A stretch of DNA of 64,000 nucleotides from Dehalococcoidia bacterium (lineage in GTDB: Bacteria > Chloroflexota > Dehalococcoidia > SM23-28-2 > RBG-16-64-32), in assembly GCA_030649945.1 (NCBI GenBank), contig JAUSFE010000054.1:1-64000 (forward strand), in the 5' to 3' direction. Shown here piece after piece: positions 1-64,000 of this stretch. The notes beneath the pieces are model-generated. The model did no database searches and was not told the origin of the DNA. It was given only the letters and a program-made list of their open reading frames with translations. The position numbers and the translations under genes are program-made. How positions within the stretch are numbered: the first letter of the stretch is position 1; each line of letters opens with the position of its first letter.

Positions 1-738
1 ACCGGCGAGTTCGTCCGCGCCTACGTGCTCGGCGAGCGGCACGGCGTCAGCAAGATGTCCGCGCTCGGCACCATCGCCGTGGAGCGCGTATTCGACGGCG
101 TGGTGCTCGTCGGCTTCCTGGTAGTGGCGGGCGCGATCCTGGGGCTCAACGGGGAGCTCACGGCACTCGCCATCGGTATGTCCGTCGCGTTCGCCGCCCT
201 GCTCGCCCTGTTCGTCTACGTCGCGTCGTCCCCGGAGAGGGCCCGCCGCTGGACGGAGCGGGCGATCGGGCTCCTCCCCAGCACGGTGCGGCAGCGCGCG
301 CAGGGGCTGGCCGGCTCTTTCCTCGACGGCCTCCAGAGCCTCCAGAGCCCTTCGCTCGTCGTCCTCATGCTCGGCACGTCGCTGGTCGCCTGGCTCCTGG
401 AGGCGTTCATGTACTACCTCGTGGGCCGCTCGTTCAGCATCGATGAGGGGTTCGCGGCCTACATGATGGTGGCCGCGGCCGCCAACCTGGCGATCACCCT
501 GCCATCGACCTCCGGCGGCATCGGCCCCTTCGAGCTCCTCACGAAAGAGACGCTCACCTTCCTGGGCGCCGGCTCCTCTGTCGCCGGCGCCTACGCCATC
601 GCCCTGCACGGCTTCCTCCTCCTGCCGGTCATCGCCGCCGGGCTCGTGTTCCTGTGGGCGATCAACCTCTCGCTGGGCAGGACGCTGGGGGAGGCTGGGG
701 GCGAGCCGCGGGCCGCGCTGGCGGAGCAGCCGGAATGA
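1..738 (+). CDS. Lysylphosphatidylglycerol synthase/flippase-like TM protein (3' part)
   Basis: The reading frame is open from base 1, so the gene begins upstream of the window; about 245 C-terminal residues are present. The opening residues TGEFVRAYVLGE followed by TIAVERVFDG match the conserved GE..RA.L / ERV.D pattern of the LPG-synthase transmembrane family (PF03706, UPF0104). PSTSGGIGPFE near residue 170 matches the family's P..GG(I/L)G..E loop, and several hydrophobic segments follow. Family members are integral membrane proteins; some transfer or flip lysyl-phosphatidylglycerol, and many sit in glycolipid loci with unknown substrate. The stop overlaps the next start (ATGA), so the two genes are probably translationally coupled. 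The exact substrate is not determinable. Confidence 0.85.
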   Translation, partial: TGEFVRAYVLGERHGVSKMSALGTIAVERVFDGVVLVGFLVVAGAILGLNGELTALAIGMSVAFAALLALFVYVASSPERARRWTERAIGLLPSTVRQRAQGLAGSFLDGLQSLQSPSLVVLMLGTSLVAWLLEAFMYYLVGRSFSIDEGFAAYMMVAAAANLAITLPSTSGGIGPFELLTKETLTFLGAGSSVAGAYAIALHGFLLLPVIAAGLVFLWAINLSLGRTLGEAGGEPRAALAEQPE

Positions 739-2084
739 GCGGCGAGCCCCAGACCGTCGGCGTCATCGGCGGCGGCGTGGCCGGCCTCACGGCAGCCTAC
801 CGGCTCCTCCAGAAGGGTTATCGTATCCACTTGTTCGAAGCGGGCCCTCAGCTCGGCGGGCTGGTGCGCACGTTCGAGATCGGCGGCGAGCCGATCGAGT
901 GCTTCTACCACCACCTGTTCAGCACCGACACCGCCGCCATCCGCCTGATCGGAGAGATGGGCCTGGGCGACCGGCTGACCTGGCGCCCGTCGAAGGTCGG
1001 CATCTTCTACGGCGGCCGAACTTATCCCTTCGTCACGCCTCTGGACCTGCTGCGCTTCACGCCCGTCAGCGTCATCGACCGCGTGCGGCTAGGGCTGATG
1101 GGGCTGTACCTGCGGCGTCAGCGCGACGGCTCCCGATTCGAGGGTGTGACCGCCAAGGAGTGGGTACGGCGGTTCGCCGGGCAGCGCAACCTGGACGTGG
1201 TATGGGGACCGCTCCTACGGGGGAAGTTCGGTGAGCTGAGCGACCAGCTGGTGATGACCTGGCTGTGGAACAAGATCCACCTGCGGTTCGCGTCGCGCGG
1301 CGCGGGGCCTGCGCAGCGGGAAGTTCTGGGCTACCTGCTGGGCTCCTTCGGAGCCTGGATCGACGCTCTCATCGGCCGCATCCGCGAGCTGGGCGGCACG
1401 CTGGAGGCCGGCCGGCCCGTCCAGCGGATCGTGTCGGAGGGGGGCCGCGCCGGGGTCGAGCTTGATGGGGAGCGGACCGTCTTCTTCGACGCCGTCGTGG
1501 CCACCGTGGCCAACAAGATCTTCCGCCGCATCGCTCCTCCCCTGCCCGATGACTACGCCGCCAAGCTGGAGGGAGTCCCTTACCAGGACGCGCTCTGCCT
1601 GGTGCTGACCCTAAAGAAACCGCTATCATCCATCTACTGGCTGAACATCAACGACCGCTCGATGCCCTTCCTGGCCCTCATCGAGCACACCAACCTCATC
1701 GAGCCGGAACGCTACGGAGGGCAGCATGTGCTCTACGTGTCCAACTACCTGGACAAGCAATCGCCCCTGCTGAAGATGAGCACTGACGAGATCTGCGACC
1801 TCTACCTGCCGCACTTCAGGCGTATCAACCCAGACTTCGACGAGGGCTGGATCAACAACCGCTGGCTGTTCCACGGGCCGGACGCGCAGCCCGTGTTCAC
1901 GGTGGGCGCCGGCGCGCGCATCCCTGAGCACCGGACGCCGGCGCCGGGACTGTACCTTGCCAACATGAGCCAGATATACCCGCAGGACCGCGGCCAGAAC
2001 TACTCCATCGTTCTCGGAGAGACGATCGCGGAGACGGTCGCGGCGGACCTCAGCCGCGCCGGGGCCGCCCGGTACCAGGTGTAG
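735..2084 (+). CDS. NAD(P)/FAD-dependent oxidoreductase (amine-oxidase/protoporphyrinogen-oxidase-like)
   Basis: The product has 449 residues from the ATG that overlaps the upstream stop; a longer in-frame start at 654 lies inside the upstream gene and is rejected. A Rossmann dinucleotide-binding motif VGVIGGGVAGLTAAYRLL is at residues 8-25, followed by the acidic end of strand 2 and GGLVRTF, as in flavin amine oxidases. A second FAD-contact region, APGLYLANMSQIYPQDRGQN, is near the C-terminus. Relatives include protoporphyrinogen oxidase, HpnE-like desaturases and UDP-galactopyranose-mutase-like proteins found beside glycosyltransferases. Position suggests action on a lipid or sugar-nucleotide intermediate of the surface glycan pathway. 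That is inference; the fold assignment is solid. Confidence 0.82.
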   Translation: MSGEPQTVGVIGGGVAGLTAAYRLLQKGYRIHLFEAGPQLGGLVRTFEIGGEPIECFYHHLFSTDTAAIRLIGEMGLGDRLTWRPSKVGIFYGGRTYPFVTPLDLLRFTPVSVIDRVRLGLMGLYLRRQRDGSRFEGVTAKEWVRRFAGQRNLDVVWGPLLRGKFGELSDQLVMTWLWNKIHLRFASRGAGPAQREVLGYLLGSFGAWIDALIGRIRELGGTLEAGRPVQRIVSEGGRAGVELDGERTVFFDAVVATVANKIFRRIAPPLPDDYAAKLEGVPYQDALCLVLTLKKPLSSIYWLNINDRSMPFLALIEHTNLIEPERYGGQHVLYVSNYLDKQSPLLKMSTDEICDLYLPHFRRINPDFDEGWINNRWLFHGPDAQPVFTVGAGARIPEHRTPAPGLYLANMSQIYPQDRGQNYSIVLGETIAETVAADLSRAGAARYQV

Positions 2085-2096
2085 CGCCGCGCCGGC

Positions 2097-4970
2097 CTAG
2101 TCCGGCAGTGACGCGGCGGGCCGGAACTGGGGCAGGCCGTAGATCGTGACGGATTCGTTCTCGAAGACAGGGACCATGAACCGCCGGAACTTCCCCAGGC
2201 CGCTCTCGCCGTACCGCTCCCGCTCCATGCGCCCGGCGTAGACGAACTCCACATCGTACTTGGCCATGAGGGCCATCGCCAGCTCCACGTCCGCCGTCGT
2301 GTAGATCGTCGCCACGTTATTCTGGACATCCGTGATCGGCGTCACCTCGCCGCTGGCGCTGGTCACCGATCCGTACCCCCGCCACTGGAGCTCGTGGCCA
2401 AGCCAGCCCATCACGGTAGGCAGGCCCGTCCGCCCGGACACCCGGCCGAAGTCGCTGTAGTCCGCGCCTACAGCCTCCAGCACCACCGGCGTTCCGGAGA
2501 CGTTCTCCTTCAGCCAGCGGATCGCCTCAGCCTCCTCCGGGTCTGACTGCTCGTCGTACGCCAGGCCGTCCAGCCGCTGCGTGTTCCTGAAACCGCCCGT
2601 GCGCTCCAGCGTCACCGTCACCGGGTACACGAGCGCGGCCGAAAGGAGGACCGCCGTCAGGCCGATCCAGACCAGCCGCGGGAGGGCCAGCGAGAAGCGT
2701 GCGCGCCGCGCGGCGGCGAACGCCGCGAGCGCGACGATGGAGCCCCCCGCGATGAGCAGTCCCAGGTTGGCCGTCCACCACTTCGAGTAGAGGCTGTTCC
2801 GGGGGTCAACGGCGACGAGCACGGTGTACGCGAAACCGAACAGCACCCCCCCGGCGGCCAGGTGCTGCCACTGCACCTCACCCAGCCGCACGTCCGGCAG
2901 CCGCCAGCGCTCCGTCAGCCGGTAGAGGCCGAAGCCACCCACGATGCCCATGACGATCCACGCCTGGTGCCAGAACCTGAACACCGTGTTCGCCCGCCAG
3001 CCGAACAGGTCATCCACAAGGAAAAACTCCGCGCCCAGCAGCATGATGAAAGCGAACCCTGCCAGGTGGAAGGCGAACAGTTGACTCAGGTCCCGCTCCC
3101 AGGCAGGCGTTCGCAGCTGGTGGATGAACGACACCCCGGTCGCCGTGACGAACACCGCGAGCATGAGCACCGTGATGACGTTCGCGCCCCGCACCGATAT
3201 CTCATCGGCCAGGCCGGCGAGGCCAGCGCGCGAGATGATGACGATTGTCCATACCGCGATCGGCGCCGCCCACAGGAGACCCGCCGCGGCCAGGACGGAC
3301 GGCCGCACGGCCTCCCGCCGTGCGGCCCACACGTACATCGCGATGAACGAGAGCCCTGCCCAGATGGCCGGCGCCCAGAACAGCAGGAAGTGAAGTGGCC
3401 GCGTAACCTCCGACCTCAGCGGCACCCGGCCTATGATGGTGGCCTGCGTGACGGTGAGCCCTTTGACCGGGGTGGCCAGCTCCATGTAGAAGGGAAGGTA
3501 GAAGACGTACGCGGCGACGGCCAGCGGCAGAGCGAAGCCCGCCGTGTCCAGTAGCGTCCGGGGCAGGCTACCGCTGCGGAGCCAGTTCGTGACGGCGGCC
3601 GCCGTGGCCAGCAGCAGCCACGTTATGACGACACCCCAGGTGTCGATGAAGGCGACGCCGCCGAACAGCAGCGCCATGAAGACGAAAGCGCCGGGGTCGC
3701 GCAGCCACCACCTCGCATCGAGACCCGCTTCGCGGCCACCTCCAGCCGTCGCACGGCGAGCCGACACGGCCGCCAAAACCCACATCGCGCCAGCGGTGGC
3801 GAGCGTCAGCGCGGCGGCGACAGGCACCGGCGCCCCGGCGACTATCGCGGCGGCGAGGACGGCGCCGCCCACGGCGAAGGCGCCGATCCAGGCCGGCCCG
3901 AAACGTCCCGACCACCAGCCCCGGAGCCCGCTTTCATCCGGGCGCCGGCCTCGCGCCATGAGCACCACCTGGAACGCCACGGCGAAGGCCACGATGAGGA
4001 ACGGCATCAACAGGACGTGCGGATGCAGGTCCCCGAACTGGAAGCTGAAGAACGGGAACTCCTGGATGTCGAACGCGGAGCCCATGCGGGTGGCCTTCCA
4101 CCACCACCAGTACTGGGTCGGATACCATTCGCTGCAGTACGTGGGCACGGCGGAGCAGTCGTAGGTGCCGTTGAGGTTCCAGATACCGACGAGGCCGTAG
4201 AAGCCCTTCGAGCCGATGCCGTGCCGGGCCATCAGCTCGAAAACCCCCGCCAGGTTGCTGACGACGATGATCGAGAAGCTGCTCGCGAGCCCGAACACGA
4301 CGGCCCGCGGCGCCAGGGACAGCCCTTCGGCCGTTACCCAGCCCCGCCGGCGGCTGACTTCGATCATGTTGTAGACAAGGCCAAACGCGGCCACCCAGGC
4401 GAGGGCCGCCATCAGCGAGAGGCTCAGATAGAACGTCACCTCGGTGCCGAGGGCGACCAGCTTGGACAGCGCCGAGACCATCACATAGCCGAAGTAGTAG
4501 TAGCTGATGGAGTGCCCGGCCAGCCACGGGTCTCCCGGCGGGAAGAACTCGCTGCGGTTCACGGCGTTCAGGAACGCCAGCTCGAACGGTTTCTCCCCCA
4601 AGACGATGTCCGGCGCGAACGAGCGTATGTAGACGGCGGCGGCCAGCACCACCAGGAACATCGCCTCCACCAGCGCCATGTACCGCCAGCCCGAGCGGAG
4701 GAAGCGGGCCATCTCCCGCCGCCGCCGTCCCACGACAGCAAGCGAGAGTCCCGCGATCAGGAAGAGGATGAGGATCACCGAGCCACGGCTATTGGGGATG
4801 AGGCCGGCTACCGCTCCGGCCCAGAGGCCGTATCCGAGCAGCAGCAGCCCCACCACCTTGCAGAAGGCAAAGCCTCGGTCAGGGAGCCGACCGAAGAAGG
4901 CGTAGGTCAGGGGGAACGCGGCCAGGCCCACCGCCTCGATGCCGACCCACCAGACGATGAACTCTCTCAT
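2097..4970 (-). CDS. DUF2298 / Chlor_Arch_YYY integral membrane protein (copy 1)
   Basis: The product is about 957 aa, very hydrophobic, with many predicted membrane segments. The hallmark YYYFGY occurs after PPGDPWLAGHSIS, and a soluble C-terminal domain (about the last 170 residues) contains IRWLKENVSGTPVVLEA, GLPTVMGWLGHELQWRG and a KYDVEFVYAGRMERERYG segment. The same layout is found in the proteins at 20507-25108 and 25151-27538, so these are three paralogs. TIGR03662 describes this family as hydrophobic proteins of unknown function in Chloroflexi and Archaea; a GT-C-like glycosyltransferase role is commonly suspected. I chose ATG at 4970 over GTG at 4973; no clear ribosome-binding site precedes either. 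It is convergent with the FAD oxidoreductase. Confidence 0.88.
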   Translation of the reverse strand: MREFIVWWVGIEAVGLAAFPLTYAFFGRLPDRGFAFCKVVGLLLLGYGLWAGAVAGLIPNSRGSVILILFLIAGLSLAVVGRRRREMARFLRSGWRYMALVEAMFLVVLAAAVYIRSFAPDIVLGEKPFELAFLNAVNRSEFFPPGDPWLAGHSISYYYFGYVMVSALSKLVALGTEVTFYLSLSLMAALAWVAAFGLVYNMIEVSRRRGWVTAEGLSLAPRAVVFGLASSFSIIVVSNLAGVFELMARHGIGSKGFYGLVGIWNLNGTYDCSAVPTYCSEWYPTQYWWWWKATRMGSAFDIQEFPFFSFQFGDLHPHVLLMPFLIVAFAVAFQVVLMARGRRPDESGLRGWWSGRFGPAWIGAFAVGGAVLAAAIVAGAPVPVAAALTLATAGAMWVLAAVSARRATAGGGREAGLDARWWLRDPGAFVFMALLFGGVAFIDTWGVVITWLLLATAAAVTNWLRSGSLPRTLLDTAGFALPLAVAAYVFYLPFYMELATPVKGLTVTQATIIGRVPLRSEVTRPLHFLLFWAPAIWAGLSFIAMYVWAARREAVRPSVLAAAGLLWAAPIAVWTIVIISRAGLAGLADEISVRGANVITVLMLAVFVTATGVSFIHQLRTPAWERDLSQLFAFHLAGFAFIMLLGAEFFLVDDLFGWRANTVFRFWHQAWIVMGIVGGFGLYRLTERWRLPDVRLGEVQWQHLAAGGVLFGFAYTVLVAVDPRNSLYSKWWTANLGLLIAGGSIVALAAFAAARRARFSLALPRLVWIGLTAVLLSAALVYPVTVTLERTGGFRNTQRLDGLAYDEQSDPEEAEAIRWLKENVSGTPVVLEAVGADYSDFGRVSGRTGLPTVMGWLGHELQWRGYGSVTSASGEVTPITDVQNNVATIYTTADVELAMALMAKYDVEFVYAGRMERERYGESGLGKFRRFMVPVFENESVTIYGLPQFRPAASLPD

Positions 4971-5088
4971 CACGCTGAAGCTTACCCGACGCCCTGACTC
5001 TGTCGCCAGGCCGCCTGCGCGCCCGGCCCCGGTCCTATACTCCGTGGTGGCCGGACGCGTCAGGCCGGGGCCGCTGAGCCGGCGGCGC

Positions 5089-5856
5089 CTAGTCGCGCCC
5101 GCGAAACAGGAGGAAGGCCAGGGCCACCAGCAGGCCCAGCGCGGCGAAGCCGATGACCGCCTTCACGGCGGGCCCGCTCGCTCCGGACGGCCTGCGGACG
5201 GGCCCCACGCGCCGGTCGCCTCTGACCGCTGGAACCGCCGGGGCGGTCCGGGCCGGGGACGGCGCGGCAGCGGCAGCGACCGCTACCGGTCGCGCCCTCA
5301 GCCCCAGGAAAGCGATGGCCGCCGCACCCGCCACGGCGAGCGCCATGCCGACGGCCATCAGCGTCAACGGAGTCAAGGGCCCATCGGGCAGCGGCGGCGC
5401 CCCGCCCCCGTTGGGCACGCCGTTCGGCGGGCTCACCGTCGGCGAAGGCGCGGCTGGGGTCGCGCCGCTACAGTTCACCTGGTCCACGGTCGCCCCGTTG
5501 TTGTCCACTATGCGGACGTAGTCGGTAGGGTCGTCATCGCGGAAGACAAACTGGGTCCCCCACCTGAACACGCCGGTGGCGGAAGGTCCGGCCTGGATGA
5601 TGATCGAGGCCCCCGGCTGCAGACCTCCCAGCGCCGAAAGGTCGAAGACCTCGCCTGCGGGGTCGCTCTCTAGCCGCCAGCCCGCTAGCGACTGTGCCGC
5701 GTCCCCGGCGTTCTCGATCGTCACCAGCTCGGGGTCGCCGTTGCATTTGAGCTCAGCTATTCGGATATCGGGCGCCTGAGCGCTGGACAGGGAAGCGAAG
5801 CCGATACCGAACGCGACGGCAAGAAGGGAGCCGACGGCCAGTCTCATCACACGCAT
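5089..5856 (-). CDS. Lamin-tail (LTD) domain surface protein with C-terminal membrane helices
   Basis: The product is 255 aa. A signal peptide (about residues 1-27, ending FASLSSAQA) is followed by a lamin-tail-like domain (about 28-125) with the typical order IRIAELKCNG, LVTIENAGDAAQSLAGW, PGASIIIQ and YVRIVDNNGATVDQV. A Pro-rich linker follows, then a hydrophobic helix (about 165-190) and a second one at the very C-terminus before RGRD, so the LTD is predicted to face outward from the membrane. LTD domains in bacteria occur on secreted or surface proteins and are thought to mediate binding; no catalytic residues are apparent. A related N-terminal LTD-like region occurs in the protein at 51266. 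The function of this protein is unknown. Confidence 0.75.
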   Translation of the reverse strand: MRVMRLAVGSLLAVAFGIGFASLSSAQAPDIRIAELKCNGDPELVTIENAGDAAQSLAGWRLESDPAGEVFDLSALGGLQPGASIIIQAGPSATGVFRWGTQFVFRDDDPTDYVRIVDNNGATVDQVNCSGATPAAPSPTVSPPNGVPNGGGAPPLPDGPLTPLTLMAVGMALAVAGAAAIAFLGLRARPVAVAAAAAPSPARTAPAVPAVRGDRRVGPVRRPSGASGPAVKAVIGFAALGLLVALAFLLFRGRD

Positions 5857-6163
5857 GAACCACCCCGCGAATAATCCTAGCCGATGAGGGGATTACGCTA
5901 TTGGCCCGTATAATAAGACAGCGAACCGGTTATGGGCGGATTTGTTACGTCAACTGTGTCGCACGGCGCAATTTTCGTCCCGCTCTCCTCCCGGCGGCTG
6001 TCCGTCTGCGCGATTTCCGGGCAGCGCAACACACCATAATGGGAGCGTCTTCAGGTAGGGAAATGCCGACCTTCATCACCTCGAGCGAGCGCGGATCGCC
6101 CAGTACCAGGTGTAGGGGCGTGAGAGCGAAGGTGCTGTCGGAGCGCGAGGGCGTGAAATCAAA

Positions 6164-6193
6164 GAACCGGCTGGAGTGATTACCAGCCGGTTC
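6164..6193. other. 11-bp perfect hairpin, terminator-like
   Basis: GAACCGGCTGG (6164-6174), loop AGTGATTA, CCAGCCGGTTC (6183-6193), then CTCTTTT. The T-rich tail favours a plus-strand intrinsic terminator or attenuator. However, no gene ends just upstream on that strand, so it may belong to an untranslated regulatory RNA. The counterpart at 28854-28876 has a different stem sequence but the same position in the module. Confidence 0.55.
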
Positions 6194-6274
6194 CTCTTTT
6201 CTGCGCGGGGCGGGAGGGGGTGCTTCCGCTCCGCAACTTCGACCCTAATGTAACAGGCAGCCGAGGGCCGTGGG

Positions 6275-6306
6275 TTAACGGACGGTTAGAAGCGGGTAAC
6301 GGTTAA
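6275..6306. promoter_or_regulatory. CGGTTA(A) operator-like repeats, module copy 1
   Basis: TTAACGGACGGTTA (6275-6288) is an imperfect palindrome, followed by another CGGTTAA at 6300-6306. The same half-site forms a perfect palindrome in the second module (28959-28973). It lies about 125 bp before the GT39 gene. Protein binding is inferred from symmetry only. Confidence 0.4.
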
Positions 6307-6345
6307 GTGAGAAGGTTGGGGCGGCATTGCGCCCCGCGACCCGGC

Positions 6346-6377
6346 GCCTTCAACGTGCTTCGCAGCACGTTGAAGGC
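6346..6377. other. 14-bp perfect inverted repeat with TCGC loop
   Basis: GCCTTCAACGTGCT (6346-6359), loop TCGC, AGCACGTTGAAGGC (6364-6377). No T-run follows. It ends 53 bp before the GT39 start, so it could be a 5'-leader structure or a protein-binding site. No similar copy was noticed in the window. Confidence 0.5.
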
Positions 6378-6430
6378 AACCTCCGATTCAGTTTTGTCGT
6401 TTCTATCAGTTAGAGTGAGCCGATCCGGTT

Positions 6431-8197
6431 ATGACCAGTCCTAGGCGCCGCCGTCAGCCGGCCCACGGCGCCCGCGTCCCGGCAGTGACAGACGCCGCTG
6501 TGGAGGCCATGGAGCCGGGGCCGGAGGCCGCCGTCGTCGTCCGTATCAGCCTGGACGGCGTCCTGTGGCTGGCGCTAATCGTCTTGGCGGTGGCCCTTCG
6601 ATTCTTCAGCCTCGACCGGCTACCCTTCAGCGAAGCCGAAAGCGCCCGCGCCTTCGCCGCCTGGGCCGTCTCCGGGGGTAGCGTGCCCGACGGCTGGCCC
6701 GGAGACGTCACCGCCGCCCTGACATCGCACCTATTCCGCATCTTCGGCTCCAGCGAGACAGTGGCGCGCATCATCCCCGCCATCGCCGGCTCCGCCCTCG
6801 TGGCGTCGTTCTGGTTCGCCGGGCGTTACGTCGGCCGCGGCGTAGCCCTGCTGGCGGGGGCGCTCATCGCCCTATCGCCGCTGGCCGCGTACACCTCGCG
6901 CTCCGCCTTCGGCTTCGCCCTGGGCGGCCTCCTGTCGATGGTGATGGTGCTGTCGCTGCTCGCCTACGTTGAGCGGCCGCGACAGCTGCCAGCCGTCATC
7001 CTCTTCGCCGCCTTCGGCCTCGCCCTCGGCAGCGATCCGATCGCGATCTCCACGGCCGTCGCCCTCATAGCCTTCGTTACGGTCGAAGCGGCCTGGCGGC
7101 CCGGCGGCGACGTCGGAGAGGCGGTTGCAGCCTTCCGGTCAACCCGCGACCACTGGCGGCCCGCCGCACTGGCCCTGGCAGTGACGTTGGCGCTGGGCGT
7201 AGCCCAGTTCGGCACCGGCATCGACCGGTTGAGCCTGGCCGGGCTGCGGCAGTGGGCGGGGATGTTCGACCTGCCGCGCGACGGCCTGCCCTGGCACTAC
7301 CAGCTATCCCTGCTCCTCGCCTACGAGTGGCCGCTTCTCCTTGCCGGAGCCGCCGGTTACCTGCTCCTGATCGACCGCTGGCGGCGATCGCGAGGGCTTT
7401 CGCTGGTCCAGCGCCTGCTGGCCGTCTGGGCGACGGTGGCGATCGTGACGGTGGCGTTCGCGACCCGCCGCGAGTCAGGTCAGCTCCTCCTCCTTCTCCT
7501 GCCCTTTTCCCTGATTGCCGCATCTCTGATCCAGGAGGTCGTGTCGAGAACGGACTGGAGCATCCTGAGGCGCTGGTGGCCGGCGGTTGCCCTCGTTCTC
7601 GCCCTCGGCGTGTACGTCGCCCTCCAGCTCTCCCGCTGGTCCCACGGCGGCCCGTTCCCGGGCAGCGAGAAGTCGTACACCGTCCTGGCGCTTCTCGCCG
7701 GCGTAGCCGTCGTCCTCGCCGGCATCTACTTCCTCCAGCGCAACCGCCCCTCGTTCGCCCTGCCCATCGTGGCCACCCTGGCCCTTCCCTTCCTCGTTCA
7801 CTCCAGCCTGTCGCTGGGCCTTCGCGACGGCGCCGAGTTCGCCGCCGATAGTCGCGGCACAGCCGGCATCGCAGCCTTCCGCGCCACGGTAGCCCGCGCC
7901 GCGGCGGAGGCCGGGATGCCGGCGACGGTCGACCCGAGCCTCCACGATCCCCTGGCCTGGCACTTGAGGGACGTCGCCGTGGCGTTCGGCGACCCGACAG
8001 ACGGTTCGCCCATCGTGACGGCGGCGGGGGGGGAGCCGCCGGCGGGCTATGAACCGCTGGGCGCCCCCTGGCGTATATCAGAGAGTTGGGTGTTAGACGA
8101 TTTTGACCCACTGCCAACCTGGCGATGGTTCGTTTATCGGAAGGGATACGGTACCCTGTCAACGATGGACGTGCAGATACTGGTGCCCGCGCAATGA
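6431..8197 (+). CDS. GT39-like (GT-C) membrane glycosyltransferase
   Basis: The product is 588 aa with a short charged N-terminus and about a dozen hydrophobic segments. The first extracytoplasmic loop, RLPFSEAESARAFAAWAVSG, sits where GT39/ArnT-type GT-C enzymes carry their acidic catalytic pair; here it reads EAE. The C-terminal roughly 130 residues are more polar. GT39 relatives transfer a sugar from a polyprenyl-phosphate donor on the outer face of the membrane. The gene is translationally coupled (ATGA overlap) to the TIGR03663 gene downstream, so the two probably act together. Specific donor and acceptor are unknown. The assignment rests on topology and this loop, so the family name is less certain than the membrane-enzyme call. 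Confidence 0.7.
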   Translation: MTSPRRRRQPAHGARVPAVTDAAVEAMEPGPEAAVVVRISLDGVLWLALIVLAVALRFFSLDRLPFSEAESARAFAAWAVSGGSVPDGWPGDVTAALTSHLFRIFGSSETVARIIPAIAGSALVASFWFAGRYVGRGVALLAGALIALSPLAAYTSRSAFGFALGGLLSMVMVLSLLAYVERPRQLPAVILFAAFGLALGSDPIAISTAVALIAFVTVEAAWRPGGDVGEAVAAFRSTRDHWRPAALALAVTLALGVAQFGTGIDRLSLAGLRQWAGMFDLPRDGLPWHYQLSLLLAYEWPLLLAGAAGYLLLIDRWRRSRGLSLVQRLLAVWATVAIVTVAFATRRESGQLLLLLLPFSLIAASLIQEVVSRTDWSILRRWWPAVALVLALGVYVALQLSRWSHGGPFPGSEKSYTVLALLAGVAVVLAGIYFLQRNRPSFALPIVATLALPFLVHSSLSLGLRDGAEFAADSRGTAGIAAFRATVARAAAEAGMPATVDPSLHDPLAWHLRDVAVAFGDPTDGSPIVTAAGGEPPAGYEPLGAPWRISESWVLDDFDPLPTWRWFVYRKGYGTLSTMDVQILVPAQ

Positions 8198-11100
8198 GCG
8201 AGCTGGCAGAGCCGATCGCGGCCAGGGGCGGCGAAGAGGGGCTGCTGGACCGCCTCGTCGCCGTGCGCCTGCAGGTCAACTGGCAGGTGGCCGCTTACGC
8301 CGCCCTGATCATCGTGGCGGGCGGCATGCGCTTCTGGGACCTGGGCGCGCGAGCCCTTCACCATGACGAGAGCCTGCACGCCTGGACCGCCTGGAAGCTG
8401 TTCGAGGGGCAGGGCTACCAGCATGAGCCGTGGATGCACGGCCCCTTCCAGTTCTTCGGGACTGCCGCCTCGTTCTTCCTGTTTGGAGTGACCGACTACA
8501 CCGCCCGCATCCTGCCGGCCTTCCTGGGTTCGGCCCTGATAGCGCTTCCCTTCTTCCTGCGGAAGCGCCTGGGGACGACCGGCGCCCTCCTGGCCGCGGC
8601 CGGCATCGCCTTCTCGCCGACGCTGCTCTACTTCAGCCGCTTCGCCCGCAACGATATCTACATGGCCCTGTTCACGCTGGGTCTGGTGATCTGCCTCTGG
8701 CGCTACGTGGACGAACGCAAGCCCCGCTATCTGTACCTGGCGGGGCTGATCCTGGGACTCGCCTTCGCCACAAAGGAGAGCACCTTCATCAACACGGCGG
8801 TGCTGATCGTCTTCCTCAACATCTGGATGGCGGTCCATTTCTGGCGCCAACTGCGCGACCGCAACCGGCTGGACAGCCTCTCCTCCGCCAGCGCCCTCGC
8901 GCTTCTGCTGCCGTTCGCCTGGGCCGTGGCCGCCCTCTGGCCGTTCACGAGCCGCTGGCGCGACCGCATCGGCCTCAGGGACTGGCACCCCGCCGCCGAC
9001 TTCCTGATCGTCTTGGGCACGCTGACGCTGCCGCAGTTCGCGGCCGCCGTCCAGGTGCCCCTCGACGCCCTGTTTGGCATCGACAACTCCGACCTGGCAC
9101 GGGCTGCCAGCGGCCACACGCGGGAGAACGTGCTCGGCCTGTTCACCATCCTTGGCCTCATAGCAGCGTCGGCCGCCATCGGCGCGCGCTGGAACGCGCG
9201 CATGTGGGGCGTAGCGGCGCTGGCGTTCTACGTGCCCTACGCATTGCTGTACACCTCGCTGTTCACGAACCTGGACGGCTTCTACTCCGGCCACTGGGGG
9301 GCGCTGAACTACTGGCTGGACCAGCAGGACGTCGCCCGCGGCGAGCAGCCCTGGTTCTACTACCTGATGCTCCTCCCCGCCTACGAGTTCCTGCCGCTGG
9401 TGTTCGCTGCGCCCGCCCTGATCTACTACACCCTGCGGGGCGACATCTTTCGGCGCTTCCTGGTATTCTGGTTCGCCGCCACCGTGTTTGGGTACAGCGT
9501 GGCCGGTGAGAAGATGCCCTGGCTGAGCGTGAACCCGACGCTGCCGCTGATCATCATCGCCGCCCTGTTCCTGGGCGAGGTGCTGACCTCCGGGCTGCCC
9601 CGGCGAGCGGTCTCACGCCTCCAGCCCTATATGGAGCCGCTGGCGGCCGCCGCCCTGGGGCTGGCCGCGGTGGCGCTGGGGCTGTTCGGGCCGGACGGAG
9701 GCGGGTGGGTCGCCCTGCGCGTGCTGGCGATACTGGCCGCGTCCGCGGGTATCGTCTGGCTGCTGCTGCCCGTCAGCCCGGCCTCGGCGGCGTCCGGGAG
9801 GACGGGACGCCGCCGGCGCAAGAGCGAGCCGCTGCCCCCGGCGGACCACCGGCGCACGGCCGCCCTCGGATGCGCCGCCGTCGCCGGCGGGCTTCTCGCC
9901 GCCACCCTGTTCGTCGGCATCCGCCTCACCTATCAGCTCGGCGATGTCCCCAGGGAGCTGCTCGTCTACACGCAGACCTCCCCTTACGTGCCGGACGTCG
10001 TCGAGAGCATTGAGGCCGCCGGCCGCAACTCCGGCCTCAACAAGGACCTCCCGGTGGTCGTCGACGGCGGGATCGAGCCCTGGGAATGGTACCTGCGCGA
10101 CTACTCCCGGCTGCAGTACGCATCGGTGGGTGAAGGGTTCCAGCCGCCGCCGGGTGCGGTGGTGATAGCACTGGCCAGCAACGAGTCGGCGATGCTGCCC
10201 CAGGCAGACCAGTACCAGGAGCCGGTGCGCTTTCCCCTCCGCTGGTGGTTCCCCGAGTTCGACACCTACAAGATGGTGCCCACGGCGGACGTGATCCGGG
10301 GCATCCACCCCAGCGTCGTGCCGCGGCTCCTGGACTGGTTCATCGCATCGCTCTTCCGGCCCGGCACCTGGGACAACTGGTGGCAGTACTTCCGCTACCG
10401 AAACCCACCGGCGACCACCACCACACCCGAGGACCGTCTGGGCAGGTTAGACATGGTGGCCTACTTCCCGAAGCAGTACGTGGTGGAGCTGCCGGAGGGA
10501 TCTCCCCAACCTCCGGTTACCACGCCGATCCCCCAGCCGTCCCTTCCCCCGCTGCAGCAGCTCTCCGTCGAGCTCGTCCTGGGCCAGCCGGGCGACGAGC
10601 CGGGCTCCTTCAACAAACCCGGCGGCCTCGCCCTCGACGCCGCGGGCAACCTGTACGTCGCCGATATATTCAACCACCGCATCCAGAAGTTCGACCCGGA
10701 GGGGAACTTCCTGGCCCAGGTGGGCAGCCACGGCGAGGGCGAAGGCCAGTTCAACGAGCCCTGGGACGTCACAGTCGACGGCGAGGGGAACCTCTACGTG
10801 GCGGATACCTTCAATCACCGTATCCAGAAGTTCGACGCCGACCTCAACTTCCTCTTCGCCTTCGGCAAGCCGGCCTCCAACCTTGAGAACCCCGAGCCCG
10901 ACGCCTTCTGGGGACCCCGCGGCGTGGCCGTCGACGCCGACGGCAACATCTGGGTGGCGGACGGCGGCACCGGCCGCGTGGTCAAGTACGGCCCCGACGG
11001 CCACCTCATCCAGCCGTTCGGCAGTCTGGGCAGCGGACAGGGGCAGTTCAAGGAGCCCACCGACATTGTGATCGCGCCCGGCGGCGATGTCTTTGTGGCC

Positions 11101-11430
11101 GACAGCGGCAACCGGCGGGTGCAGAGGTTCGACGCCGACTTCAACTTCGTCGCCGAATACGCCGTCCCCGGCTGGCTGTACGTCGACTCGGTCGCCAAAC
11201 CGTACCTCGCCCTGCTCCCGGACGGCGGTCTGATCGTGGGCGACCCCACCCAGAACAAGCTGTTCCGGCTGGACGCGCAGGGCACGGCGGTCGCCACTCT
11301 TGACGCCGCCGGCGGCGCGCTAGACATTCCCCGCGGCGTGGCCTTCGACGGCAGCGGTTCCCTCTACGTGGGGGAAGCGGGACCCGACCAGGTGCGCCGC
11401 TTTCAGCTCAGCGTCCCGGTGCCACCGTAG
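8194..11430 (+). CDS. TIGR03663 (Agl23-type) membrane protein fused to C-terminal NHL propeller
   Basis: The product is 1078 aa from the ATG overlapping the previous stop. Residues 1 to about 620 are a polytopic GT-C-like domain with the family signature HHDESLHAWTAW...YQHEPWMHGPFQFF in the first outside loop (DE as candidate catalytic acids). An extracytoplasmic mixed region follows. Residues about 789-1078 are a six-bladed NHL beta-propeller (repeats such as GNLYVADTFNHRIQKFD and GDVFVADSGNRRVQRFD). TIGR03663 proteins co-occur with TIGR03662/YYY proteins, and archaeal members carry the label flippase-activity-associated protein Agl23. The propeller is repeated as a separate lipoprotein immediately downstream. 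A longer start (8125) inside the upstream gene is rejected. Confidence 0.83.
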   Translation: MSELAEPIAARGGEEGLLDRLVAVRLQVNWQVAAYAALIIVAGGMRFWDLGARALHHDESLHAWTAWKLFEGQGYQHEPWMHGPFQFFGTAASFFLFGVTDYTARILPAFLGSALIALPFFLRKRLGTTGALLAAAGIAFSPTLLYFSRFARNDIYMALFTLGLVICLWRYVDERKPRYLYLAGLILGLAFATKESTFINTAVLIVFLNIWMAVHFWRQLRDRNRLDSLSSASALALLLPFAWAVAALWPFTSRWRDRIGLRDWHPAADFLIVLGTLTLPQFAAAVQVPLDALFGIDNSDLARAASGHTRENVLGLFTILGLIAASAAIGARWNARMWGVAALAFYVPYALLYTSLFTNLDGFYSGHWGALNYWLDQQDVARGEQPWFYYLMLLPAYEFLPLVFAAPALIYYTLRGDIFRRFLVFWFAATVFGYSVAGEKMPWLSVNPTLPLIIIAALFLGEVLTSGLPRRAVSRLQPYMEPLAAAALGLAAVALGLFGPDGGGWVALRVLAILAASAGIVWLLLPVSPASAASGRTGRRRRKSEPLPPADHRRTAALGCAAVAGGLLAATLFVGIRLTYQLGDVPRELLVYTQTSPYVPDVVESIEAAGRNSGLNKDLPVVVDGGIEPWEWYLRDYSRLQYASVGEGFQPPPGAVVIALASNESAMLPQADQYQEPVRFPLRWWFPEFDTYKMVPTADVIRGIHPSVVPRLLDWFIASLFRPGTWDNWWQYFRYRNPPATTTTPEDRLGRLDMVAYFPKQYVVELPEGSPQPPVTTPIPQPSLPPLQQLSVELVLGQPGDEPGSFNKPGGLALDAAGNLYVADIFNHRIQKFDPEGNFLAQVGSHGEGEGQFNEPWDVTVDGEGNLYVADTFNHRIQKFDADLNFLFAFGKPASNLENPEPDAFWGPRGVAVDADGNIWVADGGTGRVVKYGPDGHLIQPFGSLGSGQGQFKEPTDIVIAPGGDVFVADSGNRRVQRFDADFNFVAEYAVPGWLYVDSVAKPYLALLPDGGLIVGDPTQNKLFRLDAQGTAVATLDAAGGALDIPRGVAFDGSGSLYVGEAGPDQVRRFQLSVPVPP

Positions 11431-12538
11431 TGACATCCGCCCTCACAGAATGGCCGCCGCTTGTGATAGGAACCATCGCTTGATGACACCTCCACCGTAC
11501 CCGCAGCATAGGCTCCGCCTTGGCATCGCCGCGACAGCCGCCTTCCTGGGCCTCCTCCTCTGGCAGACCGGCTGCGGCAGCGGCAACGTGGCCCCCGGCG
11601 CCACTCCCACGGGCCAGAGCCCGGGCACCACGCGAATCCCTCAGCCGACCCTGCCGGCCCAGCAGCAGCTGCCCGTCAGCCTGGTGCTGGGCCGGCAGGG
11701 CAGCGAGCCGGGCTCCTTCAATGAACCCGGCGGGCTGACGGTCGACTCCCAGGGGAATCTGTACGTTGCGGATATAATGAATCACCGCATCCAGAAGTTC
11801 GACGCGGAGGGGAACTTCCTGGCCCAGGCCGGCGGCAAAGGGTCCGGCGAAGGCCAGTTCAACGAGCCCTGGGGCGTCGCCGTCGACGGCGATGGAAACG
11901 TCTACGCGGCTGACTCCTTCAATCACCGTATCCAGAAGTTCGACGCAGATCTCAACTTCGTCCTCGCCTTCGGCAAGCCGGCCTCCAACCTTGAGGACCC
12001 CGAGCCTGATGTCTTCTGGGGACCGCGGGACCTCTCCGTCGATGCCGACGGCAACGTCTGGGTCGCCGATACCGGCACCGGCCGCGTGGTCAAGTACGGC
12101 CCTGACGGCAGCCTGATCCAGCCGTTCGGCGGTATGGGCAGCGGGCCGGGCCAGTTCAAGGAGCTAACGTCGATCGAGATCGCGCCCGGCGGCGATATCT
12201 TTGTTGCCGACAGCGGCAACCGGCGGGTGCAGAGGTTTGACGCCGGCTTCAACTTCGTCGCCGAATACGCCGTCCCCGGCTGGCTGTACGTCGATTCGGT
12301 CGCCAAGCCGTACATCGCCCTGCTCCCGGACGGCGGCCTCATCGTCAGTGATCCCACCCAGAACAAGCTGTTCCGGCTGGACGCGCAGGGCAAGCCGATC
12401 GCCACCCTGGACGCCGAAGGCACCGCGCTGGCCATTCCCCGCGGCGTCGCCTTCGACAGCCGCGGATTCCTGTACGTGGCGGAGGCGGAGCCTGATCAGG
12501 TGCGCCGCCTTCAGCTCAGCGTCCCGGCGCCGCCGTAG
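10531..12538 (+). repeat. 900-bp direct duplication of the NHL propeller
   Basis: Units 10531-11430 and 11639-12538 align at a constant offset of 1108 bp with no indel, each ending at the stop codon of its gene. Shared protein stretches include EYAVPGWLYVDSVAKPY and DPTQNKLFRLDAQG, and long runs of DNA are identical. This is a recent tandem duplication that gave one fused and one free propeller. Confidence 0.9.
11483..12538 (+). CDS. NHL-repeat beta-propeller lipoprotein
   Basis: The product is 351 aa from ATG 11483, which is preceded by an AGGAA ribosome-binding site; ATG 11450 would add 11 non-signal residues. The N-terminus has a hydrophobic stretch, GIAATAAFLGLLLWQTGCGSG, with Cys as a likely lipidation site, although Gln at -3 is unusual. 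A Thr/Pro linker follows, then six NHL blades that align without gaps to the C-terminal 300 residues of the upstream fusion protein. NHL propellers bind proteins, sugars or nucleic acids; no enzyme motif is apparent. It probably acts on the outer membrane surface with the TIGR03663 protein, as a freely anchored version of the same recognition module. Confidence 0.85.
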   Translation: MTPPPYPQHRLRLGIAATAAFLGLLLWQTGCGSGNVAPGATPTGQSPGTTRIPQPTLPAQQQLPVSLVLGRQGSEPGSFNEPGGLTVDSQGNLYVADIMNHRIQKFDAEGNFLAQAGGKGSGEGQFNEPWGVAVDGDGNVYAADSFNHRIQKFDADLNFVLAFGKPASNLEDPEPDVFWGPRDLSVDADGNVWVADTGTGRVVKYGPDGSLIQPFGGMGSGPGQFKELTSIEIAPGGDIFVADSGNRRVQRFDAGFNFVAEYAVPGWLYVDSVAKPYIALLPDGGLIVSDPTQNKLFRLDAQGKPIATLDAEGTALAIPRGVAFDSRGFLYVAEAEPDQVRRLQLSVPAPP

Positions 12539-12652
12539 CACCGTATGCGCCGGTCCGCAGGCGAGCGTTGGCGCAACAAGCCGCCGGGGTTCAGCGTCCC
12601 TCAGTGTAGGGACATGCCGTGGCTCCCGGCTGTGCGAAATCGCCGCTGCCTG

Positions 12653-12681
12653 TGTTGTGTCCGGTGGAGCGACGTTATAAT
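12653..12681 (+). promoter_or_regulatory. Promoter of the gtrA-family gene
   Basis: A perfect TATAAT is at 12676-12681, with a weak TGTTGT at -35 (12653-12658) and 17-bp spacing. The start codon is 17 nt after the -10, giving a leader of about 10 nt. Confidence 0.55.
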
Positions 12682-12698
12682 ATCTGCCACAACTCGAC

Positions 12699-13214
12699 AT
12701 GAAGCCACAGGTTCAGGATCCGCCGACGATAGCTCTTACCAGGACGGCCCAAGCGGTGCTGGAGCGTTTGCACATCTCCACCACCTTCGCCAAGTTCCTG
12801 ATCGTCGGCGGCATCGGCTACCTGGTGAACCAGTTCACCCTCCTGCTGATCTACGATTCGCCACTGCTCGGCTTCCTGCCGGCTAAGCATACCCACTTCG
12901 ACCTCGTACTGTTCACGCACCCCGATATCAGGCTGCTAATCGCCTCGGTCTGCGCGGTTGAGGCGGCCGTCGTCTCCAACTTCTACTGGCACGAAGGCTG
13001 GACGTTCCGTCACCGGCAGCGGGGGGCGCCAGCGCTGGCCCGCTTCCTGAGGTTCAACCTCACATCCATCGGTAGCCCCCTGGTCGCCGTGGCCACCGTC
13101 AACGTCCTGACGCCGGTCTTCGGTATAAGCCCCTACATAGCGAACACGATCGGCGTAGCTCTGGGCACGAGCTGGAACTGGGCCTGGAATAACCACGTAA
13201 TCTGGCGGCGCTAG
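12699..13214 (+). CDS. GtrA family membrane protein
   Basis: The product is 171 aa with four hydrophobic segments. KFLIVGGIGYLVNQFTLLLIY (helix 1) followed later by EAAVVSNFYWHEGWTFRHR and the C-terminal LGTSWNWAWNNHVIWRR match the GtrA family pattern (F.N..WTFR, then W...N..W.F). GtrA proteins help move polyprenyl-phosphate-linked glucose across the membrane or act as accessory proteins for surface polysaccharide modification, usually beside a GT2 and a GT-C enzyme. Both kinds are within 5 kb here (16464-17318 and 13327-15114). An insert between helices 1 and 2 makes it a little longer than the usual 120-150 aa. Confidence 0.87.
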   Translation: MKPQVQDPPTIALTRTAQAVLERLHISTTFAKFLIVGGIGYLVNQFTLLLIYDSPLLGFLPAKHTHFDLVLFTHPDIRLLIASVCAVEAAVVSNFYWHEGWTFRHRQRGAPALARFLRFNLTSIGSPLVAVATVNVLTPVFGISPYIANTIGVALGTSWNWAWNNHVIWRR

Positions 13215-13326
13215 GTGCTCGATGGCTGTGGCGTCAACGACTGTTTCACACAGATAGCGGAAGCAACAGGCATTGGCGTGAGGGGGACGTTACTGGCCCC
13301 ACGCCGCCACTGAGCGAGCGGGAAAG

Positions 13327-15114
13327 ATGATATCGAAAGCCGCTATGCTCCTCGGCGATTCTTGGGCGAGGGGCGTCGGCCAGCTTAGATTCAGCAGGGG
13401 CATCCCGTTAGCCCTTACCCTTGCCTTTATCCTTCTTCTCTCGTATCGGGCCTGGCAGCCCCTCACCTCTGGCGGCTATTTCCAGATGCACGATGATGCC
13501 CCCGCCGCATTCCTATTTGAGATGGATAAGTGCTTCCAAGATGGGCAGATTCCCTGCCGCTGGGCTCAAGACCTGGCATCAGGCTCGGGCGCGCCGCTGT
13601 TCAACCTGCAAGCGCCACTCGCCTACTACGTGGGTGAGCTTATTCATCTTTCCGGGGTTTCCATCCTGGACTCGGTGAAGGTTACGTTTGTTCTCGGTTT
13701 CTTGCTTGCGGGTTATCTGATGTTTCTTCTGGCAAGGGAGTTCTGGGGGAACCTGGGGGGAATGGTCTCCGCCGCCTTTTATCTCTATGCTCCCTATCAG
13801 GCCCTCGATGTATATGTCGGGGGAAAGCTGGCGGAGCAGTGGGCCATCGCGTTCGTGCCCGGTGTCCTATGGGGCATCTACAAGGTCGTTAGGGAGGGAA
13901 AATTTCATCACGCCCTGCTCCTGAGCCTCTTTTTGTCGTTACTTCTGCTGTCTCACAACGTTATAGTCCTGATATTCGTGCCGGTTGGACTCATATGGGC
14001 CACCACTCTGCTGTCCCAAGGTGGAGCGAGGCAGCGAGTCCCCCTTCTCCTGCTATCAGGCTTGTGGGGCCTAGGCCTTGCCGCCTTCTTCATCTTGCCG
14101 GTCATCTTCGAGATGGGCCTTACGAAAGCCGAAGCAGTTACTACCGGCTACTTCGACTACCACCGGCACTTCGTGGACTTCAATCAGCTGTTCATCTCTC
14201 GCTTCTGGGGCTTTGGCTTATCAGAGCCGGGGCCGGATGACGGTCTGTCCTTTCAGATCGGTTGGCTGCACTGGGGTATGGCGGGCATAGCCGTTCTTGT
14301 GGCGCCTCTTCTCTGGCGAAAGAGCCGAGTCGCCTTCTGGGCCACTTTGGCGATTCTCGCGCTCTTCTGGCTATCAATATTCATGATGACCGAGCGTTCC
14401 GTGTTCATTTGGGAGGCTATCCCGCAGCTGAAATGGCTTCAGTTCCCTTGGCGCCTGCTGGCCCTTGCCATCTTCGCCTGCTCCTTCCTAGCCGGATCGC
14501 TATTTGCCCTACTGAAGAATCGCGGGGTCCTACCCGTTGCCTTATCACTGGCCCTAATTGCTGGAGTTATCCTGCTGAACCAGGAGTTCTTTAAAGCACT
14601 CACCTACGTCACAACGGATGAAGAGAAATTCGCTGCCGCGAATTTTCCACACCTATTTGACCGTTACCACTCTTACGTGCCAACGGCTTCCCAGGTGTAT
14701 CCCGTGGCAGCTCCAGCCAAGGTGCAAGTCCTCAAGGGCACCGCCGTGGTCTCCGGGATCAGCCAAGGTTCCGACAGCTTGACCTTCGCGATGACGAGCC
14801 AGGGTGAGGCGACGGTCAGGGCAGCCGTGATTGACTACCCCAACTGGCGGGTAAGGGTTGACGACAGGACAGTGTCTCATGATCACGCCAACGAGCAGGG
14901 GCTCATAACATTTCGAGTGCCCCGCGGCAGTCATGAGATTTCCGTAAAACTGGAAAATACCCCGATCAGAACAGTTGCCAATTATCTTTCAATCGCGGCC
15001 TGGGCTGCATTTGTTTTCAGTTGGCTGCTGTGGATGACAGGGGGCCGTTGGCGAGGGCTGCTGCCGGGGCCGGGGCGGCGGCTCCTTGGCTGGCCAACTG
15101 TGAAGCGCCAGTGA
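13327..15114 (+). CDS. PTPS-related (PF10131-like) GT-C membrane protein
   Basis: The product is 595 aa with about a dozen membrane helices and a C-terminal helix. The first outside loop, MHDDAPAAFLFEMDKCFQDG, followed by IPCRWAQDLASGSGAPLFN and APLAYYVGE, matches the family labelled 6-pyruvoyl-tetrahydropterin-synthase-related membrane protein (HD...G..P.RW...G.G.PLF....PL.YY). That label is historical; the topology is that of a GT-C transferase. The extracytoplasmic C-terminal part (about 440-560) is beta-rich, with DYPNWRVRVDD. Base composition is visibly less GC-rich than the preceding genes (many TTT, ATA and CTA codons), which may indicate a different origin. Substrate unknown. Confidence 0.75.
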   Translation: MISKAAMLLGDSWARGVGQLRFSRGIPLALTLAFILLLSYRAWQPLTSGGYFQMHDDAPAAFLFEMDKCFQDGQIPCRWAQDLASGSGAPLFNLQAPLAYYVGELIHLSGVSILDSVKVTFVLGFLLAGYLMFLLAREFWGNLGGMVSAAFYLYAPYQALDVYVGGKLAEQWAIAFVPGVLWGIYKVVREGKFHHALLLSLFLSLLLLSHNVIVLIFVPVGLIWATTLLSQGGARQRVPLLLLSGLWGLGLAAFFILPVIFEMGLTKAEAVTTGYFDYHRHFVDFNQLFISRFWGFGLSEPGPDDGLSFQIGWLHWGMAGIAVLVAPLLWRKSRVAFWATLAILALFWLSIFMMTERSVFIWEAIPQLKWLQFPWRLLALAIFACSFLAGSLFALLKNRGVLPVALSLALIAGVILLNQEFFKALTYVTTDEEKFAAANFPHLFDRYHSYVPTASQVYPVAAPAKVQVLKGTAVVSGISQGSDSLTFAMTSQGEATVRAAVIDYPNWRVRVDDRTVSHDHANEQGLITFRVPRGSHEISVKLENTPIRTVANYLSIAAWAAFVFSWLLWMTGGRWRGLLPGPGRRLLGWPTVKRQ

Positions 15115-15166
15115 CACTGACGAAGATGCCATCGACCGGCTGGCGTCTTTACGGGCCGGCGCGGGC

Positions 15167-16375
15167 TTAACCAGGGACGAGGCGGCGGATCTCTGTTTCG
15201 TTGCTGTAGTAGACGACGCCGTCGGGGCTGATGGCGATGTCGAGTGAGCAGTCCTCGGCAACGATCTCATCAGCGACAACCTTGTCTTGCTTCGGAACAG
15301 CCAGCTCCAGACGGCGCATGAACTTGGTGACGAACTCGCATATCAGCAGGGAGTCGCCCAGCCGCGGATACCGGTTGCCGGAGATGAATTGGATGGCCGT
15401 CGGGGCCGTCGACGAATACACGTCCTCTGGATTCGTGCCAGGAGCGGCGTAATTGTAGATGCCCTGGATGGACTCGGGGCGCTCCTTTGGTCGCTCGCAC
15501 GTCAAGTTGAGGCGGGTAGCGGGCCAACCGTAGTCCTGACCGGCCTTTATGATGTTTAGCTCGTCGCACCTCTCAGAATGGTTCTCGTTGCCATACATCA
15601 GCCCCGTCTGCGGCTGAAAGGTGAAGTCGAAAGTGTTGCGAAACCCGTAGGCGAAGATGCGGGGATCAGCGCCTTCCGTTCCCACGAAGGGGTTGTCAGG
15701 AGCAGCGGAGCCGTCCTCTTTTCGGACGCGCAGGATCTTGCCGGTGGGCGTGGTTAGATCCTCAGAGGTGAAGACCAGACGGTCACCGATGGTCACGTAA
15801 AGGTAGCCGTCGGGGCCGAAGTGGATGTTGCCCCCCACGTTGACGAAACCAAGATCCGACCGGCTCTCCTCCAGGTCACCAATGATAACGGTGGGATTGA
15901 CGCCCCTGTTGTCCTGATCTGTGAAACGCATCACCACCGGCCGCGCCTCGGCTCCATGCGTCGGCTGCATGAAGTATATGTACACGTAGTGGTTTGCCTC
16001 GAACTCCGGGTCGATGGCCAGGCCCAAGAGACCCCATTCCGCCTGCACCTCCACATCTGGTACCGCCACATCGACATGCGCGAATGGGGCCGGCAAAAAC
16101 TGGCCGCTGGGGGTGAGGATGCGGATGTCGCCTGTGGTGAACTCGTTGTAGAACAGGCGGCCGTCGGGGGCGAAGGCCAAGGATACAGGGAAATTGGCGC
16201 TGGTAACAAGTTCAGAGGCAAGGGGTGGCTCCATGCGAACCGTCTCGCGCACCTTTTTCTCTTCGCTCCCTCCGCCGCAGGCCAGCAGAAGGAGACACAC
16301 CAGCGCTGACAGGATCAGCACGAGTAAGGTGGAGCGGCCCGTCAAATCTGCAGACTGGCTGTGATTCACCATCAT
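15167..16375 (-). CDS. PQQ-dependent sugar dehydrogenase-like lipoprotein (copy 1)
   Basis: The product is about 402 aa from ATG 16375 (ATG 16372 is also possible), placed 4 nt after a -10 box, so probably leaderless. The signal peptide ends in LLLLACGGG (lipobox, lipidated Cys). The body is a six-bladed propeller of the glucose/sorbosone dehydrogenase family: WGLLGLAIDPEFEANHYVY, GGNIHFGPDGYLYVTIGDR, GKILRVRKEDGSAAPDNPF, IFAYGFRNTF, CDELNIIKAGQDYGWP. Family members oxidise sugars with PQQ and Ca2+ outside the membrane. The position that normally carries the catalytic His (H.GGR..F) reads FVNVGGNIHF, so activity is doubtful. It is paralogous to 17417-18562. Confidence 0.83.
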   Translation of the reverse strand: MMVNHSQSADLTGRSTLLVLILSALVCLLLLACGGGSEEKKVRETVRMEPPLASELVTSANFPVSLAFAPDGRLFYNEFTTGDIRILTPSGQFLPAPFAHVDVAVPDVEVQAEWGLLGLAIDPEFEANHYVYIYFMQPTHGAEARPVVMRFTDQDNRGVNPTVIIGDLEESRSDLGFVNVGGNIHFGPDGYLYVTIGDRLVFTSEDLTTPTGKILRVRKEDGSAAPDNPFVGTEGADPRIFAYGFRNTFDFTFQPQTGLMYGNENHSERCDELNIIKAGQDYGWPATRLNLTCERPKERPESIQGIYNYAAPGTNPEDVYSSTAPTAIQFISGNRYPRLGDSLLICEFVTKFMRRLELAVPKQDKVVADEIVAEDCSLDIAISPDGVVYYSNETEIRRLVPG

Positions 16376-16379
16376 CGGC

Positions 16380-16408
16380 AGAATATAGGCCCGTTCCCTC
16401 CAAGTCAA
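16380..16408 (-). promoter_or_regulatory. Leaderless-type promoter of the PQQ-dehydrogenase-like gene
   Basis: On the minus strand, TTGACT (16408-16403), 17-bp spacer, TATTCT (16385-16380). ATG starts 4 nt later, so transcription would begin at or inside the start codon. Confidence 0.65.
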
Positions 16409-16463
16409 CAGCGGACAGGCTGACTCCCGGAGTCAGGACAACCGCTGTTTACCGGGCCGAGGG

Positions 16464-17318
16464 TCAAGGGCCCGAGACGTCGTACCTCCCACGCACATTG
16501 TTGAGCCATACTTGCGCCACCTGCTTGAACATTCGGTAGGCGTCTCTGAACGGGCTCACCCTTCTGGTCGAGACGTGACGCCAGATAACAGGGATCTCCT
16601 TAATACGGAATCCGCGCTTCTTAGCTAGCACCAACAGCTCTACATCGAAAGCGCTGACCATGGGGCCCATCGCCCCCTGGGAGCCAATGCTGAACACCCT
16701 CATGTTCGAAAACAGCTCGTGGGCGACCTTCCCGCTGAAGCTCTTGAATCCGCATTGGCTGTCTGTTATCTCCGCCAGAAGAAGGATGCGCACCAGGGAA
16801 GCGAATATCCGGCCCAGGAGGTGTCGCACCAGCGGCTCGCCAAGGCGGGCTGCCCCTTTGCGCCAGCGCGAGCCGATAACGACATCGCTGCCAGCCTGGA
16901 GCTCCCTCAAGGCATCCTCCACAAACCGAATGGGCGTCGACTGGTCCATATCGGTGAAACTGATGTACGCCCCGCGCGCCGCGAACACGCCGGCGGTCAC
17001 CGCGGCGGCTTTGCCGCCGTGCTGAGTGCGCAGTAACGAGACGAAGGGGTAGCGAGAGGAGACCTCCACCACCAGCGCCGCAGTATCGTCCTCGCTGCCA
17101 TCGTCCACGACAATCAGCTCACTGGCATACTTCTGGCTCGATAGGTAGTCGACGACCTCCTGGAGCGCTCCGCGGCGAACGTTCTCCTCCTCGTTGTAGG
17201 CGGGGATCACGACAGAGAGGAGCGGCGCCTCCTGCTTCTGGGCTGAGGTCAACTCCCACCCGCCACCGGGTAGCGACTCATTTGACAAGATGATAGCCGC
17301 TCCCACTGGCGGCCTCAA
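16464..17318 (-). CDS. GT2 family, dolichyl/polyprenyl-phosphate glycosyltransferase (Alg5-like)
   Basis: The product is 284 aa. LLSVVIPAYNEEENVRRGAL and LIVVDDGSEDDTAAL form the GT-A nucleotide-binding part (about residues 32-90). ISFTDMDQSTPIRFVED carries the D.D.STP motif typical of polyprenyl-phosphate glucosyltransferases, and DSQCGFKSFSGKVA matches their conserved acceptor-side motif. C-terminal residues EIPVIWRHVSTRRVSPFRD fit the same subfamily. The enzyme would load a sugar from a nucleotide donor onto a polyprenyl phosphate at the cytoplasmic face, feeding the GT-C enzymes nearby and the GtrA protein. The first roughly 30 residues are atypical, so a downstream TTG or GTG start is possible. 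Confidence 0.82.
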   Translation of the reverse strand: MRPPVGAAIILSNESLPGGGWELTSAQKQEAPLLSVVIPAYNEEENVRRGALQEVVDYLSSQKYASELIVVDDGSEDDTAALVVEVSSRYPFVSLLRTQHGGKAAAVTAGVFAARGAYISFTDMDQSTPIRFVEDALRELQAGSDVVIGSRWRKGAARLGEPLVRHLLGRIFASLVRILLLAEITDSQCGFKSFSGKVAHELFSNMRVFSIGSQGAMGPMVSAFDVELLVLAKKRGFRIKEIPVIWRHVSTRRVSPFRDAYRMFKQVAQVWLNNVRGRYDVSGP

Positions 17319-17379
17319 CCCGTGCCACCGTCATACCCACGCTTTAACCGGCAGGCGCCGGCAGGGGCCAGGGGTGGTG

Positions 17380-17408
17380 TTGTCCATTACCACCAGCGGA
17401 TGTAACAT
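17380..17408 (+). promoter_or_regulatory. Leaderless-type promoter of second PQQ-dehydrogenase-like gene
   Basis: TTGTCC (17380-17385), 17-bp spacer, TAACAT (17403-17408); ATG follows after 8 nt. No ribosome-binding site is possible between a normal start site and the ATG. Confidence 0.62.
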
Positions 17409-17416
17409 TTTGGGCA

Positions 17417-18562
17417 ATGCATCGCTCAAGGCTCCCCGGACTGGTCTTCCTCGCCCTGCTTGTGGGAATTGTTTGGCTCGTCGCGCCTGCCTGCGGGGGC
17501 GGTGGCGGCGTCAAGAAGATCGGCGGTGTCAGGTCAGAGTTGGTCGCTCTCGCCAGCGACACGGTGACGGGCATGGCCTTCGCCCCGGACGGGCGCCTCT
17601 TCATTACGGAACAGAACAGCGGCGATATTCGTGTCCTCACGGCTGAGGGCCAGCTCCTGGCCGAGCCGTTCGCTCACGTCGAGCCGGCCAGGCGGCTGGA
17701 ATGGGGCGTCCTGGGCGTGGCCGTAGATCCCGACTTCGAGACGAACCACTACGTCTACATCTATTTCACCCGGCCCGCCCCGGGTGATTCGGCCAAGCCA
17801 ATCCTGATGCGGTTCAAGGACGTCAATAACGTAGGAGTTGACCCCAAGGTCCTGATAGAGTTTCCCTATCTAGAGCCTGGGCTCAATCCTGTCGACGTCG
17901 GCGGCGGCCTCCACTTCGGGCCCGACGGCAATCTATACATCAGCATCGGCGACACCGACAAGCCAGACCTGGCCCAGGACCTTAGCAGCCCTTACGGCAA
18001 GATCCTTCGGGTCACCAGGGAGGGAGCGCCCGCCAGCGATAACCCCTTTGCTGATCGAGCGGGGGCTGACCGCAGGGTGTACGCCTACGGCTTTCGCAAT
18101 GCGTTCGGGTTCGCGATCGATCCGAAAAGCGGCCGCATCTACGCCGCCGATAACGGCACCGGCAATTGCGACGAGCTAAACCTCGTAGAGGCCGGCGAGG
18201 ACTACGGCTGGCCGCGATCTCTGACCGGTGGAGAGGTCCCCTGCCAGAACCCCGACGCCAAGGAACCGGTTTACCTGTATGCGAAGCCCGGAAAAGAGCC
18301 CCAAGCGATCTCCTCCAACGTCGCTCCCACCGGCGTGGAGTTCGTGTCCGCCCAGACGTATCCTGCCCTGGGCGACGGGCTGCTGGTATGCGAGTTCGTC
18401 ACCAAGTACATGCGCCGCCTCCAGTTCGCCGAGTCGGCCCCGGACAAGGTCACCGACGACAGCGTGGTCGTTGAAGACTGCACGGTGGCGCTCGCCGCCA
18501 ACCGCCGCGGCATCGTCTATTACTCCAACGGGGTCGAGATCCGCCGCCTGGCGCCGCAGTAG
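17417..18562 (+). CDS. PQQ-dependent sugar dehydrogenase-like lipoprotein (copy 2)
   Basis: The product is 381 aa. The signal peptide LPGLVFLALLVGIVWLVAPAC ends in a lipidation Cys, then a Gly stretch. Blades match the glucose/sorbosone dehydrogenase family: WGVLGVAVDPDFETNHYVY, GGGLHFGPDGNLYISIGD, GKILRVTREGAPASDNPF, VYAYGFRNAFGFAIDP, CDELNLVEAGEDYGWP. At the catalytic-His position the sequence reads NPVDVGGGLHF. It shares a layout and many identical segments with the minus-strand copy at 15167-16375, with a GT2 gene between them; the pair is divergently oriented. A role in outside oxidation of sugars is known for the family but may be lost here; a binding propeller is an alternative. Confidence 0.83.
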   Translation: MHRSRLPGLVFLALLVGIVWLVAPACGGGGGVKKIGGVRSELVALASDTVTGMAFAPDGRLFITEQNSGDIRVLTAEGQLLAEPFAHVEPARRLEWGVLGVAVDPDFETNHYVYIYFTRPAPGDSAKPILMRFKDVNNVGVDPKVLIEFPYLEPGLNPVDVGGGLHFGPDGNLYISIGDTDKPDLAQDLSSPYGKILRVTREGAPASDNPFADRAGADRRVYAYGFRNAFGFAIDPKSGRIYAADNGTGNCDELNLVEAGEDYGWPRSLTGGEVPCQNPDAKEPVYLYAKPGKEPQAISSNVAPTGVEFVSAQTYPALGDGLLVCEFVTKYMRRLQFAESAPDKVTDDSVVVEDCTVALAANRRGIVYYSNGVEIRRLAPQ

Positions 18563-18625
18563 CCCCGCACCCAAGTCGCTGGCGAACGCTATGGGGGCCG
18601 CACCCGCCACGGCATTCCCGAACGG

Positions 18626-20308
18626 TCAGCGGATCGGGCTCACCGCGGTCGCCCCTGCGGTCTCCCTGGGAAGGTAGTAGACGCTGAACAGTGGCTGCCC
18701 ACTGGAGCGGTTCTCCTGATGGGCGATCCCGCCGGGGTATAGCACCTGCACCTGGGGCAGCAGGTCAAAGTAGGGCTCCAGGAAGAGGTAGACGACATCC
18801 TTGCTGCGATCCGCCTCCAGGGTGAATTCGCCGTGCTCCCTGGACCTGTCCTCGCCGGGCCTGCCCGGCAGCAGGTATCTCTGCGTCTCGTATGGGTAGT
18901 AGAAGCGGCCGGAGTAGAGATAGACATAGGGTTGGCCGGGCAGGTCCGCCGTGTACTCCGAGGCTTTGGTGAGGTCCTCCACGAAGGACCACGAGGTGGA
19001 TGGTGAGTTGGCCACGGTATCGAAGTAACGAACGAGGTTCACCCGAGCGATCAGCGCCAACACCAGAACGACCGCCCCCAGCAAGGCCCAGCGCCCCACC
19101 GGCTTCAGCTTCAAAGCGTACTCCCAGATCAAGGCCAGGGGCATGGCCGCGGCGAGGCTGATGAAAGGGACCAGACCGAAGGTCCGCCGGTACGATCCAT
19201 CCACGGTAAATACCGCGAGCGCTGGAAGAAGCAGGATCATGATCCAGACCAGGACGTGGGTGGGCTGCCGCCACTTAACAGCCATGTAAGCTAAACCGGC
19301 GAGAGCGAGGACCGTGGTGAATCTATCGAGGATGGGAGTGAGGCCCAGCATATCGGCCGAATCCAACTTCGCCTCCCACGTCAGCGCTCGAAAGTAGTCC
19401 CATGCCCGAGAGGCGAGGAAGCCGACGCGGTCAAAGAAACCCCCTTGCTCTTCGTAGGTCGGGTGGTTGAAGATCAGGGCGGCTTTCCGTGCGCCATCAT
19501 TCCTGTACAGGCTGCTGCTATCAAGGGCTTCCCGGATCAGCGGCAGCGCAGCTATGAAGGCGGCGATGCTGAACAGAGCCAGGCCGCGCAACAGCTCGCG
19601 CCTCGCCATAGGCTCTCCGCGAATGAGCGCCCAAACGAAGAAGAGCGCCATACCGCCCGCAAACAGTGGCCAGGCTGGGTACGTGTGAACGCCAAGGCCC
19701 ATCAGAGCGCCCGCCAGCACGAACAGGGCCAGGCTGCGGGTGCGGAAAGCCCAGAACACGGCCGCCAGCGTCGCCACCTCCATGAGCGGCCAGGAGTTGA
19801 CCGTGAACGCGATCCTGCTGAGCTGGATGTGCCAGAGAGACACAGCGAGGATGAAGGCCGCGATGAGAGCAGCGGTCTTCCCCGTCATCTCCCTGAACGC
19901 CACGTAGGCCACGGGGATGGTGGCGGCGCCCAATATCGCCACCGGCAGCCGGATGGCCAGAACGGTGTTACCTAGCAACCACACGAAGGGGGCCGTCAAG
20001 TACATCGGCCCGGAGTTGATCCCGTAGCCGGTCGGCACATAGGCGCCGATCCAGCCCTCGTCCAGGATGCGACGAGCGTTCAGGCCGACCAGCCCCTCAT
20101 CCCCGGTAATGCCGGGGGGGATGTCCGCGAGCTGGTAGAGACGGAGGAAGGCCGCCAGAGCGGTAACTGCCAGGACAGCCCAGAGCCAGGGATTAGCGAG
20201 AAAGCGGCGGACAGCCGCCGCCTCGATGTGCGGCAACCGGAGCCTTGACGAAATCAGCCCCTGCCGCAACGAGCTATTGGAGTGGCGAACCTGGGACCAC
20301 ACCCACAT
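18626..20308 (-). CDS. GT39 family (ArnT/PMT-like) membrane glycosyltransferase
   Basis: The product is 560 aa. The first loop after helix 1, LADIPPGITGDEGLVGLNAR, has the canonical DE pair of GT39/GT83 GT-C transferases, and multiple membrane helices follow. A polar, outward-facing C-terminal domain (about 440-550) contains LPGQPYVYLYSGRFYYPYE. Such enzymes transfer a sugar from polyprenyl phosphate to lipid or protein. The start is uncertain: GGGGAG abuts ATG 20308, so GTG two codons later is better spaced. It is divergent from the large GT39-YYY fusion gene. Confidence 0.82.
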   Translation of the reverse strand: MWVWSQVRHSNSSLRQGLISSRLRLPHIEAAAVRRFLANPWLWAVLAVTALAAFLRLYQLADIPPGITGDEGLVGLNARRILDEGWIGAYVPTGYGINSGPMYLTAPFVWLLGNTVLAIRLPVAILGAATIPVAYVAFREMTGKTAALIAAFILAVSLWHIQLSRIAFTVNSWPLMEVATLAAVFWAFRTRSLALFVLAGALMGLGVHTYPAWPLFAGGMALFFVWALIRGEPMARRELLRGLALFSIAAFIAALPLIREALDSSSLYRNDGARKAALIFNHPTYEEQGGFFDRVGFLASRAWDYFRALTWEAKLDSADMLGLTPILDRFTTVLALAGLAYMAVKWRQPTHVLVWIMILLLPALAVFTVDGSYRRTFGLVPFISLAAAMPLALIWEYALKLKPVGRWALLGAVVLVLALIARVNLVRYFDTVANSPSTSWSFVEDLTKASEYTADLPGQPYVYLYSGRFYYPYETQRYLLPGRPGEDRSREHGEFTLEADRSKDVVYLFLEPYFDLLPQVQVLYPGGIAHQENRSSGQPLFSVYYLPRETAGATAVSPIR

Positions 20309-20418
20309 CTCCCCACTAAGAATCTACGTAAGCACCATTCTATCACCGGCCCTCCCGACTACGGTGCCCTCATGAAAGCATTTACGCAATAAACACCAGG
20401 AGTCCATCCAACCTGGGG

Positions 20419-20447
20419 AAGACACTTAAAGGGCGACGACGTATAAT
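20419..20447 (+). promoter_or_regulatory. Promoter of the GT39-YYY fusion gene
   Basis: AAGACA (20419-20424), 17-bp spacer, perfect TATAAT (20442-20447), 59 nt before the GTG start. The -35 matches four of six consensus bases. Confidence 0.55.
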
Positions 20448-20506
20448 ATCGCAATACAATACCCGATGATGCCAGTGGCTCCGCGTGCTCCGGACGTTGG
20501 GGGGCT

Positions 20507-23500
20507 GTGAGGAACTCTACTCGCATCCCTTGGGACATGGCTGCCGTCGCCTCCCAATGGTGGGCCGCCTTCAGACAGGATGAGTCAGCGCGCCGCCGAG
20601 CGGCTGTGGCTCTCGTGCTGGGCTTCGTGGTGGTGCTGGCCTTAAGCCTGCGCCTCACTGGCGTCAACTGGGACGGTGACCACCACCTGAACCCGGACGA
20701 ACGGTTCCTCTCCACCGTCAGCCCCACGATCCAGTTTCCCAGCGGTCCAGTCGAGTACTTCGACACCGCCGAATCACCCCTAAACCCGTACAACAAGGGC
20801 TTCCCAACCTACGTGTACGGGACGCTTCCCCTTTTCACCACGAAGGCCGTGGGCGAGTTCCTGGGCCTGGGCGGTTACAACGACGTGACGCGGGTAGGGC
20901 GAGTCCTCTCCGCCCTGGTAGACGTGGGAAGCGTTATCGTCCTCTTCCTGCTAGGCTCCTATCTGTTCAACCGCCGCGTCGGTCTCCTTGCCGCCTTCCT
21001 CCTCTCGGTCACCGTCCTCCATATCCAGTACTCTCACTACTTCGTTGTCGATAACTACCTCGCCTTCTTCAGCCTGGTGAGCATCTACTTCGCCGTCCGG
21101 GTAGCGAAGGAAGGGGGCTGGCGCAACTTCGCCCTCGCCGGCGCCATGTTCGGCCTGGCCCTGGCCAGCAAGGGCAGCGCCGCGCCCCTGGCCCTCATCA
21201 TCACGATGGCAGCGGCCATCCGGGCCTGGCCCAGCGTCAGGGAACGTCTGGCGAATATGGAGCGGCCCGTCGCGCCAGCTACGGCCTCCTTCTGGCAAGA
21301 GCTCTGGTCCAGGGAGCTGAGGGAGACGCTACTGGGTCTGGCGCTGGCGGCCGGTCTGACCTTCGTCACCTTTCGCGTAGCCCAACCCTACGCCTTCGAT
21401 GGCCCCTGGCCATGGAGCATCTCCCAGGTCTGGCTGAACGACATCGATAGGGTGCTTGACATCCAGTCCGGCAAGGGGGCATTCCCGCCGTCAGTGCGCT
21501 GGATCGGAAGCACCCCCTACCTGTATCCGCTGCAGAACATAGCCCTGTGGGGGCTGGGTCTCCCTCTGGCGTTGGCTGCAGGGGGCGGCTTCCTTTACGC
21601 CGCCTGGCGCCTGGTGCGCCACCGCGAGCCCATCCTCCTGCTCCTGCTCACATGGGTTGCGGTCATCTTCGTCTGGCAGGGGGGCCGGTTCACCTCATAC
21701 ATGCGGTACGTCCTGCACATCTACCCGGTGCTGGTGCTTCTGGCGGCATATGGTCTGGTACAACTGTGGCAGGCAGCAAGGATCGGCACCCTCCCGGAAC
21801 GGATACAAAGGTTCTTGCCTGGGCCGGCTCGCCACTTGCCGCTGCTGGGGCGGGTGGCCGTAGCGGCCGTGGTTGTCCTGACACTTCTCTGGGCCCTGGC
21901 CTTCACCAACATTTACCGGCATCCCGTCACCCGAGTGGAAGCCTCAGGCTGGATCTTCGCCAACGTACCGCCCGGGAGCGCCATAGCCGTCGAGTCAGCC
22001 TGGGACGACGGCCTTCCGTTCCCCGTCGACGGCCACGACCCCGGCACAACGTACCAGTTCATCGACCTGCAGCTATACGACTTCGACACAGTGGAGAAGC
22101 GGGACGCGCTCGTCGCCAAGCTGGATGACGCTGACTACCTCACGATTTCCAGCGACCGGCTATACCGTTCGATCCCGCGCGCCCCCGCCGTCTATCCGAT
22201 GACGAGTCTCTACTACGAGCTCCTCTTTTCAGGGCAGCTGGGCTTCGATCGTATCAAGACGTTCACCTCTTTCCCCAGGCTGTTCGGCATCTCCATCTCC
22301 GACGACGGCGCCGAAGAGTCCTTCACCGTCTATGACCACCCCAAAGCGCTCATCTTCAAGAAGAGCGCTACCTTCTCTCGCGAGAAGGTAGCCCAGCTGC
22401 TGGGCGCGGCACCGGTAGAGACGGCGATGCTACTGTTGCCCGCCGACGCCGGGAAGAACGGCCTGCTCCTGCGGCCGGATGACCTCCGGACGCAGCGCAG
22501 CGGCGGCACCTGGACCGACATCTTCGACTCGAGCAGCTTCCCCAACGAGCACTCGAAGTACGCCTGGCTCGTCTGGCTCCTGCCGATACAGCTCGCCGCC
22601 CTGGCGCTGGTGCCCGCGGCCGTTCGGCTCTTCCGCTGGCTTCCCGACCGCGGCTACCTGCTGACGAAGCCCCTGGGCCTTCTCGTCGTGTCGTATCTGG
22701 TGTTCACGGGCGTCAGCCTGGGGCTGGTGGAGTTCACGAGGGGCACTATCGAAGCAGCGATGCTTCTTGTCATCGCGCTGGGGCTCGTCTCGTACGTCGC
22801 GTGGCGGGAGCAGGTGCTCAGCTTCGTCCGCGAGCGCTGGCGCTCGATCCTGCTGGCGGAGGTCATCTTCATCGGCGCCTTCCTCGCTCTGTACCTGCTG
22901 CGCCTGGAGAACCCCGACCTCTGGCACCCGTTCCGGGGCGGCGAGAAACCGATGAACTTCGCCTATCTGAACGCGATAACCCGCAGCACGACCCTCCCTC
23001 CCTACGACCCCTGGTTCGCCGGCGGCTATCTGAACTACTACTACTTCGGTCACTTCATGACGGCCACTATGGTCAAGCTGACGGGCATCCTGCCGGAGAT
23101 TTCCTACAACCTGGCCGTTCCCCTCTTCTTCGCTTTCACCGTGGGGGTCACCTACTCGCTGGGGTACAACATGGCGGGCGCCGTTCGCAGCCGGCTGGCA
23201 AGCCGTCGCACGTCCGCGCGCGCCGTCGTAGGCGCGGGGCTGCTGGCGGTCGTCATGGTCGCGGTGGCGGGTAACCTGGACGCGATCGACCAGATGGCCG
23301 ACCGGCTATCGCTGATCAGCTCCTGGCACGTGGGCAGCGGCATCCCATTCATCAGCGGAGCGGTGGGCACGCTGGGCGGCCTCTGGGAGGTAATCTTCGG
23401 CGGCACCGGACTGCCCACCATCGATTACTGGCGCCCCAGCCGGATGATGGCCCCCACGATCAGCATCACGGAGTTCCCCTTCTTCAGCTTCCTGTTCGCG

Positions 23501-25108
23501 GACCTGCACGCCCACGTCATGGCGATCCCCTTCGCCATCACCTCGCTGGGCATCGGGCTGGCGCTGGTGCAGACCGGAGCCGCCGAGAGGCGACCGGGCA
23601 GATGGCTGCCATCTCCCAACCGGCTCCTGCTGGCGGCTCTCCTGGCCCTGGTGCTGGGAGCCCTGCGCTGGATCAACTCCTGGGACTACCCAACCTTCCT
23701 TCTCGTCGGAATCGCTGCTCTGCTCATCTGTGAGCGGGCCTCCGAGGGTCGCTTCAGCTGGCCCCTGGTCGTGCGGGGCGCCGTTGGCTCCGGGCTGATC
23801 GTGTTCCTCTCTGTCCTGCTGTTCTACCCCTTCCAGGCGGACTACGAGCAGTTCCAGGCGGGCCTGCACCCCACCGTGGAGACTACGGTCCTCCGCCAGT
23901 ACTTCTCCCACTTCGGGCTGTTCATCGTGACCATCGCCGGCCTTCTGACGTTCCTCTGGACGCGGAGGCTCCGCCGGACGGAGTGGCGCGACGCCGCCCT
24001 CCAGTTCATCGCCGTCGCCTTCGGCCTCGTATTCCTCACCGTGCTCCTTCTCGCCCTCTCCAAGCCGCTGGCAGGGTTCATCCCGATCTCCGTGACCGGC
24101 CTCTCCGCCGACCAGTTCCTGGGAGACCTCGTGAGCGTCCGCCTTTCGTCCGGCTCCGCTCCCAGCTTCGGCCTGCCGCTGCTGCCCTTCGCCTATCCCG
24201 CCCTCGCCGCCGTCATCGTGCTAGCCTGGCACGAACTCAGGCGCGATCTGCCCGACTCGCCCCTCCGGCTGTTCATCCTGGCGATGCTGGCGATGGCGCT
24301 GGGGCTCAGCATCGGTGTCGACGTCGTCAACATAGACGGCGACATCCAGCGGATGAACACGGTCTTCAAGTTCTACGTGCACATCTGGCTCCTGCTGGCC
24401 CTGGTCTCCGCTTTCGGAGCCTGGTATCTCCTGGTGGCGGTCCGCCCACCGCCTGCGAGCGCGCAACCTGCGCCGTTACAGCTCTCCCTTCTGAGAGCGC
24501 GGCGGCTCTGGGCGGCGGCGCTAGTCCTCCTCCTGCTGGGCGCCCTCCTCTACCCCCTCCGGGCCACGCCGGCCCGCCTCGACGACCGCTTCCTGGAGCT
24601 GCCGCGCACGGTGAACGGCGCGGCCTTCATGGAGCAGGCGACATACCAGGACGCCAACGGCCCCGTCATCCTCGCGCAGGACCTGTACGCGATCCAGTGG
24701 CTGCGAGACAACGTCGAAGGGTCGCCGGCAATCATGGAGGCGAACACGCCGCTCTACAGCTGGGGCTCCCGCTTCTCCATCTATACCGGCCTGCCGACTG
24801 TAATCGGATGGGACTTCCACCAGGTGGTGCAGCGGGGCAAGTTCGCATCCCAGATAGCGGCGCGCCAGGCGGACGTCTCCCAGTTCTACAGCAACCCCAA
24901 CCCCGCGGAGGCCCTGCGTATCCTCAAGAAATACCAGGTGTCATACGTCATCGTCGGTCAGTTGGAGCGGCTCTATTACCCGGCGGCTGGCCTGGCGAAG
25001 TTCGACGATAACCTGGGCGGCGCCCTGGAGCTCGTCTACGAGAACCCCGGCAACAAGATCTACAGGATCAAGACCCAGGTTCTGCAGCCCCTGGCGATCT
25101 CTCCCTGA
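20507..25108 (+). CDS. GT39-like domain fused to DUF2298/YYY domain (1533 aa)
   Basis: This giant polytopic protein has two halves. The N-terminal half (about residues 40-690) is GT39-like: WDGDHHLNPDERFLSTVSP has the acidic loop motif, followed by helices and a polar outside domain (TRVEASGWIFANVPPGSAI). The C-terminal half (about 690-1533) starts with SKYAWLVWLLPIQLAALALV and PDRGYLLTKPLGLLVVSYL. It carries the hallmark LNYYYFGHFM after PPYDPWFAGGY and ends in the same soluble domain as the two stand-alone YYY proteins (IQWLRDNVEGSPAIMEAN, GLPTVIGWDFHQV, KYQVSYVIVGQLERLYY). It is the only fused copy here. GTG 20507 follows GGGGGG; ATG 20537 is an alternative. It is convergent with the third YYY gene. 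Confidence 0.88.
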   Translation: MRNSTRIPWDMAAVASQWWAAFRQDESARRRAAVALVLGFVVVLALSLRLTGVNWDGDHHLNPDERFLSTVSPTIQFPSGPVEYFDTAESPLNPYNKGFPTYVYGTLPLFTTKAVGEFLGLGGYNDVTRVGRVLSALVDVGSVIVLFLLGSYLFNRRVGLLAAFLLSVTVLHIQYSHYFVVDNYLAFFSLVSIYFAVRVAKEGGWRNFALAGAMFGLALASKGSAAPLALIITMAAAIRAWPSVRERLANMERPVAPATASFWQELWSRELRETLLGLALAAGLTFVTFRVAQPYAFDGPWPWSISQVWLNDIDRVLDIQSGKGAFPPSVRWIGSTPYLYPLQNIALWGLGLPLALAAGGGFLYAAWRLVRHREPILLLLLTWVAVIFVWQGGRFTSYMRYVLHIYPVLVLLAAYGLVQLWQAARIGTLPERIQRFLPGPARHLPLLGRVAVAAVVVLTLLWALAFTNIYRHPVTRVEASGWIFANVPPGSAIAVESAWDDGLPFPVDGHDPGTTYQFIDLQLYDFDTVEKRDALVAKLDDADYLTISSDRLYRSIPRAPAVYPMTSLYYELLFSGQLGFDRIKTFTSFPRLFGISISDDGAEESFTVYDHPKALIFKKSATFSREKVAQLLGAAPVETAMLLLPADAGKNGLLLRPDDLRTQRSGGTWTDIFDSSSFPNEHSKYAWLVWLLPIQLAALALVPAAVRLFRWLPDRGYLLTKPLGLLVVSYLVFTGVSLGLVEFTRGTIEAAMLLVIALGLVSYVAWREQVLSFVRERWRSILLAEVIFIGAFLALYLLRLENPDLWHPFRGGEKPMNFAYLNAITRSTTLPPYDPWFAGGYLNYYYFGHFMTATMVKLTGILPEISYNLAVPLFFAFTVGVTYSLGYNMAGAVRSRLASRRTSARAVVGAGLLAVVMVAVAGNLDAIDQMADRLSLISSWHVGSGIPFISGAVGTLGGLWEVIFGGTGLPTIDYWRPSRMMAPTISITEFPFFSFLFADLHAHVMAIPFAITSLGIGLALVQTGAAERRPGRWLPSPNRLLLAALLALVLGALRWINSWDYPTFLLVGIAALLICERASEGRFSWPLVVRGAVGSGLIVFLSVLLFYPFQADYEQFQAGLHPTVETTVLRQYFSHFGLFIVTIAGLLTFLWTRRLRRTEWRDAALQFIAVAFGLVFLTVLLLALSKPLAGFIPISVTGLSADQFLGDLVSVRLSSGSAPSFGLPLLPFAYPALAAVIVLAWHELRRDLPDSPLRLFILAMLAMALGLSIGVDVVNIDGDIQRMNTVFKFYVHIWLLLALVSAFGAWYLLVAVRPPPASAQPAPLQLSLLRARRLWAAALVLLLLGALLYPLRATPARLDDRFLELPRTVNGAAFMEQATYQDANGPVILAQDLYAIQWLRDNVEGSPAIMEANTPLYSWGSRFSIYTGLPTVIGWDFHQVVQRGKFASQIAARQADVSQFYSNPNPAEALRILKKYQVSYVIVGQLERLYYPAAGLAKFDDNLGGALELVYENPGNKIYRIKTQVLQPLAISP

Positions 25109-25150
25109 CCAGAGGCTGGGCTCGCCGCGCGGGCCGGCGGCCACGCCCGC

Positions 25151-27538
25151 CTACGGCGTCGTGACCAACGACTGTGCCGCGTGCCGCTCGTATATTGTGG
25201 CCTCGTCGTTCTCAAAGGCCACGCGCATGAACCGGCGGAACTTCTCCAGGCCCGCCGGATCGTACTTCTCCCGCTCTAGATAGCCGACGTACACGATCTC
25301 GACGTCGTACTTGTCCAGGATAGCGATCGCCTCCTGGATGTCCGTCGTGTTGTAGGCGGTGTCGATGTCCTCTCTCCTTGTTCCCTGAGGCGCGAAGGAG
25401 CCCCGCCACTGATTCTCGTGTCCCGCCCAGCCCAGGACCGTGGGCAGGCCGGTGTAAGCGGAGCGGCGCGAGAACTCCGTGAAACTATCGCCGGGAGCCT
25501 CCATCAACACCGGTGTCCCTTCGATGTTGCCCCTCAGCCACTGGATCGCCTCATACTCACCCGGGCGGAAGCTCTTCAGGAAGGCGAGCCCGTCCAGCGT
25601 CGACGGCGTGCTCAGCCCTTCGGTGCGAGCGAGCGTTCCGGTCACAGGATAGACGAGGCCGCCTAGAAGCAGCAGCACGGCGCTTCCGACGAATACACCG
25701 TACGGGATACGGGACAGGGGCCCCCGCGGCCGCCAGTCTCGCAGCAGGGAGTAGCCGGCGAACGCCGAGCCGAGCGCCAGGAGCAGCCAGGCCACGTACC
25801 AGCCCTTGAAAACCGTATTGAGCCTGGGAAGGTTGCCGACGAACACGTCCTTGATAAAGAACAGCTCCGACCCGACGAGTACGAGCAGCGCCAAGGCGGC
25901 GATGGCGAGGCCGAAGAGGATCGCGGTATCGCCCTCGTCCTCGGGCGCCGGCGAGACGTTCCTCACCACGGCCAGGACCAGCAACGCCAGCGTAGCGGTC
26001 AGCCAAGCCAGGGTCAGCCAGCCAGCGCCGCTACCAGCGGCTGCCGAGGAGCCGCCGGAACCGATGATCGGGTGGAGCAGGGCCCAGGCCAGCAGGGGGG
26101 CCAGCGCCACGCCCGCTGCCGCCGCCACCTGGCCGAGGCTGAACCGCCAGCCCTGCCGGTGCCTGCTGATCGCGTAGACGGCGAGGGCTGTGATCAGCAG
26201 CAGGAACAGACCCCACTGAATGAACAGGTGGAACGGCTTGGTAGCCGGCCCTCCCGTGGTCAGGATTCCCGACGCCGGGGTTTCATAGCTCCAGTAGAAC
26301 GGCAGGTACACCAGGAGCGACCCTAGGCTGAGTAAGCCCCCGAACAGAGCCACCGAGACCAGTGCCCCTCGGCCGACGCGGCCCGGTTTCCTGAACTGGC
26401 GCAAGGCGAAGACGACTACTAGTAACACCAGGGCCACGGGAAGATTGACGGTATGGACGAAGCCGACTCCCCCTACCAGGATGAGCATAAGCAGAAAGCC
26501 CGCCGGCCGGCGCCATGCCGAGGCACCGTCGTCGTTGACGGCGAAGATGTTCCAGGCTATCGCCACGGTCAGCAGGAGGAAGGGGATGGCCATGAAATGC
26601 GGGTGGAGGTCTCCCAGAAGAAAACTGAAGAAGGGGAACTCGGTTATCACGTCCGGAGTTCCCGCCGGAAAGATCCGGGCGGAGCGGAACCACCACCAGT
26701 TCTCCGTCGGGTACCAGGCGCTGCTCTCCCTGGGGCCATCGAGCCCGCCGACATCGACCCATTTGTAGAGGGCGTGCCAATCCAGACCGTGCACGGCCGC
26801 CAGCTCCGCCACGCCGAGGTAGTTGCTGAAGATGAGCAGGGTCACCACGCCAAGCAACCCGGCCGCAACGGCGCCATACTTCAGCCAGCCGCGGACCGGG
26901 CGCGCGACTGCGTCCCAGCTGCCGGAGGCGGCCAGGTTATAGACGATGCCGAACGCCGCCACCGCGGCGAGCGCCATAACCAGCGCCAGCGCCAGGTTGT
27001 AGCCGATGATGGAGCCAACGCCGGTCAGCTCCGTCTGCATCGCCGCGATGAAGTAGCCGAAGTAGTAGTAGTTCATCTCGTTGCCGGACAGCCACGGATC
27101 GTTCGGTGGGATTGACGAGTCGCGGACGAGGCTGCTGAGCAGAGCGACATCCATCGGCTGCTCGGTATGGCCGATCACGTTGATAAACGACCGAACCCAG
27201 ACCGCGCCGAAGAACGACACGGCAAACAGGATCTCCACAAGCAAGAGGAACCGCCAGTTTTCGCGAATGTAGGTCTGCAGCTCTTGGCGATATCGCCCTG
27301 CCATCCCCAGGCCCACGATGGCGAAGAGGAGCAGGAGGAAAATCACGGAACCGCGACTATTGGGGAGAAGGCCAAGCGTCGCGCTTAACCAGAGCGTGTA
27401 GCCCACGAGCACCAGGCCGACAAACTTGGCCAGGGTGTAGCCACGGTCCTTCAGACCGCCGAAGAAAGCGAAGGCCACCGGGAAGGTTATCGCCCCCAGC
27501 ACTTCAAGGGAGAACCACCAGCCCAGAGCATCCCACAC
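25151..27538 (-). CDS. DUF2298 / Chlor_Arch_YYY integral membrane protein (copy 3)
   Basis: The product is 795 aa. GTG start is preceded by GGAG at 7 nt. It contains PPNDPWLSGNEMNYYYFGYF, the family hallmark, SAWYPTENWWWFRSARIFP (also seen as a WYPTQYWWWWKATRM segment in copy 1), and a C-terminal soluble domain with IQWLRGNIEGTPVLMEAP, GLPTVLGWAGHENQWRG and KYDVEIVYVGYLEREKY. It is shorter than copy 1 but collinear with it. Function is unknown; by context and co-occurrence it belongs with the TIGR03663 protein in a membrane glycan or lipid pathway. The 3' end faces the 3' end of the fusion gene, only 42 bp apart. Confidence 0.88.
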   Translation of the reverse strand: MWDALGWWFSLEVLGAITFPVAFAFFGGLKDRGYTLAKFVGLVLVGYTLWLSATLGLLPNSRGSVIFLLLLFAIVGLGMAGRYRQELQTYIRENWRFLLLVEILFAVSFFGAVWVRSFINVIGHTEQPMDVALLSSLVRDSSIPPNDPWLSGNEMNYYYFGYFIAAMQTELTGVGSIIGYNLALALVMALAAVAAFGIVYNLAASGSWDAVARPVRGWLKYGAVAAGLLGVVTLLIFSNYLGVAELAAVHGLDWHALYKWVDVGGLDGPRESSAWYPTENWWWFRSARIFPAGTPDVITEFPFFSFLLGDLHPHFMAIPFLLLTVAIAWNIFAVNDDGASAWRRPAGFLLMLILVGGVGFVHTVNLPVALVLLVVVFALRQFRKPGRVGRGALVSVALFGGLLSLGSLLVYLPFYWSYETPASGILTTGGPATKPFHLFIQWGLFLLLITALAVYAISRHRQGWRFSLGQVAAAAGVALAPLLAWALLHPIIGSGGSSAAAGSGAGWLTLAWLTATLALLVLAVVRNVSPAPEDEGDTAILFGLAIAALALLVLVGSELFFIKDVFVGNLPRLNTVFKGWYVAWLLLALGSAFAGYSLLRDWRPRGPLSRIPYGVFVGSAVLLLLGGLVYPVTGTLARTEGLSTPSTLDGLAFLKSFRPGEYEAIQWLRGNIEGTPVLMEAPGDSFTEFSRRSAYTGLPTVLGWAGHENQWRGSFAPQGTRREDIDTAYNTTDIQEAIAILDKYDVEIVYVGYLEREKYDPAGLEKFRRFMRVAFENDEATIYERHAAQSLVTTP

Positions 27539-27665
27539 GGGCTCGCTCCTACCGCCCTACCGGCCGGCTACCGTCATCCAGCACGATTCGATTCTAAGGG
27601 AGACGCGCGCCCCCTGGAAAGGGAGAGCTCACGCCTGCAGCCGTGAACCGGTGAGGTGTCAGGGG

Positions 27666-28559
27666 CTACCCGGCCGCGTGGTTCGACTTCTGGGCCACGA
27701 CCAAGAGGATGTCGCGAGAGCTGGCGTAGAACGAAATAGGTGGCACCGCTCGTGCCTTCCGGAGAAGGTTGACGAAAGGAGTGATAAACGGCGCGTACAG
27801 ACACAGCCGTTGCAGGAACAGCCGCAGTGAGACGTATTTGCCTTCATGCTTCATGCTGATGATCCGGAACCCGGCCTCCTCTAGGAAGCGCCGCATAGTC
27901 GCGCGGGAGAAATAGACCAGATGCTCGTCCAGCTTGTAGCCCATCCAACGATGCCCGAAAATCTTGGCCGCCATGCTGCCGACGTCTGGGGTGGCGAGGG
28001 CCAGAATCCCGCCATCGACGAGAAGCCTCCTCGCCTTGGCCAGATCCGCCTTCGGATCCAGAGTGTGCTCGAGGTAATCCCACATGGTTACGACGTCGTA
28101 ACGCTCTGAGGGCAGCTCCTCTTCCAAGAAGACGCCCGCTCGGACCCGGTCTCCGAGCCGCTCCTGGGCACGCTTTACTGCGTGCTCCGAGATGTCTATC
28201 CCGTGCACATCCCACGCCGCTTCAGCCGCGACCTCCAAGAACATCCCGTAAGCACACCCGACATCTAGCACAGCTGCCTTGCCCGGGTGTACCCCTTGAA
28301 GCGATTTCAATCGACGCCTGAACGTGCGATATATGTTCTCGCGATCGCCCTCGTAGTCGCTATACCCCAATTCGTTGGAGTTTGCGTTAGAGAAATACTC
28401 CTCGCCGTAGAGGGCAGTGAGCTCCGCCACCGCCGGCTGGGGATGAACGAACACCAGGTCGCAATCGAGGCAGCGCCACAGCCTGCCATTCAAGTATCTC
28501 GGCGGGAAGCGCTCACTCTCGCGCGACCCGCAGAGCATGCAGGTAGCTGTATCTTCCAT
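27666..28559 (-). CDS. Class I SAM-dependent methyltransferase with N-terminal zinc ribbon
   Basis: The product is 297 aa from ATG 28559 (GAGGA just upstream). Cys7, Cys10, Cys30 and Cys33 (CMLCG...CLDCDLVFVHPQP) form a treble-clef-like zinc site, as in many sugar or glycolipid methyltransferases of surface polysaccharide loci. The SAM-binding motif AVLDVGCAYGMFLEVA lies near residues 97-112, with the acidic end of strand 2 at VHGIDIS and post-motifs YDVVTMWDYLEHTLDP and LLVDGGILALATPDVG. It probably methylates a sugar or lipid intermediate of the locus. It has its own promoter (28604-28633). Confidence 0.85.
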   Translation of the reverse strand: MEDTATCMLCGSRESERFPPRYLNGRLWRCLDCDLVFVHPQPAVAELTALYGEEYFSNANSNELGYSDYEGDRENIYRTFRRRLKSLQGVHPGKAAVLDVGCAYGMFLEVAAEAAWDVHGIDISEHAVKRAQERLGDRVRAGVFLEEELPSERYDVVTMWDYLEHTLDPKADLAKARRLLVDGGILALATPDVGSMAAKIFGHRWMGYKLDEHLVYFSRATMRRFLEEAGFRIISMKHEGKYVSLRLFLQRLCLYAPFITPFVNLLRKARAVPPISFYASSRDILLVVAQKSNHAAG

Positions 28560-28603
28560 CAATCCTCACACGTTGGGACTGGGCTACGGCCCATCGGGCC
28601 CTT

Positions 28604-28633
28604 ATGTTAACCTTCGTCCCTTCAGGTTTGCAA
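28604..28633 (-). promoter_or_regulatory. Promoter of the methyltransferase gene
   Basis: On the minus strand, TTGCAA (28633-28628), 18-bp spacer, TAACAT (28609-28604), 44 nt before ATG 28559. The -10 is identical to that of the gene at 17417. Confidence 0.55.
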
Positions 28634-28853
28634 GGTCGGCGCCTCAACTGCACCTACTGCCAATGCGTCCGGCAGCAACGATTTTACCAACTGTTAAGAT
28701 TCGGGCCACGGTCGCCCCGCGAACGTGATGTCAACGGAGGGGCAGGCCACCGAGACCGCCGACTCCGCTCAGAGCCCTGACGGCTGAATGCGCCGGCCAA
28801 CCAGGGGCCCTGCCTACCGCCGCAGCCAAACACCACTGCCACCCAAACAAGGA

Positions 28854-28876
28854 GCCGGTCGCTCAACGCGACCGGC
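28854..28876. other. 9-bp perfect hairpin of module copy 2
   Basis: GCCGGTCGC (28854-28862), loop TCAAC, GCGACCGGC (28868-28876). It is at the position equivalent to the 6164-6193 hairpin, but with a different stem, so structure rather than sequence seems preserved. Confidence 0.55.
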
Positions 28877-28958
28877 CGCCTGCTATCGAGCCTGGGCGGG
28901 AGGGGGACTTCCGCTCCGAACTCTGTGCTCAAGGTAGCAAGCTCCCTCCCGCCGCGAG

Positions 28959-28995
28959 TTAACCGACGGTTAAAGGGCGGTCGAGCTTCGGTTAA
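28959..28995. promoter_or_regulatory. TTAACCG-A-CGGTTAA palindrome plus extra CGGTTAA
   Basis: A perfect 7+1+7 palindrome occupies 28959-28973, and a further CGGTTAA is at 28989-28995, 22 bp (about two helical turns) after the previous half-site. The arrangement suits a dimeric or OmpR-type regulator; which one is unknown. Confidence 0.5.
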
Positions 28996-29098
28996 AATCC
29001 ACCTACCGGCGTTCCGGGCCTGTCTGGACGGAGTGGCAAACAGCAATGACGCAAGATTCATGAAGTCATGGCCGTACCCACACGCGTTGCTCCTCTGC

Positions 29099-29127
29099 TT
29101 GACAGATTCTGGGGAGCAAGTGATAAT
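29099..29127 (+). promoter_or_regulatory. Near-consensus sigma-70 promoter
   Basis: Perfect TTGACA (29099-29104), 17-bp spacer, GATAAT (29122-29127, five of six). It is the strongest promoter seen in the window and is placed to give a leader of about 260 nt before the GTG at 29393. Confidence 0.75.
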
Positions 29128-29392
29128 TGCGCCAAGTTTGGGGGTGTGGCGTGTGCTGATGGCATCTCGCCGCTCTTCTTTTTCCGGTGGACTGGAAGGC
29201 CAGGCGTCACGGGTGTGCGCTGCTTGGACGCGTTCCGCTACCGGTCAAGGCTACACCCCTGACAATGGGGCAGCTTAGGTACTGTCCCCAAAAGGGAGGG
29301 GTGCACTTGGCGCCAATGCGGCGTAGCAGTAGGAGGCCGCGGGAGTCGCTCAAGGACGGCCACACCATCAGCACGACTGGTGGGGTGACGTA

Positions 29393-31588
29393 GTGTTGCA
29401 CGCCCGCCTCCTTAAGGGCTCCTCCCTGAGCCTCGTCGTCGCTGCCATCGCCGTCGTCCTGCTGCTCAGCTCCGACGCTTCGGCCGCCCCCACGGTGACC
29501 ACCGACAAGGCCGACTACTTCTTCTTCGAGAAGGTCAGCATCACCGGTGGCGGCTTCACCCCAAGCTCCCCCTACGACATCCCCGTCCTCCGGCCCGACG
29601 GCAAGATCGTCAAGGGCGATGGCACGGGCACCTCCCCCGTTTGGGACACTGTCCAGGCCAACGGGACAGGCGACTTCACCTACCTCTACCAGCTCGGCGC
29701 CTTGGCGGGGCTGTACACCGTAAAGGTGTACGCCGCGCCCTGGTCGGGCAACTGGAGCGAGGCGCCGCTTGCGAGCGTGACATTCACGGACTCGCCACCC
29801 AAGATCTCCCTGGAGCAGTGCCGAAACGGTCCAGCCTCCACCCCCAACGACTGTCTCGACCTTGGCGGAGGCACCGGCTGGGTCACCGGAAACGTGGGCG
29901 ACACCCAGGGACATCTCGTCGAGGGCTACTCGGTACCCTACCGGGCGATCATGAAGAACCTCCCCACGAGTACGTCAATCACCGTCACATTGGGTTACGA
30001 CATCAAGCACAGCAGCGCGCATGCTCTCGACTTCCTCACGCATTATCAGCGCCTGGAGCCGCATACGCCTTTCGGGCACTCTGCCGAGACCGTGACGCCG
30101 ACATCCGGGGTTTCGGGGATCGCCGGCACCACGACCACCATCGCTATCCCTGCTCCAAGCTCGACCTCTCTCTGTGCTTCACCAGTGTTTGGCCAGCCCA
30201 CGACGAGTTTCAACTCCCTGCCAGCGGGCGAGCGACTTATGACGCTCTTCGGCGGCACTATCTCAGGTATGTCCTATGTATCCCAAGGGTGTCTGACCGA
30301 CGCCACGGCAGAGACTCAAATTTCGGTAACCTTTACTACCGCCAGCGCGACAGCCGTACTCGCCTGGGGCGGGCACATCGCCAGGGCCCTCGATTGGGGC
30401 GCGGGCAACTCGGCCGGCGGCATCAGCGGCTCGCCCTATCACATGAGACTCATCGACTGGACCCTGGGCAGCGTCGGTAGCCAGGACCGCTCGCTCTCAG
30501 CGGGCACGGTGGAGCCGGCGGGGAACATCGTCATAAACAAGGTCGCTGTCGGCGGTGATGACACCTTCAGCTACACGGCCACCAACGGCTTCCCGTCCAG
30601 CTTCAACATCACGACCTCCGGCGGGACTGGAAGCCAGACCTTCAACAACGTGGCCGCCGGCGCCAAGACAGTAACCGAGTCCGGGCCGCCCGCGGGGTGG
30701 GTATTCACCAGCCTCATCTGCAGCGATCCCGATAGTGGGACAACGGTCAGCGGCCAGACCGCGAACATCGATCTCGACGCCGGCGAGACGGTCACCTGCA
30801 CCTACACCAACACCGTCGCACCCACGCCCACGCCGACGGCCACCGCGACGGCCACCGCTACCGCTACCGCCACCGCTACGCCGACGGCGACAGCCACCGC
30901 TACCGCTACGCCCACGGCGACGGCCACCGCCACGGCCACGCCAGTACCGCCTACGCCTACGGCGACAGCTACCGCCACGCCCACGGCGACGGCCACCGCC
31001 ACGGCCACGCCAGTACCGCCTACGCCCACGCCCACGGCCACCGCTACCGCTACGCCGACGGCGACAGCCACCGCTACCGCTACGCCGACGGCGACAGCCA
31101 CCGCTACCGCTACGCCGACGGCGACGGCCACCGCTACGCCGACGGCGACGGCCACCGCTACCGCTACGCCGACGGCGACAGCCACCGCTACCGCCACACC
31201 GACGGCGACAGCCACCGCTACCGCTACGCCGACGGCGACAGCCACCGCTACCGCCACGCCGACGGCGACAGCCACCGCTACCGCCACGCCGACGGCGACA
31301 GCCACCGCTACCGCTACGCCGACGGCCACCGCCACGGCGACAGTCACCGCCGCCACGGCCACGGCGACAGCCACGCCCGGCGCGACCACCACAGCGACAC
31401 CCACCGCCACACCGCCATCGGTGGGAGGGATCGCCGAGCTTCCGGGCATTGCCCTGAGGAGCTCCGACGCGATCCAGGAACAAAACGGGGGAGGGGGCTG
31501 GCTCTACCTCGCGGCGGCCGCGCTCGTTCTTGGATTGCCCGCGCTGGCCGCTGGAGCCAGGTACATCGGCAGACGCTGGCCGCGCTAG
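29393..31588 (+). CDS. Membrane-anchored surface protein with prealbumin-like domain and Thr/Ala/Pro stalk
   Basis: The product is 731 aa from GTG 29393 (GGTGGGG upstream). A signal peptide ends near residue 31 (SSDASAA). An Ig-like/carrier domain follows (about 33-132, TVTTDKADYFFFEKVSITGG), then a large beta-rich domain (about 135-370) including WGGHIARALDWG and GSPYHMRLID. A prealbumin/SpaA-like domain (about 376-474) has IVINKVAVGGDDTFSYTATN and ends GETVTCTYTN. A stalk of TATATATATP repeats (about 477-677) follows, then a C-terminal membrane helix and GRRWPR. The C-terminus resembles a sortase signal in layout, but LPGIA is not a standard LPXTG, so membrane anchoring is more likely. It is probably a cell-surface stalked adhesin or structural protein. 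Confidence 0.8.
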   Translation: MLHARLLKGSSLSLVVAAIAVVLLLSSDASAAPTVTTDKADYFFFEKVSITGGGFTPSSPYDIPVLRPDGKIVKGDGTGTSPVWDTVQANGTGDFTYLYQLGALAGLYTVKVYAAPWSGNWSEAPLASVTFTDSPPKISLEQCRNGPASTPNDCLDLGGGTGWVTGNVGDTQGHLVEGYSVPYRAIMKNLPTSTSITVTLGYDIKHSSAHALDFLTHYQRLEPHTPFGHSAETVTPTSGVSGIAGTTTTIAIPAPSSTSLCASPVFGQPTTSFNSLPAGERLMTLFGGTISGMSYVSQGCLTDATAETQISVTFTTASATAVLAWGGHIARALDWGAGNSAGGISGSPYHMRLIDWTLGSVGSQDRSLSAGTVEPAGNIVINKVAVGGDDTFSYTATNGFPSSFNITTSGGTGSQTFNNVAAGAKTVTESGPPAGWVFTSLICSDPDSGTTVSGQTANIDLDAGETVTCTYTNTVAPTPTPTATATATATATATATPTATATATATPTATATATATPVPPTPTATATATPTATATATATPVPPTPTPTATATATPTATATATATPTATATATATPTATATATPTATATATATPTATATATATPTATATATATPTATATATATPTATATATATPTATATATATPTATATATVTAATATATATPGATTTATPTATPPSVGGIAELPGIALRSSDAIQEQNGGGGWLYLAAAALVLGLPALAAGARYIGRRWPR
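30821..31419 (+). repeat. 30-bp minisatellite encoding TATATATATP stalk
   Basis: The dominant unit is about 30 bp (GCCACCGCTACCGCTACGCC followed by GACGGCGACA), repeated many times with single-base variants and a few shortened or VPPTP-containing units at 30940-31030. It encodes ten-residue Thr/Ala/Pro repeats. The antisense frames are also open but are a by-product of the composition. Confidence 0.9.
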
Positions 31589-32751
31589 AGCATCTCCTGC
31601 TTAACGAATAGAGGGCGGCCCATGGCCCTCAGCGCGCGGCCACCGGCCTCTTGTTCTCGTCGCGGAATTATGCGCGTGAGGCCCGACCCGTCTACGTTGA
31701 CGACAGATATCTCCGACATACCGTCGCGGTAGGACTCGAACGCGATGCGGGTACCATCGGGCGACCACGCCGGCGCCCGGTCGGGCGCGGGATCATCGGT
31801 GAGGCGGGTCTGGCCGGAGCCGTCAGCGTTGGCGATGTAGATCTCGTTGTTGAAGTCCCGGTTCGAGGAGAAGGCGATACGGCTGCCATCGGGAGACCAG
31901 GCCGGCCAGCTGTCGTCGCGGGACGTCTCCGTGATGCGAGTCAGGTAGGAGAGAGTGACATCCATCACGTATATCTCGGCATTGGCGTCACGCTGGGAGA
32001 CAAAGGCGACCTCATCTCCCCCGGGCGACCAGCGGGGGGAGCCGTCCCGAAGGGGACGCAAAGTGAGGTTGACGGGCCGGGTACCGTCGGCGTTCACGAC
32101 GTAGATGTCGGCATCGCCGTTCCTCTCGGATTCGTAGACGATGCGTGAACCATCGGGTGACCAGGAGGCGTTCAGATCGTCCCCCGGGCTGTCCGTGAGA
32201 CGGGCCTCACCCGAACCGTCGGCCATCATCACGTATATCTCGAAGTTACCGTCGCGAAGGGACCCAAAGGCGATGCGCGTGCCATCGGGCGACCAGGCGA
32301 AGGGGATGTCGACGGCGGCGTGGTCGGTGAGGCGGGTGAGGGAGGAGCCATCGGCATCCATGAGGTACACATCGCCGTTACCGCCGCGGTCGGAGTAGAA
32401 GGCGATGCGGCGAGCGTCCGGTGACCAGACGGGAAACGCGTCCTCAGAGGGGCTATCGGTGAGGTTGGCGACGGCCGAACCGTCGGCCTCAGCTACGAAG
32501 ATGTCGCCGTGGATATCGTTTGGAGCGTAGAAAGCGATGCGGCTGGCATCTGGGGACCAGACCGGGAAGCCCGCCCAGGGGAGCCTATCGGCGAGGGAGG
32601 TACGGCGGGAGCCGCCGACATCCAGGACGTATACGTCGCTGGAGCCGAAGCGGTCCGTATAAAAGGTCAGCTTGGCCGGGGGAGTATTGGCGCCGCCGCA
32701 GGCAGAGGCCACCACCGCGGCGAACAGGGTAATCGCTAGAAGGTCGCGCAT
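31585..32751 (-). CDS. TolB/WD40-like propeller lipoprotein (7 repeats)
   Basis: The product is about 388 aa from ATG 32751 (TTG 32763 adds four residues). Signal peptide LLAITLFAAVVASACGG has a lipobox Cys. Seven repeats of about 42 aa follow the pattern (A/V)WSPDG.RIAF.S.RDGN.EIYV.NADGS..TRLTD, typical of the TolB/PD40 propeller family (PF07676). TolB-like propellers bind proteins; here, without a Tol-Pal system in view, the role is probably surface or envelope binding. The stop shares the palindromic CTAG at 31585-31588 with the convergent stalk-protein gene, leaving no intergenic space. Paralogs are at 34793 and 40553. Confidence 0.85.
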   Translation of the reverse strand: MRDLLAITLFAAVVASACGGANTPPAKLTFYTDRFGSSDVYVLDVGGSRRTSLADRLPWAGFPVWSPDASRIAFYAPNDIHGDIFVAEADGSAVANLTDSPSEDAFPVWSPDARRIAFYSDRGGNGDVYLMDADGSSLTRLTDHAAVDIPFAWSPDGTRIAFGSLRDGNFEIYVMMADGSGEARLTDSPGDDLNASWSPDGSRIVYESERNGDADIYVVNADGTRPVNLTLRPLRDGSPRWSPGGDEVAFVSQRDANAEIYVMDVTLSYLTRITETSRDDSWPAWSPDGSRIAFSSNRDFNNEIYIANADGSGQTRLTDDPAPDRAPAWSPDGTRIAFESYRDGMSEISVVNVDGSGLTRIIPRREQEAGGRALRAMGRPLFVKQEML

Positions 32752-32843
32752 CTGCCACCACAAGTGAAGGCTAGGGCTCGCGGCAGCGCACCGTCAAGTG
32801 CCGGGGCGGGACAGGCTGAGGCCGCGCCGGCACTTGGCTGCAC

Positions 32844-32873
32844 TTGCGGGCCCGCTTGAGGGACAAGTAAACT
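32844..32873 (+). promoter_or_regulatory. Promoter of the ABC transporter operon
   Basis: TTGCGG (32844-32849), 18-bp spacer, TAAACT (32868-32873). A GAAGGA ribosome-binding site follows before ATG 32895. The match is moderate at both boxes. Confidence 0.45.
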
Positions 32874-32894
32874 ACAACTCGCCGAAGGATCCCA

Positions 32895-34016
32895 ATGCTG
32901 CTAGTTGCCCGGAAGAACCTCTTCAGCGAGCGGACTCGCCTCGCCATCTCCGTTGGTGGCGTTGCGTTTTCCGTCTTCTTGATCGGGATCCTGCTTTCCC
33001 TCTACCGCGGCTGGAACGAGAAGGTTGGCGAATACGTGGAGAGGGTGCCCGCCGACCTCTGGGTGGCGAGCGAGGGGGCCACCGATTTTATTCAGGCCGG
33101 GTCCAGCCTACCGGACGGCGTCGGCACGCTTCTCAACTTCGTGCCGGAGGTGGATAAGGTGAGCGCCCTGGACGTGAGGCCCGTGGAGGTATCCAAAGGG
33201 GGTACCAGCGAGACTCTGGACGTTCAACTGGTGGGATATGACCCGCGCGCCCACCTGGGCGGACCGCTGGAGATGGTGGAGGGGAAGAGCCCGCCCGGCC
33301 CGGGCGAGGTCATTGTGGATAAGGAGACGAGGGACCGTCACGGCGTCAATATCGGCGACAAGCTGGTACGGGGTGCCGAGTCGGTTACAGTTGTCGGGAT
33401 ATCCGCGGGGGGGGACTTCGTGTTCACCCAGGTGGCGTTCGTGACCCTGGAGACCGCTGCGGAATTCCTGAGGCTGGACCCGCCCGACCGGCGTACCTTC
33501 TTCCTGGTCACGCTCCACGACCCCAGCGAGAAGAAGGCGCTGGCGGAGCGGCTGGAGGCCGGTTCCTCCGGCGTTGTCCTGTTCACCGGGCAGGAATTCG
33601 CGAACGAGACGAGAGATCGCATACTGGGCAACATCCTGCCCATGGTGGTCGTTCTCCTGATTCTAGCCTTCGTAGTGGGCCTAGCGGTGGCGGGCCTCAC
33701 CATCTACACGGCGACGGTGGAGAAGTCTCGGGAGTATGGCATCCTCAAGGCCGAAGGGTTCACCAACCGCTTCCTCTACGGAGTCGTGCTAGAGCAGTGC
33801 ATCGTCACGAGCATAATTGGTTTCGTGCTCGGAACGCTGGCGACGGTGATCATCGCTCCCTTCGCTCAGGAGATGGTTCCCCAATTCGTGGTCTTCGTGC
33901 GCTGGCAGGACATCCTGGGCATCACGGGAATCACCCTTCTAATGGGCGTCATCGCCGCCTTCATCCCCGTGCGACGCCTCGCCCAGATAGACCCCGTCAC
34001 CGTCTTCAAGGGCTAA
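32895..34016 (+). CDS. ABC transporter permease, MacB/FtsX type
   Basis: The product is 373 aa. Helix 1 (about 18-40) is followed by a large extracytoplasmic MacB-type periplasmic-core domain (about 41-250, beginning VGEYVERVPADLWVASEGA and containing VGDYDPRAHLGG-like core strands). Three C-terminal helices (about 255-370) form the FtsX domain and end in VRRLAQIDPVTVFKG, a typical MacB/LolC-type terminus. Such permeases work as homo- or heterodimers with a LolD/MacB ATPase, which is encoded next (5 bp gap), to extrude lipoproteins, peptides or lipids or to transmit mechanical signals. No membrane-fusion partner gene is adjacent, so substrate is unknown; given the lipoprotein-rich surroundings, envelope lipoprotein or lipid handling is a reasonable inference. 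Confidence 0.87.
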   Translation: MLLVARKNLFSERTRLAISVGGVAFSVFLIGILLSLYRGWNEKVGEYVERVPADLWVASEGATDFIQAGSSLPDGVGTLLNFVPEVDKVSALDVRPVEVSKGGTSETLDVQLVGYDPRAHLGGPLEMVEGKSPPGPGEVIVDKETRDRHGVNIGDKLVRGAESVTVVGISAGGDFVFTQVAFVTLETAAEFLRLDPPDRRTFFLVTLHDPSEKKALAERLEAGSSGVVLFTGQEFANETRDRILGNILPMVVVLLILAFVVGLAVAGLTIYTATVEKSREYGILKAEGFTNRFLYGVVLEQCIVTSIIGFVLGTLATVIIAPFAQEMVPQFVVFVRWQDILGITGITLLMGVIAAFIPVRRLAQIDPVTVFKG

Positions 34017-34021
34017 CGGCA

Positions 34022-34711
34022 GTGGCCGAGCGCGAGACCATCCTGAGCATGCAGGGGATCACCAAGGTGTTCGGCTCCGGCGAGAGGGCCGTGACCGCCC
34101 TGGACAACGTCAGCCTTGAGGCGAACGCCGGCGAAGTGGTGCTGGTGATGGGGCCCTCCGGCTCCGGCAAGACTACCCTCCTTGCCATCGCCGGCGCCCT
34201 TCTCCGGCCCACTCGCGGCATCGTGCGCGTCTGCGATATCGACACCACTAAGATGAGCGAGAGTGAACTGGCCTCCATCCGCCGGGAAAGGGTGGCGTTC
34301 ATCTACCAGAGCTTCAACCTGCTGGAAGCGTTGACGGCCCTCGAAAACGTGGCGTTGGTGACGACCGGCAGGTTGATGGACGGCGCCACATCTCAGAGCC
34401 GCGCTAAGGAGCTGCTGGAGATGCTCGGCCTCAGCCGCCGCCTGAACTCACTGCCGAAGCATCTGAGCGACGGGGAGAAGCAGCGGGTGGCCATCGCCCG
34501 CGCGCTCGCCAAGGATCCCGCTCTGATGCTCGCCGACGAGCCCTCTGCCAACCTGGACGCCAAGCGCGGCCACGAAGTGATGGAGTTGCTCCGTCAGAAG
34601 GCGCTGGAGGCGAACAAGGCGGTCATCATCGTCTCACATGATCACCGCATTCGCGACGTCGCCGACCGCGTGGTATGGCTTGAGGACGGACGCCTGCGTC
34701 ACGAGTTCTGA
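34022..34711 (+). CDS. ABC transporter ATP-binding protein (LolD/MacB-like)
   Basis: The product is 229 aa from GTG 34022; ATG 34049 is an alternative, while ATG 33797 lies inside the permease gene and is rejected. All motifs are intact: Walker A GPSGSGKTT, Q-loop FIYQSFNL, signature LSDGEKQRVAIARAL, Walker B ALMLADEPSANLD, H-loop IIVSHDHRI. The Asp for Gly change in LSDGE is a minor variant. It pairs with the permease immediately upstream, probably as one operon. It powers transport at the cytoplasmic face. Confidence 0.92.
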   Translation: MAERETILSMQGITKVFGSGERAVTALDNVSLEANAGEVVLVMGPSGSGKTTLLAIAGALLRPTRGIVRVCDIDTTKMSESELASIRRERVAFIYQSFNLLEALTALENVALVTTGRLMDGATSQSRAKELLEMLGLSRRLNSLPKHLSDGEKQRVAIARALAKDPALMLADEPSANLDAKRGHEVMELLRQKALEANKAVIIVSHDHRIRDVADRVVWLEDGRLRHEF

Positions 34712-34792
34712 CGCCGCAGAGCCCCGCCGAATCTCCTGTCACGAAAGGACCGCCCCCGGCCGGTGGCCCGCCGGCGCTGCCCCCGATAGCGC

Positions 34793-36480
34793 CTAGGGCG
34801 ATCGCAGCCAGACGGGGTCGCGGTCGCTGCCTAAACTATCAGTGAGACGGCTGAGGCCGGAGCCGTCGGCATCGATGATGTATATCTCGGGGTTGCCGTC
34901 GCGGGTTGAGACGAAGACGATGCGAGAGCCATCGGGTGACCAGACAGGGTCCTCATCGATGGCTGGATCATCAGTCAGGCGCACGACGCCGGAGCCGTCG
35001 GCGTTCATGACCAGTAGCTCCAGGTTGCCGCCGCGGTTCGAGGAGAAGGCTATTCGCCCGCCGTCGGGGGACCAGACGGGGGCGAAGTCGGGGGCTGGGT
35101 CATTGGTGAGCCGGACGAGGCCTGAGCCGTCGGCGCCGATGGCGTAGATCTCGCGATCGCCGTCTCGTTCGGAGACGAAGGCGATGCGATCGCCTGCGGG
35201 AGACCAGACGGGAGCGGAGTCGGACGCGGGGCTATGAGTGAGGCGGACTGGATTGGACCCATCGGCGTTCATGACGTATATCTCGCGGTCGCCGTCACGG
35301 ATGGAAGAGAAGGCTATACGGGCGCCGTCAGGGGACCACGCCGCGGCGGAATCGAGCGCAGGCTGGTCTGTAAGATGCGTGAGTCCGGAGCCGTCGGGGT
35401 TGATCACGTATATCTCACGATTGCGATCACGGTCGGATGAGAAGACGATGCGGCTCCCGTCCGGGGACCAGACGGGAAGGAAGTCGGGGGCGGGGTTATC
35501 GGTCAAGCGGGTGAGGCCGGAGCCATCGGCGTTCACCACGTACATCTCAATGTTCCCGTCAAGGCCCGATACGAAGGCGATGCGGGACCCGTCAGGCGAC
35601 CAGTCGACGAACATCTCAGGCGCGGGGCGGTCGCGGAGGCGGGCCGGGCGGCCGCCATTGGCGTTCATCACCTTAATTTCCAGATCGTCATCGCTGCTTG
35701 AGGAGAAGACGATGCGATCCCCGTCCGGCGACCAGTCAGGAGCGAAGTAGAACCCCTTGTCATACGTGAGGCGAGTGGGATTTGCGCCGTCGGCGTCCAT
35801 GACGAATATCTCGCGGTCGCGCTCGCGCTCAGAGAAGAATGCGAGGCGGACGCCGTCGGGAGACCAGGCTGGGTCACCGTCATCGGCACTGTCGTCTGTC
35901 ATGCGGGTGAGACGGGAGCCATCCGCGTCCATTACGTAGACGTCGCTGTTCCCATCCCGCCCAGAGACGAAGGCGAGGCGGGCGCCGTCGGGGGACCAGG
36001 CGGGAGCGAAGTCGGGAGCGGCGTTATCGGTCCGACGGGCGAGGCCGGAGCCGTCAGCGTTCATCACGTAGATCTCGAAGTTGCCGTCACGGGCGGACTC
36101 GAAGACGATCCGAGAGCCATCGGGCGACCAGTCAGGCAGACCGTCTGCGGACGGGTGATCGGTGAGACGGGTGACGCGGGATCCATCCGCGTTCATGACA
36201 TAGACTTCGCTGTTACCGTCGCGGCCAGAGACGAACGCGATGCGCGAACCGTCAGGGGACCAAGCGGCGAACCCGTCGAACTCGGGGCTATCCGTAAGGC
36301 GGGTCTGGAACGTGCCGTCTGAGTTCATAACGTAGATCTCGTCGTCGCCGTCGCGGCCGGACGTGTAGGCGATCTGTGAGCCGTCCGGCGACCAGGCCGG
36401 GTAGCTATTGCTGGGATCCGTCCTGTGAGAGAGATTTCTGAGGTCGGAGCCGTCGGGGTTCATCGCCATGACTTCGGTGT
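34793..36480 (-). repeat. 126-bp tandem repeats (PD40 blades)
   Basis: About thirteen units of 126 bp each code for one 42-residue blade. Near-identical stretches recur, for example the segment coding for [10 protein letters not shown] and [11 protein letters not shown]. The last unit before the stop is truncated. Confidence 0.85.
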
Positions 36481-36700
36481 TGCCCCTGGTGGTAGAGACG
36501 AAGGCGATCGTGTCAACGGGTGGGGGGGTCAGCTCGAACACGGGAGCGATGGGGGTGACCGGACCCTTGGCCAGAGTAGCCGGACCGGCATCTCGGCAGG
36601 CGGAAGCGATCAGAGCCGCCAGCCCAACAGCTATGAGCGGCGTGAGCTTGCCGATGACAGCACCGGCATGTCGCCCGATCCCTGCCTCCAATCTCTCCAT
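34793..36700 (-). CDS. TolB/WD40-like propeller lipoprotein (12+ repeats)
   Basis: The product is 635 aa from ATG 36700, chosen because it starts a signal peptide (GKLTPLIAVGLAALIASAC, lipobox Cys) and lies 12 nt after a -10 box; a start at 36859 would add 53 non-signal residues. The body has twelve full PD40 repeats of 42 aa plus a truncated thirteenth ending DPVWLRSP. The consensus is [34 protein letters not shown]. Twelve repeats would build two six-bladed propellers. DNA-level similarity between repeats is high, suggesting recent tandem growth. No catalytic motif; binding role inferred. Confidence 0.86.
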   Translation of the reverse strand: MERLEAGIGRHAGAVIGKLTPLIAVGLAALIASACRDAGPATLAKGPVTPIAPVFELTPPPVDTIAFVSTTRGNTEVMAMNPDGSDLRNLSHRTDPSNSYPAWSPDGSQIAYTSGRDGDDEIYVMNSDGTFQTRLTDSPEFDGFAAWSPDGSRIAFVSGRDGNSEVYVMNADGSRVTRLTDHPSADGLPDWSPDGSRIVFESARDGNFEIYVMNADGSGLARRTDNAAPDFAPAWSPDGARLAFVSGRDGNSDVYVMDADGSRLTRMTDDSADDGDPAWSPDGVRLAFFSERERDREIFVMDADGANPTRLTYDKGFYFAPDWSPDGDRIVFSSSSDDDLEIKVMNANGGRPARLRDRPAPEMFVDWSPDGSRIAFVSGLDGNIEMYVVNADGSGLTRLTDNPAPDFLPVWSPDGSRIVFSSDRDRNREIYVINPDGSGLTHLTDQPALDSAAAWSPDGARIAFSSIRDGDREIYVMNADGSNPVRLTHSPASDSAPVWSPAGDRIAFVSERDGDREIYAIGADGSGLVRLTNDPAPDFAPVWSPDGGRIAFSSNRGGNLELLVMNADGSGVVRLTDDPAIDEDPVWSPDGSRIVFVSTRDGNPEIYIIDADGSGLSRLTDSLGSDRDPVWLRSP

Positions 36701-36712
36701 CCGGCGTTCAAG

Positions 36713-36741
36713 ATTCTGGGCCCCGGCCAATCCGCTGTCAA
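36713..36741 (-). promoter_or_regulatory. Promoter of the 12-repeat TolB-like gene
   Basis: On the minus strand, perfect TTGACA (36741-36736), 17-bp spacer, CAGAAT (36718-36713). ATG 36700 begins 12 nt after the -10, giving a leader of only about 5 nt. Confidence 0.6.
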
Positions 36742-36819
36742 GTGGAAGGGGAGCGCGAGCGTTCAGACCTCCAGTCTGATACCATCCATGAAGATATGTG
36801 GCCCATCGGAGGTGGCTCC

Positions 36820-37434
36820 ATGAGACTATTGGTGTTCTCGGCGTTGGCGCTGGCGGCATTCCTCGTGATGCTGCCCTTGACCGCCGCTGCGCAGCCCGAG
36901 CCGATCTTCATCTTCCCCGAAAACGGAGCAGTATTCTCAGAGCCGCCCCCGATATTCCGCATGTGCTTCGATAAGCCCGTCAACATCAAGGACCTCGATA
37001 AGGGGGGGGACTTCGGCTTCAAAGTCATCACGCCGCAGCAGCACCTCCTGGGCCTGCGGATAGTCTTCCGGCCGGACGGTATGGGCGTGGACGTCTATCG
37101 CGGCATCCCCGATGAGCCCACCGAGGGCGAGTGGACATTCCAGTGGCGCGTGACCGACGCTGGGACGCTGGAGCCGAAAGAGGGCACGCTCCACTTCACG
37201 GTGCAGTCCGACGGGGGCAGCCCAGTGCCTGAGGAGCTACCCAAGACGTGTGACGAAGCGGCGACCCCGGTGGCGACGGAAACACCGAATATCTCCACCG
37301 ACTCCAGCGAGGGAGACGGAACCGACACAACGATCCTGGCCCTTGTAATCGTCGCGGCTGCTGTTGGCATCGGCGCCGCTGGCTTCGTCCTCTATCGTCT
37401 CGTCCGCCGGCGCAAGCGGCCAGCTGGGCCCTAG
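36820..37434 (+). CDS. CopC-like/Ig-like exported protein with C-terminal membrane anchor
   Basis: The product is 204 aa from ATG 36820, which has GGAGGTG seven bases upstream; the longer frame to 36742 lacks these features. The signal peptide (LLVFSALALAAFLVMLPLTAAA) is followed by one beta-sandwich-like domain (about 25-130). FPENGAVFSEPPPIFRMCFD and EGEWTFQWRVTDAGT resemble CopC and other Ig-like domains that open with P..G......P..I...F. A Thr/Ser-rich linker follows, then a helix (about 168-192) and basic tail RRRKRPAGP. The N-terminal His of copper-binding CopC is absent, so metal binding is not supported. Probably an outward-facing structural or binding protein. Confidence 0.65.
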   Translation: MRLLVFSALALAAFLVMLPLTAAAQPEPIFIFPENGAVFSEPPPIFRMCFDKPVNIKDLDKGGDFGFKVITPQQHLLGLRIVFRPDGMGVDVYRGIPDEPTEGEWTFQWRVTDAGTLEPKEGTLHFTVQSDGGSPVPEELPKTCDEAATPVATETPNISTDSSEGDGTDTTILALVIVAAAVGIGAAGFVLYRLVRRRKRPAGP

Positions 37435-37537
37435 ACGCGCCGCCAGGATCGGGCCCACGCGCCTGCCGCCGCGGTCACTGCAAGCGCCGCCTGTTGCCGT
37501 TCTGTGGTACGCTATGGGCCAAAGATTATTCTGAGGT

Positions 37538-38389
37538 GTGGACAAGGTGAGCCGCCGACGGAACCCTGAAGAGCGCCCACAACCTGGCCACGAACAGCAG
37601 CTGCGCTGGGGTCAGACCCGGAAGAAGGCTACGGCCCTCGCCGCTGGGATCGTTGCCGTACTTATCCTTTCCGGGGGGGTCTATTCGGTAGTAGCCGGGC
37701 CTTTCTCGAGTGGAGGAACCAGCCCCAGCCCTCGTCCCAGCGGACCCCTCACGGCGGTCATCGTGGACCAGCTCAGCCTGACCGCTCCCAACCCGGACTT
37801 CGTGGAGACGGCAACGGATACGCTGAAGGACGCGGGATACGCCGTAGACTACTTCCCAGGCGAGGAGGTAACGGTGGACTTCTACCGCGGGCTTGCCGAT
37901 CGGGAGTACGATCTCGTCCTACTGAGAGCGCACTCGGCCCGGCTGCAGCAGGAGTGGCAGGGCCAGACGCTCGACCAGGTCATCCTCTTCACGGCGGAAC
38001 CCTACAGCGAGAAGAAGTACATTTACGAACAGCAACTAGGTCAGCTGGCGATCGCCCGTTACTTCGAGGACTCCGAACCTCTTTTCGGGATAGCGCCCGA
38101 GTTCATCAGGTCGAGCATGACTGGATCATTCGACCGCTCGACCGTCGTACTGATGGGCTGCGAAGGGCTGGGCTCTGAGGAGACGGCCCGATCATTCGTC
38201 GGAAAGGGCGCGAAGACGGTCATAAGCTGGAACGGGCTCGTATCCGCCGCGCATACGGATGCGGCCACAGAGGATCTAATCGATCTCTTAGTACGTCAAG
38301 ATCTGCCCCCGGCGGAGGCCGTCGCCGAGACCATGGCGGACGTGGGGCCTGACCCCACTTACGGCAGCGAACTGCGTCTACTAGAGTAA
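37538..38389 (+). CDS. Membrane-anchored caspase/CHAT-like protein, uncharacterised family
   Basis: The product is 283 aa from GTG 37538, which lies 5 nt after TATTCT and may be leaderless; GTG 37547 is the alternative, better spaced from GAGG. A basic N-terminus is followed by one membrane helix (about 31-54) and a Ser/Pro linker. The soluble domain (about 71-283) has the clan-CD-like order of a His after a hydrophobic strand (LVLLRAHSA, His132) and a Cys after the next core strand (TVVLMGCEGLGS, Cys208). ISWNGLVSAAHTDAAT and VGPDPTYGS follow. The His/Cys spacing and ACE-like GCEG resemble caspase and CHAT peptidases; I recall the motif set from hypothetical proteins of Chloroflexi and Archaea. 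Proteolytic activity is an inference. Confidence 0.6.
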   Translation: MDKVSRRRNPEERPQPGHEQQLRWGQTRKKATALAAGIVAVLILSGGVYSVVAGPFSSGGTSPSPRPSGPLTAVIVDQLSLTAPNPDFVETATDTLKDAGYAVDYFPGEEVTVDFYRGLADREYDLVLLRAHSARLQQEWQGQTLDQVILFTAEPYSEKKYIYEQQLGQLAIARYFEDSEPLFGIAPEFIRSSMTGSFDRSTVVLMGCEGLGSEETARSFVGKGAKTVISWNGLVSAAHTDAATEDLIDLLVRQDLPPAEAVAETMADVGPDPTYGSELRLLE

Positions 38390-38396
38390 TCCGGCG

Positions 38397-38855
38397 TCAG
38401 GGAGGCCAGTGGTCGGTAGCTTGCCGCTCCACTCTCTCCCCAGTATCGCTTTCGAAGGTCACCGTGAGCGTGACCGCCAGTTGCTCACCCCGCGATAGCT
38501 CCCCAAGTTGCACTTCGAAGAACTCGCTGGCTGAGGCGGAGCCTACCCCCTTCGGGAACTGGATGACACCCCAGTTCGCGCCTCCGGGGGCCGTGGCGGC
38601 GACTGACATCGCCGCGGCCCGCCACCCGTCCTTCGCCTCCACGGTAGCGTTTCCCTTCAGGAGGCCGGTGTCCAGCATATCCGCGGCTATGACCATCTCC
38701 CCTTCGGGATAGCTCTGCTTGCCGCCTGTCGGCGAAGCGCCTCCTCCGTCCGGGGGCGCCGTCCCGTCCCCGCAACCAGCGGCGAAGAAGATGACCAATA
38801 GAACCAGCGCGGCGCCAGGGGGCGCCGTCCATCGTCGACGTCCACGCTCACTCAT
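38397..38855 (-). CDS. Small lipoprotein of unknown function
   Basis: The product is 152 aa from ATG 38855 (AAGGGGC upstream; the frame extends to 38882 without signal features). The signal peptide ALVLLVIFFAAGCGDG has a clear lipobox (AAGC). A low-complexity PPDGGGASPTGG linker precedes one compact domain (about 55-152). This domain contains ADMLDTGLLKGNATVEA, NWGVIQFPKG and SEFFEVQLGELSRGEQLAVT, suggesting a beta-sandwich. I do not recognise the family. It is convergent with the caspase-like gene, 7 bp apart. Confidence 0.65.
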   Translation of the reverse strand: MSERGRRRWTAPPGAALVLLVIFFAAGCGDGTAPPDGGGASPTGGKQSYPEGEMVIAADMLDTGLLKGNATVEAKDGWRAAAMSVAATAPGGANWGVIQFPKGVGSASASEFFEVQLGELSRGEQLAVTLTVTFESDTGERVERQATDHWPP

Positions 38856-38942
38856 CAACAGCCCCTTCGCATCGCCTTTCACATCCGCTGTGCGCCATGG
38901 CCCTATTGTACGACGCGTGAGCCGCGGTGCTATCGCCCCCCA

Positions 38943-40472
38943 TCAATCGAAGAAGAGGATATACGCCTCACCGGCGTCCGGTCGCGCGTTATCGGGCCCA
39001 TCCGCCCACGCCGCCGCGACAAAGAGCTCATCTCGGCCGTCGCCATTGAAATCCGCCGCCATCAGCGAGGGTGTCCCAAACGTATCCGTCCCCAGGAGAT
39101 CCTCCTCGTCCAATCCATCCGCGATCTCGGTCTGTCTCGACCCCAACGACTGGTCCGGCTGAGCCGAGCCGGGAAACAGGTACACCTTCCCCGAATTGCT
39201 CAAGCCGTTCGGCTCGCCGTCGCCGCTCGATGCCGCTACCAAAAGGTCGAGCAGGCCGTCGCCGTTCAGGTCGCCCAGCGCCGCCCCGCGTCCGAAGCTG
39301 TCGTCGGTGCTGGCGCCGTGAATCAGCGGCGCAGCTCCATCATCGCCGACCTTTAGGAGCAACGGAAGCCCGGGGCCACCAAGCACCAGGACGGCCTCAC
39401 CCGTAGGGCCGCCCTGGCCGGCCCCGCCATCTGCGCCCGCCGCAGTCAGCAGAACGTCGGCCGCGTCGTCGCCGTCCACGTCGCCCACCGCGAGCGAGTG
39501 GCCGAGCTCGTCACCGGCGTTCGCCCCCAGTATTGTGGCCGGCCCTCTGTCCGCGCCTAGATCCACCACGGGCTCCAGCGGCGAGAAGACTACGTAGGCG
39601 CGGCCGGCCCCTTCCGCGCCAGCCGCCCCTGGCGCCAGGCTGGCTGACAGCACCAGGTCGGCAGCGCCGTCGCCGTTCACGTCTCCCGCTGCCACGTTCT
39701 CTCCTAGACGGCCCTCCACTTCAGCCCCGTAGACGAGTACGTCTGGCACCGCCGCCGCCAAGTCAACGGCGCCGCCAATGTCAGGCGATCCGTAGACCAC
39801 GTAGACCTCCCCCGCGTTTTGTCGCTCGCCCTTGGGCCCGTCGCCCCAGAACGCGCCGACGATCAGGTCTGCCACCCCATCGCTACTCACGTCCGCGACC
39901 GACAGGGCAAAACCCGCCAGGTCTTCATCGTCGGCGCCGAGTATCGTCAAGCCCGCAACACCCTCCGCCAGGTCTATCTGCTCCTTCTCCTCACCCAGAC
40001 CCTCAGAGCCGAACACGACGTACACTTCGCCGCTGTCGGGCCGCCCGTTGTCGGGCCCATCGGCCAACGGAGCGCCGAGGGCGATGTCGTCGATACCGTC
40101 ACCATTCAGGTCGCCCGCGGCCAGGGCGCGCCCGAGCTGATCCGCCTTGCCGGCGCCAAGGATTGTCACGTCCTGCTGTCCCTGCCCGGTGTCCAGCGTG
40201 TCGTCCGGCGAGAAGGGCCCCAGGAAGACGTAGACCTCTCCGCCATCTCCTCGGGAATTGTCGAGACCGTCGGCCAGCGCCGCGGCCAGGACCGCGTCTG
40301 TGTCGCCATCGCCGTTGAAATCGCCGGCGACCAGCGATCCGGCGTTGTCACCGGCCTCCTCGCCGTAGAAGGTGACGCGACCGGCCAGGCGGAGGGCGCC
40401 TCCGCCATCACCGCCGGAACAGGCGGCGAAGGAGGCTACGACCACAATAAGAACAGCAAGCCGTCCCAACAC
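38943..40472 (-). CDS. FG-GAP (integrin-alpha-like) propeller lipoprotein, copy 1
   Basis: The product is 509 aa from GTG 40472, with no visible ribosome-binding site. Signal peptide LAVLIVVVASFAACSGG has a lipobox Cys. The protein holds seven FG-GAP blades, each with a Ca2+-loop of the form GD.NGDG.DD...GA followed by ADGP...R...GEVYV.FG (for example GDLNGDGIDDIALGAPLADG and DFNGDGRDELFVAAAWADG). Seven blades match the integrin-alpha / GPI-phospholipase-D propeller. These domains bind protein or glycan ligands in a Ca2+-dependent way. Three paralogs occur at 48834, 53166 and 63224. No catalytic domain is attached. Confidence 0.87.
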   Translation of the reverse strand: MLGRLAVLIVVVASFAACSGGDGGGALRLAGRVTFYGEEAGDNAGSLVAGDFNGDGDTDAVLAAALADGLDNSRGDGGEVYVFLGPFSPDDTLDTGQGQQDVTILGAGKADQLGRALAAGDLNGDGIDDIALGAPLADGPDNGRPDSGEVYVVFGSEGLGEEKEQIDLAEGVAGLTILGADDEDLAGFALSVADVSSDGVADLIVGAFWGDGPKGERQNAGEVYVVYGSPDIGGAVDLAAAVPDVLVYGAEVEGRLGENVAAGDVNGDGAADLVLSASLAPGAAGAEGAGRAYVVFSPLEPVVDLGADRGPATILGANAGDELGHSLAVGDVDGDDAADVLLTAAGADGGAGQGGPTGEAVLVLGGPGLPLLLKVGDDGAAPLIHGASTDDSFGRGAALGDLNGDGLLDLLVAASSGDGEPNGLSNSGKVYLFPGSAQPDQSLGSRQTEIADGLDEEDLLGTDTFGTPSLMAADFNGDGRDELFVAAAWADGPDNARPDAGEAYILFFD

Positions 40473-40552
40473 GCTGTAGCCAGTCTATAGCCAGGCCTGG
40501 TAGGGGGGAACAGACAAGTGAACCGATCCTTCACAAACGTGCATCACGACTC

Positions 40553-41545
40553 CTACGGCTCCGGCGCCCACGAAGCAAACCCATCGCTGGCGCCGGAATT
40601 GCCGGGCAGGAGACCGAGCCCGCCCCCTTTGGCGGCCACCACCCAGAGGTCGGCGCCGCCCCTAATGTCCGAATTGAAGACGATGGCGATGCCGTCCGGC
40701 GACCAGGCTGGGTTCAGCTCGAGAAATTTGCTGTTTGTGAGGCGCACCGGGTGTGAGCCATCCGCGTTCATCCGGTAAATCTCAGCGTTGCCGTCGCGGC
40801 TGGACACGAAGGCGATTTGCGAGCCGTCGGGCGACCAGGCGGGGTCCCCATCGTCGTCGGGGGAGTCGGTGAGCTTCGTCTCCTCGGAGCCGTCCGGGTT
40901 CATCACGTAGACGTCGAACCCGCCCAAGCGGCCGGACTCAAAGGCGATCTTGCTGCCATCGGGTGACCAGGCGGGGGCGAAGTCGGCGGCCATATTGTTG
41001 GTGAGCCTGGTGAGCCCCGTTCCGTCAGCATTGATCGCGTAGATCTCAGCCTCCTCGCCCTTGCCAGAATCGAAGGCGATGCGGCTACCGTCCGGCGACC
41101 AAGTGGGGCGCTCATCGACGGCGGCGTTGAAGGTGAGGCGGGTCTGATTCGAACCGTCAGCGTTCATCACGTAGATCTCGGTGTTGCCGTCGCGGCCGGA
41201 CTCGAAGGCGATGCGGCTGCCGTCCGGCGACCAGCCGGGGTCCGCGTCCCGGGCGGGGTTATCCGTAAGGCGAATCAAGCCCGAGCCATCGATGGCGTTC
41301 ATGACGTAGATTTCAGCGTTGCCGTCACGGGCGGAGTGAAAAGCGATCTTGCCGGGGATGATCAGGCGGGTCGTGGGGGTGGATTCGACCGTGGGGGAAG
41401 CCACGACCGTTGATGTCGACATCGCTTCCGGCGTAGGGCTGGCGCTGGCGGCGGTTGGGTTGGGAGTAGCGCGCTCTCCTCCTCCGCTACACGCCGCGGC
41501 AAAGAGAAGGGTCCCGAGAATGATCGCAGCCGCTCTTGCCGCCAC
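40553..41545 (-). CDS. TolB/WD40-like propeller lipoprotein (about 6 repeats)
   Basis: The product is 330 aa from GTG 41545. The signal peptide [17 protein letters not shown] ends in a lipobox Cys, then a Thr/Pro linker (about 25-65). The repeats include [20 protein letters not shown] and [19 protein letters not shown], five full plus a degenerate last one ending FASWAPEP. It most resembles the proteins at 31585 and 34793. It lies downstream of the ZU5-like lipoprotein gene on the same strand, 80 bp away, so co-transcription is possible. Confidence 0.85.
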
Positions 41546-41625
41546 TCTGGAAATAGTCTACTTCAGCGCTCTGCCGAAGAGGAAGCGCCGGGCCCGGGCG
41601 GCGGTCCTCGCGCCGGTGCCGGCCA

Positions 41626-42897
41626 TCAGGGGAGGATGTTGCCCGAAGGAGACACCCAGTAGAACGTCACGGATGGCCTGCTATCGATGAAGTGCTCCAC
41701 GACGTATTCGGTTATGGGCAGGACCAGGTCAACGCCGACAGTCTCACTCAGGACCTGATGGATCCCATCCTTTCCCCACGTCGCCATGAACTCAAAGCCT
41801 TCATGCGTCCGACCGAACTCAGCCGCTGCCTCATTGAACGCCTCGGCGAAGTCGTCGGTCTGGACCACGCTGACCAGCGTCTCAGCCGCTTGCTGCGGGC
41901 CGTCAAAGAGAGCTTCCCGTATCGACTTCGGTCCCACTCCCTGCAGGGCGTCAACGATGGACCCCGTCCCCTCCACTGATACCTTATCTCCCAACGGCAG
42001 AGACCTCAGTATCGCGGTCGCGAGTATCCAGCGGACCGACTCTTCCGTGAAGTCCGCGTAGGCGATCGCCGGCGGCTTGTCGCTCGTGTTGGCCGCAAAC
42101 CGGGCGGTCTCCCCCGGGACCAGCGGGGCGGCCAGCGGGTAGCCGGGCCCGCCGGGCCTCGGCGATATGCCAACGCCAAACGGCTTGAGGTTGGTGATAC
42201 GGAACTCCGGGCTGACCGGATCACCCTTGGTGACACAAGCCTGAATCACGTCGTTGCCCTTGGAGCTGTCGGCGATGGCAGTTGACTCCCAGTCGTCGCA
42301 CCACTCGCCAGGCTCGACGACTGCGTCGACGATCTCGGAGATGCTGGCGGCTTGCGTCTCCTTGAGGGCGGCGATCCAGGCGTCCCAGTCCCAGGCGAAG
42401 GAGTTCCACCAGGACAGGTGGTCGGTCTCTATGACCATCACCTTCCGCTTCCGGTCTACTTGCCCGCCCACAGGTACCCACTGTTTTGCCTTCTCATCGA
42501 AGTAGGCGAGGAAGGCCAGCTCCTCAGGTGTATCCCCCGGCAGCGATCCCGGATCGATAGCTACCTCCAGCGTAGCAGGCGCCTGTAGCTCCGGCCCGCC
42601 GAGGTCTATCCTGGCAGCGCGACCTATCGGCTTGGCGCCTTTCGGGACGCTGGGAACGCCGTCACCATCCGCCCGGGTGGATATGGTGACCGTGGCGTCA
42701 TCAGAGAGAGCACCGGCGGGAATGCGCAGGACGGTCTCGTCGTTGAGGGAGACGGTCCCGCCGTCGGCAGCCGCGATAGCTTTCTCGATGGTGGTCCGCT
42801 GGGCCTCGCCGCAGGCCGTAGGGAGCGCGGCCAGGCTAAGGATAGCCAGCAGGAAGACCAGCCGGCTGAGGGACGGTCTTCGCCACGTGGCGCTCAC
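41626..42897 (-). CDS. Lipoprotein with ZU5-like N-terminal domain
   Basis: The product is 423 aa from GTG 42897. Signal peptide LVFLLAILSLAALPTACGE has a lipidation Cys. Residues about 35-155 read as a ZU5-like beta-domain: GGTVSLNDETVLRIPAGALS, DDATVTIST, a PATLEVAIDPGSLP strand, and FDEKAKQWVPVGG. ZU5-like modules in bacteria are surface beta-domains. The rest (about 160-423) is mixed alpha/beta with WCDDWESTAI and SVTFYWVSPSGNILP, and I do not recognise it. It has no transmembrane anchor besides the lipid. Function unknown. Confidence 0.7.
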   Translation of the reverse strand: MSATWRRPSLSRLVFLLAILSLAALPTACGEAQRTTIEKAIAAADGGTVSLNDETVLRIPAGALSDDATVTISTRADGDGVPSVPKGAKPIGRAARIDLGGPELQAPATLEVAIDPGSLPGDTPEELAFLAYFDEKAKQWVPVGGQVDRKRKVMVIETDHLSWWNSFAWDWDAWIAALKETQAASISEIVDAVVEPGEWCDDWESTAIADSSKGNDVIQACVTKGDPVSPEFRITNLKPFGVGISPRPGGPGYPLAAPLVPGETARFAANTSDKPPAIAYADFTEESVRWILATAILRSLPLGDKVSVEGTGSIVDALQGVGPKSIREALFDGPQQAAETLVSVVQTDDFAEAFNEAAAEFGRTHEGFEFMATWGKDGIHQVLSETVGVDLVLPITEYVVEHFIDSRPSVTFYWVSPSGNILP

Positions 42898-42920
42898 AGC
42901 TTCATAATCGCTGACGACTT

Positions 42921-43913
42921 CTAAAAGGTTAACGGGGTAGGGACTCTCGAGGAGGTCGCGCCCTGCAGTTCAATTCCCATGTGCGAAGACAGCAGCGTCC
43001 AACCTACCCACTGTTCGGGAGACCGAAGTATCTGCCGCTCCAATGCGTGGTAGAGTTGCTGCGTGCTCTCGCGAATGGATGCTCGGCTCCGCGCCGGCGC
43101 CGGCAGGGGCTCTCCAAAGCTCAGCCTGAACCTGGGGCCCTCTTCCCTCGTCAGGGTCGCAGGAACGATGCTCCTCCCCGTCGCCGCGGCCAGATAGGAG
43201 ATGCCGTAAGGGACCTGAATCGTCCAGCCGAAGAACTGGACATCGGTCGTCTTCGCGAACTTGTAAGGAGACATCTCCAGAAGGGTGCACACCAGCCCGC
43301 CGGCATTGAGGTCGTCGAGGCATCGCGCCAGCACCAGCGGTTCCCGCGCGTCGATGAACCGAACCCGCTGGCTGGAACTGGGCAGGAAATTCTCCCCGAG
43401 CCCGCGGCCCTGGCCGACCAGCGTTTCGTTGCCGACGACCATCGAGACGGGGGAGCCAAGGCTTCCCAGCACCCAGGGGATCACGGGGTATACGCCCATG
43501 CGGAAGCCCACGACGATCGCTCCCGGCCCTCGCTCCCTCTCGCGGGTGAGGACGTCCTCGTTCTCAATAACGAGTGCCCGCCGCCGGAAGTCGGGCCGCT
43601 CAAGGCCGGTCAAGAGCACAAGCAAGTCGGGGATATGGCGGTAGAGCAGGTTCTTGCGAAAGTCAGCGCGCGCTGCTTCGGTCAGGCCAAAGCGTTGACC
43701 GTCGGGATCAAGGACTGAGAACGTCTCGGACACGCCGTCCAGCATGTTGAGCGTCCTCAGGGGCCAGCGCAGCCAGGTCTCCAGCCAGGTCAGGGCCATC
43801 AACGTCTTGTGTACGGGCCCATACGGCAGCCGGCCTAACGTCCGGAACAGCCTCGCGTGGGATATGGCGAAGTTGACTCCAGCGATCTGATCTAGACTGG
43901 CTCGGGCTAGCAT
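42921..43913 (-). CDS. LpxL/HtrB-like lipid acyltransferase homolog lacking the catalytic His
   Basis: The product is 330 aa. Fold features of the PF03279 acyltransferase family are present: a charged first third (EAARADFRKNLLYRHIPDLL), the core GAIVVGFRMGVYPVIPWVLG (residues 131-150), GGLVCTLLEMSPYKF, FFGWTIQVPYGISYLAAATG (matching the FFG....P.G...LA..TGA motif) and a C-terminal LERQILRSPEQWVGW. The H(X)4(D/E) pair expected in the VVGFRMGVYPV segment is absent. In diderms the family acylates lipid A; in Actinobacteria it acylates PIM glycolipids. An ACP gene lies upstream on the same strand (287 bp), which supports a lipid-related role. Confidence 0.68.
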   Translation of the reverse strand: MLARASLDQIAGVNFAISHARLFRTLGRLPYGPVHKTLMALTWLETWLRWPLRTLNMLDGVSETFSVLDPDGQRFGLTEAARADFRKNLLYRHIPDLLVLLTGLERPDFRRRALVIENEDVLTRERERGPGAIVVGFRMGVYPVIPWVLGSLGSPVSMVVGNETLVGQGRGLGENFLPSSSQRVRFIDAREPLVLARCLDDLNAGGLVCTLLEMSPYKFAKTTDVQFFGWTIQVPYGISYLAAATGRSIVPATLTREEGPRFRLSFGEPLPAPARSRASIRESTQQLYHALERQILRSPEQWVGWTLLSSHMGIELQGATSSRVPTPLTF

Positions 43914-44100
43914 GATGTCGGTCCCAGTGCTTAAGCGGCATCACCCCTACCCGGACGATCCACCGGGAGGGCGATCTATTCTCGTCGCGGGGTATGCTAA
44001 CCCTATCCCAGTCACGGATGAGCCGATGGGGAAAACGGGCTCGCGCCCCAAGCTACTCCGAAAGGAAATCCGCTACCACATCCCTGTGCAGATGGTACCC

Positions 44101-44129
44101 GGCCAGGCTTTTGGCTCTGAGGCCTGGCC
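44101..44129. other. 8-bp hairpin between ACP and acyltransferase genes
   Basis: GGCCAGGC (44101-44108) pairs with GCCTGGCC (44122-44129). It has no T-run on either side, so attenuation or RNA processing between the two minus-strand genes is more likely than simple termination. The rest of the 287-bp gap shows no convincing gene. Confidence 0.45.
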
Positions 44130-44200
44130 GCGGAAAAGCAGCCGCAGGAAAAATCGTATCACCAAGTCACCCCCTTTCTGGTTCAAGTTCTTCTCTTGCC

Positions 44201-44521
44201 CTACTTGCGGTCGGTGTCGAGCCCCTCAGTGACCAGCGTGGGAGAAGCCGACGATAGGATGAAATCGACGATGTCGTTCACCGTCTGGAAGGATTCGATA
44301 TCCACATCCGCACCAAAGTCCAGGCCAAACTTCTCCCCGATTGAGAGGGCAAGGTCCAAACCATCGAGAGAGTCCAACTCGACGGGTGAGGCCTCGGCCC
44401 CACTGAACAGCGGAGCGTCATCGGGGAAGTCTTCTAGGCCGTCATCAAGGGGTTTGATAGAGATGATTATCTCCTTGACGACGGATCCAACTTCTCGGCG
44501 CAGGTCCAACGTAGATTTCAT
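44201..44521 (-). CDS. Acyl carrier protein
   Basis: The product is 106 aa from ATG 44521; the frame runs further upstream but the promoter is at 44537-44565, which fixes this start. The carrier motif VELDSLDGLDLALSIGEKFG contains DSL with Ser51 as the phosphopantetheine attachment site, followed by the acidic recognition helix. Helix 1 (LRREVGSVVKEIIISI) and C-terminal helix (TVNDIVDFILSS) complete the four-helix fold. It is longer than housekeeping ACP (about 78 aa) because of an acidic loop insertion and a C-terminal tail. It probably serves the acyltransferase-like protein downstream rather than bulk fatty-acid synthesis. Confidence 0.87.
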   Translation of the reverse strand: MKSTLDLRREVGSVVKEIIISIKPLDDGLEDFPDDAPLFSGAEASPVELDSLDGLDLALSIGEKFGLDFGADVDIESFQTVNDIVDFILSSASPTLVTEGLDTDRK

Positions 44522-44536
44522 AGGATGTTGACGTGA

Positions 44537-44565
44537 ATTATAGAGGGAGACCAGATTCGGGTCAA
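44537..44565 (-). promoter_or_regulatory. Promoter of the ACP gene
   Basis: On the minus strand, TTGACC (44565-44560), 17-bp spacer, perfect TATAAT (44542-44537), 15 nt before the ATG. One of the best promoters in the window. Confidence 0.72.
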
Positions 44566-44729
44566 GCTGTTCACGGGCCGTGACGTAGAAGAGGCAACCT
44601 TCTTCCATCCCGGCCGGCGGCCCCGCCAGCGCCGCACCCGCTCCATGCAGGACTCGCTCGTTGTGTGCCGGCTTGCGCGGGGCGAGCCCGTGCCCGAGCA
44701 TGAGACAGCTATGCTACCATGGCGGCACA

Positions 44730-45197
44730 ATGATCCGACTTTCGCTGTTGCTCACCGCAGCCGCTATCCTCGGATGTGGAGGAGGTGCAACCTCCAGCCA
44801 GGCACCGGTCCATCCCGTAGACACCGCTACCTCTGAACAATGGTCCGCCTGGGGCGCCGAGGCTCAGACGATCGCCACTCTCGTGGGGAGGATGTACACA
44901 TCGCAGGCGGTGACACGCGACGCCCTGGAAGCGCAGATCGAGCGGACGGGGGCGCTGGTGGAGGAGATACAGGGCGCGGACCCATCCGAATCGCCCGTGC
45001 TGGACCTGGTCGAGAGGCTTGGCGAGATGGAGAACGCCCTCCAATTTGTGCTCGAGTTCTCGATGAACCAGGGCAGCACTGACCTGGGCGGGGTAAGGTT
45101 CCGCTCCCTCGAGGACGCGGTGAATCACCTAGGCGGGGCCGCGGACGCCCTTGTCCGGGCGGCGTCCGAAACGGGGACTAAGGAAGCGGCTCCGTAA
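44730..45197 (+). CDS. Small helical lipoprotein of unknown function
   Basis: The product is 155 aa from ATG 44730; residues before it have no signal features. Signal peptide RLSLLLTAAAILGCGGG has a lipobox Cys. The mature part is almost all alpha-helical with heptad-like spacing (RDALEAQIERTGALVEEIQG, LVERLGEMENALQFVLEF), suggesting a small helical bundle. I see no haem or metal motif. The 3' end overlaps the 3' end of the convergent beta-helix gene by 20 bp. Function unknown. Confidence 0.68.
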   Translation: MIRLSLLLTAAAILGCGGGATSSQAPVHPVDTATSEQWSAWGAEAQTIATLVGRMYTSQAVTRDALEAQIERTGALVEEIQGADPSESPVLDLVERLGEMENALQFVLEFSMNQGSTDLGGVRFRSLEDAVNHLGGAADALVRAASETGTKEAAP

Positions 45198-46419
45198 CGT
45201 TCTCCCGAACGACGTTCTCGCCGGCGTCCTCAAGCAACGATACGTCCACGCCGTTGGGTAGAGAGCCTGCGCCGTCCGCTGTTAACCCGAAGTAGTTACC
45301 GCTGATCACGTTGCCCTGCGTGGGCGGGTCGCGGATCACGATCCCCACCTGGTTGCCCGCTATGACGTTGACCTTCCCACCGCCCTCGCCACCGATTACG
45401 TTCTCTTGAGCGCCCGCCTGGATGTTGATCCCATATTCGTTGGGGACTGCAACCATCCCCGTAGTGTCAGTGCCGATGTAGTTCCCGGCCAGCACGTTGC
45501 CCCTGGTGGGTCCAAGGCCAATTCCTTCCGGGCCGTCAATGCTGACCCCGAAGAGGTCATTCCCGGAGATCACGTTCCCGGTCCCCGGCTCGCCGCCGCC
45601 GATGATATTGTCCTGCGCTCCCGGGGCGATCCAGATTCCCTCCGCGCGGTTGGGCATGGCAGTGCGGCCCGAGGCGTCAAGCCCTATGAGATTACCCTCC
45701 ACTCGATTGCCTCGGCCGCGGATCTCGATGCCGACCCGGTTGCCGGAGATGACGTTCCCCTGGCCCTTGCCGGCGCCGCCGACGACGTTGTCCTGCGCTC
45801 CGGCGCTCAGGGCGAGCCCAGTGTCACAGTCACGAATCATCAGTCCGCGCACGGTGTTGCCGCCGGAGTCTATTCGTAGGCACTCAAACGGTCCGCCGCT
45901 GATGACCGGAGTCGCGCCCACACCGTCTACGGCGTCGAAGCCGCTGCTGAGGGATGGCAGCGCCGAGGCGAGCGTGATGGGTTCGCCGCCTTCCTGGGGG
46001 AAGGCGGAAGCATCGAAGGTGATGACGTCGGCGAGCGCGCCGCCGACGTCGCCTCTGACGTTGTCCGCTTCGCCGGCCGTCAGCGACCCCCGCTCCAGGG
46101 TCCCGGTGGCCAGGAGGATAGCCTCACGCAGGGTGAGGAGATCGTCGCGGGAGTCGTCGTCGCCGGCGCCATCTACGGTGATCGTTGCCCCTTCAGGCAG
46201 GGGTGAGAGCGCCGGTGTGACGACCTGGGTGGCAGTTCCCGTTGGTAGGACGGCCGGAGAGGCGGTCCCCGCGGGACCGGTGGCCCCGTCCGGGCCAGGG
46301 GTCCCTGCGCCGGAGCAGGCGGCGACGAGGAGCGTAAGAGCCAGCCCCGCGGGGGCCCAGCGCAAACCGTATCGCTCCAGCGCGAGCGCCAGCCCAGGCG
46401 CGAATGGCGCGTTAGCCAC
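45178..46419 (-). CDS. Parallel beta-helix (CSLREA-type) lipoprotein
   Basis: The product is 413 aa from GTG 46419, chosen because GGGGGG sits about 8 nt upstream and the codon overlaps the TAA of the ZnuA-like gene, implying translational coupling. Signal peptide ends LLVAACSG, then a collagen-like GPDGATGPAGT linker. DDLLTLREAILLA matches the CSLREA motif that opens such domains. The rest is repeated coils of the type GNVISGN..GI.I.G...V.GN.IG.D..G...PN..GI.I, a right-handed beta-helix. Members are surface proteins, sometimes polysaccharide-binding or lyase-like; catalytic residues are not evident. Confidence 0.78.
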   Translation of the reverse strand: MANAPFAPGLALALERYGLRWAPAGLALTLLVAACSGAGTPGPDGATGPAGTASPAVLPTGTATQVVTPALSPLPEGATITVDGAGDDDSRDDLLTLREAILLATGTLERGSLTAGEADNVRGDVGGALADVITFDASAFPQEGGEPITLASALPSLSSGFDAVDGVGATPVISGGPFECLRIDSGGNTVRGLMIRDCDTGLALSAGAQDNVVGGAGKGQGNVISGNRVGIEIRGRGNRVEGNLIGLDASGRTAMPNRAEGIWIAPGAQDNIIGGGEPGTGNVISGNDLFGVSIDGPEGIGLGPTRGNVLAGNYIGTDTTGMVAVPNEYGINIQAGAQENVIGGEGGGKVNVIAGNQVGIVIRDPPTQGNVISGNYFGLTADGAGSLPNGVDVSLLEDAGENVVRENVTEPLP

Positions 46420-47407
46420 CGTCTTCACCCCCCAGGCAGCGCACCAGCTCAGCAAGGTCCGCCCGCATCATTCCGATGTAGGTAGGGACAGACTCGTCCT
46501 GGATGTCGCTGTAGAGGGTGCACATCTGTACCCCGGCCTCAGCGGCGATCTGCTCGAGGACGCTGTTGTCGAAGCCGACCTCGCCGAACACGCCGGGCGC
46601 TCCTTCTCCACCGATTACCTTCTTCAGCCGGTCGACATCCTCAGGGCCGGGGTCCTCGCCAGGCGTGGAGACGGCGAAGGCGGCGACCTCCAGGCCATAA
46701 CGATTCGCGAAGTGGATGAATGAATCGTGGTAGGTGACGATCCTCCGGCTCTTCTCGGGGATGCCCATGACCTGCGCCTTGATCTCGTCATCCAGCCCAA
46801 ACAGGCTGTCGCCGTACGCCGCCAGGTTGCCCCGATAGAACGCTTCGTTGACGCGATCAACGATCATAAACACATCCGCCATCAGGTCAACGTAGGAGCG
46901 CGCGATGACCGGGTCCAGCCACAGGTGAAGGTTGTCGCCTGCCTCGTCGGCCTTCAGGTTGACATTACCCTGCAACCCCGCCTGCGGCGAGGGCACATTC
47001 GGCCCGAACGGTATGACTTTGGCGGTCTCCTTGCGGTTCTGTTCGATGAGCTCCTGCACGGCCGTATCGAGGCCCAGACCATTCACGAAGAAGACATCGG
47101 CTTCTGGGATGCGACTGATATCCTCAGGCGTCAGCTCGTAGGTGTGCGGATCGGCGCCGGCGGGGAAGAGAGAGAAGACCTCAACGTTCTTTCCACCTAT
47201 CTCGCGGGCGAAGTCGGCGAAGAGGGGAAGGGTGACGGCAACGCGGATTGGGAGATCGGCCCGGCTGGGGGAGAGTGCGAGGGGCGGCGGGGAGGGGAAC
47301 GCCGGAGTCTCTCCCTGGGAAGGGACATCTTCGCTGCACGCGGCCAGGAGCAGAGCGAGAACGAGGCCGAAAAGCGTCGCGCGCACTGGGCGCCCGACGA
47401 ACTTCAC
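46412..47407 (-). CDS. ZnuA-like metal-binding lipoprotein (cluster A-I substrate-binding protein)
   Basis: The product is 331 aa from GTG 47407 (GGGGAG upstream). Signal peptide with lipobox LLLAACSED, lipidated Cys24. The two-lobed metal-binding fold (PF01297) is recognised by PIRVAVTLPLFADFAREIGG, GADPHTYELTPEDI, NLHLWLDPVIARSYVD and RIVTYHDSFIHFANRYGLE. Predicted ligands are His88, His161, His227 and Asp301, the three-His pattern typical of Zn2+ rather than Mn2+ binders. No membrane permease or ATPase of a zinc transporter is adjacent, so it must work with one encoded elsewhere or as a metal scavenger. It is coupled to the beta-helix lipoprotein. Confidence 0.88.
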   Translation of the reverse strand: MKFVGRPVRATLFGLVLALLLAACSEDVPSQGETPAFPSPPPLALSPSRADLPIRVAVTLPLFADFAREIGGKNVEVFSLFPAGADPHTYELTPEDISRIPEADVFFVNGLGLDTAVQELIEQNRKETAKVIPFGPNVPSPQAGLQGNVNLKADEAGDNLHLWLDPVIARSYVDLMADVFMIVDRVNEAFYRGNLAAYGDSLFGLDDEIKAQVMGIPEKSRRIVTYHDSFIHFANRYGLEVAAFAVSTPGEDPGPEDVDRLKKVIGGEGAPGVFGEVGFDNSVLEQIAAEAGVQMCTLYSDIQDESVPTYIGMMRADLAELVRCLGGEDGG

Positions 47408-47478
47408 TCCGACCGCTCCCCAGGCCTGGCGGCGGGATCACTCCTCTCCGGCATCGGATTCAGTCGTCAGGCTCCGGC

Positions 47479-48072
47479 TCAATCACCGGTGAGATCGACG
47501 CCCGCCGCCTCTACGACGGCCGGCAACGGAGGCGCATTGAAGCAGTACGTGCTGCTCAGGTCGGGATGGACCTTCCACTCCTCCTCCTCCCGGACGAGCG
47601 CCAATCGAATGTCCGCCTGCGGCGCCTTCACCACTACCCAGTCCGGCCCCTTGGCCAACTCCAAAAGCGCCGGCACTCCACCCGCCAGCGCGAAGTAGGC
47701 TTCGATGGAGGTCTTGCCCCGGACCCTGAATTCATCCATCGCCCGGTCGAACGTCTGACGGGGACAGATCGCCTTGATCTCGCTGGACGTCAGCTCCCAG
47801 AGCGCGTTCTGTACGTGCTCTCCGCTTGAGGCGAGCTGCTGGAGGTACGCTCTGGCGGCCTCCGCCGCAGGCCCTGATGCAGGGGTTAACTCCGCATCCG
47901 CTGCGGTTGACTCTGGAGTGGTCTCTTTCCCCCCTCCACCACCGCAGGCGGCTATAACGATAGAGATTGCAGCGCCAGCCGCCAAAGCCAGAAGCGGGAA
48001 CCAGCGGGTGCGGCCCACCGAATTCACGACCGTCAGCCGTTCAGAGCCCGTTCGCCCACCGCCCAATGCCAT
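47479..48072 (-). CDS. Lipoprotein of unknown function
   Basis: The product is 197 aa from ATG 48072, four bases after the stop of the preceding gene and with GGAG seven bases upstream. Signal peptide FPLLALAAGAAISIVIAACGG has a lipobox Cys. The mature part contains AARAYLQQLASSGEHVQNAL, CPRQTFDRAMDEFRVRGKTS, a hydrophobic PDWVVVKAPQADIRLALVRE strand pair and EEWKVHPDLSSTYCF. This alternation of helix and beta-sheet resembles nuclear-transport-factor-2-like (SnoaL/DUF4878) folds, whose members often end W+V. That assignment is tentative. Operon with the gene at 48077. Confidence 0.68.
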   Translation of the reverse strand: MALGGGRTGSERLTVVNSVGRTRWFPLLALAAGAAISIVIAACGGGGGKETTPESTAADAELTPASGPAAEAARAYLQQLASSGEHVQNALWELTSSEIKAICPRQTFDRAMDEFRVRGKTSIEAYFALAGGVPALLELAKGPDWVVVKAPQADIRLALVREEEEWKVHPDLSSTYCFNAPPLPAVVEAAGVDLTGD

Positions 48073-48076
48073 CCGC

Positions 48077-48604
48077 TCACTCCGGGAGGTTGATGAGGAT
48101 GAGGTCTCGCTGCTCATAGGGCTTGTACCTCACGGCGTCGATTTTCGCCGTAGCCGGCACCAGGAGGACTATACGACCTGAAACAGTCTCACCCGCCGCC
48201 ACGACACCGGCCGTCAGAGTGGTGCCCAGTCCCGCCGACGGCACGTAGATGGCCTCCGCCTCGTTGTCTATAGCCGTGAAGAAGGCCGGCGAGTAGTTGA
48301 ACTCTCCTTCAGTGCCAACGTTCGCTATTTCAGCATCGAAGGCGACGAGCCGTTCGTCGGCCGCAAGGGGAAAAGTTGGGTCCGGGGGGTACGGGTCCTG
48401 CAAACCGGAGAGAAGCACGCTTGTGTGTTCCAGCACTACGGCCTCGCCCAGAATGCCTTCCGCCCTTGGCGCCGGCGGCAGGGGCGTCCCCTCGCCAGCG
48501 GAGGGTGATCCGTCTGTCCCGGTATCGGTTGCAGGGGATCCGCCGTCTCCGCTACAGCCAGCGATCAACGCCAGAAGGAGCAGGGTCAACGCAGCGGCTC
48601 GCAC
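48077..48604 (-). CDS. DUF4352-like beta-sandwich lipoprotein
   Basis: The product is 175 aa from GTG 48604, which is 10 nt after GGAAGGAG; the frame runs to 49159 but that part overlaps the opposite-strand FG-GAP gene and has no features. Signal peptide ALTLLLLALIAGCSGD has a lipobox Cys, followed by a Gly/Ser/Thr linker. The domain (about 55-175) has LVAFDAEIANVGTEGEFNYS, FFTAIDNEAEAIYVPS, AAGETVSGRIVLLVPATAKI, as in telokin-like DUF4352 domains. These are extracytoplasmic beta-sandwiches of unknown ligand. It starts a possible operon running through 47479 to the metal-binding and beta-helix lipoproteins. Confidence 0.72.
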   Translation of the reverse strand: MRAAALTLLLLALIAGCSGDGGSPATDTGTDGSPSAGEGTPLPPAPRAEGILGEAVVLEHTSVLLSGLQDPYPPDPTFPLAADERLVAFDAEIANVGTEGEFNYSPAFFTAIDNEAEAIYVPSAGLGTTLTAGVVAAGETVSGRIVLLVPATAKIDAVRYKPYEQRDLILINLPE

Positions 48605-48767
48605 CGCCTGCCCGCTCCTTCCTTGAAATACGGCGCGCTCACGGCATCCCGACGAGCTTCTTCGACGGAACCTTACGTACACGAAACAACTCTGCGCATT
48701 CTTGATACCAGTAAGATACAGGAACGGCTCTTGGCAATCAATACGCCGTCGGATCAGCTCCCAGTCT

Positions 48768-48796
48768 TTGACTTGGCGCAGACTCAAAGCTAGAAT
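48768..48796 (+). promoter_or_regulatory. Promoter of FG-GAP gene copy 2
   Basis: TTGACT (48768-48773), 17-bp spacer, TAGAAT (48791-48796). It gives a leader of about 31 nt containing AAAGGAG 10 nt before the GTG start, in contrast to the leaderless arrangements elsewhere. Confidence 0.7.
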
Positions 48797-48833
48797 CACT
48801 ACGAACCGCCGATAAGAAAGGAGCGTTGAGTCC

Positions 48834-50525
48834 GTGACGGCAAGTGATGAAGGCGCGCGCCGTCCGCACAGAGCGCCTGGGACGGCCAGCGCGCTTTCTT
48901 TCGTTCCTCTTGTCGTTATGCTGGCAACCGCGGCCGTGGCATCGGGGGCCTGTGGAGGAGATGGGAAGCCTCCCACGCCTACGGCCCTCGCGGGGACGGC
49001 GACGCCCGCCGAAGATAGCCTTCCCGGTCGCAGCCTTGACCTGGCCAATGCGCCGCTCCTGATTGATATCGTCGGCACGGGCAAGGAAGACCTCGCAGAC
49101 GGCCCTCCCACACTGGCTGGCGGCGACTTCAATGGGGACGGCGTCCAGGACGTGCTCATCGGAGCGCCACTGGCGGACGGGCCGGGAGACAGCCGTGAGA
49201 ATGCCGGCGAAGCTTATGTAGTCTTCGGCGCCCCACAACCCGCCGCGAGCCTGGATCTGGACGCCGGCGAACAAGACGTCACTATCTTTGGGGGCGCCGC
49301 CGGCGACAGCCTTGGCTACGCCGTCCTCGCCGCCGACATCAACGATGACGGCGCCGACGATGTCATCGTCGGCGCGCCCGGTACGACCGGTGAGGAGGAC
49401 CCCCGCACGAGCCAGGGCAGAACCTACATATTCTTCGGCTCGTCGACGCTGGCGGGAGACCTGGATGTCGCGGAGGGTGCCCAGAACGTCACCGTCACCG
49501 GCGCCGAAGGGTTCAGCCGTCTGGGGCACGCCCTCGCAAGCGGAGACGTCAACGGCGACGACAGGCCCGACCTGATCCTCGGCGCTCCCTTCGCCGGCCG
49601 CGAGCCGGGAACACCGCCGGGCAGTCCCCGTACGGAGGTGGGAGAGGCGTACGTAGTGTTGGGCTCGCCCTCGTTGTCGGGAGAGATACGAATCCCTGAC
49701 GAGGACCATGACCTCACCCTCGCCGGAGAACAGCAGTATAGCCAGTTCGGTGAGGGAGTAGCAAGCGCTGACGTCAACGGCGACGGCTTCGACGACATCA
49801 TCGTCGGCGCCTCCCAGACTGACGGTCCCGAAGGCAGCCGTGCAGCCGGCGGAGCGGCCTACGTCTTCTTCGGCTCCTCGAACCTCGGTGGACGGCGCAG
49901 CATAGCCGAGAAGCAGCAGGACATCACGATATGGGGTGCCAGCGCCGGCGACAGCCTGGGCTTTCCCCTGACCGCGGCCGACTTCAACGGCGATGGCACG
50001 GCCGACATCGCCCTGGCGGCGCGTCTGGCGGACGGCGCCAATGACGACCGAGATCAGAGCGGAGAAGTGTACGTCATATTCGGCCGCGACGACTTCGCGG
50101 ATGCCCTGGACCTGGCTTCAGATCCTCCGGACATCACGGTCTTGGGCGCAGGCGTGGGGCAACTCCTGGCCACCTCAATGTCGGCCGGCGACGTCACCGG
50201 CGATGAGATAGACGATCTGATCCTGGGCGCCTCGCTCTCTGCGGGGCCCGACCGGCGCAACGGGGCCGGTCTCGTGTATCTTATTGAGGGCGGGCCTGAG
50301 CAGCCGGGGAAGCTCGACCTGGCTGCGGGCGACCAGTATCTTACAATAGCGGGCGCCGACGCGCAGGACCGCCTCGGAGGCGCGTCCGCGTTGGCGGACT
50401 TCACGGGCGACGGCAAGGATGAGATCATCCTTCTCGCCGCTCTGGCGGACGGCCCGGAGGATGCCCGGCCGGATGCGGGAGAGGTCTACGCGCTGGAGAC
50501 CCCGCCGGGGCCAGGCGAGCCGTGA
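48834..50525 (+). CDS. FG-GAP (integrin-alpha-like) propeller lipoprotein, copy 2
   Basis: The product is 563 aa from GTG 48834. Signal region VPLVVMLATAAVASGACGGDG ends in a Cys with a slightly weak lipobox (SGAC). Seven FG-GAP blades follow, with calcium loops such as GDFNGDGVQDVLIGAPLADG, DINDDGADDVIVGAPG, DVNGDGFDDIIVGASQTDG and DFNGDGTADIALAARLADG, each followed by GEAYVVFG-type strands. It is collinear with the copies at 38943, 53166 and 63224. Expected role: Ca2+-dependent surface binding. It is divergent from the DUF4352-like lipoprotein operon. Confidence 0.87.
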   Translation: MTASDEGARRPHRAPGTASALSFVPLVVMLATAAVASGACGGDGKPPTPTALAGTATPAEDSLPGRSLDLANAPLLIDIVGTGKEDLADGPPTLAGGDFNGDGVQDVLIGAPLADGPGDSRENAGEAYVVFGAPQPAASLDLDAGEQDVTIFGGAAGDSLGYAVLAADINDDGADDVIVGAPGTTGEEDPRTSQGRTYIFFGSSTLAGDLDVAEGAQNVTVTGAEGFSRLGHALASGDVNGDDRPDLILGAPFAGREPGTPPGSPRTEVGEAYVVLGSPSLSGEIRIPDEDHDLTLAGEQQYSQFGEGVASADVNGDGFDDIIVGASQTDGPEGSRAAGGAAYVFFGSSNLGGRRSIAEKQQDITIWGASAGDSLGFPLTAADFNGDGTADIALAARLADGANDDRDQSGEVYVIFGRDDFADALDLASDPPDITVLGAGVGQLLATSMSAGDVTGDEIDDLILGASLSAGPDRRNGAGLVYLIEGGPEQPGKLDLAAGDQYLTIAGADAQDRLGGASALADFTGDGKDEIILLAALADGPEDARPDAGEVYALETPPGPGEP

Positions 50526-50595
50526 GGCCGGCGGAGCTGCAATACGCTCAAAGGACTACAGTCGCTATGATGAGGTTTACCTGCGCGGAGGTGCC

Positions 50596-51138
50596 ATGAA
50601 GTATCGAGCGCTAATCGCCTGCTTGCCGCTCGTAGCCGGCGTCATCTTCATGGCGTGCAACGGCGACAGCGACAGCGACAGCGGTCGCCCTCTTGACGAG
50701 TACTTCCAACAGATCGAGCCGTTCTTCGTCAACACTGCTCAGCTCTCCACGGCATCGCAGCAGCAGCTGCCGGACAAGCTAACCGCGGCTCAAAGCACCG
50801 AGGAGAGAATTCTCGTATTCCAGGAGGCGCTCGACGGGATGGGCAGCGCCTTCAACACACTCTCAGCTCAGCTCCAACCTATCGAACCGCCGGAGAAGGC
50901 GAAGGCCGCCCAGACGGAAGTACAGACCACAACACAGGCTCTCCTTGATCTGTATCGGAACCTCTGGGATCGGGGACAAGCGATACAGACTGAAGATGAT
51001 CTGGATAAGCTTCTCCCGGAGCTAGATGGTCCCGAGATAACCGCCGCCGAGAAGCGGCAGGCTGAGGCCTGCTCGAAGCTGCAGGCGGTCGCCGAAGAGA
51101 ACGATCTCGACGTGGACCTCGCCTGCCCGGCGGACTAG
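50596..51138 (+). CDS. Small helical lipoprotein of unknown function
   Basis: The product is 180 aa from ATG 50596, preceded by a strong GGAGGTG; the longer frame to 50419 overlaps the upstream gene. Signal peptide ALIACLPLVAGVIFMACNGD has a lipobox Cys, then an acidic Asp/Ser run. The mature part is helical: PLDEYFQQIEPFFVNTAQLS, STEERILVFQEALDGMGSAF, EKAKAAQTEVQTTTQALLDL. It resembles other four-helix lipoproteins annotated only as hypothetical, and is loosely similar in style to the 44730 protein. Function unknown. Confidence 0.7.
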   Translation: MKYRALIACLPLVAGVIFMACNGDSDSDSGRPLDEYFQQIEPFFVNTAQLSTASQQQLPDKLTAAQSTEERILVFQEALDGMGSAFNTLSAQLQPIEPPEKAKAAQTEVQTTTQALLDLYRNLWDRGQAIQTEDDLDKLLPELDGPEITAAEKRQAEACSKLQAVAEENDLDVDLACPAD

Positions 51139-51265
51139 CGGTCATCCCCGGAGCGGAGCTGGCGCGGCCCCAGGGTCGCATGAATCCAACATAGCCTCCG
51201 AAGCGTATACATCCGCAAGCGGCACCCGTCGGCGACTCGCCGCGCGGCGGTTCTTCGAGCGGCCT

Positions 51266-53068
51266 ATGGGGAGGGAAACCTTGACCAGGTACATTCTTGT
51301 GACTGCTATCGGCCTGCTGGTGCTGGCCGCCGCGCTGGTCCAGAGCGATCCCGCTTCCGCCTCCTTTCACTGCATGCGCATCCATGCGGTTCTGGGCGGC
51401 TTCAACGGAGACAACACCATCCAGTACGTTGAGCTGCGCATGAACGCGGGCGGCCAGGGAAAAGTGGGCGGCTTTCCGATAAAGTTCTACCCGGCCTCAG
51501 GAGATGCCGATCTAATAGCGCCCGGCAACCAGCCCGCCGCTACCTTCACCTTCCCGCAGGTGGACCTCGACATATTCGGGAAGGATGTGCCTAACGAGTC
51601 GACGGGCGATTCGATCCTCATCGCCACGGCGGCGTACAACCTCGCGAACACTGGGCCCGGTTCCGGCGGCAGCGGCGGCGAGGCGGACTTCGTCTTCACC
51701 AACGCTGGCACCGGAGGCAATACCTCCGCGGCGACGGGTTTCGATCCGGAGCACCCCATCCAGTCCCCCAGCGGCAAGATCACCTTCGCCGAGGGCAACG
51801 AGAACTGCACCGCTCCACTGGACTCAGTCGTGGATTCGGTGGCTTACGGCGGCATGAGCTACACAGGCCCCGTAGACTTCGGCACGGCGGCGCTGGCCCT
51901 ACCCAGCCCAAGCGACAACCGAGCGCTCCGCCTCGGCAACCTCAACCTTCAGCCATCGAACAACTCGGCGGAATACTCGCTGCAGGCAACCAGCGGCGCG
52001 CCCAAGACCGTCGCGATGGGCAACCTGGGCACAGATCTCGACACGCCTCGAAACAACCTGCGGGAGGTCGCAACCCTGGAGCCGGACGCGGACGGCGACG
52101 GGGTGCCCGACGGCAGCGACCAGTGCCCCAGCACTGCGCCGGGCGCCGCCGTCGACACGAACGGCTGCTCGCAGCCGCAGGTGGATGGGGATCTTGACGG
52201 CGCCTGCAACCCGAGCGCCAGCAGCCCCCTCTGGTGCACCGGGACCGACACCTGTCCCAGCGCGCCCAACGCCTTTCAGGCAAACGAGGACGGCGATTCG
52301 CTGGCGGACGCCTGCGATCCGGACGCGGACAACGACGGGACGGCCAACACCTCGGACCCGGATGACGACAACGACGGCGTGTACGACACGGCCGAGGGGC
52401 AGTGCCGCGACGACCAGGACAACGACAGCAACGGCACCGCCAACGACGGCTGCCCGCAGATAGGAGCCGCCGAGGCGGGTGCCAACTGCCAGAACAACAC
52501 GGACAATGATGCAGACGGCTACGTCAACGACGGCTGCCCAGGCGCCACCGAGACCAATGCCTGCGGCAGCAACCCGTTCAACCCCGGCAACCGCCCGGAG
52601 CGCCTCGACGGCGCCTTCGCAGCATCCGACGAAGACGGCGACACGGTTCTGAACGAAGCCTTGCCGTCTGGCAGCTCCGGCTTCGACTGCGACGGGGACG
52701 GCTGGGTCGGCAACGACGAGATGCCGATCTTCGCCGCCGCCAACACGGCCAAAGACCAGGACCCCTGCGGCAACAACGGCTGGCCTTTTGATCTGGATCC
52801 CAGCAACAGCGCCGCGATCGGTGACATCAACAGCTTCATCTTCCCGCTGGGGACTAACGACGGGCACGGCACGTTCGCCTACTACGCCCACACGGTGCCG
52901 GACGCCGGCCGCGTCAACGAGGAGCGCTGGGATCTGGAACCGAACGGCATTATCGGCATCGGCGACATCAACGCCCTGAACCCGGCAGTAACGGCGCCCA
53001 CCGCGCGGCCGCCGATGTTCGGCGGACAGCCCGCGTTCTTCGCCGGCGCCTGCCCCTGGCCGCCGTAG
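51266..53068 (+). CDS. Secreted LTD-like / thrombospondin type 3 protein with dockerin-like C-terminus
   Basis: The product is 600 aa from ATG 51266. GGGAGGG lies just inside that start, so TTG 51281 may be the real one. Signal peptide VTAIGLLVLAAALVQSDPASA. Residues about 35-260 form an LTD-like beta-domain (IQYVELRMNAGGQGK). Residues about 272-480 are Asp-rich thrombospondin type 3 / Ca2+ repeats (DADGDGVPDGSDQCPS, DPDADNDGTANTSDPDDDND). Residues 499-600 carry two dockerin-like units, FDLDPSNSAAIGDINSFI and WDLEPNGIIGIGDINALNP, then the tail RPPMFGGQPAFFAGACPWPP. The same 100-residue end is present in the metallopeptidase at 57164. No lipobox or anchor, so it is released or held through the C-terminus. 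Confidence 0.82.
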   Translation: MGRETLTRYILVTAIGLLVLAAALVQSDPASASFHCMRIHAVLGGFNGDNTIQYVELRMNAGGQGKVGGFPIKFYPASGDADLIAPGNQPAATFTFPQVDLDIFGKDVPNESTGDSILIATAAYNLANTGPGSGGSGGEADFVFTNAGTGGNTSAATGFDPEHPIQSPSGKITFAEGNENCTAPLDSVVDSVAYGGMSYTGPVDFGTAALALPSPSDNRALRLGNLNLQPSNNSAEYSLQATSGAPKTVAMGNLGTDLDTPRNNLREVATLEPDADGDGVPDGSDQCPSTAPGAAVDTNGCSQPQVDGDLDGACNPSASSPLWCTGTDTCPSAPNAFQANEDGDSLADACDPDADNDGTANTSDPDDDNDGVYDTAEGQCRDDQDNDSNGTANDGCPQIGAAEAGANCQNNTDNDADGYVNDGCPGATETNACGSNPFNPGNRPERLDGAFAASDEDGDTVLNEALPSGSSGFDCDGDGWVGNDEMPIFAAANTAKDQDPCGNNGWPFDLDPSNSAAIGDINSFIFPLGTNDGHGTFAYYAHTVPDAGRVNEERWDLEPNGIIGIGDINALNPAVTAPTARPPMFGGQPAFFAGACPWPP

Positions 53069-53165
53069 GGCCTTGACGCCCGCACCAACCGCACCGCAGC
53101 CCTAGCGGCGGGCAAATCGCGCCGTCTTCCGGTCAGGGTTGTGCGCGGTTATACTGACGCCCAGA

Positions 53166-54788
53166 ATGCCACCCCTGCGGGCACTGCTCATCCTGCTCGC
53201 CGCCGCCTCACTTCCGGCCGCAGCCTGCAGCTCAAACGGTGGTGAGGGGACGCCCACGGCCTCGCCCTCCAGCGAGCCTACGGTGCCCGTCAGCGCAAGC
53301 CCCATCACCGGAGACGAGTTCCTCGCGGGGCGGGCCACGTTCTACGGGGCGCAGCCGGGAGACACGGCTGCCGGAATAGTGGCCGGTGACTTCAACGGGG
53401 ACGGCGCCCTCGATATCGTCCTCGGCGCCTCCCAGGCCGACGGCCCCGACGACTCACGAACCGATGGTGGCGAGGCGTACGTTTTCCTCGGGCCCTTCGC
53501 CCCGGGCGACGAGCGCGACGCCGGACAGGGCCAGCAGGCCCTGACGGTGTACGGCGCGAACAGCGGCGACCAGCTCGCCAGGGATATGGCCGCCGGCGAC
53601 GTCAACGGCGACGGTATCGACGATATCATCGTCGGCGCCCCCTTCGGCGACGGACCCGCGGACGACAGGGCCGACGCCGGCGAGGCGCACGTGCTTTTCG
53701 GATCAGCGGCGCTGGGCCAAGGTCCGGGCTCCCTCGACCTGGCACAACAGCGCGCCGATGTGGCGATTTACGGCGCGGACGCGCAGGACCTGGCCGGCTT
53801 CACTCTCCTCGCGGCCGACGTCAACGGCGATCAGATCGATGAAATAATCATGGGAGCCCTCTGGGCGGACGGGCCTGGAGACTCCCGCTCCCTGGCCGGC
53901 GAAGCGTACGTCTTTTTCGGCTCCCATGGGCTGCAGGGCGCGATAGACCTGAGGCAGACGAAGCCGGACGTCACGGTGTACGGCGCGGAGGCCGATGACC
54001 GGCTGAGCGAGGAGCTGGCCGCGGGCGATATCAACGACGACGGGATTGATGACCTGATCCTGTCCGCCCCGTTCGCTTCGGGTCCTGGCAACGATCGCAG
54101 CGCTTTAGGGGAGACGTACGTGATAATCGGGCCGCCCCCGACCCTCGTCGACATAGCCCGGGACGTCCCGTACCTCACGGTGTACGGGGTGGACCAGGGT
54201 GACCAGCTCGGGCACTCCCTGGGGAGCGGTGATGTGGACGGCGACGGCGCCGACGACCTCCTGCTGGCGGCGGTGAGCTCCGAAGGGCTTGATAATGCCG
54301 CGGGGTTGGCCGGGGAGGCGGCTCTTGTACTTGGGGGCGGCGGGCCGGGGAGGGTCGCGGACGTGGCCGCAGGAGACGCCACAACGTTGATCTATTCGGG
54401 CACCGCCGGCGACCGGCTGGGCCGTAGCGCCACCATGGGCGATTTGAACGGAGACGGCAGGGCGGATTTGCTGCTCGGCGTCCCGGGCGGCGACGGCGCC
54501 GGCGAGCGTAGAACGAACGTGGGGGAGATATGGATCATCCTCGGCTCCCCTTCACTGGACGATGTCTACCGGCTGGGCCTGGGCGAAGCCGACGCCGTCA
54601 TCGAAGGCCTCGACGTGGACGACACCCTGGCCAGCGAGGCGTTCGGCCGACCTGTCCTCCGGGTGGTGGATGTGAACGGCGATGGGTTGGGAGATATCCT
54701 GGCGGGCGCTCCCCGCGGCGACGGAGCTGCGAATGAGCGCACGGATGCCGGAGAAGCGTATATCCTCTTCGTTGGGGAGCCCCGCTAG
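53166..54788 (+). CDS. FG-GAP (integrin-alpha-like) propeller lipoprotein, copy 3
   Basis: The product is 540 aa from ATG 53166, placed 10 nt after TATACT (53150-53155), so nearly leaderless; GTG 53139 would precede that box. Signal peptide ALLILLAAASLPAAACSSNG has a lipobox Cys. Seven FG-GAP blades: GDFNGDGALDIVLGASQADG, DVNGDGIDDIIVGAPFGDG, DVNGDQIDEIIMGALWADG, DINDDGIDDLILSAPFASG, DVDGDGADDLLLAAVSSEG and others. It is closest in blade order to the copy at 38943 (shared ATFYGAQPGD / VTFYGEEAGD opening and a final EAYILF strand). Ca2+-dependent binding inferred. Confidence 0.87.
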   Translation: MPPLRALLILLAAASLPAAACSSNGGEGTPTASPSSEPTVPVSASPITGDEFLAGRATFYGAQPGDTAAGIVAGDFNGDGALDIVLGASQADGPDDSRTDGGEAYVFLGPFAPGDERDAGQGQQALTVYGANSGDQLARDMAAGDVNGDGIDDIIVGAPFGDGPADDRADAGEAHVLFGSAALGQGPGSLDLAQQRADVAIYGADAQDLAGFTLLAADVNGDQIDEIIMGALWADGPGDSRSLAGEAYVFFGSHGLQGAIDLRQTKPDVTVYGAEADDRLSEELAAGDINDDGIDDLILSAPFASGPGNDRSALGETYVIIGPPPTLVDIARDVPYLTVYGVDQGDQLGHSLGSGDVDGDGADDLLLAAVSSEGLDNAAGLAGEAALVLGGGGPGRVADVAAGDATTLIYSGTAGDRLGRSATMGDLNGDGRADLLLGVPGGDGAGERRTNVGEIWIILGSPSLDDVYRLGLGEADAVIEGLDVDDTLASEAFGRPVLRVVDVNGDGLGDILAGAPRGDGAANERTDAGEAYILFVGEPR

Positions 54789-54824
54789 GACGGAATTAGG
54801 GCACGGCGGCGGGAGACGCCGTCG

Positions 54825-56246
54825 CTACGGAGGCGAGCCGACGCCGGCGGCGTCGGCTTCCATGGGAAGGATGGCGCTGAAGGTGCTGCCGCGGCCCACT
54901 TTGCTCTCCACCCTGATCTCTCCCCTGTGCGCCCTGGCCACCCATTGGGCTATCGCCAAACCCAGGCCTGAGCCGCCCATCTTACCGCGGTCGTTGCCTC
55001 GATAGAACCTTTCGAACACTCGGGGCAGCTGGTCGGGCGGGATGCCCGGCCCAGTGTCCTCCACCACGATCCTGGCCTGGCCGTCGTTCTTGGAGAGGGA
55101 GAGGGTGACATGGCCGCCGGGAGGCGAATACTTCACGGCGTTCTCCGTGATGTTCAGCACCATCTGCTTGAGGAGATCGCGATCGCCTACGACACTGACC
55201 TGATCCTCGCTGCCGAGGTGGACATTCACGTCCGCCCTCAGATCCTTCGTCTGCCGGTAGACTTCCAGACAAAGCACGTCCAACTCCACCGGGCGCTGCT
55301 CAGGCTCGCGGCCAGCGTCCGCCGAGGCCAGGTATAGGAGGTTGTTGGTGAGGCGTATGAGGCGGGCCGTCTCCATGGACATGCTCTCCATCTGGGCCCG
55401 GGTCTCAGGGTCAACGCTTTCGCCCATGAGCAGCACGTCGATGTTGCCGCGGAGGGCGGTAAGAGGAGTACGCAGCTCGTGAGAGACATCCAGGACGAAG
55501 TCCCTCTGCTCCCGAAAGGCCTTGTCCAGCCGCTCCAGCATGGCGTCGAACGTGTCGGCCAGCTTCTGTACCTCTCGGGGCTGCCCTTGGGCATCGATGC
55601 GCTGGCTAAGGTCGGACGCCTCGATCTCAGCCGCGACCTCGGCGACCCTCTGCAGCGGCTTGAGAGCCCCGCGGGAGAGCCAGTAGGCAACGGCCAAAGC
55701 TATGATGCTACCCCCAGCCGCCTCGCCTATGAGGACCCACTGCAACGTGTCCAGCAGGCGGCTGGACTCCTCCGTGGCCTCGCCCACCTGGACGATCCCC
55801 AGTACCACATCGCCGATAGCCAGGCGGGTGGTGCGCACCCGGAACTCCTGACCCCCCGGCAGCTTCACAGAGCGGCTGATAACCTCTCCGTTCGAAACGC
55901 GTGCCATCTCCTCAGGGCTCAGAGCCATCTCCTCCGCCGCCAACCCTGGCGTGGATGCCACGACGCCGCCCCTAACGTCTCTGATGACGGTGATGAAGGG
56001 AGAGTCTTCGCCACCGGTAAGAGAGTTCTCTTGTACCAGCTGCTCTAACCGCTGTTGATCATCCAGGTTACCGGCCAGCGTGATCTGAGCCAGCACCCGC
56101 TCGATATCACGGGACAGCCCCTGATCCAGTTCGCTGTCCACTATGCGCTGAAAGGACAGCAGCGCGGTGACCGAGATGGCCGCCATGACCAGAAGGAAGG
56201 CGACAACTATCCAGATGGCCAGCCGCCACCGGAGGCTCAGAGACAT
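54825..56246 (-). CDS. HAMP-domain sensor histidine kinase
   Basis: The product is 473 aa. Two membrane helices (about 8-30 and 170-190) flank an extracytoplasmic sensor of about 140 residues. HAMP is at about 191-245; the DHp H-box is FVLDVSHELRTPLTALRGN with His256 as phosphoacceptor. ATPase motifs follow: N-box NITENAVKYSPPGG, G1 VVEDTGPGIPPDQ, F-box FERFYRGND, G2 GGSGLGLAIAQWV. All residues for autophosphorylation are present. The gene is 2 bp downstream of its response regulator. The sensor domain is not a recognised ligand-binding type; envelope state is a plausible input given the surroundings. Confidence 0.95.
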   Translation of the reverse strand: MSLSLRWRLAIWIVVAFLLVMAAISVTALLSFQRIVDSELDQGLSRDIERVLAQITLAGNLDDQQRLEQLVQENSLTGGEDSPFITVIRDVRGGVVASTPGLAAEEMALSPEEMARVSNGEVISRSVKLPGGQEFRVRTTRLAIGDVVLGIVQVGEATEESSRLLDTLQWVLIGEAAGGSIIALAVAYWLSRGALKPLQRVAEVAAEIEASDLSQRIDAQGQPREVQKLADTFDAMLERLDKAFREQRDFVLDVSHELRTPLTALRGNIDVLLMGESVDPETRAQMESMSMETARLIRLTNNLLYLASADAGREPEQRPVELDVLCLEVYRQTKDLRADVNVHLGSEDQVSVVGDRDLLKQMVLNITENAVKYSPPGGHVTLSLSKNDGQARIVVEDTGPGIPPDQLPRVFERFYRGNDRGKMGGSGLGLAIAQWVARAHRGEIRVESKVGRGSTFSAILPMEADAAGVGSPP

Positions 56247-56248
56247 GG

Positions 56249-56917
<669 letters not shown>

Positions 56918-57086
56918 TCAGAACTCCCCGATCTCCCATACCAAAGATAGGCTCGCACATGAATTCTACCATCCCACTTCCAGCGCGTCTAAAGGAGACC
57001 AGTCGCGCCAGGCAACCCTGAACCGGTCGCAGACATGCTGAGCGATTAGTATGGCTATACCCTCCCCTGGGACTCCGCAGGAGCGA

Positions 57087-57116
57087 GATGCCCGAGCCTT
57101 CTGGCCCGGGCATCTT
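57087..57116 (-). terminator. Hairpin after the M36-type peptidase gene
   Basis: AGATGCCCG (57087-57095) pairs with CGGGCATCT (57108-57116), plus an inner GCC/GGC stem across one mismatch. It lies 48 bp after the stop codon on the minus strand. There is no strong U-tract, so it could instead stabilise the mRNA 3' end. Confidence 0.5.
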
Positions 57117-57163
57117 GTCGATTGTGTGATCAGCGCTGCGGGGCACCCCAGCACACCCGTCGG

Positions 57164-59530
57164 TCAGGGGGCGAAGGGACACGCCCTGAAGAAGGCCGGC
57201 TGTCCTCCGAACATTGGAGGCCGTGCCGTGCTTCCGGTAACAGCAGGGTTGAGGCTATTGAGATCGGAGATGTTGATCACAGAGTCCGGAGCGAGGTTCC
57301 AGCGGGCCAGCCCGGGATCGTACGGATCAGGTACCGTGTGGCCGAACTTGTTGAACGATCCGTCCGGCCGTATCGGGATGATGAAGCTATTGAGATCGCC
57401 GATATCAAGAGCGTTGTTCGCGTCAAGGTCGGCGGGCCAGCCGTCGTTGCCACAGGGGTCCAGAGGGCCGGTTCCCAGAGAGGCTTCCACGGCCCCGGCA
57501 AACCCATCGCCGTCGAGGTCCGAGGCAGGGTAGGGCCCAGCCACGGTGCTGCAGTCAACTTCGGAGTAGACAAAGCCGCCGCCTTCAGGAATGGCGATCG
57601 GGAGGTCCGTTGCGACGCAGCGCTCCGCCCCTGGCAGAACGATCTCGAACTCCTCGATCGTGCCCACGTTCGGTGTGGAGACATCCCTCACTTCCAGCCT
57701 CCACGCTTGAGTCGCCGTGGGGGGCAGATAGGGAGCGCAGGCGCTTCCGGGCACGGACGAGAGGTCCTCATAGCCAACGAGGTCGTCTGCCTTATCCGAC
57801 TGGCTTGGGTTCCAGACGTCTACTGTACACGCGGGGCTGGAGGGGCCTCCCACCAAGAGGTTTATCTCCAAGTCTCCCCGGTTCGGATGCAGGATGCGAA
57901 GATAGGCGTAAGGGAAGTCGGTCACGGGGCCCGTGTCAGAGATGCCGCGGGCGGAGAAGACGCTATCGATGGTGGCGACATGGGCTCCCTTGAACAGAAT
58001 CGTGTCGACCAATCGGATGGCGGCGGCCGCCTCGGCAAAGGTGGACACGGGGTCCAGATAGAAGTGGCTATCTAGCACGAGGGTGAGTGCCAGATCACGA
58101 GCGGCCTGATCGTTCCCTAACGCCTCCACCAGATCCCACAGGGCGCCGCCCCAGATGAGGCCGGCGCAATGAGGCTCCGCCGGCTGTCCCGGCGGCGGGA
58201 AGGGCCGGCAGGCGTCAAAGTCCTCGGGATAATGCTTGGTGTTGTCCAGGGTTCGCAGTCCGGGCGAGCCGCCGCACTTGTTGTTTGCGATGTTGAACCA
58301 CTCGGCCAGGCAGGGATCGCCGGAGACCGCCGCGGCCAGGAAATCGCCGAACCCCTCTCCCATCGCCCAGGCTTGTTCGGCCGCGGAGGCGCTGCCGAAG
58401 CCCCAGCCCGGCACCTGGCTGTCCTGAATAGCATGGGCGTACTCGTGGACGATGACATCGGCGTCCTCGGCGGCGTCGGTGTGCTGAGGACAGCCGCTGG
58501 CACCGGAGTCTCCGAAGTGGATCCCGCGGTCGACTGAATCGTAGAACGCGTTGCAATCGTTGAAGTAGTGAGCATGGGCAGGGATGGCGTGATCCAGGAT
58601 GCCGCTCGCGCCGCTGAAGCCCAGCGACTGTATCTTCCGCTGCACCGCGTCCACGTGGCGGTAGACCATGACCTCCTCAAAGCGATCATTACTGCAAGGA
58701 TAGACATAGCTGCGGCTGGCCTCTTCAGCCTGCCCCGCCGTCTTGTAGGCGCCCGTGATCCCCGGCGCCGTCAGGTCCACGAACTCACCCTTGAGCTTGT
58801 TCTGTCCCGACTGGATGCCCAGAAGAGTCCTGGTCTGGTACTGCCCGGCCAGCAGCAGCTCGTTGGCCGAGCTGTCGCAGTCCGGAGGGGGAGGGATGCT
58901 GCCACCTGAGCTTTTCGCCGGATTGGGGTCGAAGACCCGCCCGCTATCGAAGCGGAGGAGGTTCTCCTTGAGGAGCACCTCGCCGTTGTCCGCCCGCAGC
59001 ACCACTAACCAGGAGGCCACAGGATCGACGGTTGGCACGATCAGCTGCCAGGCGCGGACGTACTGGGCTCCCGAATCGAAGTACACGGGCTCTACGGCGA
59101 CGTCGCCCCGAAGGTCGCCTCCTTCCGGTATGACGACAGCTTTGGCAGCGGCTATCGCCGCGTCCGCGTCGAGGCGGACGGCGTCAAGCGTGGCCGACGG
59201 CCCCGACCGATAGCGGCTGAGGACGAAGGGCGCGTGGCCCTTGGGCAGACTGACCGTAACGTCCCCGCCAAAGACGGGGATGCCGTTGATCGTCTGCTGA
59301 AAACGGACGTGCTGGCCGCTCAGGCTCTGCCGGACGCTGACTTCCCGCAGGTCGTGTAAGTCGGCTGACAAGCCGAAGCGCTGGGCGTTTCGAATCAGGT
59401 GCTGCCTGGCTGCGGAGACGGGGTCATCCGGCTGGAAGGCGACCGTTTGCGTCTTGCCCAGCATCAACACCAGCGGCAGGACCACCAGGGCGAGGAGGGA
59501 CAGGAGGACCTGCCTTGACCGAGGGTTCAT
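57164..59530 (-). CDS. M36-type (fungalysin-like) secreted metallopeptidase with P-domain and dockerin-like C-terminus
   Basis: The product is 788 aa. Signal peptide (about 7-31). Propeptide FTP/PepSY-like region (about 40-200): VRFQQTINGIPVFGGDVTVS. Catalytic domain about 220-545: zinc motif HEYAH at 362-366 (Glu363 catalytic) and downstream GEGFGDFLAAAVSGDP with Glu392 as probable third ligand, as in M36 peptidases. A proprotein-convertase-like P-domain (about 565-660) follows, with WRLEVRDVSTPNVGTIEEFE. Residues 691-788 hold two dockerin-like units (ADLDANNALDIGDLNSFI and WNLAPDSVINISDLNSLNP) and the RPPMFGGQPAFFRACPFAP tail shared with the protein at 51266. Secreted, self-processed protease; attachment through the C-terminus is an inference. 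Confidence 0.85.
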   Translation of the reverse strand: MNPRSRQVLLSLLALVVLPLVLMLGKTQTVAFQPDDPVSAARQHLIRNAQRFGLSADLHDLREVSVRQSLSGQHVRFQQTINGIPVFGGDVTVSLPKGHAPFVLSRYRSGPSATLDAVRLDADAAIAAAKAVVIPEGGDLRGDVAVEPVYFDSGAQYVRAWQLIVPTVDPVASWLVVLRADNGEVLLKENLLRFDSGRVFDPNPAKSSGGSIPPPPDCDSSANELLLAGQYQTRTLLGIQSGQNKLKGEFVDLTAPGITGAYKTAGQAEEASRSYVYPCSNDRFEEVMVYRHVDAVQRKIQSLGFSGASGILDHAIPAHAHYFNDCNAFYDSVDRGIHFGDSGASGCPQHTDAAEDADVIVHEYAHAIQDSQVPGWGFGSASAAEQAWAMGEGFGDFLAAAVSGDPCLAEWFNIANNKCGGSPGLRTLDNTKHYPEDFDACRPFPPPGQPAEPHCAGLIWGGALWDLVEALGNDQAARDLALTLVLDSHFYLDPVSTFAEAAAAIRLVDTILFKGAHVATIDSVFSARGISDTGPVTDFPYAYLRILHPNRGDLEINLLVGGPSSPACTVDVWNPSQSDKADDLVGYEDLSSVPGSACAPYLPPTATQAWRLEVRDVSTPNVGTIEEFEIVLPGAERCVATDLPIAIPEGGGFVYSEVDCSTVAGPYPASDLDGDGFAGAVEASLGTGPLDPCGNDGWPADLDANNALDIGDLNSFIIPIRPDGSFNKFGHTVPDPYDPGLARWNLAPDSVINISDLNSLNPAVTGSTARPPMFGGQPAFFRACPFAP

Positions 59531-59598
59531 GCTGCGATTCTACCACCCGCACGGAGGGTGAATCACCTGTCTCCGGGACGACCTGTAGCGGGGCGCCG

Positions 59599-59626
59599 CC
59601 CCTGAGTTAGCCTGCGTGCTCAGGGG
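59599..59626 (-). terminator. Hairpin overlapping the stop of the RTX-stalk gene
   Basis: CCCCTGAG (59599-59606) and CTCAGGGG (59619-59626), a perfect 8-bp stem that includes the stop codon of the minus-strand gene. A smaller GGGGC/GCCCC stem is next to it. No U-run, so termination efficiency is uncertain. Confidence 0.45.
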
Positions 59627-62178
59627 GAGCTAATGGTGGTCGTCGTCGTCGTCGTGGTGTCGTCTTGACGGTCTCGGAGTCTGAATTCGCAGGCCACGAA
59701 GGTGTCATGGCCGTCGCCGCCGCGGCAGACGTCGAGATGCGGGCCGCCATCCAGGAGGTCGTCGCCATCGCCGCCGAAGAGGATGTCGTTGCCGGATCCA
59801 CCGTGCAGTTCGTCATCTCCGTCGCCGCCGTTGAGAACGTCCTCGCCATCGCCGCCGTCGATCCAGTCATCGCCGTCCTGACCGAAGACGAGGTCGTTCC
59901 CGGCCCCGGCGCAGATCGTATCGTCGCCGTCGCGACCGAAGATCAGGCTGCTGCCGCCCACATCGACTATCACGTCATCGCCGGAGGTCCCGATGATCAG
60001 CCCGGAGCCGACTCTCGTGGCCGGCTTGCCGTCGCAGGTCGGGCCCGCTCCGGGTGTTGCGGTGGCCGTCGGCGTCGGGGTGGCCGTGGGGGTGGCCGCC
60101 GCTGTCGCCGTGGGAGTGGCCGTTCGCGTCGGAGTGGCCGTGGCGGTGGCTGTTCGTGTAGGCGTGGCCGTGGCAGTAGAGGTGGCGGTCGCCGCTGCTA
60201 TCTGGGTAGGGGTGGGCGTTGGAGTTGCCGTGGCGGTGGCCGTGGCCGTCGGGGTGGCCGTCGCTGTCGGTGTTGCCGTGGCCGCGGCTGTGGCGGTGGC
60301 CGTGGCCGTGGCCGTCGGTGTGGCAGTGGCCGTCGGCGTTGCCGTGGCCGCGGGTGTGCCGGTTGCCGTCGCTGTGGCGGTTGCTGTCGCCGTAGGGGTA
60401 GCCGTCGCTGTCGCCGTGGCGGTCGCCCCCGCTATCTGGGTAGGGGTGGGCGTTGGAGTTGCCGTTGCCGTGGCGGTGGCCGTGGGGGTGGCCGTCGCCG
60501 TCGCCGTGGCCGTCGCCGTTGCCGTCGGTGTGGCAGTGGCCGTGGCCGTCGGTGTTGCCGTTGCCGTGGCGGTCGCCCCCGCTATCTGGGTGGGGGTGGC
60601 CGTGGCCGTGGCGGTTGAGGTCGGCGTAGGAGTGGCGGTCGCCTGGGTCGGCGTTGCCGTCGCCGTGGCCGTGGCCGTGGCGGTGGGGGTGGCCGTCGGT
60701 GTCGCCGTGGCCGTCGCCGTTGCCGTCGGTGTGGCAGTGGCCGTGGCCGTCGGTGTTGCCGTGGCCGTGGCGGTTGAGGTCGGCGTAGGAGTGGCGGTCG
60801 CCTGGGTCGGCGTTGCCGTCGCCGTGGCCGTTGAGGTCGGCGTAGGAGTGGCGGTCGCCGCCGCTATCTGGGTCGGCGTTGCCGTTGGAGTTGCCGTCGC
60901 CGTGGCTGTGGCCGTCGCAGTGGGGGTTGCCGTCGCGGTGGCGGTCGGGGCCGCGGGTGTGCCGGTTGGCGACGCTGTGGGGGTTGCCGTGGCGGTGGCC
61001 GTCGGTGTTGCCGTGGCCGTGGCGGTGGCCGCGGGTATGGCGGTGGCGGTGGCCGTCGGTGTGGCCGTAGCCGCGGCTGTAGCCGTGGCCGTCGCCGTGG
61101 CGGTGGCCGTCGGTGTCGCCGTGGCCGCGGCGGTGGCGGTGGCTGTGGCCGTCGGTGTTGCCGTGGCCGTGGCGGTGGCCGTCGCCGTGGGGGTCGCTGT
61201 AGGCCCAGCGCCGTTGCAGTGGAACTCCTCGCCCGCCGAGTCGCCGATGACCGTTCCCACGTCGGCACCGTCCTTGCTCACCGCCACGAGGGTGCCATCG
61301 TTGGTAGTCGTGATCGGGAAGTCGACGTTGGCGGTGTCCTTCACGCTGACGCCGGTGAGGGTGAGGGTGGCTATGCCGGCGGCGTTGCCGTCGATAAGGG
61401 CGCGCGAGAGCACCCCGGGGCCGGTCTCAGACGGGCCGGAGTCTGAGACGCCGTGGCTGAGCGGGGACACCGTTACGGGAGCGGTCGTGATGTTGCTGAA
61501 CGGACTCGTTGCCCCAACACTACTGATGAGGAAGAAGGGGCTCGGCGCGTTGGCGCCGCCAAGTCCGTCAATCAGGTCGGGGGTCCAGTTGAGCGTCCAG
61601 CCGAAGGCGGTCATGAACTCACCGCCGGGGATGCCGCCGCCGGGACCTGGCTGGGAGCCGATCGTGATGTCGATCCTGGCGCGGTCGATGGTGTCCTCAT
61701 TGGCGTTGAGGATTCCGTCGTCCCATATCTCGATGCAGGTCTCCCGCGTGCTCAGGGTCGTCACGCAGCCGTCGTCGGCCGTGAAGTCGAAGACGTCACC
61801 CGCACCTGGCGTGCCGCTTTCGTCGAGGTCGACCTTGTCATCATCGAGGCCGTTGCCGCAGAGGCCGAACTCCGGAGGCCCTACGGCGGCCGGACCGCTG
61901 GTGCAGCCGTCATCGGCTGTGCCGTCAATGTCGTCATCAATCAAATCGCCGCAGGGCGGGCTGGTCTGGTACCCCTCGGAATCGGGTACCGTGTCGCCGT
62001 TGCGGTCTCCCGCCCCGGGGACGCCGTTACCGGCTTCATTCATATCGATCGATATCTGATTGATCGTGCCGACGGCGGTGGCGCCCTGCAGCTGCCAAGC
62101 GGCCACCACCGCCGCCGCCAACAGGAGGGCCATGATCGTCGCGGCGGCTACGGTTCTGGCGGAGAAACTACCTCTCAC
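59620..62178 (-). CDS. Secreted protein: Ca-rich and cohesin-like N-terminus, Thr/Ala/Pro stalk, RTX repeats
   Basis: The product is 852 aa from GTG 62178 (GGAAGGGG upstream). Signal peptide about 8-36. Residues about 41-140 are Asp-rich with DGLIDDDIDGTADDGC-type motifs. Residues about 163-300 form one beta-domain (ARIDITIGSQPGPGGGIPGG, FGWTLNWTPDLIDG, GIATLTLTGVSVKDTANVDF) whose strand order resembles cohesin-type domains; this is tentative. A stalk of TATATP-type repeats (326-711) is followed by RTX nonapeptides (about 729-832; GRDGDDTICAGAGNDLVFGQ, GGSGNDILFGGDGDD) that bind Ca2+, and a poly-Thr end (TTTTTTTTISSP). The RTX block may act as the export or folding signal. Confidence 0.8.
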   Translation of the reverse strand: MRGSFSARTVAAATIMALLLAAAVVAAWQLQGATAVGTINQISIDMNEAGNGVPGAGDRNGDTVPDSEGYQTSPPCGDLIDDDIDGTADDGCTSGPAAVGPPEFGLCGNGLDDDKVDLDESGTPGAGDVFDFTADDGCVTTLSTRETCIEIWDDGILNANEDTIDRARIDITIGSQPGPGGGIPGGEFMTAFGWTLNWTPDLIDGLGGANAPSPFFLISSVGATSPFSNITTAPVTVSPLSHGVSDSGPSETGPGVLSRALIDGNAAGIATLTLTGVSVKDTANVDFPITTTNDGTLVAVSKDGADVGTVIGDSAGEEFHCNGAGPTATPTATATATATATPTATATATAAATATPTATATATATATAAATATPTATATAIPAATATATATPTATATATPTASPTGTPAAPTATATATPTATATATATATPTATPTQIAAATATPTPTSTATATATPTQATATPTPTSTATATATPTATATATPTATATATATPTATPTATATATATATPTQATATPTPTSTATATATPTQIAGATATATATPTATATATPTATATATATATATPTATATATATPTPTPTQIAGATATATATATPTATATATATATGTPAATATPTATATPTATATATATAAATATPTATATPTATATATATPTPTPTQIAAATATSTATATPTRTATATATPTRTATPTATAAATPTATPTPTATATPGAGPTCDGKPATRVGSGLIIGTSGDDVIVDVGGSSLIFGRDGDDTICAGAGNDLVFGQDGDDWIDGGDGEDVLNGGDGDDELHGGSGNDILFGGDGDDLLDGGPHLDVCRGGDGHDTFVACEFRLRDRQDDTTTTTTTTISSP
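60046..61203 (-). repeat. Long Thr/Ala/Pro-coding tandem repeat (1.16 kb)
   Basis: Irregular units of 6, 18, 24, 30 and 36 bp made of GCC/GTC-GTGGC(C) blocks encode TATATATP-like and PTQIAAATATP-like units. Larger blocks recur, for example the segment encoding PTQIAGATATATATPTATAT. All three antisense frames are open, including a 688-residue Val/Ala/Gly frame, as a compositional artefact. Confidence 0.9.
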
Positions 62179-62254
62179 CGCACCCCTTCCGGCACGAAAC
62201 GCTAGACCGATCCGTCCCCTGGACAGACCGTGTGCAAATTCACTTCAAGCATTC

Positions 62255-62284
62255 ATTTAAGCTTGCCAGTCATAATCCTGTCAA
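62255..62284 (-). promoter_or_regulatory. Promoter of the RTX-stalk gene
   Basis: On the minus strand, perfect TTGACA (62284-62279), 18-bp spacer, TTAAAT (62260-62255), about 77 nt before the GTG start. It is divergent from the promoter at 62347-62376. Confidence 0.55.
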
Positions 62285-62346
62285 GTAGATTGGGCGATTA
62301 TCACAATCATTAAGCCGGTGGTTAGCCCGAGCAATCCCAGCGGGAA

Positions 62347-62376
62347 TTGACGCTACCGCGAGCGGCGTCTTACGAT
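62347..62376 (+). promoter_or_regulatory. Leaderless-type promoter of the 62385 lipoprotein gene
   Basis: TTGACG (62347-62352), 18-bp spacer, TACGAT (62371-62376), ATG 8 nt later. It has the same geometry as the promoters at 16380 and 17380. Confidence 0.62.
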
Positions 62377-62384
62377 GGGCTTCA

Positions 62385-63227
62385 ATGAGAAACGCGAGGA
62401 TTGGGACGACTCCTCCGGCTGGGTCAGGGAGCGTGCTTCCTCGCCTATTTGGAAGATATTCCGTTGTCGTTCTGGCGGTTGCCGCGATCGCTCTGTCCTG
62501 CAACGGCGACGGCAGCGAGACCGCTACCCCGACCGTGCCGGATGGCGGCGGCAGCGAAACCGCCACCCCGACCGCGCCTGATGGTGGCGGCAACGAGACC
62601 GCCACCCCGGCCGCGCCGGATGCTGCGGCCAATCTCTTCCTGAACCCCAGCCTGGAAGACGGCACCGATCCCTGGTTCTCCCTCAAGCCCGATGACGGCC
62701 CGTTCACCCGGTCGGACGCCTTCGCTCATTCGGGAAAGTACAGCGCCAAGCTCGAGATGCGCGACCCGGCGGCGGCAACTGGGGCAAAGGTCTACTACCT
62801 CGTGCAGGAGATAACGCCAAAGGAGTTTCCCGAGTTCCTCAGCGGGAACTATCGGGTGGAGAAGTGGCAGAAAGGGACAGCCAAGCAGTACCTCCAGTTC
62901 GTGGTGATCGCGTTCGGCGTGGATAATCTGGCGGGCGGCTACCCGAACCACCAGATTCGATACCCGCTGGCCGGGATCGATAGCCCCCCCTTCGCCATCT
63001 CGAACGCCCACTTCAGGTTCCTTGGGAAGGATCAGCCGGTGCTGGGAGAGTGGGTACACTTCGAAGCGAACGTCAAAGAGGACTTCGAGCGGCTGTGGGG
63101 AGCGGCCCCGAAGGGGTTCGACAAACTCCGCATTCTCTTTGAAGTGCGCTGGGACGACAAAGCGCCGGGCAACACGGCCGAGGCAGACGTCTACTACGAC
63201 GATCTCTACTTCGGCCCGGCGCCGTGA
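62385..63227 (+). CDS. Lipoprotein with carbohydrate-binding-like jelly-roll domain
   Basis: The product is 280 aa. Signal region RYSVVVLAVAAIALSCNGDG ends in a lipidation Cys, about 39 residues in. Three in-frame copies of a roughly 13-residue DGGGSETATPTAP unit form a linker (about 45-80). The domain (about 83-280) reads NLFLNPSLEDGTDPWFSL, AHSGKYSAKLEMRDP and ends EADVYYDDLYFGPAP, the typical opening (N.SFE.G...W) and ending (DD..F) of CBM4/9-like jelly-roll domains. Sugar binding is the family expectation, not shown. The stop overlaps the start of the next FG-GAP gene (GTGA), so they are coupled. Confidence 0.75.
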   Translation: MRNARIGTTPPAGSGSVLPRLFGRYSVVVLAVAAIALSCNGDGSETATPTVPDGGGSETATPTAPDGGGNETATPAAPDAAANLFLNPSLEDGTDPWFSLKPDDGPFTRSDAFAHSGKYSAKLEMRDPAAATGAKVYYLVQEITPKEFPEFLSGNYRVEKWQKGTAKQYLQFVVIAFGVDNLAGGYPNHQIRYPLAGIDSPPFAISNAHFRFLGKDQPVLGEWVHFEANVKEDFERLWGAAPKGFDKLRILFEVRWDDKAPGNTAEADVYYDDLYFGPAP

Positions 63228-64000
63228 CAGGCCGAGAACGGCGGGTGAACTGGTCTCGCCGGGCGGACGGCCCACTGGCGGGCATCCTCGCCCTGCTCCT
63301 CGTCTCTTGCGCTCGCGGCGGCACCGAGCGCGCCCCGACCGCGACCCCCACGGAAACCGCTCCTGCCACGGTATCGCCACGGCCGGCGCCCGTATGCGAG
63401 GGCGCTCTGCCCCCCGCCCTGGGCCTAACCGTGTTCGGGGCGGAAGCGCGCGATTTCCTGGCCGACCGGTTCTCGCTCGCCAGCGGTGACTTCAATGGTG
63501 ACGGACGAGACGACCTGCTCCTCGGCGCGCCTCTTGCGGACGGCCTCAACAATTCGCGCGAATCGGGCGGAGAGGCATACGTCATCCTTGGCAGGGACTC
63601 ACCACCCTCCGTCATCGACCTAAATGACGGGAAGGCCGACCTGACCGTCTACCCGGAGGGGCAAGGCATCAACCTGGGCTTCACGGTGGCAGCCGGCGAC
63701 GTCAACGGTGACGGCATCGACGACGCCCTGGTTGGGGCGCGATTCGCAGCAGCCGGCGGGAAGGGCGTGGCGGGAAAGGCCTACGTGATTTTCGGGGGCC
63801 CTGAGCTGAGACCAACGGTGGACACCGCCGACAGCCAGCAGGACGTGACGGTGGCTGGCATCGACGGCGGGGATCAGCTATCGATCGCGCTGGGAAGCGG
63901 CGATGTCGATGGCGACGGCGTTGACGATATCATCCTGGGCGCCTCAGGGGCGGCAGGGCCCGGCCAGGACCGCCCATCGGCGGGGGAGGTGTACGTCGTA
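63224..64000 (+). CDS. FG-GAP (integrin-alpha-like) propeller lipoprotein, copy 4 (5' part)
   Basis: The reading frame runs off the window end; 259 codons are present. GTG 63224 overlaps the preceding stop; GTG 63245 is the alternative. Signal peptide LAGILALLLVSCARGG with lipobox Cys, then a Thr/Pro linker. The first blades are GLTVFGAEARDFLADRFSLA, GDFNGDGRDDLLLGAPLADG, GDVNGDGIDDALVGARFAA and GDVDGDGVDDIILGASGAAG, each followed by EAYVILG-type strands. It is collinear with the three other FG-GAP proteins in the window. Coupling to the carbohydrate-binding-like lipoprotein suggests the pair works on the same surface ligand. Confidence 0.85.
   Translation, partial: MTGRERRVNWSRRADGPLAGILALLLVSCARGGTERAPTATPTETAPATVSPRPAPVCEGALPPALGLTVFGAEARDFLADRFSLASGDFNGDGRDDLLLGAPLADGLNNSRESGGEAYVILGRDSPPSVIDLNDGKADLTVYPEGQGINLGFTVAAGDVNGDGIDDALVGARFAAAGGKGVAGKAYVIFGGPELRPTVDTADSQQDVTVAGIDGGDQLSIALGSGDVDGDGVDDIILGASGAAGPGQDRPSAGEVYVV

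Follow-up and report, generated by a model that had tools for sequence, protein, structure and literature searches.

A Dehalococcoidia gene cluster with YYY and Agl23 proteins is a probable extracytoplasmic system for polyprenyl-linked glycans

The first 28 kb of a 64,000-nucleotide window from a Dehalococcoidia bacterium probably encode an extracytoplasmic system for the assembly and transfer of polyprenyl-linked glycans. Its YYY proteins (TIGR03662; DUF2298/PF10060) would be GT-C enzymes of the OST/AftA/DPY19 type, distinct from STT3. This assignment draws on the computed fold of a YYY protein, the conservation of its residues, and a partnership and gene order that are retained in other genomes. 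A sequence-only reading of the same DNA had proposed a polyprenyl-linked glycoconjugate system, shared with Archaea, around YYY and Agl23 (TIGR03663) proteins. Its core holds up, as YYY is predicted to have a GT-C fold and is associated with glycosyltransferases; the membership of GtrA does not, and GSDH and LTD genes of the 28 kb do not belong either. The locus comprises the following features.

1..738 (ORF 25-738), + strand: C-terminal part of an LPG_synthase_TM/TIGR00374 flippase-like membrane protein, its gene cut by the contig start (PF03706 at 1.8e-24; TIGR00374 48.1 bits, above the 43.2 cut-off)
735..2084, + strand: FAD-dependent amine-oxidase-like oxidoreductase, PRK07233 type (NF005560, 479 bits)
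2097..4973, - strand: YYY protein 3, DUF2298/TIGR03662, 958 aa, in the solo clade of the tree (TIGR03662 403.7 bits)
6431..8197, + strand: Agl23-like GT-C protein, 588 aa (PMT_2 4.9e-7; TIGR03663 72.7 bits, below the cut-off)
8125..11430, + strand: Agl23 (TIGR03663) GT-C domain with a C-terminal NHL beta-propeller, 1101 aa (TIGR03663 254.2 bits; NHL match)
11450..12538, + strand: standalone secreted NHL propeller with 80% identity to the one fused to Agl23
12699..13214, + strand: GtrA/DPMS transmembrane-domain protein (PF04138 2e-21)
13327..15114, + strand: GT-C-like membrane protein, PTPS_related type (PF10131 at a weak 18.3 bits, below the 26.4-bit cut-off)
16464..17318, - strand: GT2 of the polyprenyl-phosphate-sugar synthase (Dpm1/Alg5) type (PF00535; best solved relative the dolichol monophosphate mannose synthase 5mlz, 3.8e-17)
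18626..20308, - strand: GT-C/PMT_2 protein, 560 aa (PF13231 8.4e-9)
20507..25108, + strand: GT-C-YYY fusion, 1533 aa, with PMT_2/GT-C at about 1-640 and the YYY domain at 687-1522 (TIGR03662 525.1 bits)
25151..27538, - strand: YYY protein 2, DUF2298/TIGR03662, 795 aa, solo class, the protein used for the structural model (TIGR03662 492.9 bits)
27666..28562, - strand: SAM methyltransferase, Methyltransf_23 (PF13489 8.1e-27)

Two GSDH genes and one LTD protein also lie in the locus. Because its genes occupy both strands, the locus is a cluster rather than a single operon. Most of the parts named in the sequence-only reading are confirmed, namely three YYY proteins, a TIGR03663 protein, two GT-C/PMT_2 proteins, GtrA, the GT2, the FAD enzyme and the methyltransferase. 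Its third GT-C protein (13327-15114), however, scores below the cut-off, and its flippase-like gene (25-738) lies to the left of position 735, where the locus had been made to begin. The same reading was silent on the GT-C-YYY fusion, the NHL propeller on Agl23, the separate NHL gene, the two GSDH genes and the LTD protein.

The three YYY proteins each score above the curated TIGR03662 cut-off (300.25 bits), match DUF2298 at 5.8e-76 to 4.6e-107 and match no other Pfam family. Each carries the YYYFG motif, as had been claimed. A second motif described as common to all of them, GLPTV.GW..H..QWRG, is exact in two, but the GT-C-fused copy reads GLPTVIGWDFHQVVQRG. A tree of the family resolves two ancient paralogous classes, solo and GT-C-fused. 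The idea that the fused protein is a dead copy was rejected, since it retains every invariant residue. Its GT-C domain has a DE motif in EL1 (HPDERF), and D64 and E65 are invariant.

The family entry for TIGR03662/PF10060 states no function. A literature search for DUF2298/PF10060, covering titles, abstracts and passages, yielded no paper that assigns a function to the family, in keeping with the earlier statement that none is established. Compared with the entry, the proteins described here share the same motifs; what is added is a predicted GT-C fold, the separation of two ancient classes, and members in Bacillota, FCPU426 and Firestonebacteria beyond Chloroflexota and Archaea. DUF2298 may already be placed in Pfam's GT-C clan, in which case part of this fold assignment could be known.

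The AlphaFold model of YYY protein 2 (pLDDT 89.9, pTM 0.93) is predicted to have three extra N-terminal helices, 13 core helices and an alpha/beta C-terminal domain on the outside. Only AglB (5e-6), AftA (1.5e-5) and DPY19 (2.5e-4) match this model in the PDB at E<1e-3, and all are GT-C enzymes. PglB and the AglB C-terminal domain come next, and no unrelated transporter has an E-value under 0.25. Taken as a whole, the model superposes loosely on GT-C structures (TM 0.3-0.5, rmsd about 15 Å, 10-15% identity). A fold unlike both GT-C enzymes and lipid flippases would have spoken against the original proposal; the model instead points to GT-C. YYY proteins have no detectable sequence similarity to AftA or DPY19, and their conserved motifs differ. 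A sequence-profile search of the PDB returned only noise and no solved relative, and profile-profile comparison of YYY with the GT-C families of the locus produced no usable alignment, the catalytic region scoring non-significant probabilities of 2.8 and 48.9.

The conserved charged residues of the YYY family fall on the predicted outer face. Fourteen residues are invariant across 125 sequences of both classes. Of the polar positions conserved at 97% or more, 13 map to loops predicted to be outside and none to loops on the inner side. In EL1, E126 is present in every sequence with a letter at that position; model helices and loop charges place it in this first outer loop, a short distance past TM1. 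In EL2, R288, E300 and D310 are invariant, as is the pair D310-x-H312. EL3 contributes N362 (123/125 sequences). These residues are also readable in one YYY protein from Bacillota and over the available part of a haloarchaeal one, which runs off the end of an archaeal plasmid record.

Published criteria for the GT-C superfamily include conservation of R and/or D/E in an EL2 pattern and, in STT3 and DPY19, an N in EL3 (PMC6801728). YYY proteins have these features and the EL1 acid. They lack the GT-C hallmark Rx4-14P, since R572 is invariant but is followed by the Pro in 0/125 sequences. Published GT-C and AglB sites are paralleled by the acid of EL1, the D-x-H of EL2, the Asn of EL3 and the late outer-loop Arg; in AglB, D161 and H163 coordinate the metal. 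The likely active site comprises E126, the EL2 cluster D310-x-H312-x-H314 with E300 and R288, N362, and R572/N574 in the TM11-TM12 loop. It probably holds a divalent metal, as AglB does.

The resemblance to AglB, the top structural match, raises the question of whether YYY stands in for STT3/AglB as a protein oligosaccharyltransferase, moving whole oligosaccharides from their lipid to proteins of the cell surface. Like STT3, AglB and PglB, YYY has a 13-TM core, an outer C-terminal alpha/beta domain, an acidic EL1 and D-x-H in EL2. The bacterium's own genome yields no match to PF02516, and full-length STT3 occurs in 7 of 301 Chloroflexota genomes, only one of which has YYY. However, YYY proteins are themselves unmatched by PF02516, carry three additional N-terminal helices, and show the sequon-reading WWD motif in 0/125 sequences. 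The picture for the TIXE/SVSE Glu of EL5 is mixed: an I-x-E motif (mostly VIDE or TITE) is conserved, but in EL2, and the TM9-TM10 loop, where OSTs keep the EL5 Glu, has no conserved acid. Haloferax and Methanosarcina contain both STT3 and YYY, so that YYY is not simply an STT3 replacement there. On balance, we regard replacement of STT3 as somewhat unlikely. The C-terminal domain of YYY, predicted to resemble that of AglB in fold but devoid of WWD, may nevertheless be the acceptor-recognition part, as was suggested from the sequence.

A doubtful reading of similar standing is that YYY uses polyprenyl-P-monosaccharides to elongate or ligate a polysaccharide that is lipid-anchored or part of the cell wall, like mycobacterial AftA/Emb. 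AftA ranks near the top of the structural matches, and in Pseudobutyrivibrio YYY shares a polysaccharide cluster with nucleotide-sugar enzymes and an O-antigen ligase. The AglB match is stronger, however, and extends to the C-terminal domain. Many GT-C enzymes that use monosaccharide donors also lack the D-x-H metal motif, which YYY keeps.

The constant partner of YYY bears on a third possibility. Among 301 Chloroflexota genomes, 188 carry both YYY and Agl23, 10 only YYY, 2 only Agl23 and 101 neither, in agreement with the co-occurrence of TIGR03662 and TIGR03663 noted beforehand. The TIGR03663 family is named for flippase activity. Haloarcula Agl23 works in pathways of lipid-linked sugars; its genetics and a reconstituted assay, in which the purified protein translocated a lipid-linked oligosaccharide in liposomes, have been reported (PMC11182771), and the earlier statement that this family also has no established function therefore needs correction. 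In the locus, the protein at 8125-11430 passes the TIGR03663 cut-off (126.25 bits) and differs from Haloarcula hispanica Agl23 in its fused extracellular NHL propeller. The proteins at 6431-8197 and 18626-20308 and the GT-C domain of the YYY fusion miss it.

YYY proteins might accordingly be scramblases or flippases that move polyprenyl-P(P)-sugars and leave the chemistry to their GT-C partners. The activity of Haloarcula Agl23 and the name of its family would favor this arrangement, and fusion of YYY to a GT-C domain fits a transporter that feeds an enzyme. We consider it improbable. The predicted YYY fold is that of a glycosyltransferase and not MurJ/Rft1/EamA-like, and the charged residues that it strictly conserves all map to a single face, as in an active site. 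Agl23 is itself modeled as a GT-C protein, with no known flippase fold: its 19 PDB matches at E<1e-3 are all GT-C enzymes or STT3-containing complexes (AglB, ArnT, STT3, PMT), and it has an invariant Asp-Glu pair in EL1. A pure flippase reading is therefore questioned even for Agl23.

Gene neighborhoods reinforce the association with glycosyltransferases. In 37 of 42 YYY loci, which are mutually related, YYY has a GT-C gene no more than 10 kb away, compared with 1 of 40 random windows, and this strong link, on whose presence the original proposal depended, recurs in other phyla. Flippase-like relatives adjoin YYY/Agl23 in 16 of 80 loci, and FAD oxidoreductases and methyltransferase relatives are each found in 13 of the 80 (0/40 controls for all three). 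The order YYY > Agl23 > flippase-like > FAD is repeated, relatives of the 18626-20308 GT-C gene sit directly upstream of GT-C-YYY fusions in many Anaerolineae, and these fusions and the conserved order recur over many genomes. Firestonebacteria have a GT2-YYY-Agl23 arrangement, and FCPU426 a fusion/YYY/NHL/MT/GT2/Agl23 arrangement.

The boundaries of the system are narrower than the 28 kb first assigned to it. GtrA, GSDH and LTD relatives are found in none of the 80 YYY loci and were rejected as core parts for Chloroflexota. GT2 relatives occur in just two, both outside Chloroflexota. That the whole locus is merely an island of unrelated surface genes is very improbable, given the retained order and fusions, the GT-C enrichment and the genome-level co-occurrence, which contradict chance crowding for the YYY/Agl23/GT-C core. 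Genes on both strands and the missing relatives would fit such crowding, which may apply to GSDH, LTD and GtrA. Thr-rich stalk proteins beside the locus were considered as acceptors, but a crude count (20/42 YYY loci versus 28/40 random windows) does not support them.

For the preferred reading, an extracytoplasmic glycan assembly and transfer system, we infer the following donor, acceptor and direction. On the inner face, the Dpm1/Alg5-type GT2 would load a sugar onto polyprenyl phosphate. Flippase-like proteins, Agl23, or both would carry the charged lipid across the membrane; translocation by Agl23 has been published for Haloarcula only (PMC11182771). GT-C active sites on the outer face would then use the translocated sugar lipid, and YYY would most likely move the glycan off its carrier lipid and onto an acceptor that the YYY C-terminal domain presents. 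More tentatively, the YYY proteins may be the catalytic core of an STT3-independent, OST-like, metal-dependent glycan-transfer machine that passes lipid-linked glycans on to acceptors at the surface, is widespread among Chloroflexota and is shared with Archaea; its partner Agl23 would likewise be a GT-C enzyme and not a dedicated flippase.

About two thirds of the sampled Chloroflexota genomes carry the YYY/Agl23 system. The predicted GT-C fold of Agl23 calls its flippase role into question. With YYY placed among GT-C proteins, and given its candidate active-site residues and strict partner, this uncharacterized domain now offers testable hypotheses on surface glycosylation without STT3 in Chloroflexota and some archaea.

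The window begins at the start of its contig (genome of 142 contigs, 3.39 Mb, 91% complete), and its proteins have their closest named relatives in Chloroflexota. The gene list of the sequence-only reading is borne out: three YYY proteins, further GT-C enzymes, a GT2, GtrA, a methyltransferase, an FAD enzyme and a flippase-like protein, with one TIGR03663 (Agl23) protein above the cut-off. None of the five features below is mentioned in that reading.

20507-25108 (+), PMT_2/GT-C domain fused N-terminal to YYY
8125-11430 (+), Agl23 fused to an NHL propeller
11450-12538, separate NHL gene beside the Agl23 fusion, 80% identical in protein to the fused propeller
15167-16408 (-), glucose/sorbosone dehydrogenase (GSDH)-like lipoprotein
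17417-18562 (+), second GSDH-like lipoprotein, 51% identical to the first

The two NHL copies represent a recent duplication. The GSDH-like genes flank the GT2 gene on both sides. Adjoining the glycan genes on their right, 29393-31588 (+) encodes a secreted protein anchored in the membrane at its C-terminus. It combines a prealbumin-like SpaA_4 domain with a stalk of Thr/Ala/Pro repeats (TATATATP units) and is conceivable as an O-glycan carrier. PD40 propeller proteins occupy 31585-32763 and 34793-36859, the latter gene sitting on 132-base tandem repeats. A second Thr/Ala/Pro repeat protein (59623-62244 (-), 874 codons) ends in Gly/Asp-rich repeats that resemble RTX calcium-binding repeats. 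Its gene accounts for the pronounced GC and AT skew between 60 and 62 kb, and the Val/Ala open reading frame at 59993-62059 on the opposite strand is its mirror image.

A YYY structure model built from 52 sequences (pLDDT 89.9, pTM 0.93) matches GT-C glycosyltransferases exclusively at E<1e-3 in the PDB (AglB, AftA, DPY19), as expected if the locus makes a membrane glycoconjugate. Next in the ranking come PglB, AftB, ALG3 and AglB's isolated C-terminal domain; unrelated transporters start at E 0.25. Superposition on solved GT-C enzymes is loose (TM 0.3-0.5), so we claim a shared fold and not close kinship. Model helices and loop charges suggest a 13-helix core that is preceded by three additional helices, has extended outer loops (EL1 and EL2) and carries its C-terminal domain on the outside. 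This core layout matches that described for STT3 and DPY19 (PMC6801728).

Among 125 YYYs of both classes (GT-C-YYY fusions and solo proteins), E126, R288, E300, P302, D310, H312, H314, R572, N574, W584, E680, G697, H707 and E755 are invariant, counting sequences with a letter at that position. Predicted outer loops hold 13 polar positions conserved at least 97%; inner loops hold none. Direct reading finds the same charged residues in the Pseudobutyrivibrio YYY and in as much of a haloarchaeal YYY as was available. AglB binds metal through D47 in EL1 and D161/H163 of an EL2 Asp-His-His motif (PMC8342417); YYYs carry E126 in EL1 and D310-x-H312 in EL2. On this likeness, a metal-assisted transferase with a putative metal site is our leading guess for YYY; the literature searched yielded no experiment on any YYY. 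None of the 125 sequences has the GT-C hallmark Pro after R572. YYYs may work in the manner of an OST, but we do not class them as such because OST hallmarks fail: the 125 sequences lack WWD and a conserved acid in the TM9-TM10 loop, and a Pfam search gave no PF02516 match in the window YYY proteins.

A search of this genome for STT3 gave no match. Full-length STT3 (E below 1e-18) occurs in only seven of 301 Chloroflexota genomes, just one of which has YYY, which together indicates a YYY system independent of STT3. Haloferax and Methanosarcina have STT3 alongside YYY, so in those organisms YYY is not simply its replacement.

The Agl23 model (pLDDT 82, pTM 0.83) matches AglB, ArnT, STT3 and PMT, and D81-E82 is invariant after TM1. 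Purified Haloarcula Agl23 translocates lipid-linked oligosaccharide in liposomes (PMC11182771). Agl23 may be a transferase, a flippase or both.

Strong YYY and Agl23 matches occur in 198 and 190 of the 301 genomes, respectively: together in 188, YYY alone in 10, Agl23 alone in 2 and neither in 101, as raw counts that ignore kinship. We compared 42 full-length YYY loci, mutually related and picked by similarity to one window protein, with 40 windows of 20 kb drawn at random from ten complete genomes. The proposed glycosyltransferase association proved strong, with GT-C genes in 37 of the loci and one random window. Fused GT-C (30), NHL (13), flippase-like (11), methyltransferase (10) and FAD genes (8) were confined to the loci. 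Part of the proposed 28-kb membership recurs elsewhere. Across 80 YYY loci, no relatives of GtrA, GSDH or LTD were found, and GT2 relatives appeared in only two (FCPU426 and Firestonebacteria). Most commonly, a GT-C-YYY fusion lies immediately upstream of a solo YYY, followed by Agl23-like proteins, which frequently include an NHL domain. Dehalococcoidia-type loci run YYY, Agl23, flippase-like, FAD oxidoreductase. In some genomes, a single frame of about 2,500 codons encodes two YYY domains.

In line with the proposed sharing with Archaea, Haloferax volcanii and Methanosarcina acetivorans have both the YYY and Agl23 families. In Firestonebacteria, GT2, YYY and Agl23 are consecutive; the YYY gene (locus L106, 2529-4895) is split over two frames of 518 and 267 codons, which reflects a frameshift or else an error in assembly. 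The FCPU426 locus contains the fusion, YYY, two NHL genes, methyltransferases, GT2 and Agl23. A Pseudobutyrivibrio plasmid YYY (locus L119, 8917-11172, 432 bits) neighbours O-antigen ligase, glucosyltransferase, GT2, aminotransferase and sugar epimerase genes, a polysaccharide cluster setting that points to horizontal transfer. Given these hosts, the name 'Chlor_Arch' understates the family's range.

The fused and solo classes of YYY separate into two old clades, the solo entries inside the fused clade being mostly truncated by contig ends. Because both classes keep every invariant residue, their sequences suggest two working enzymes, which would act together or in sequence.
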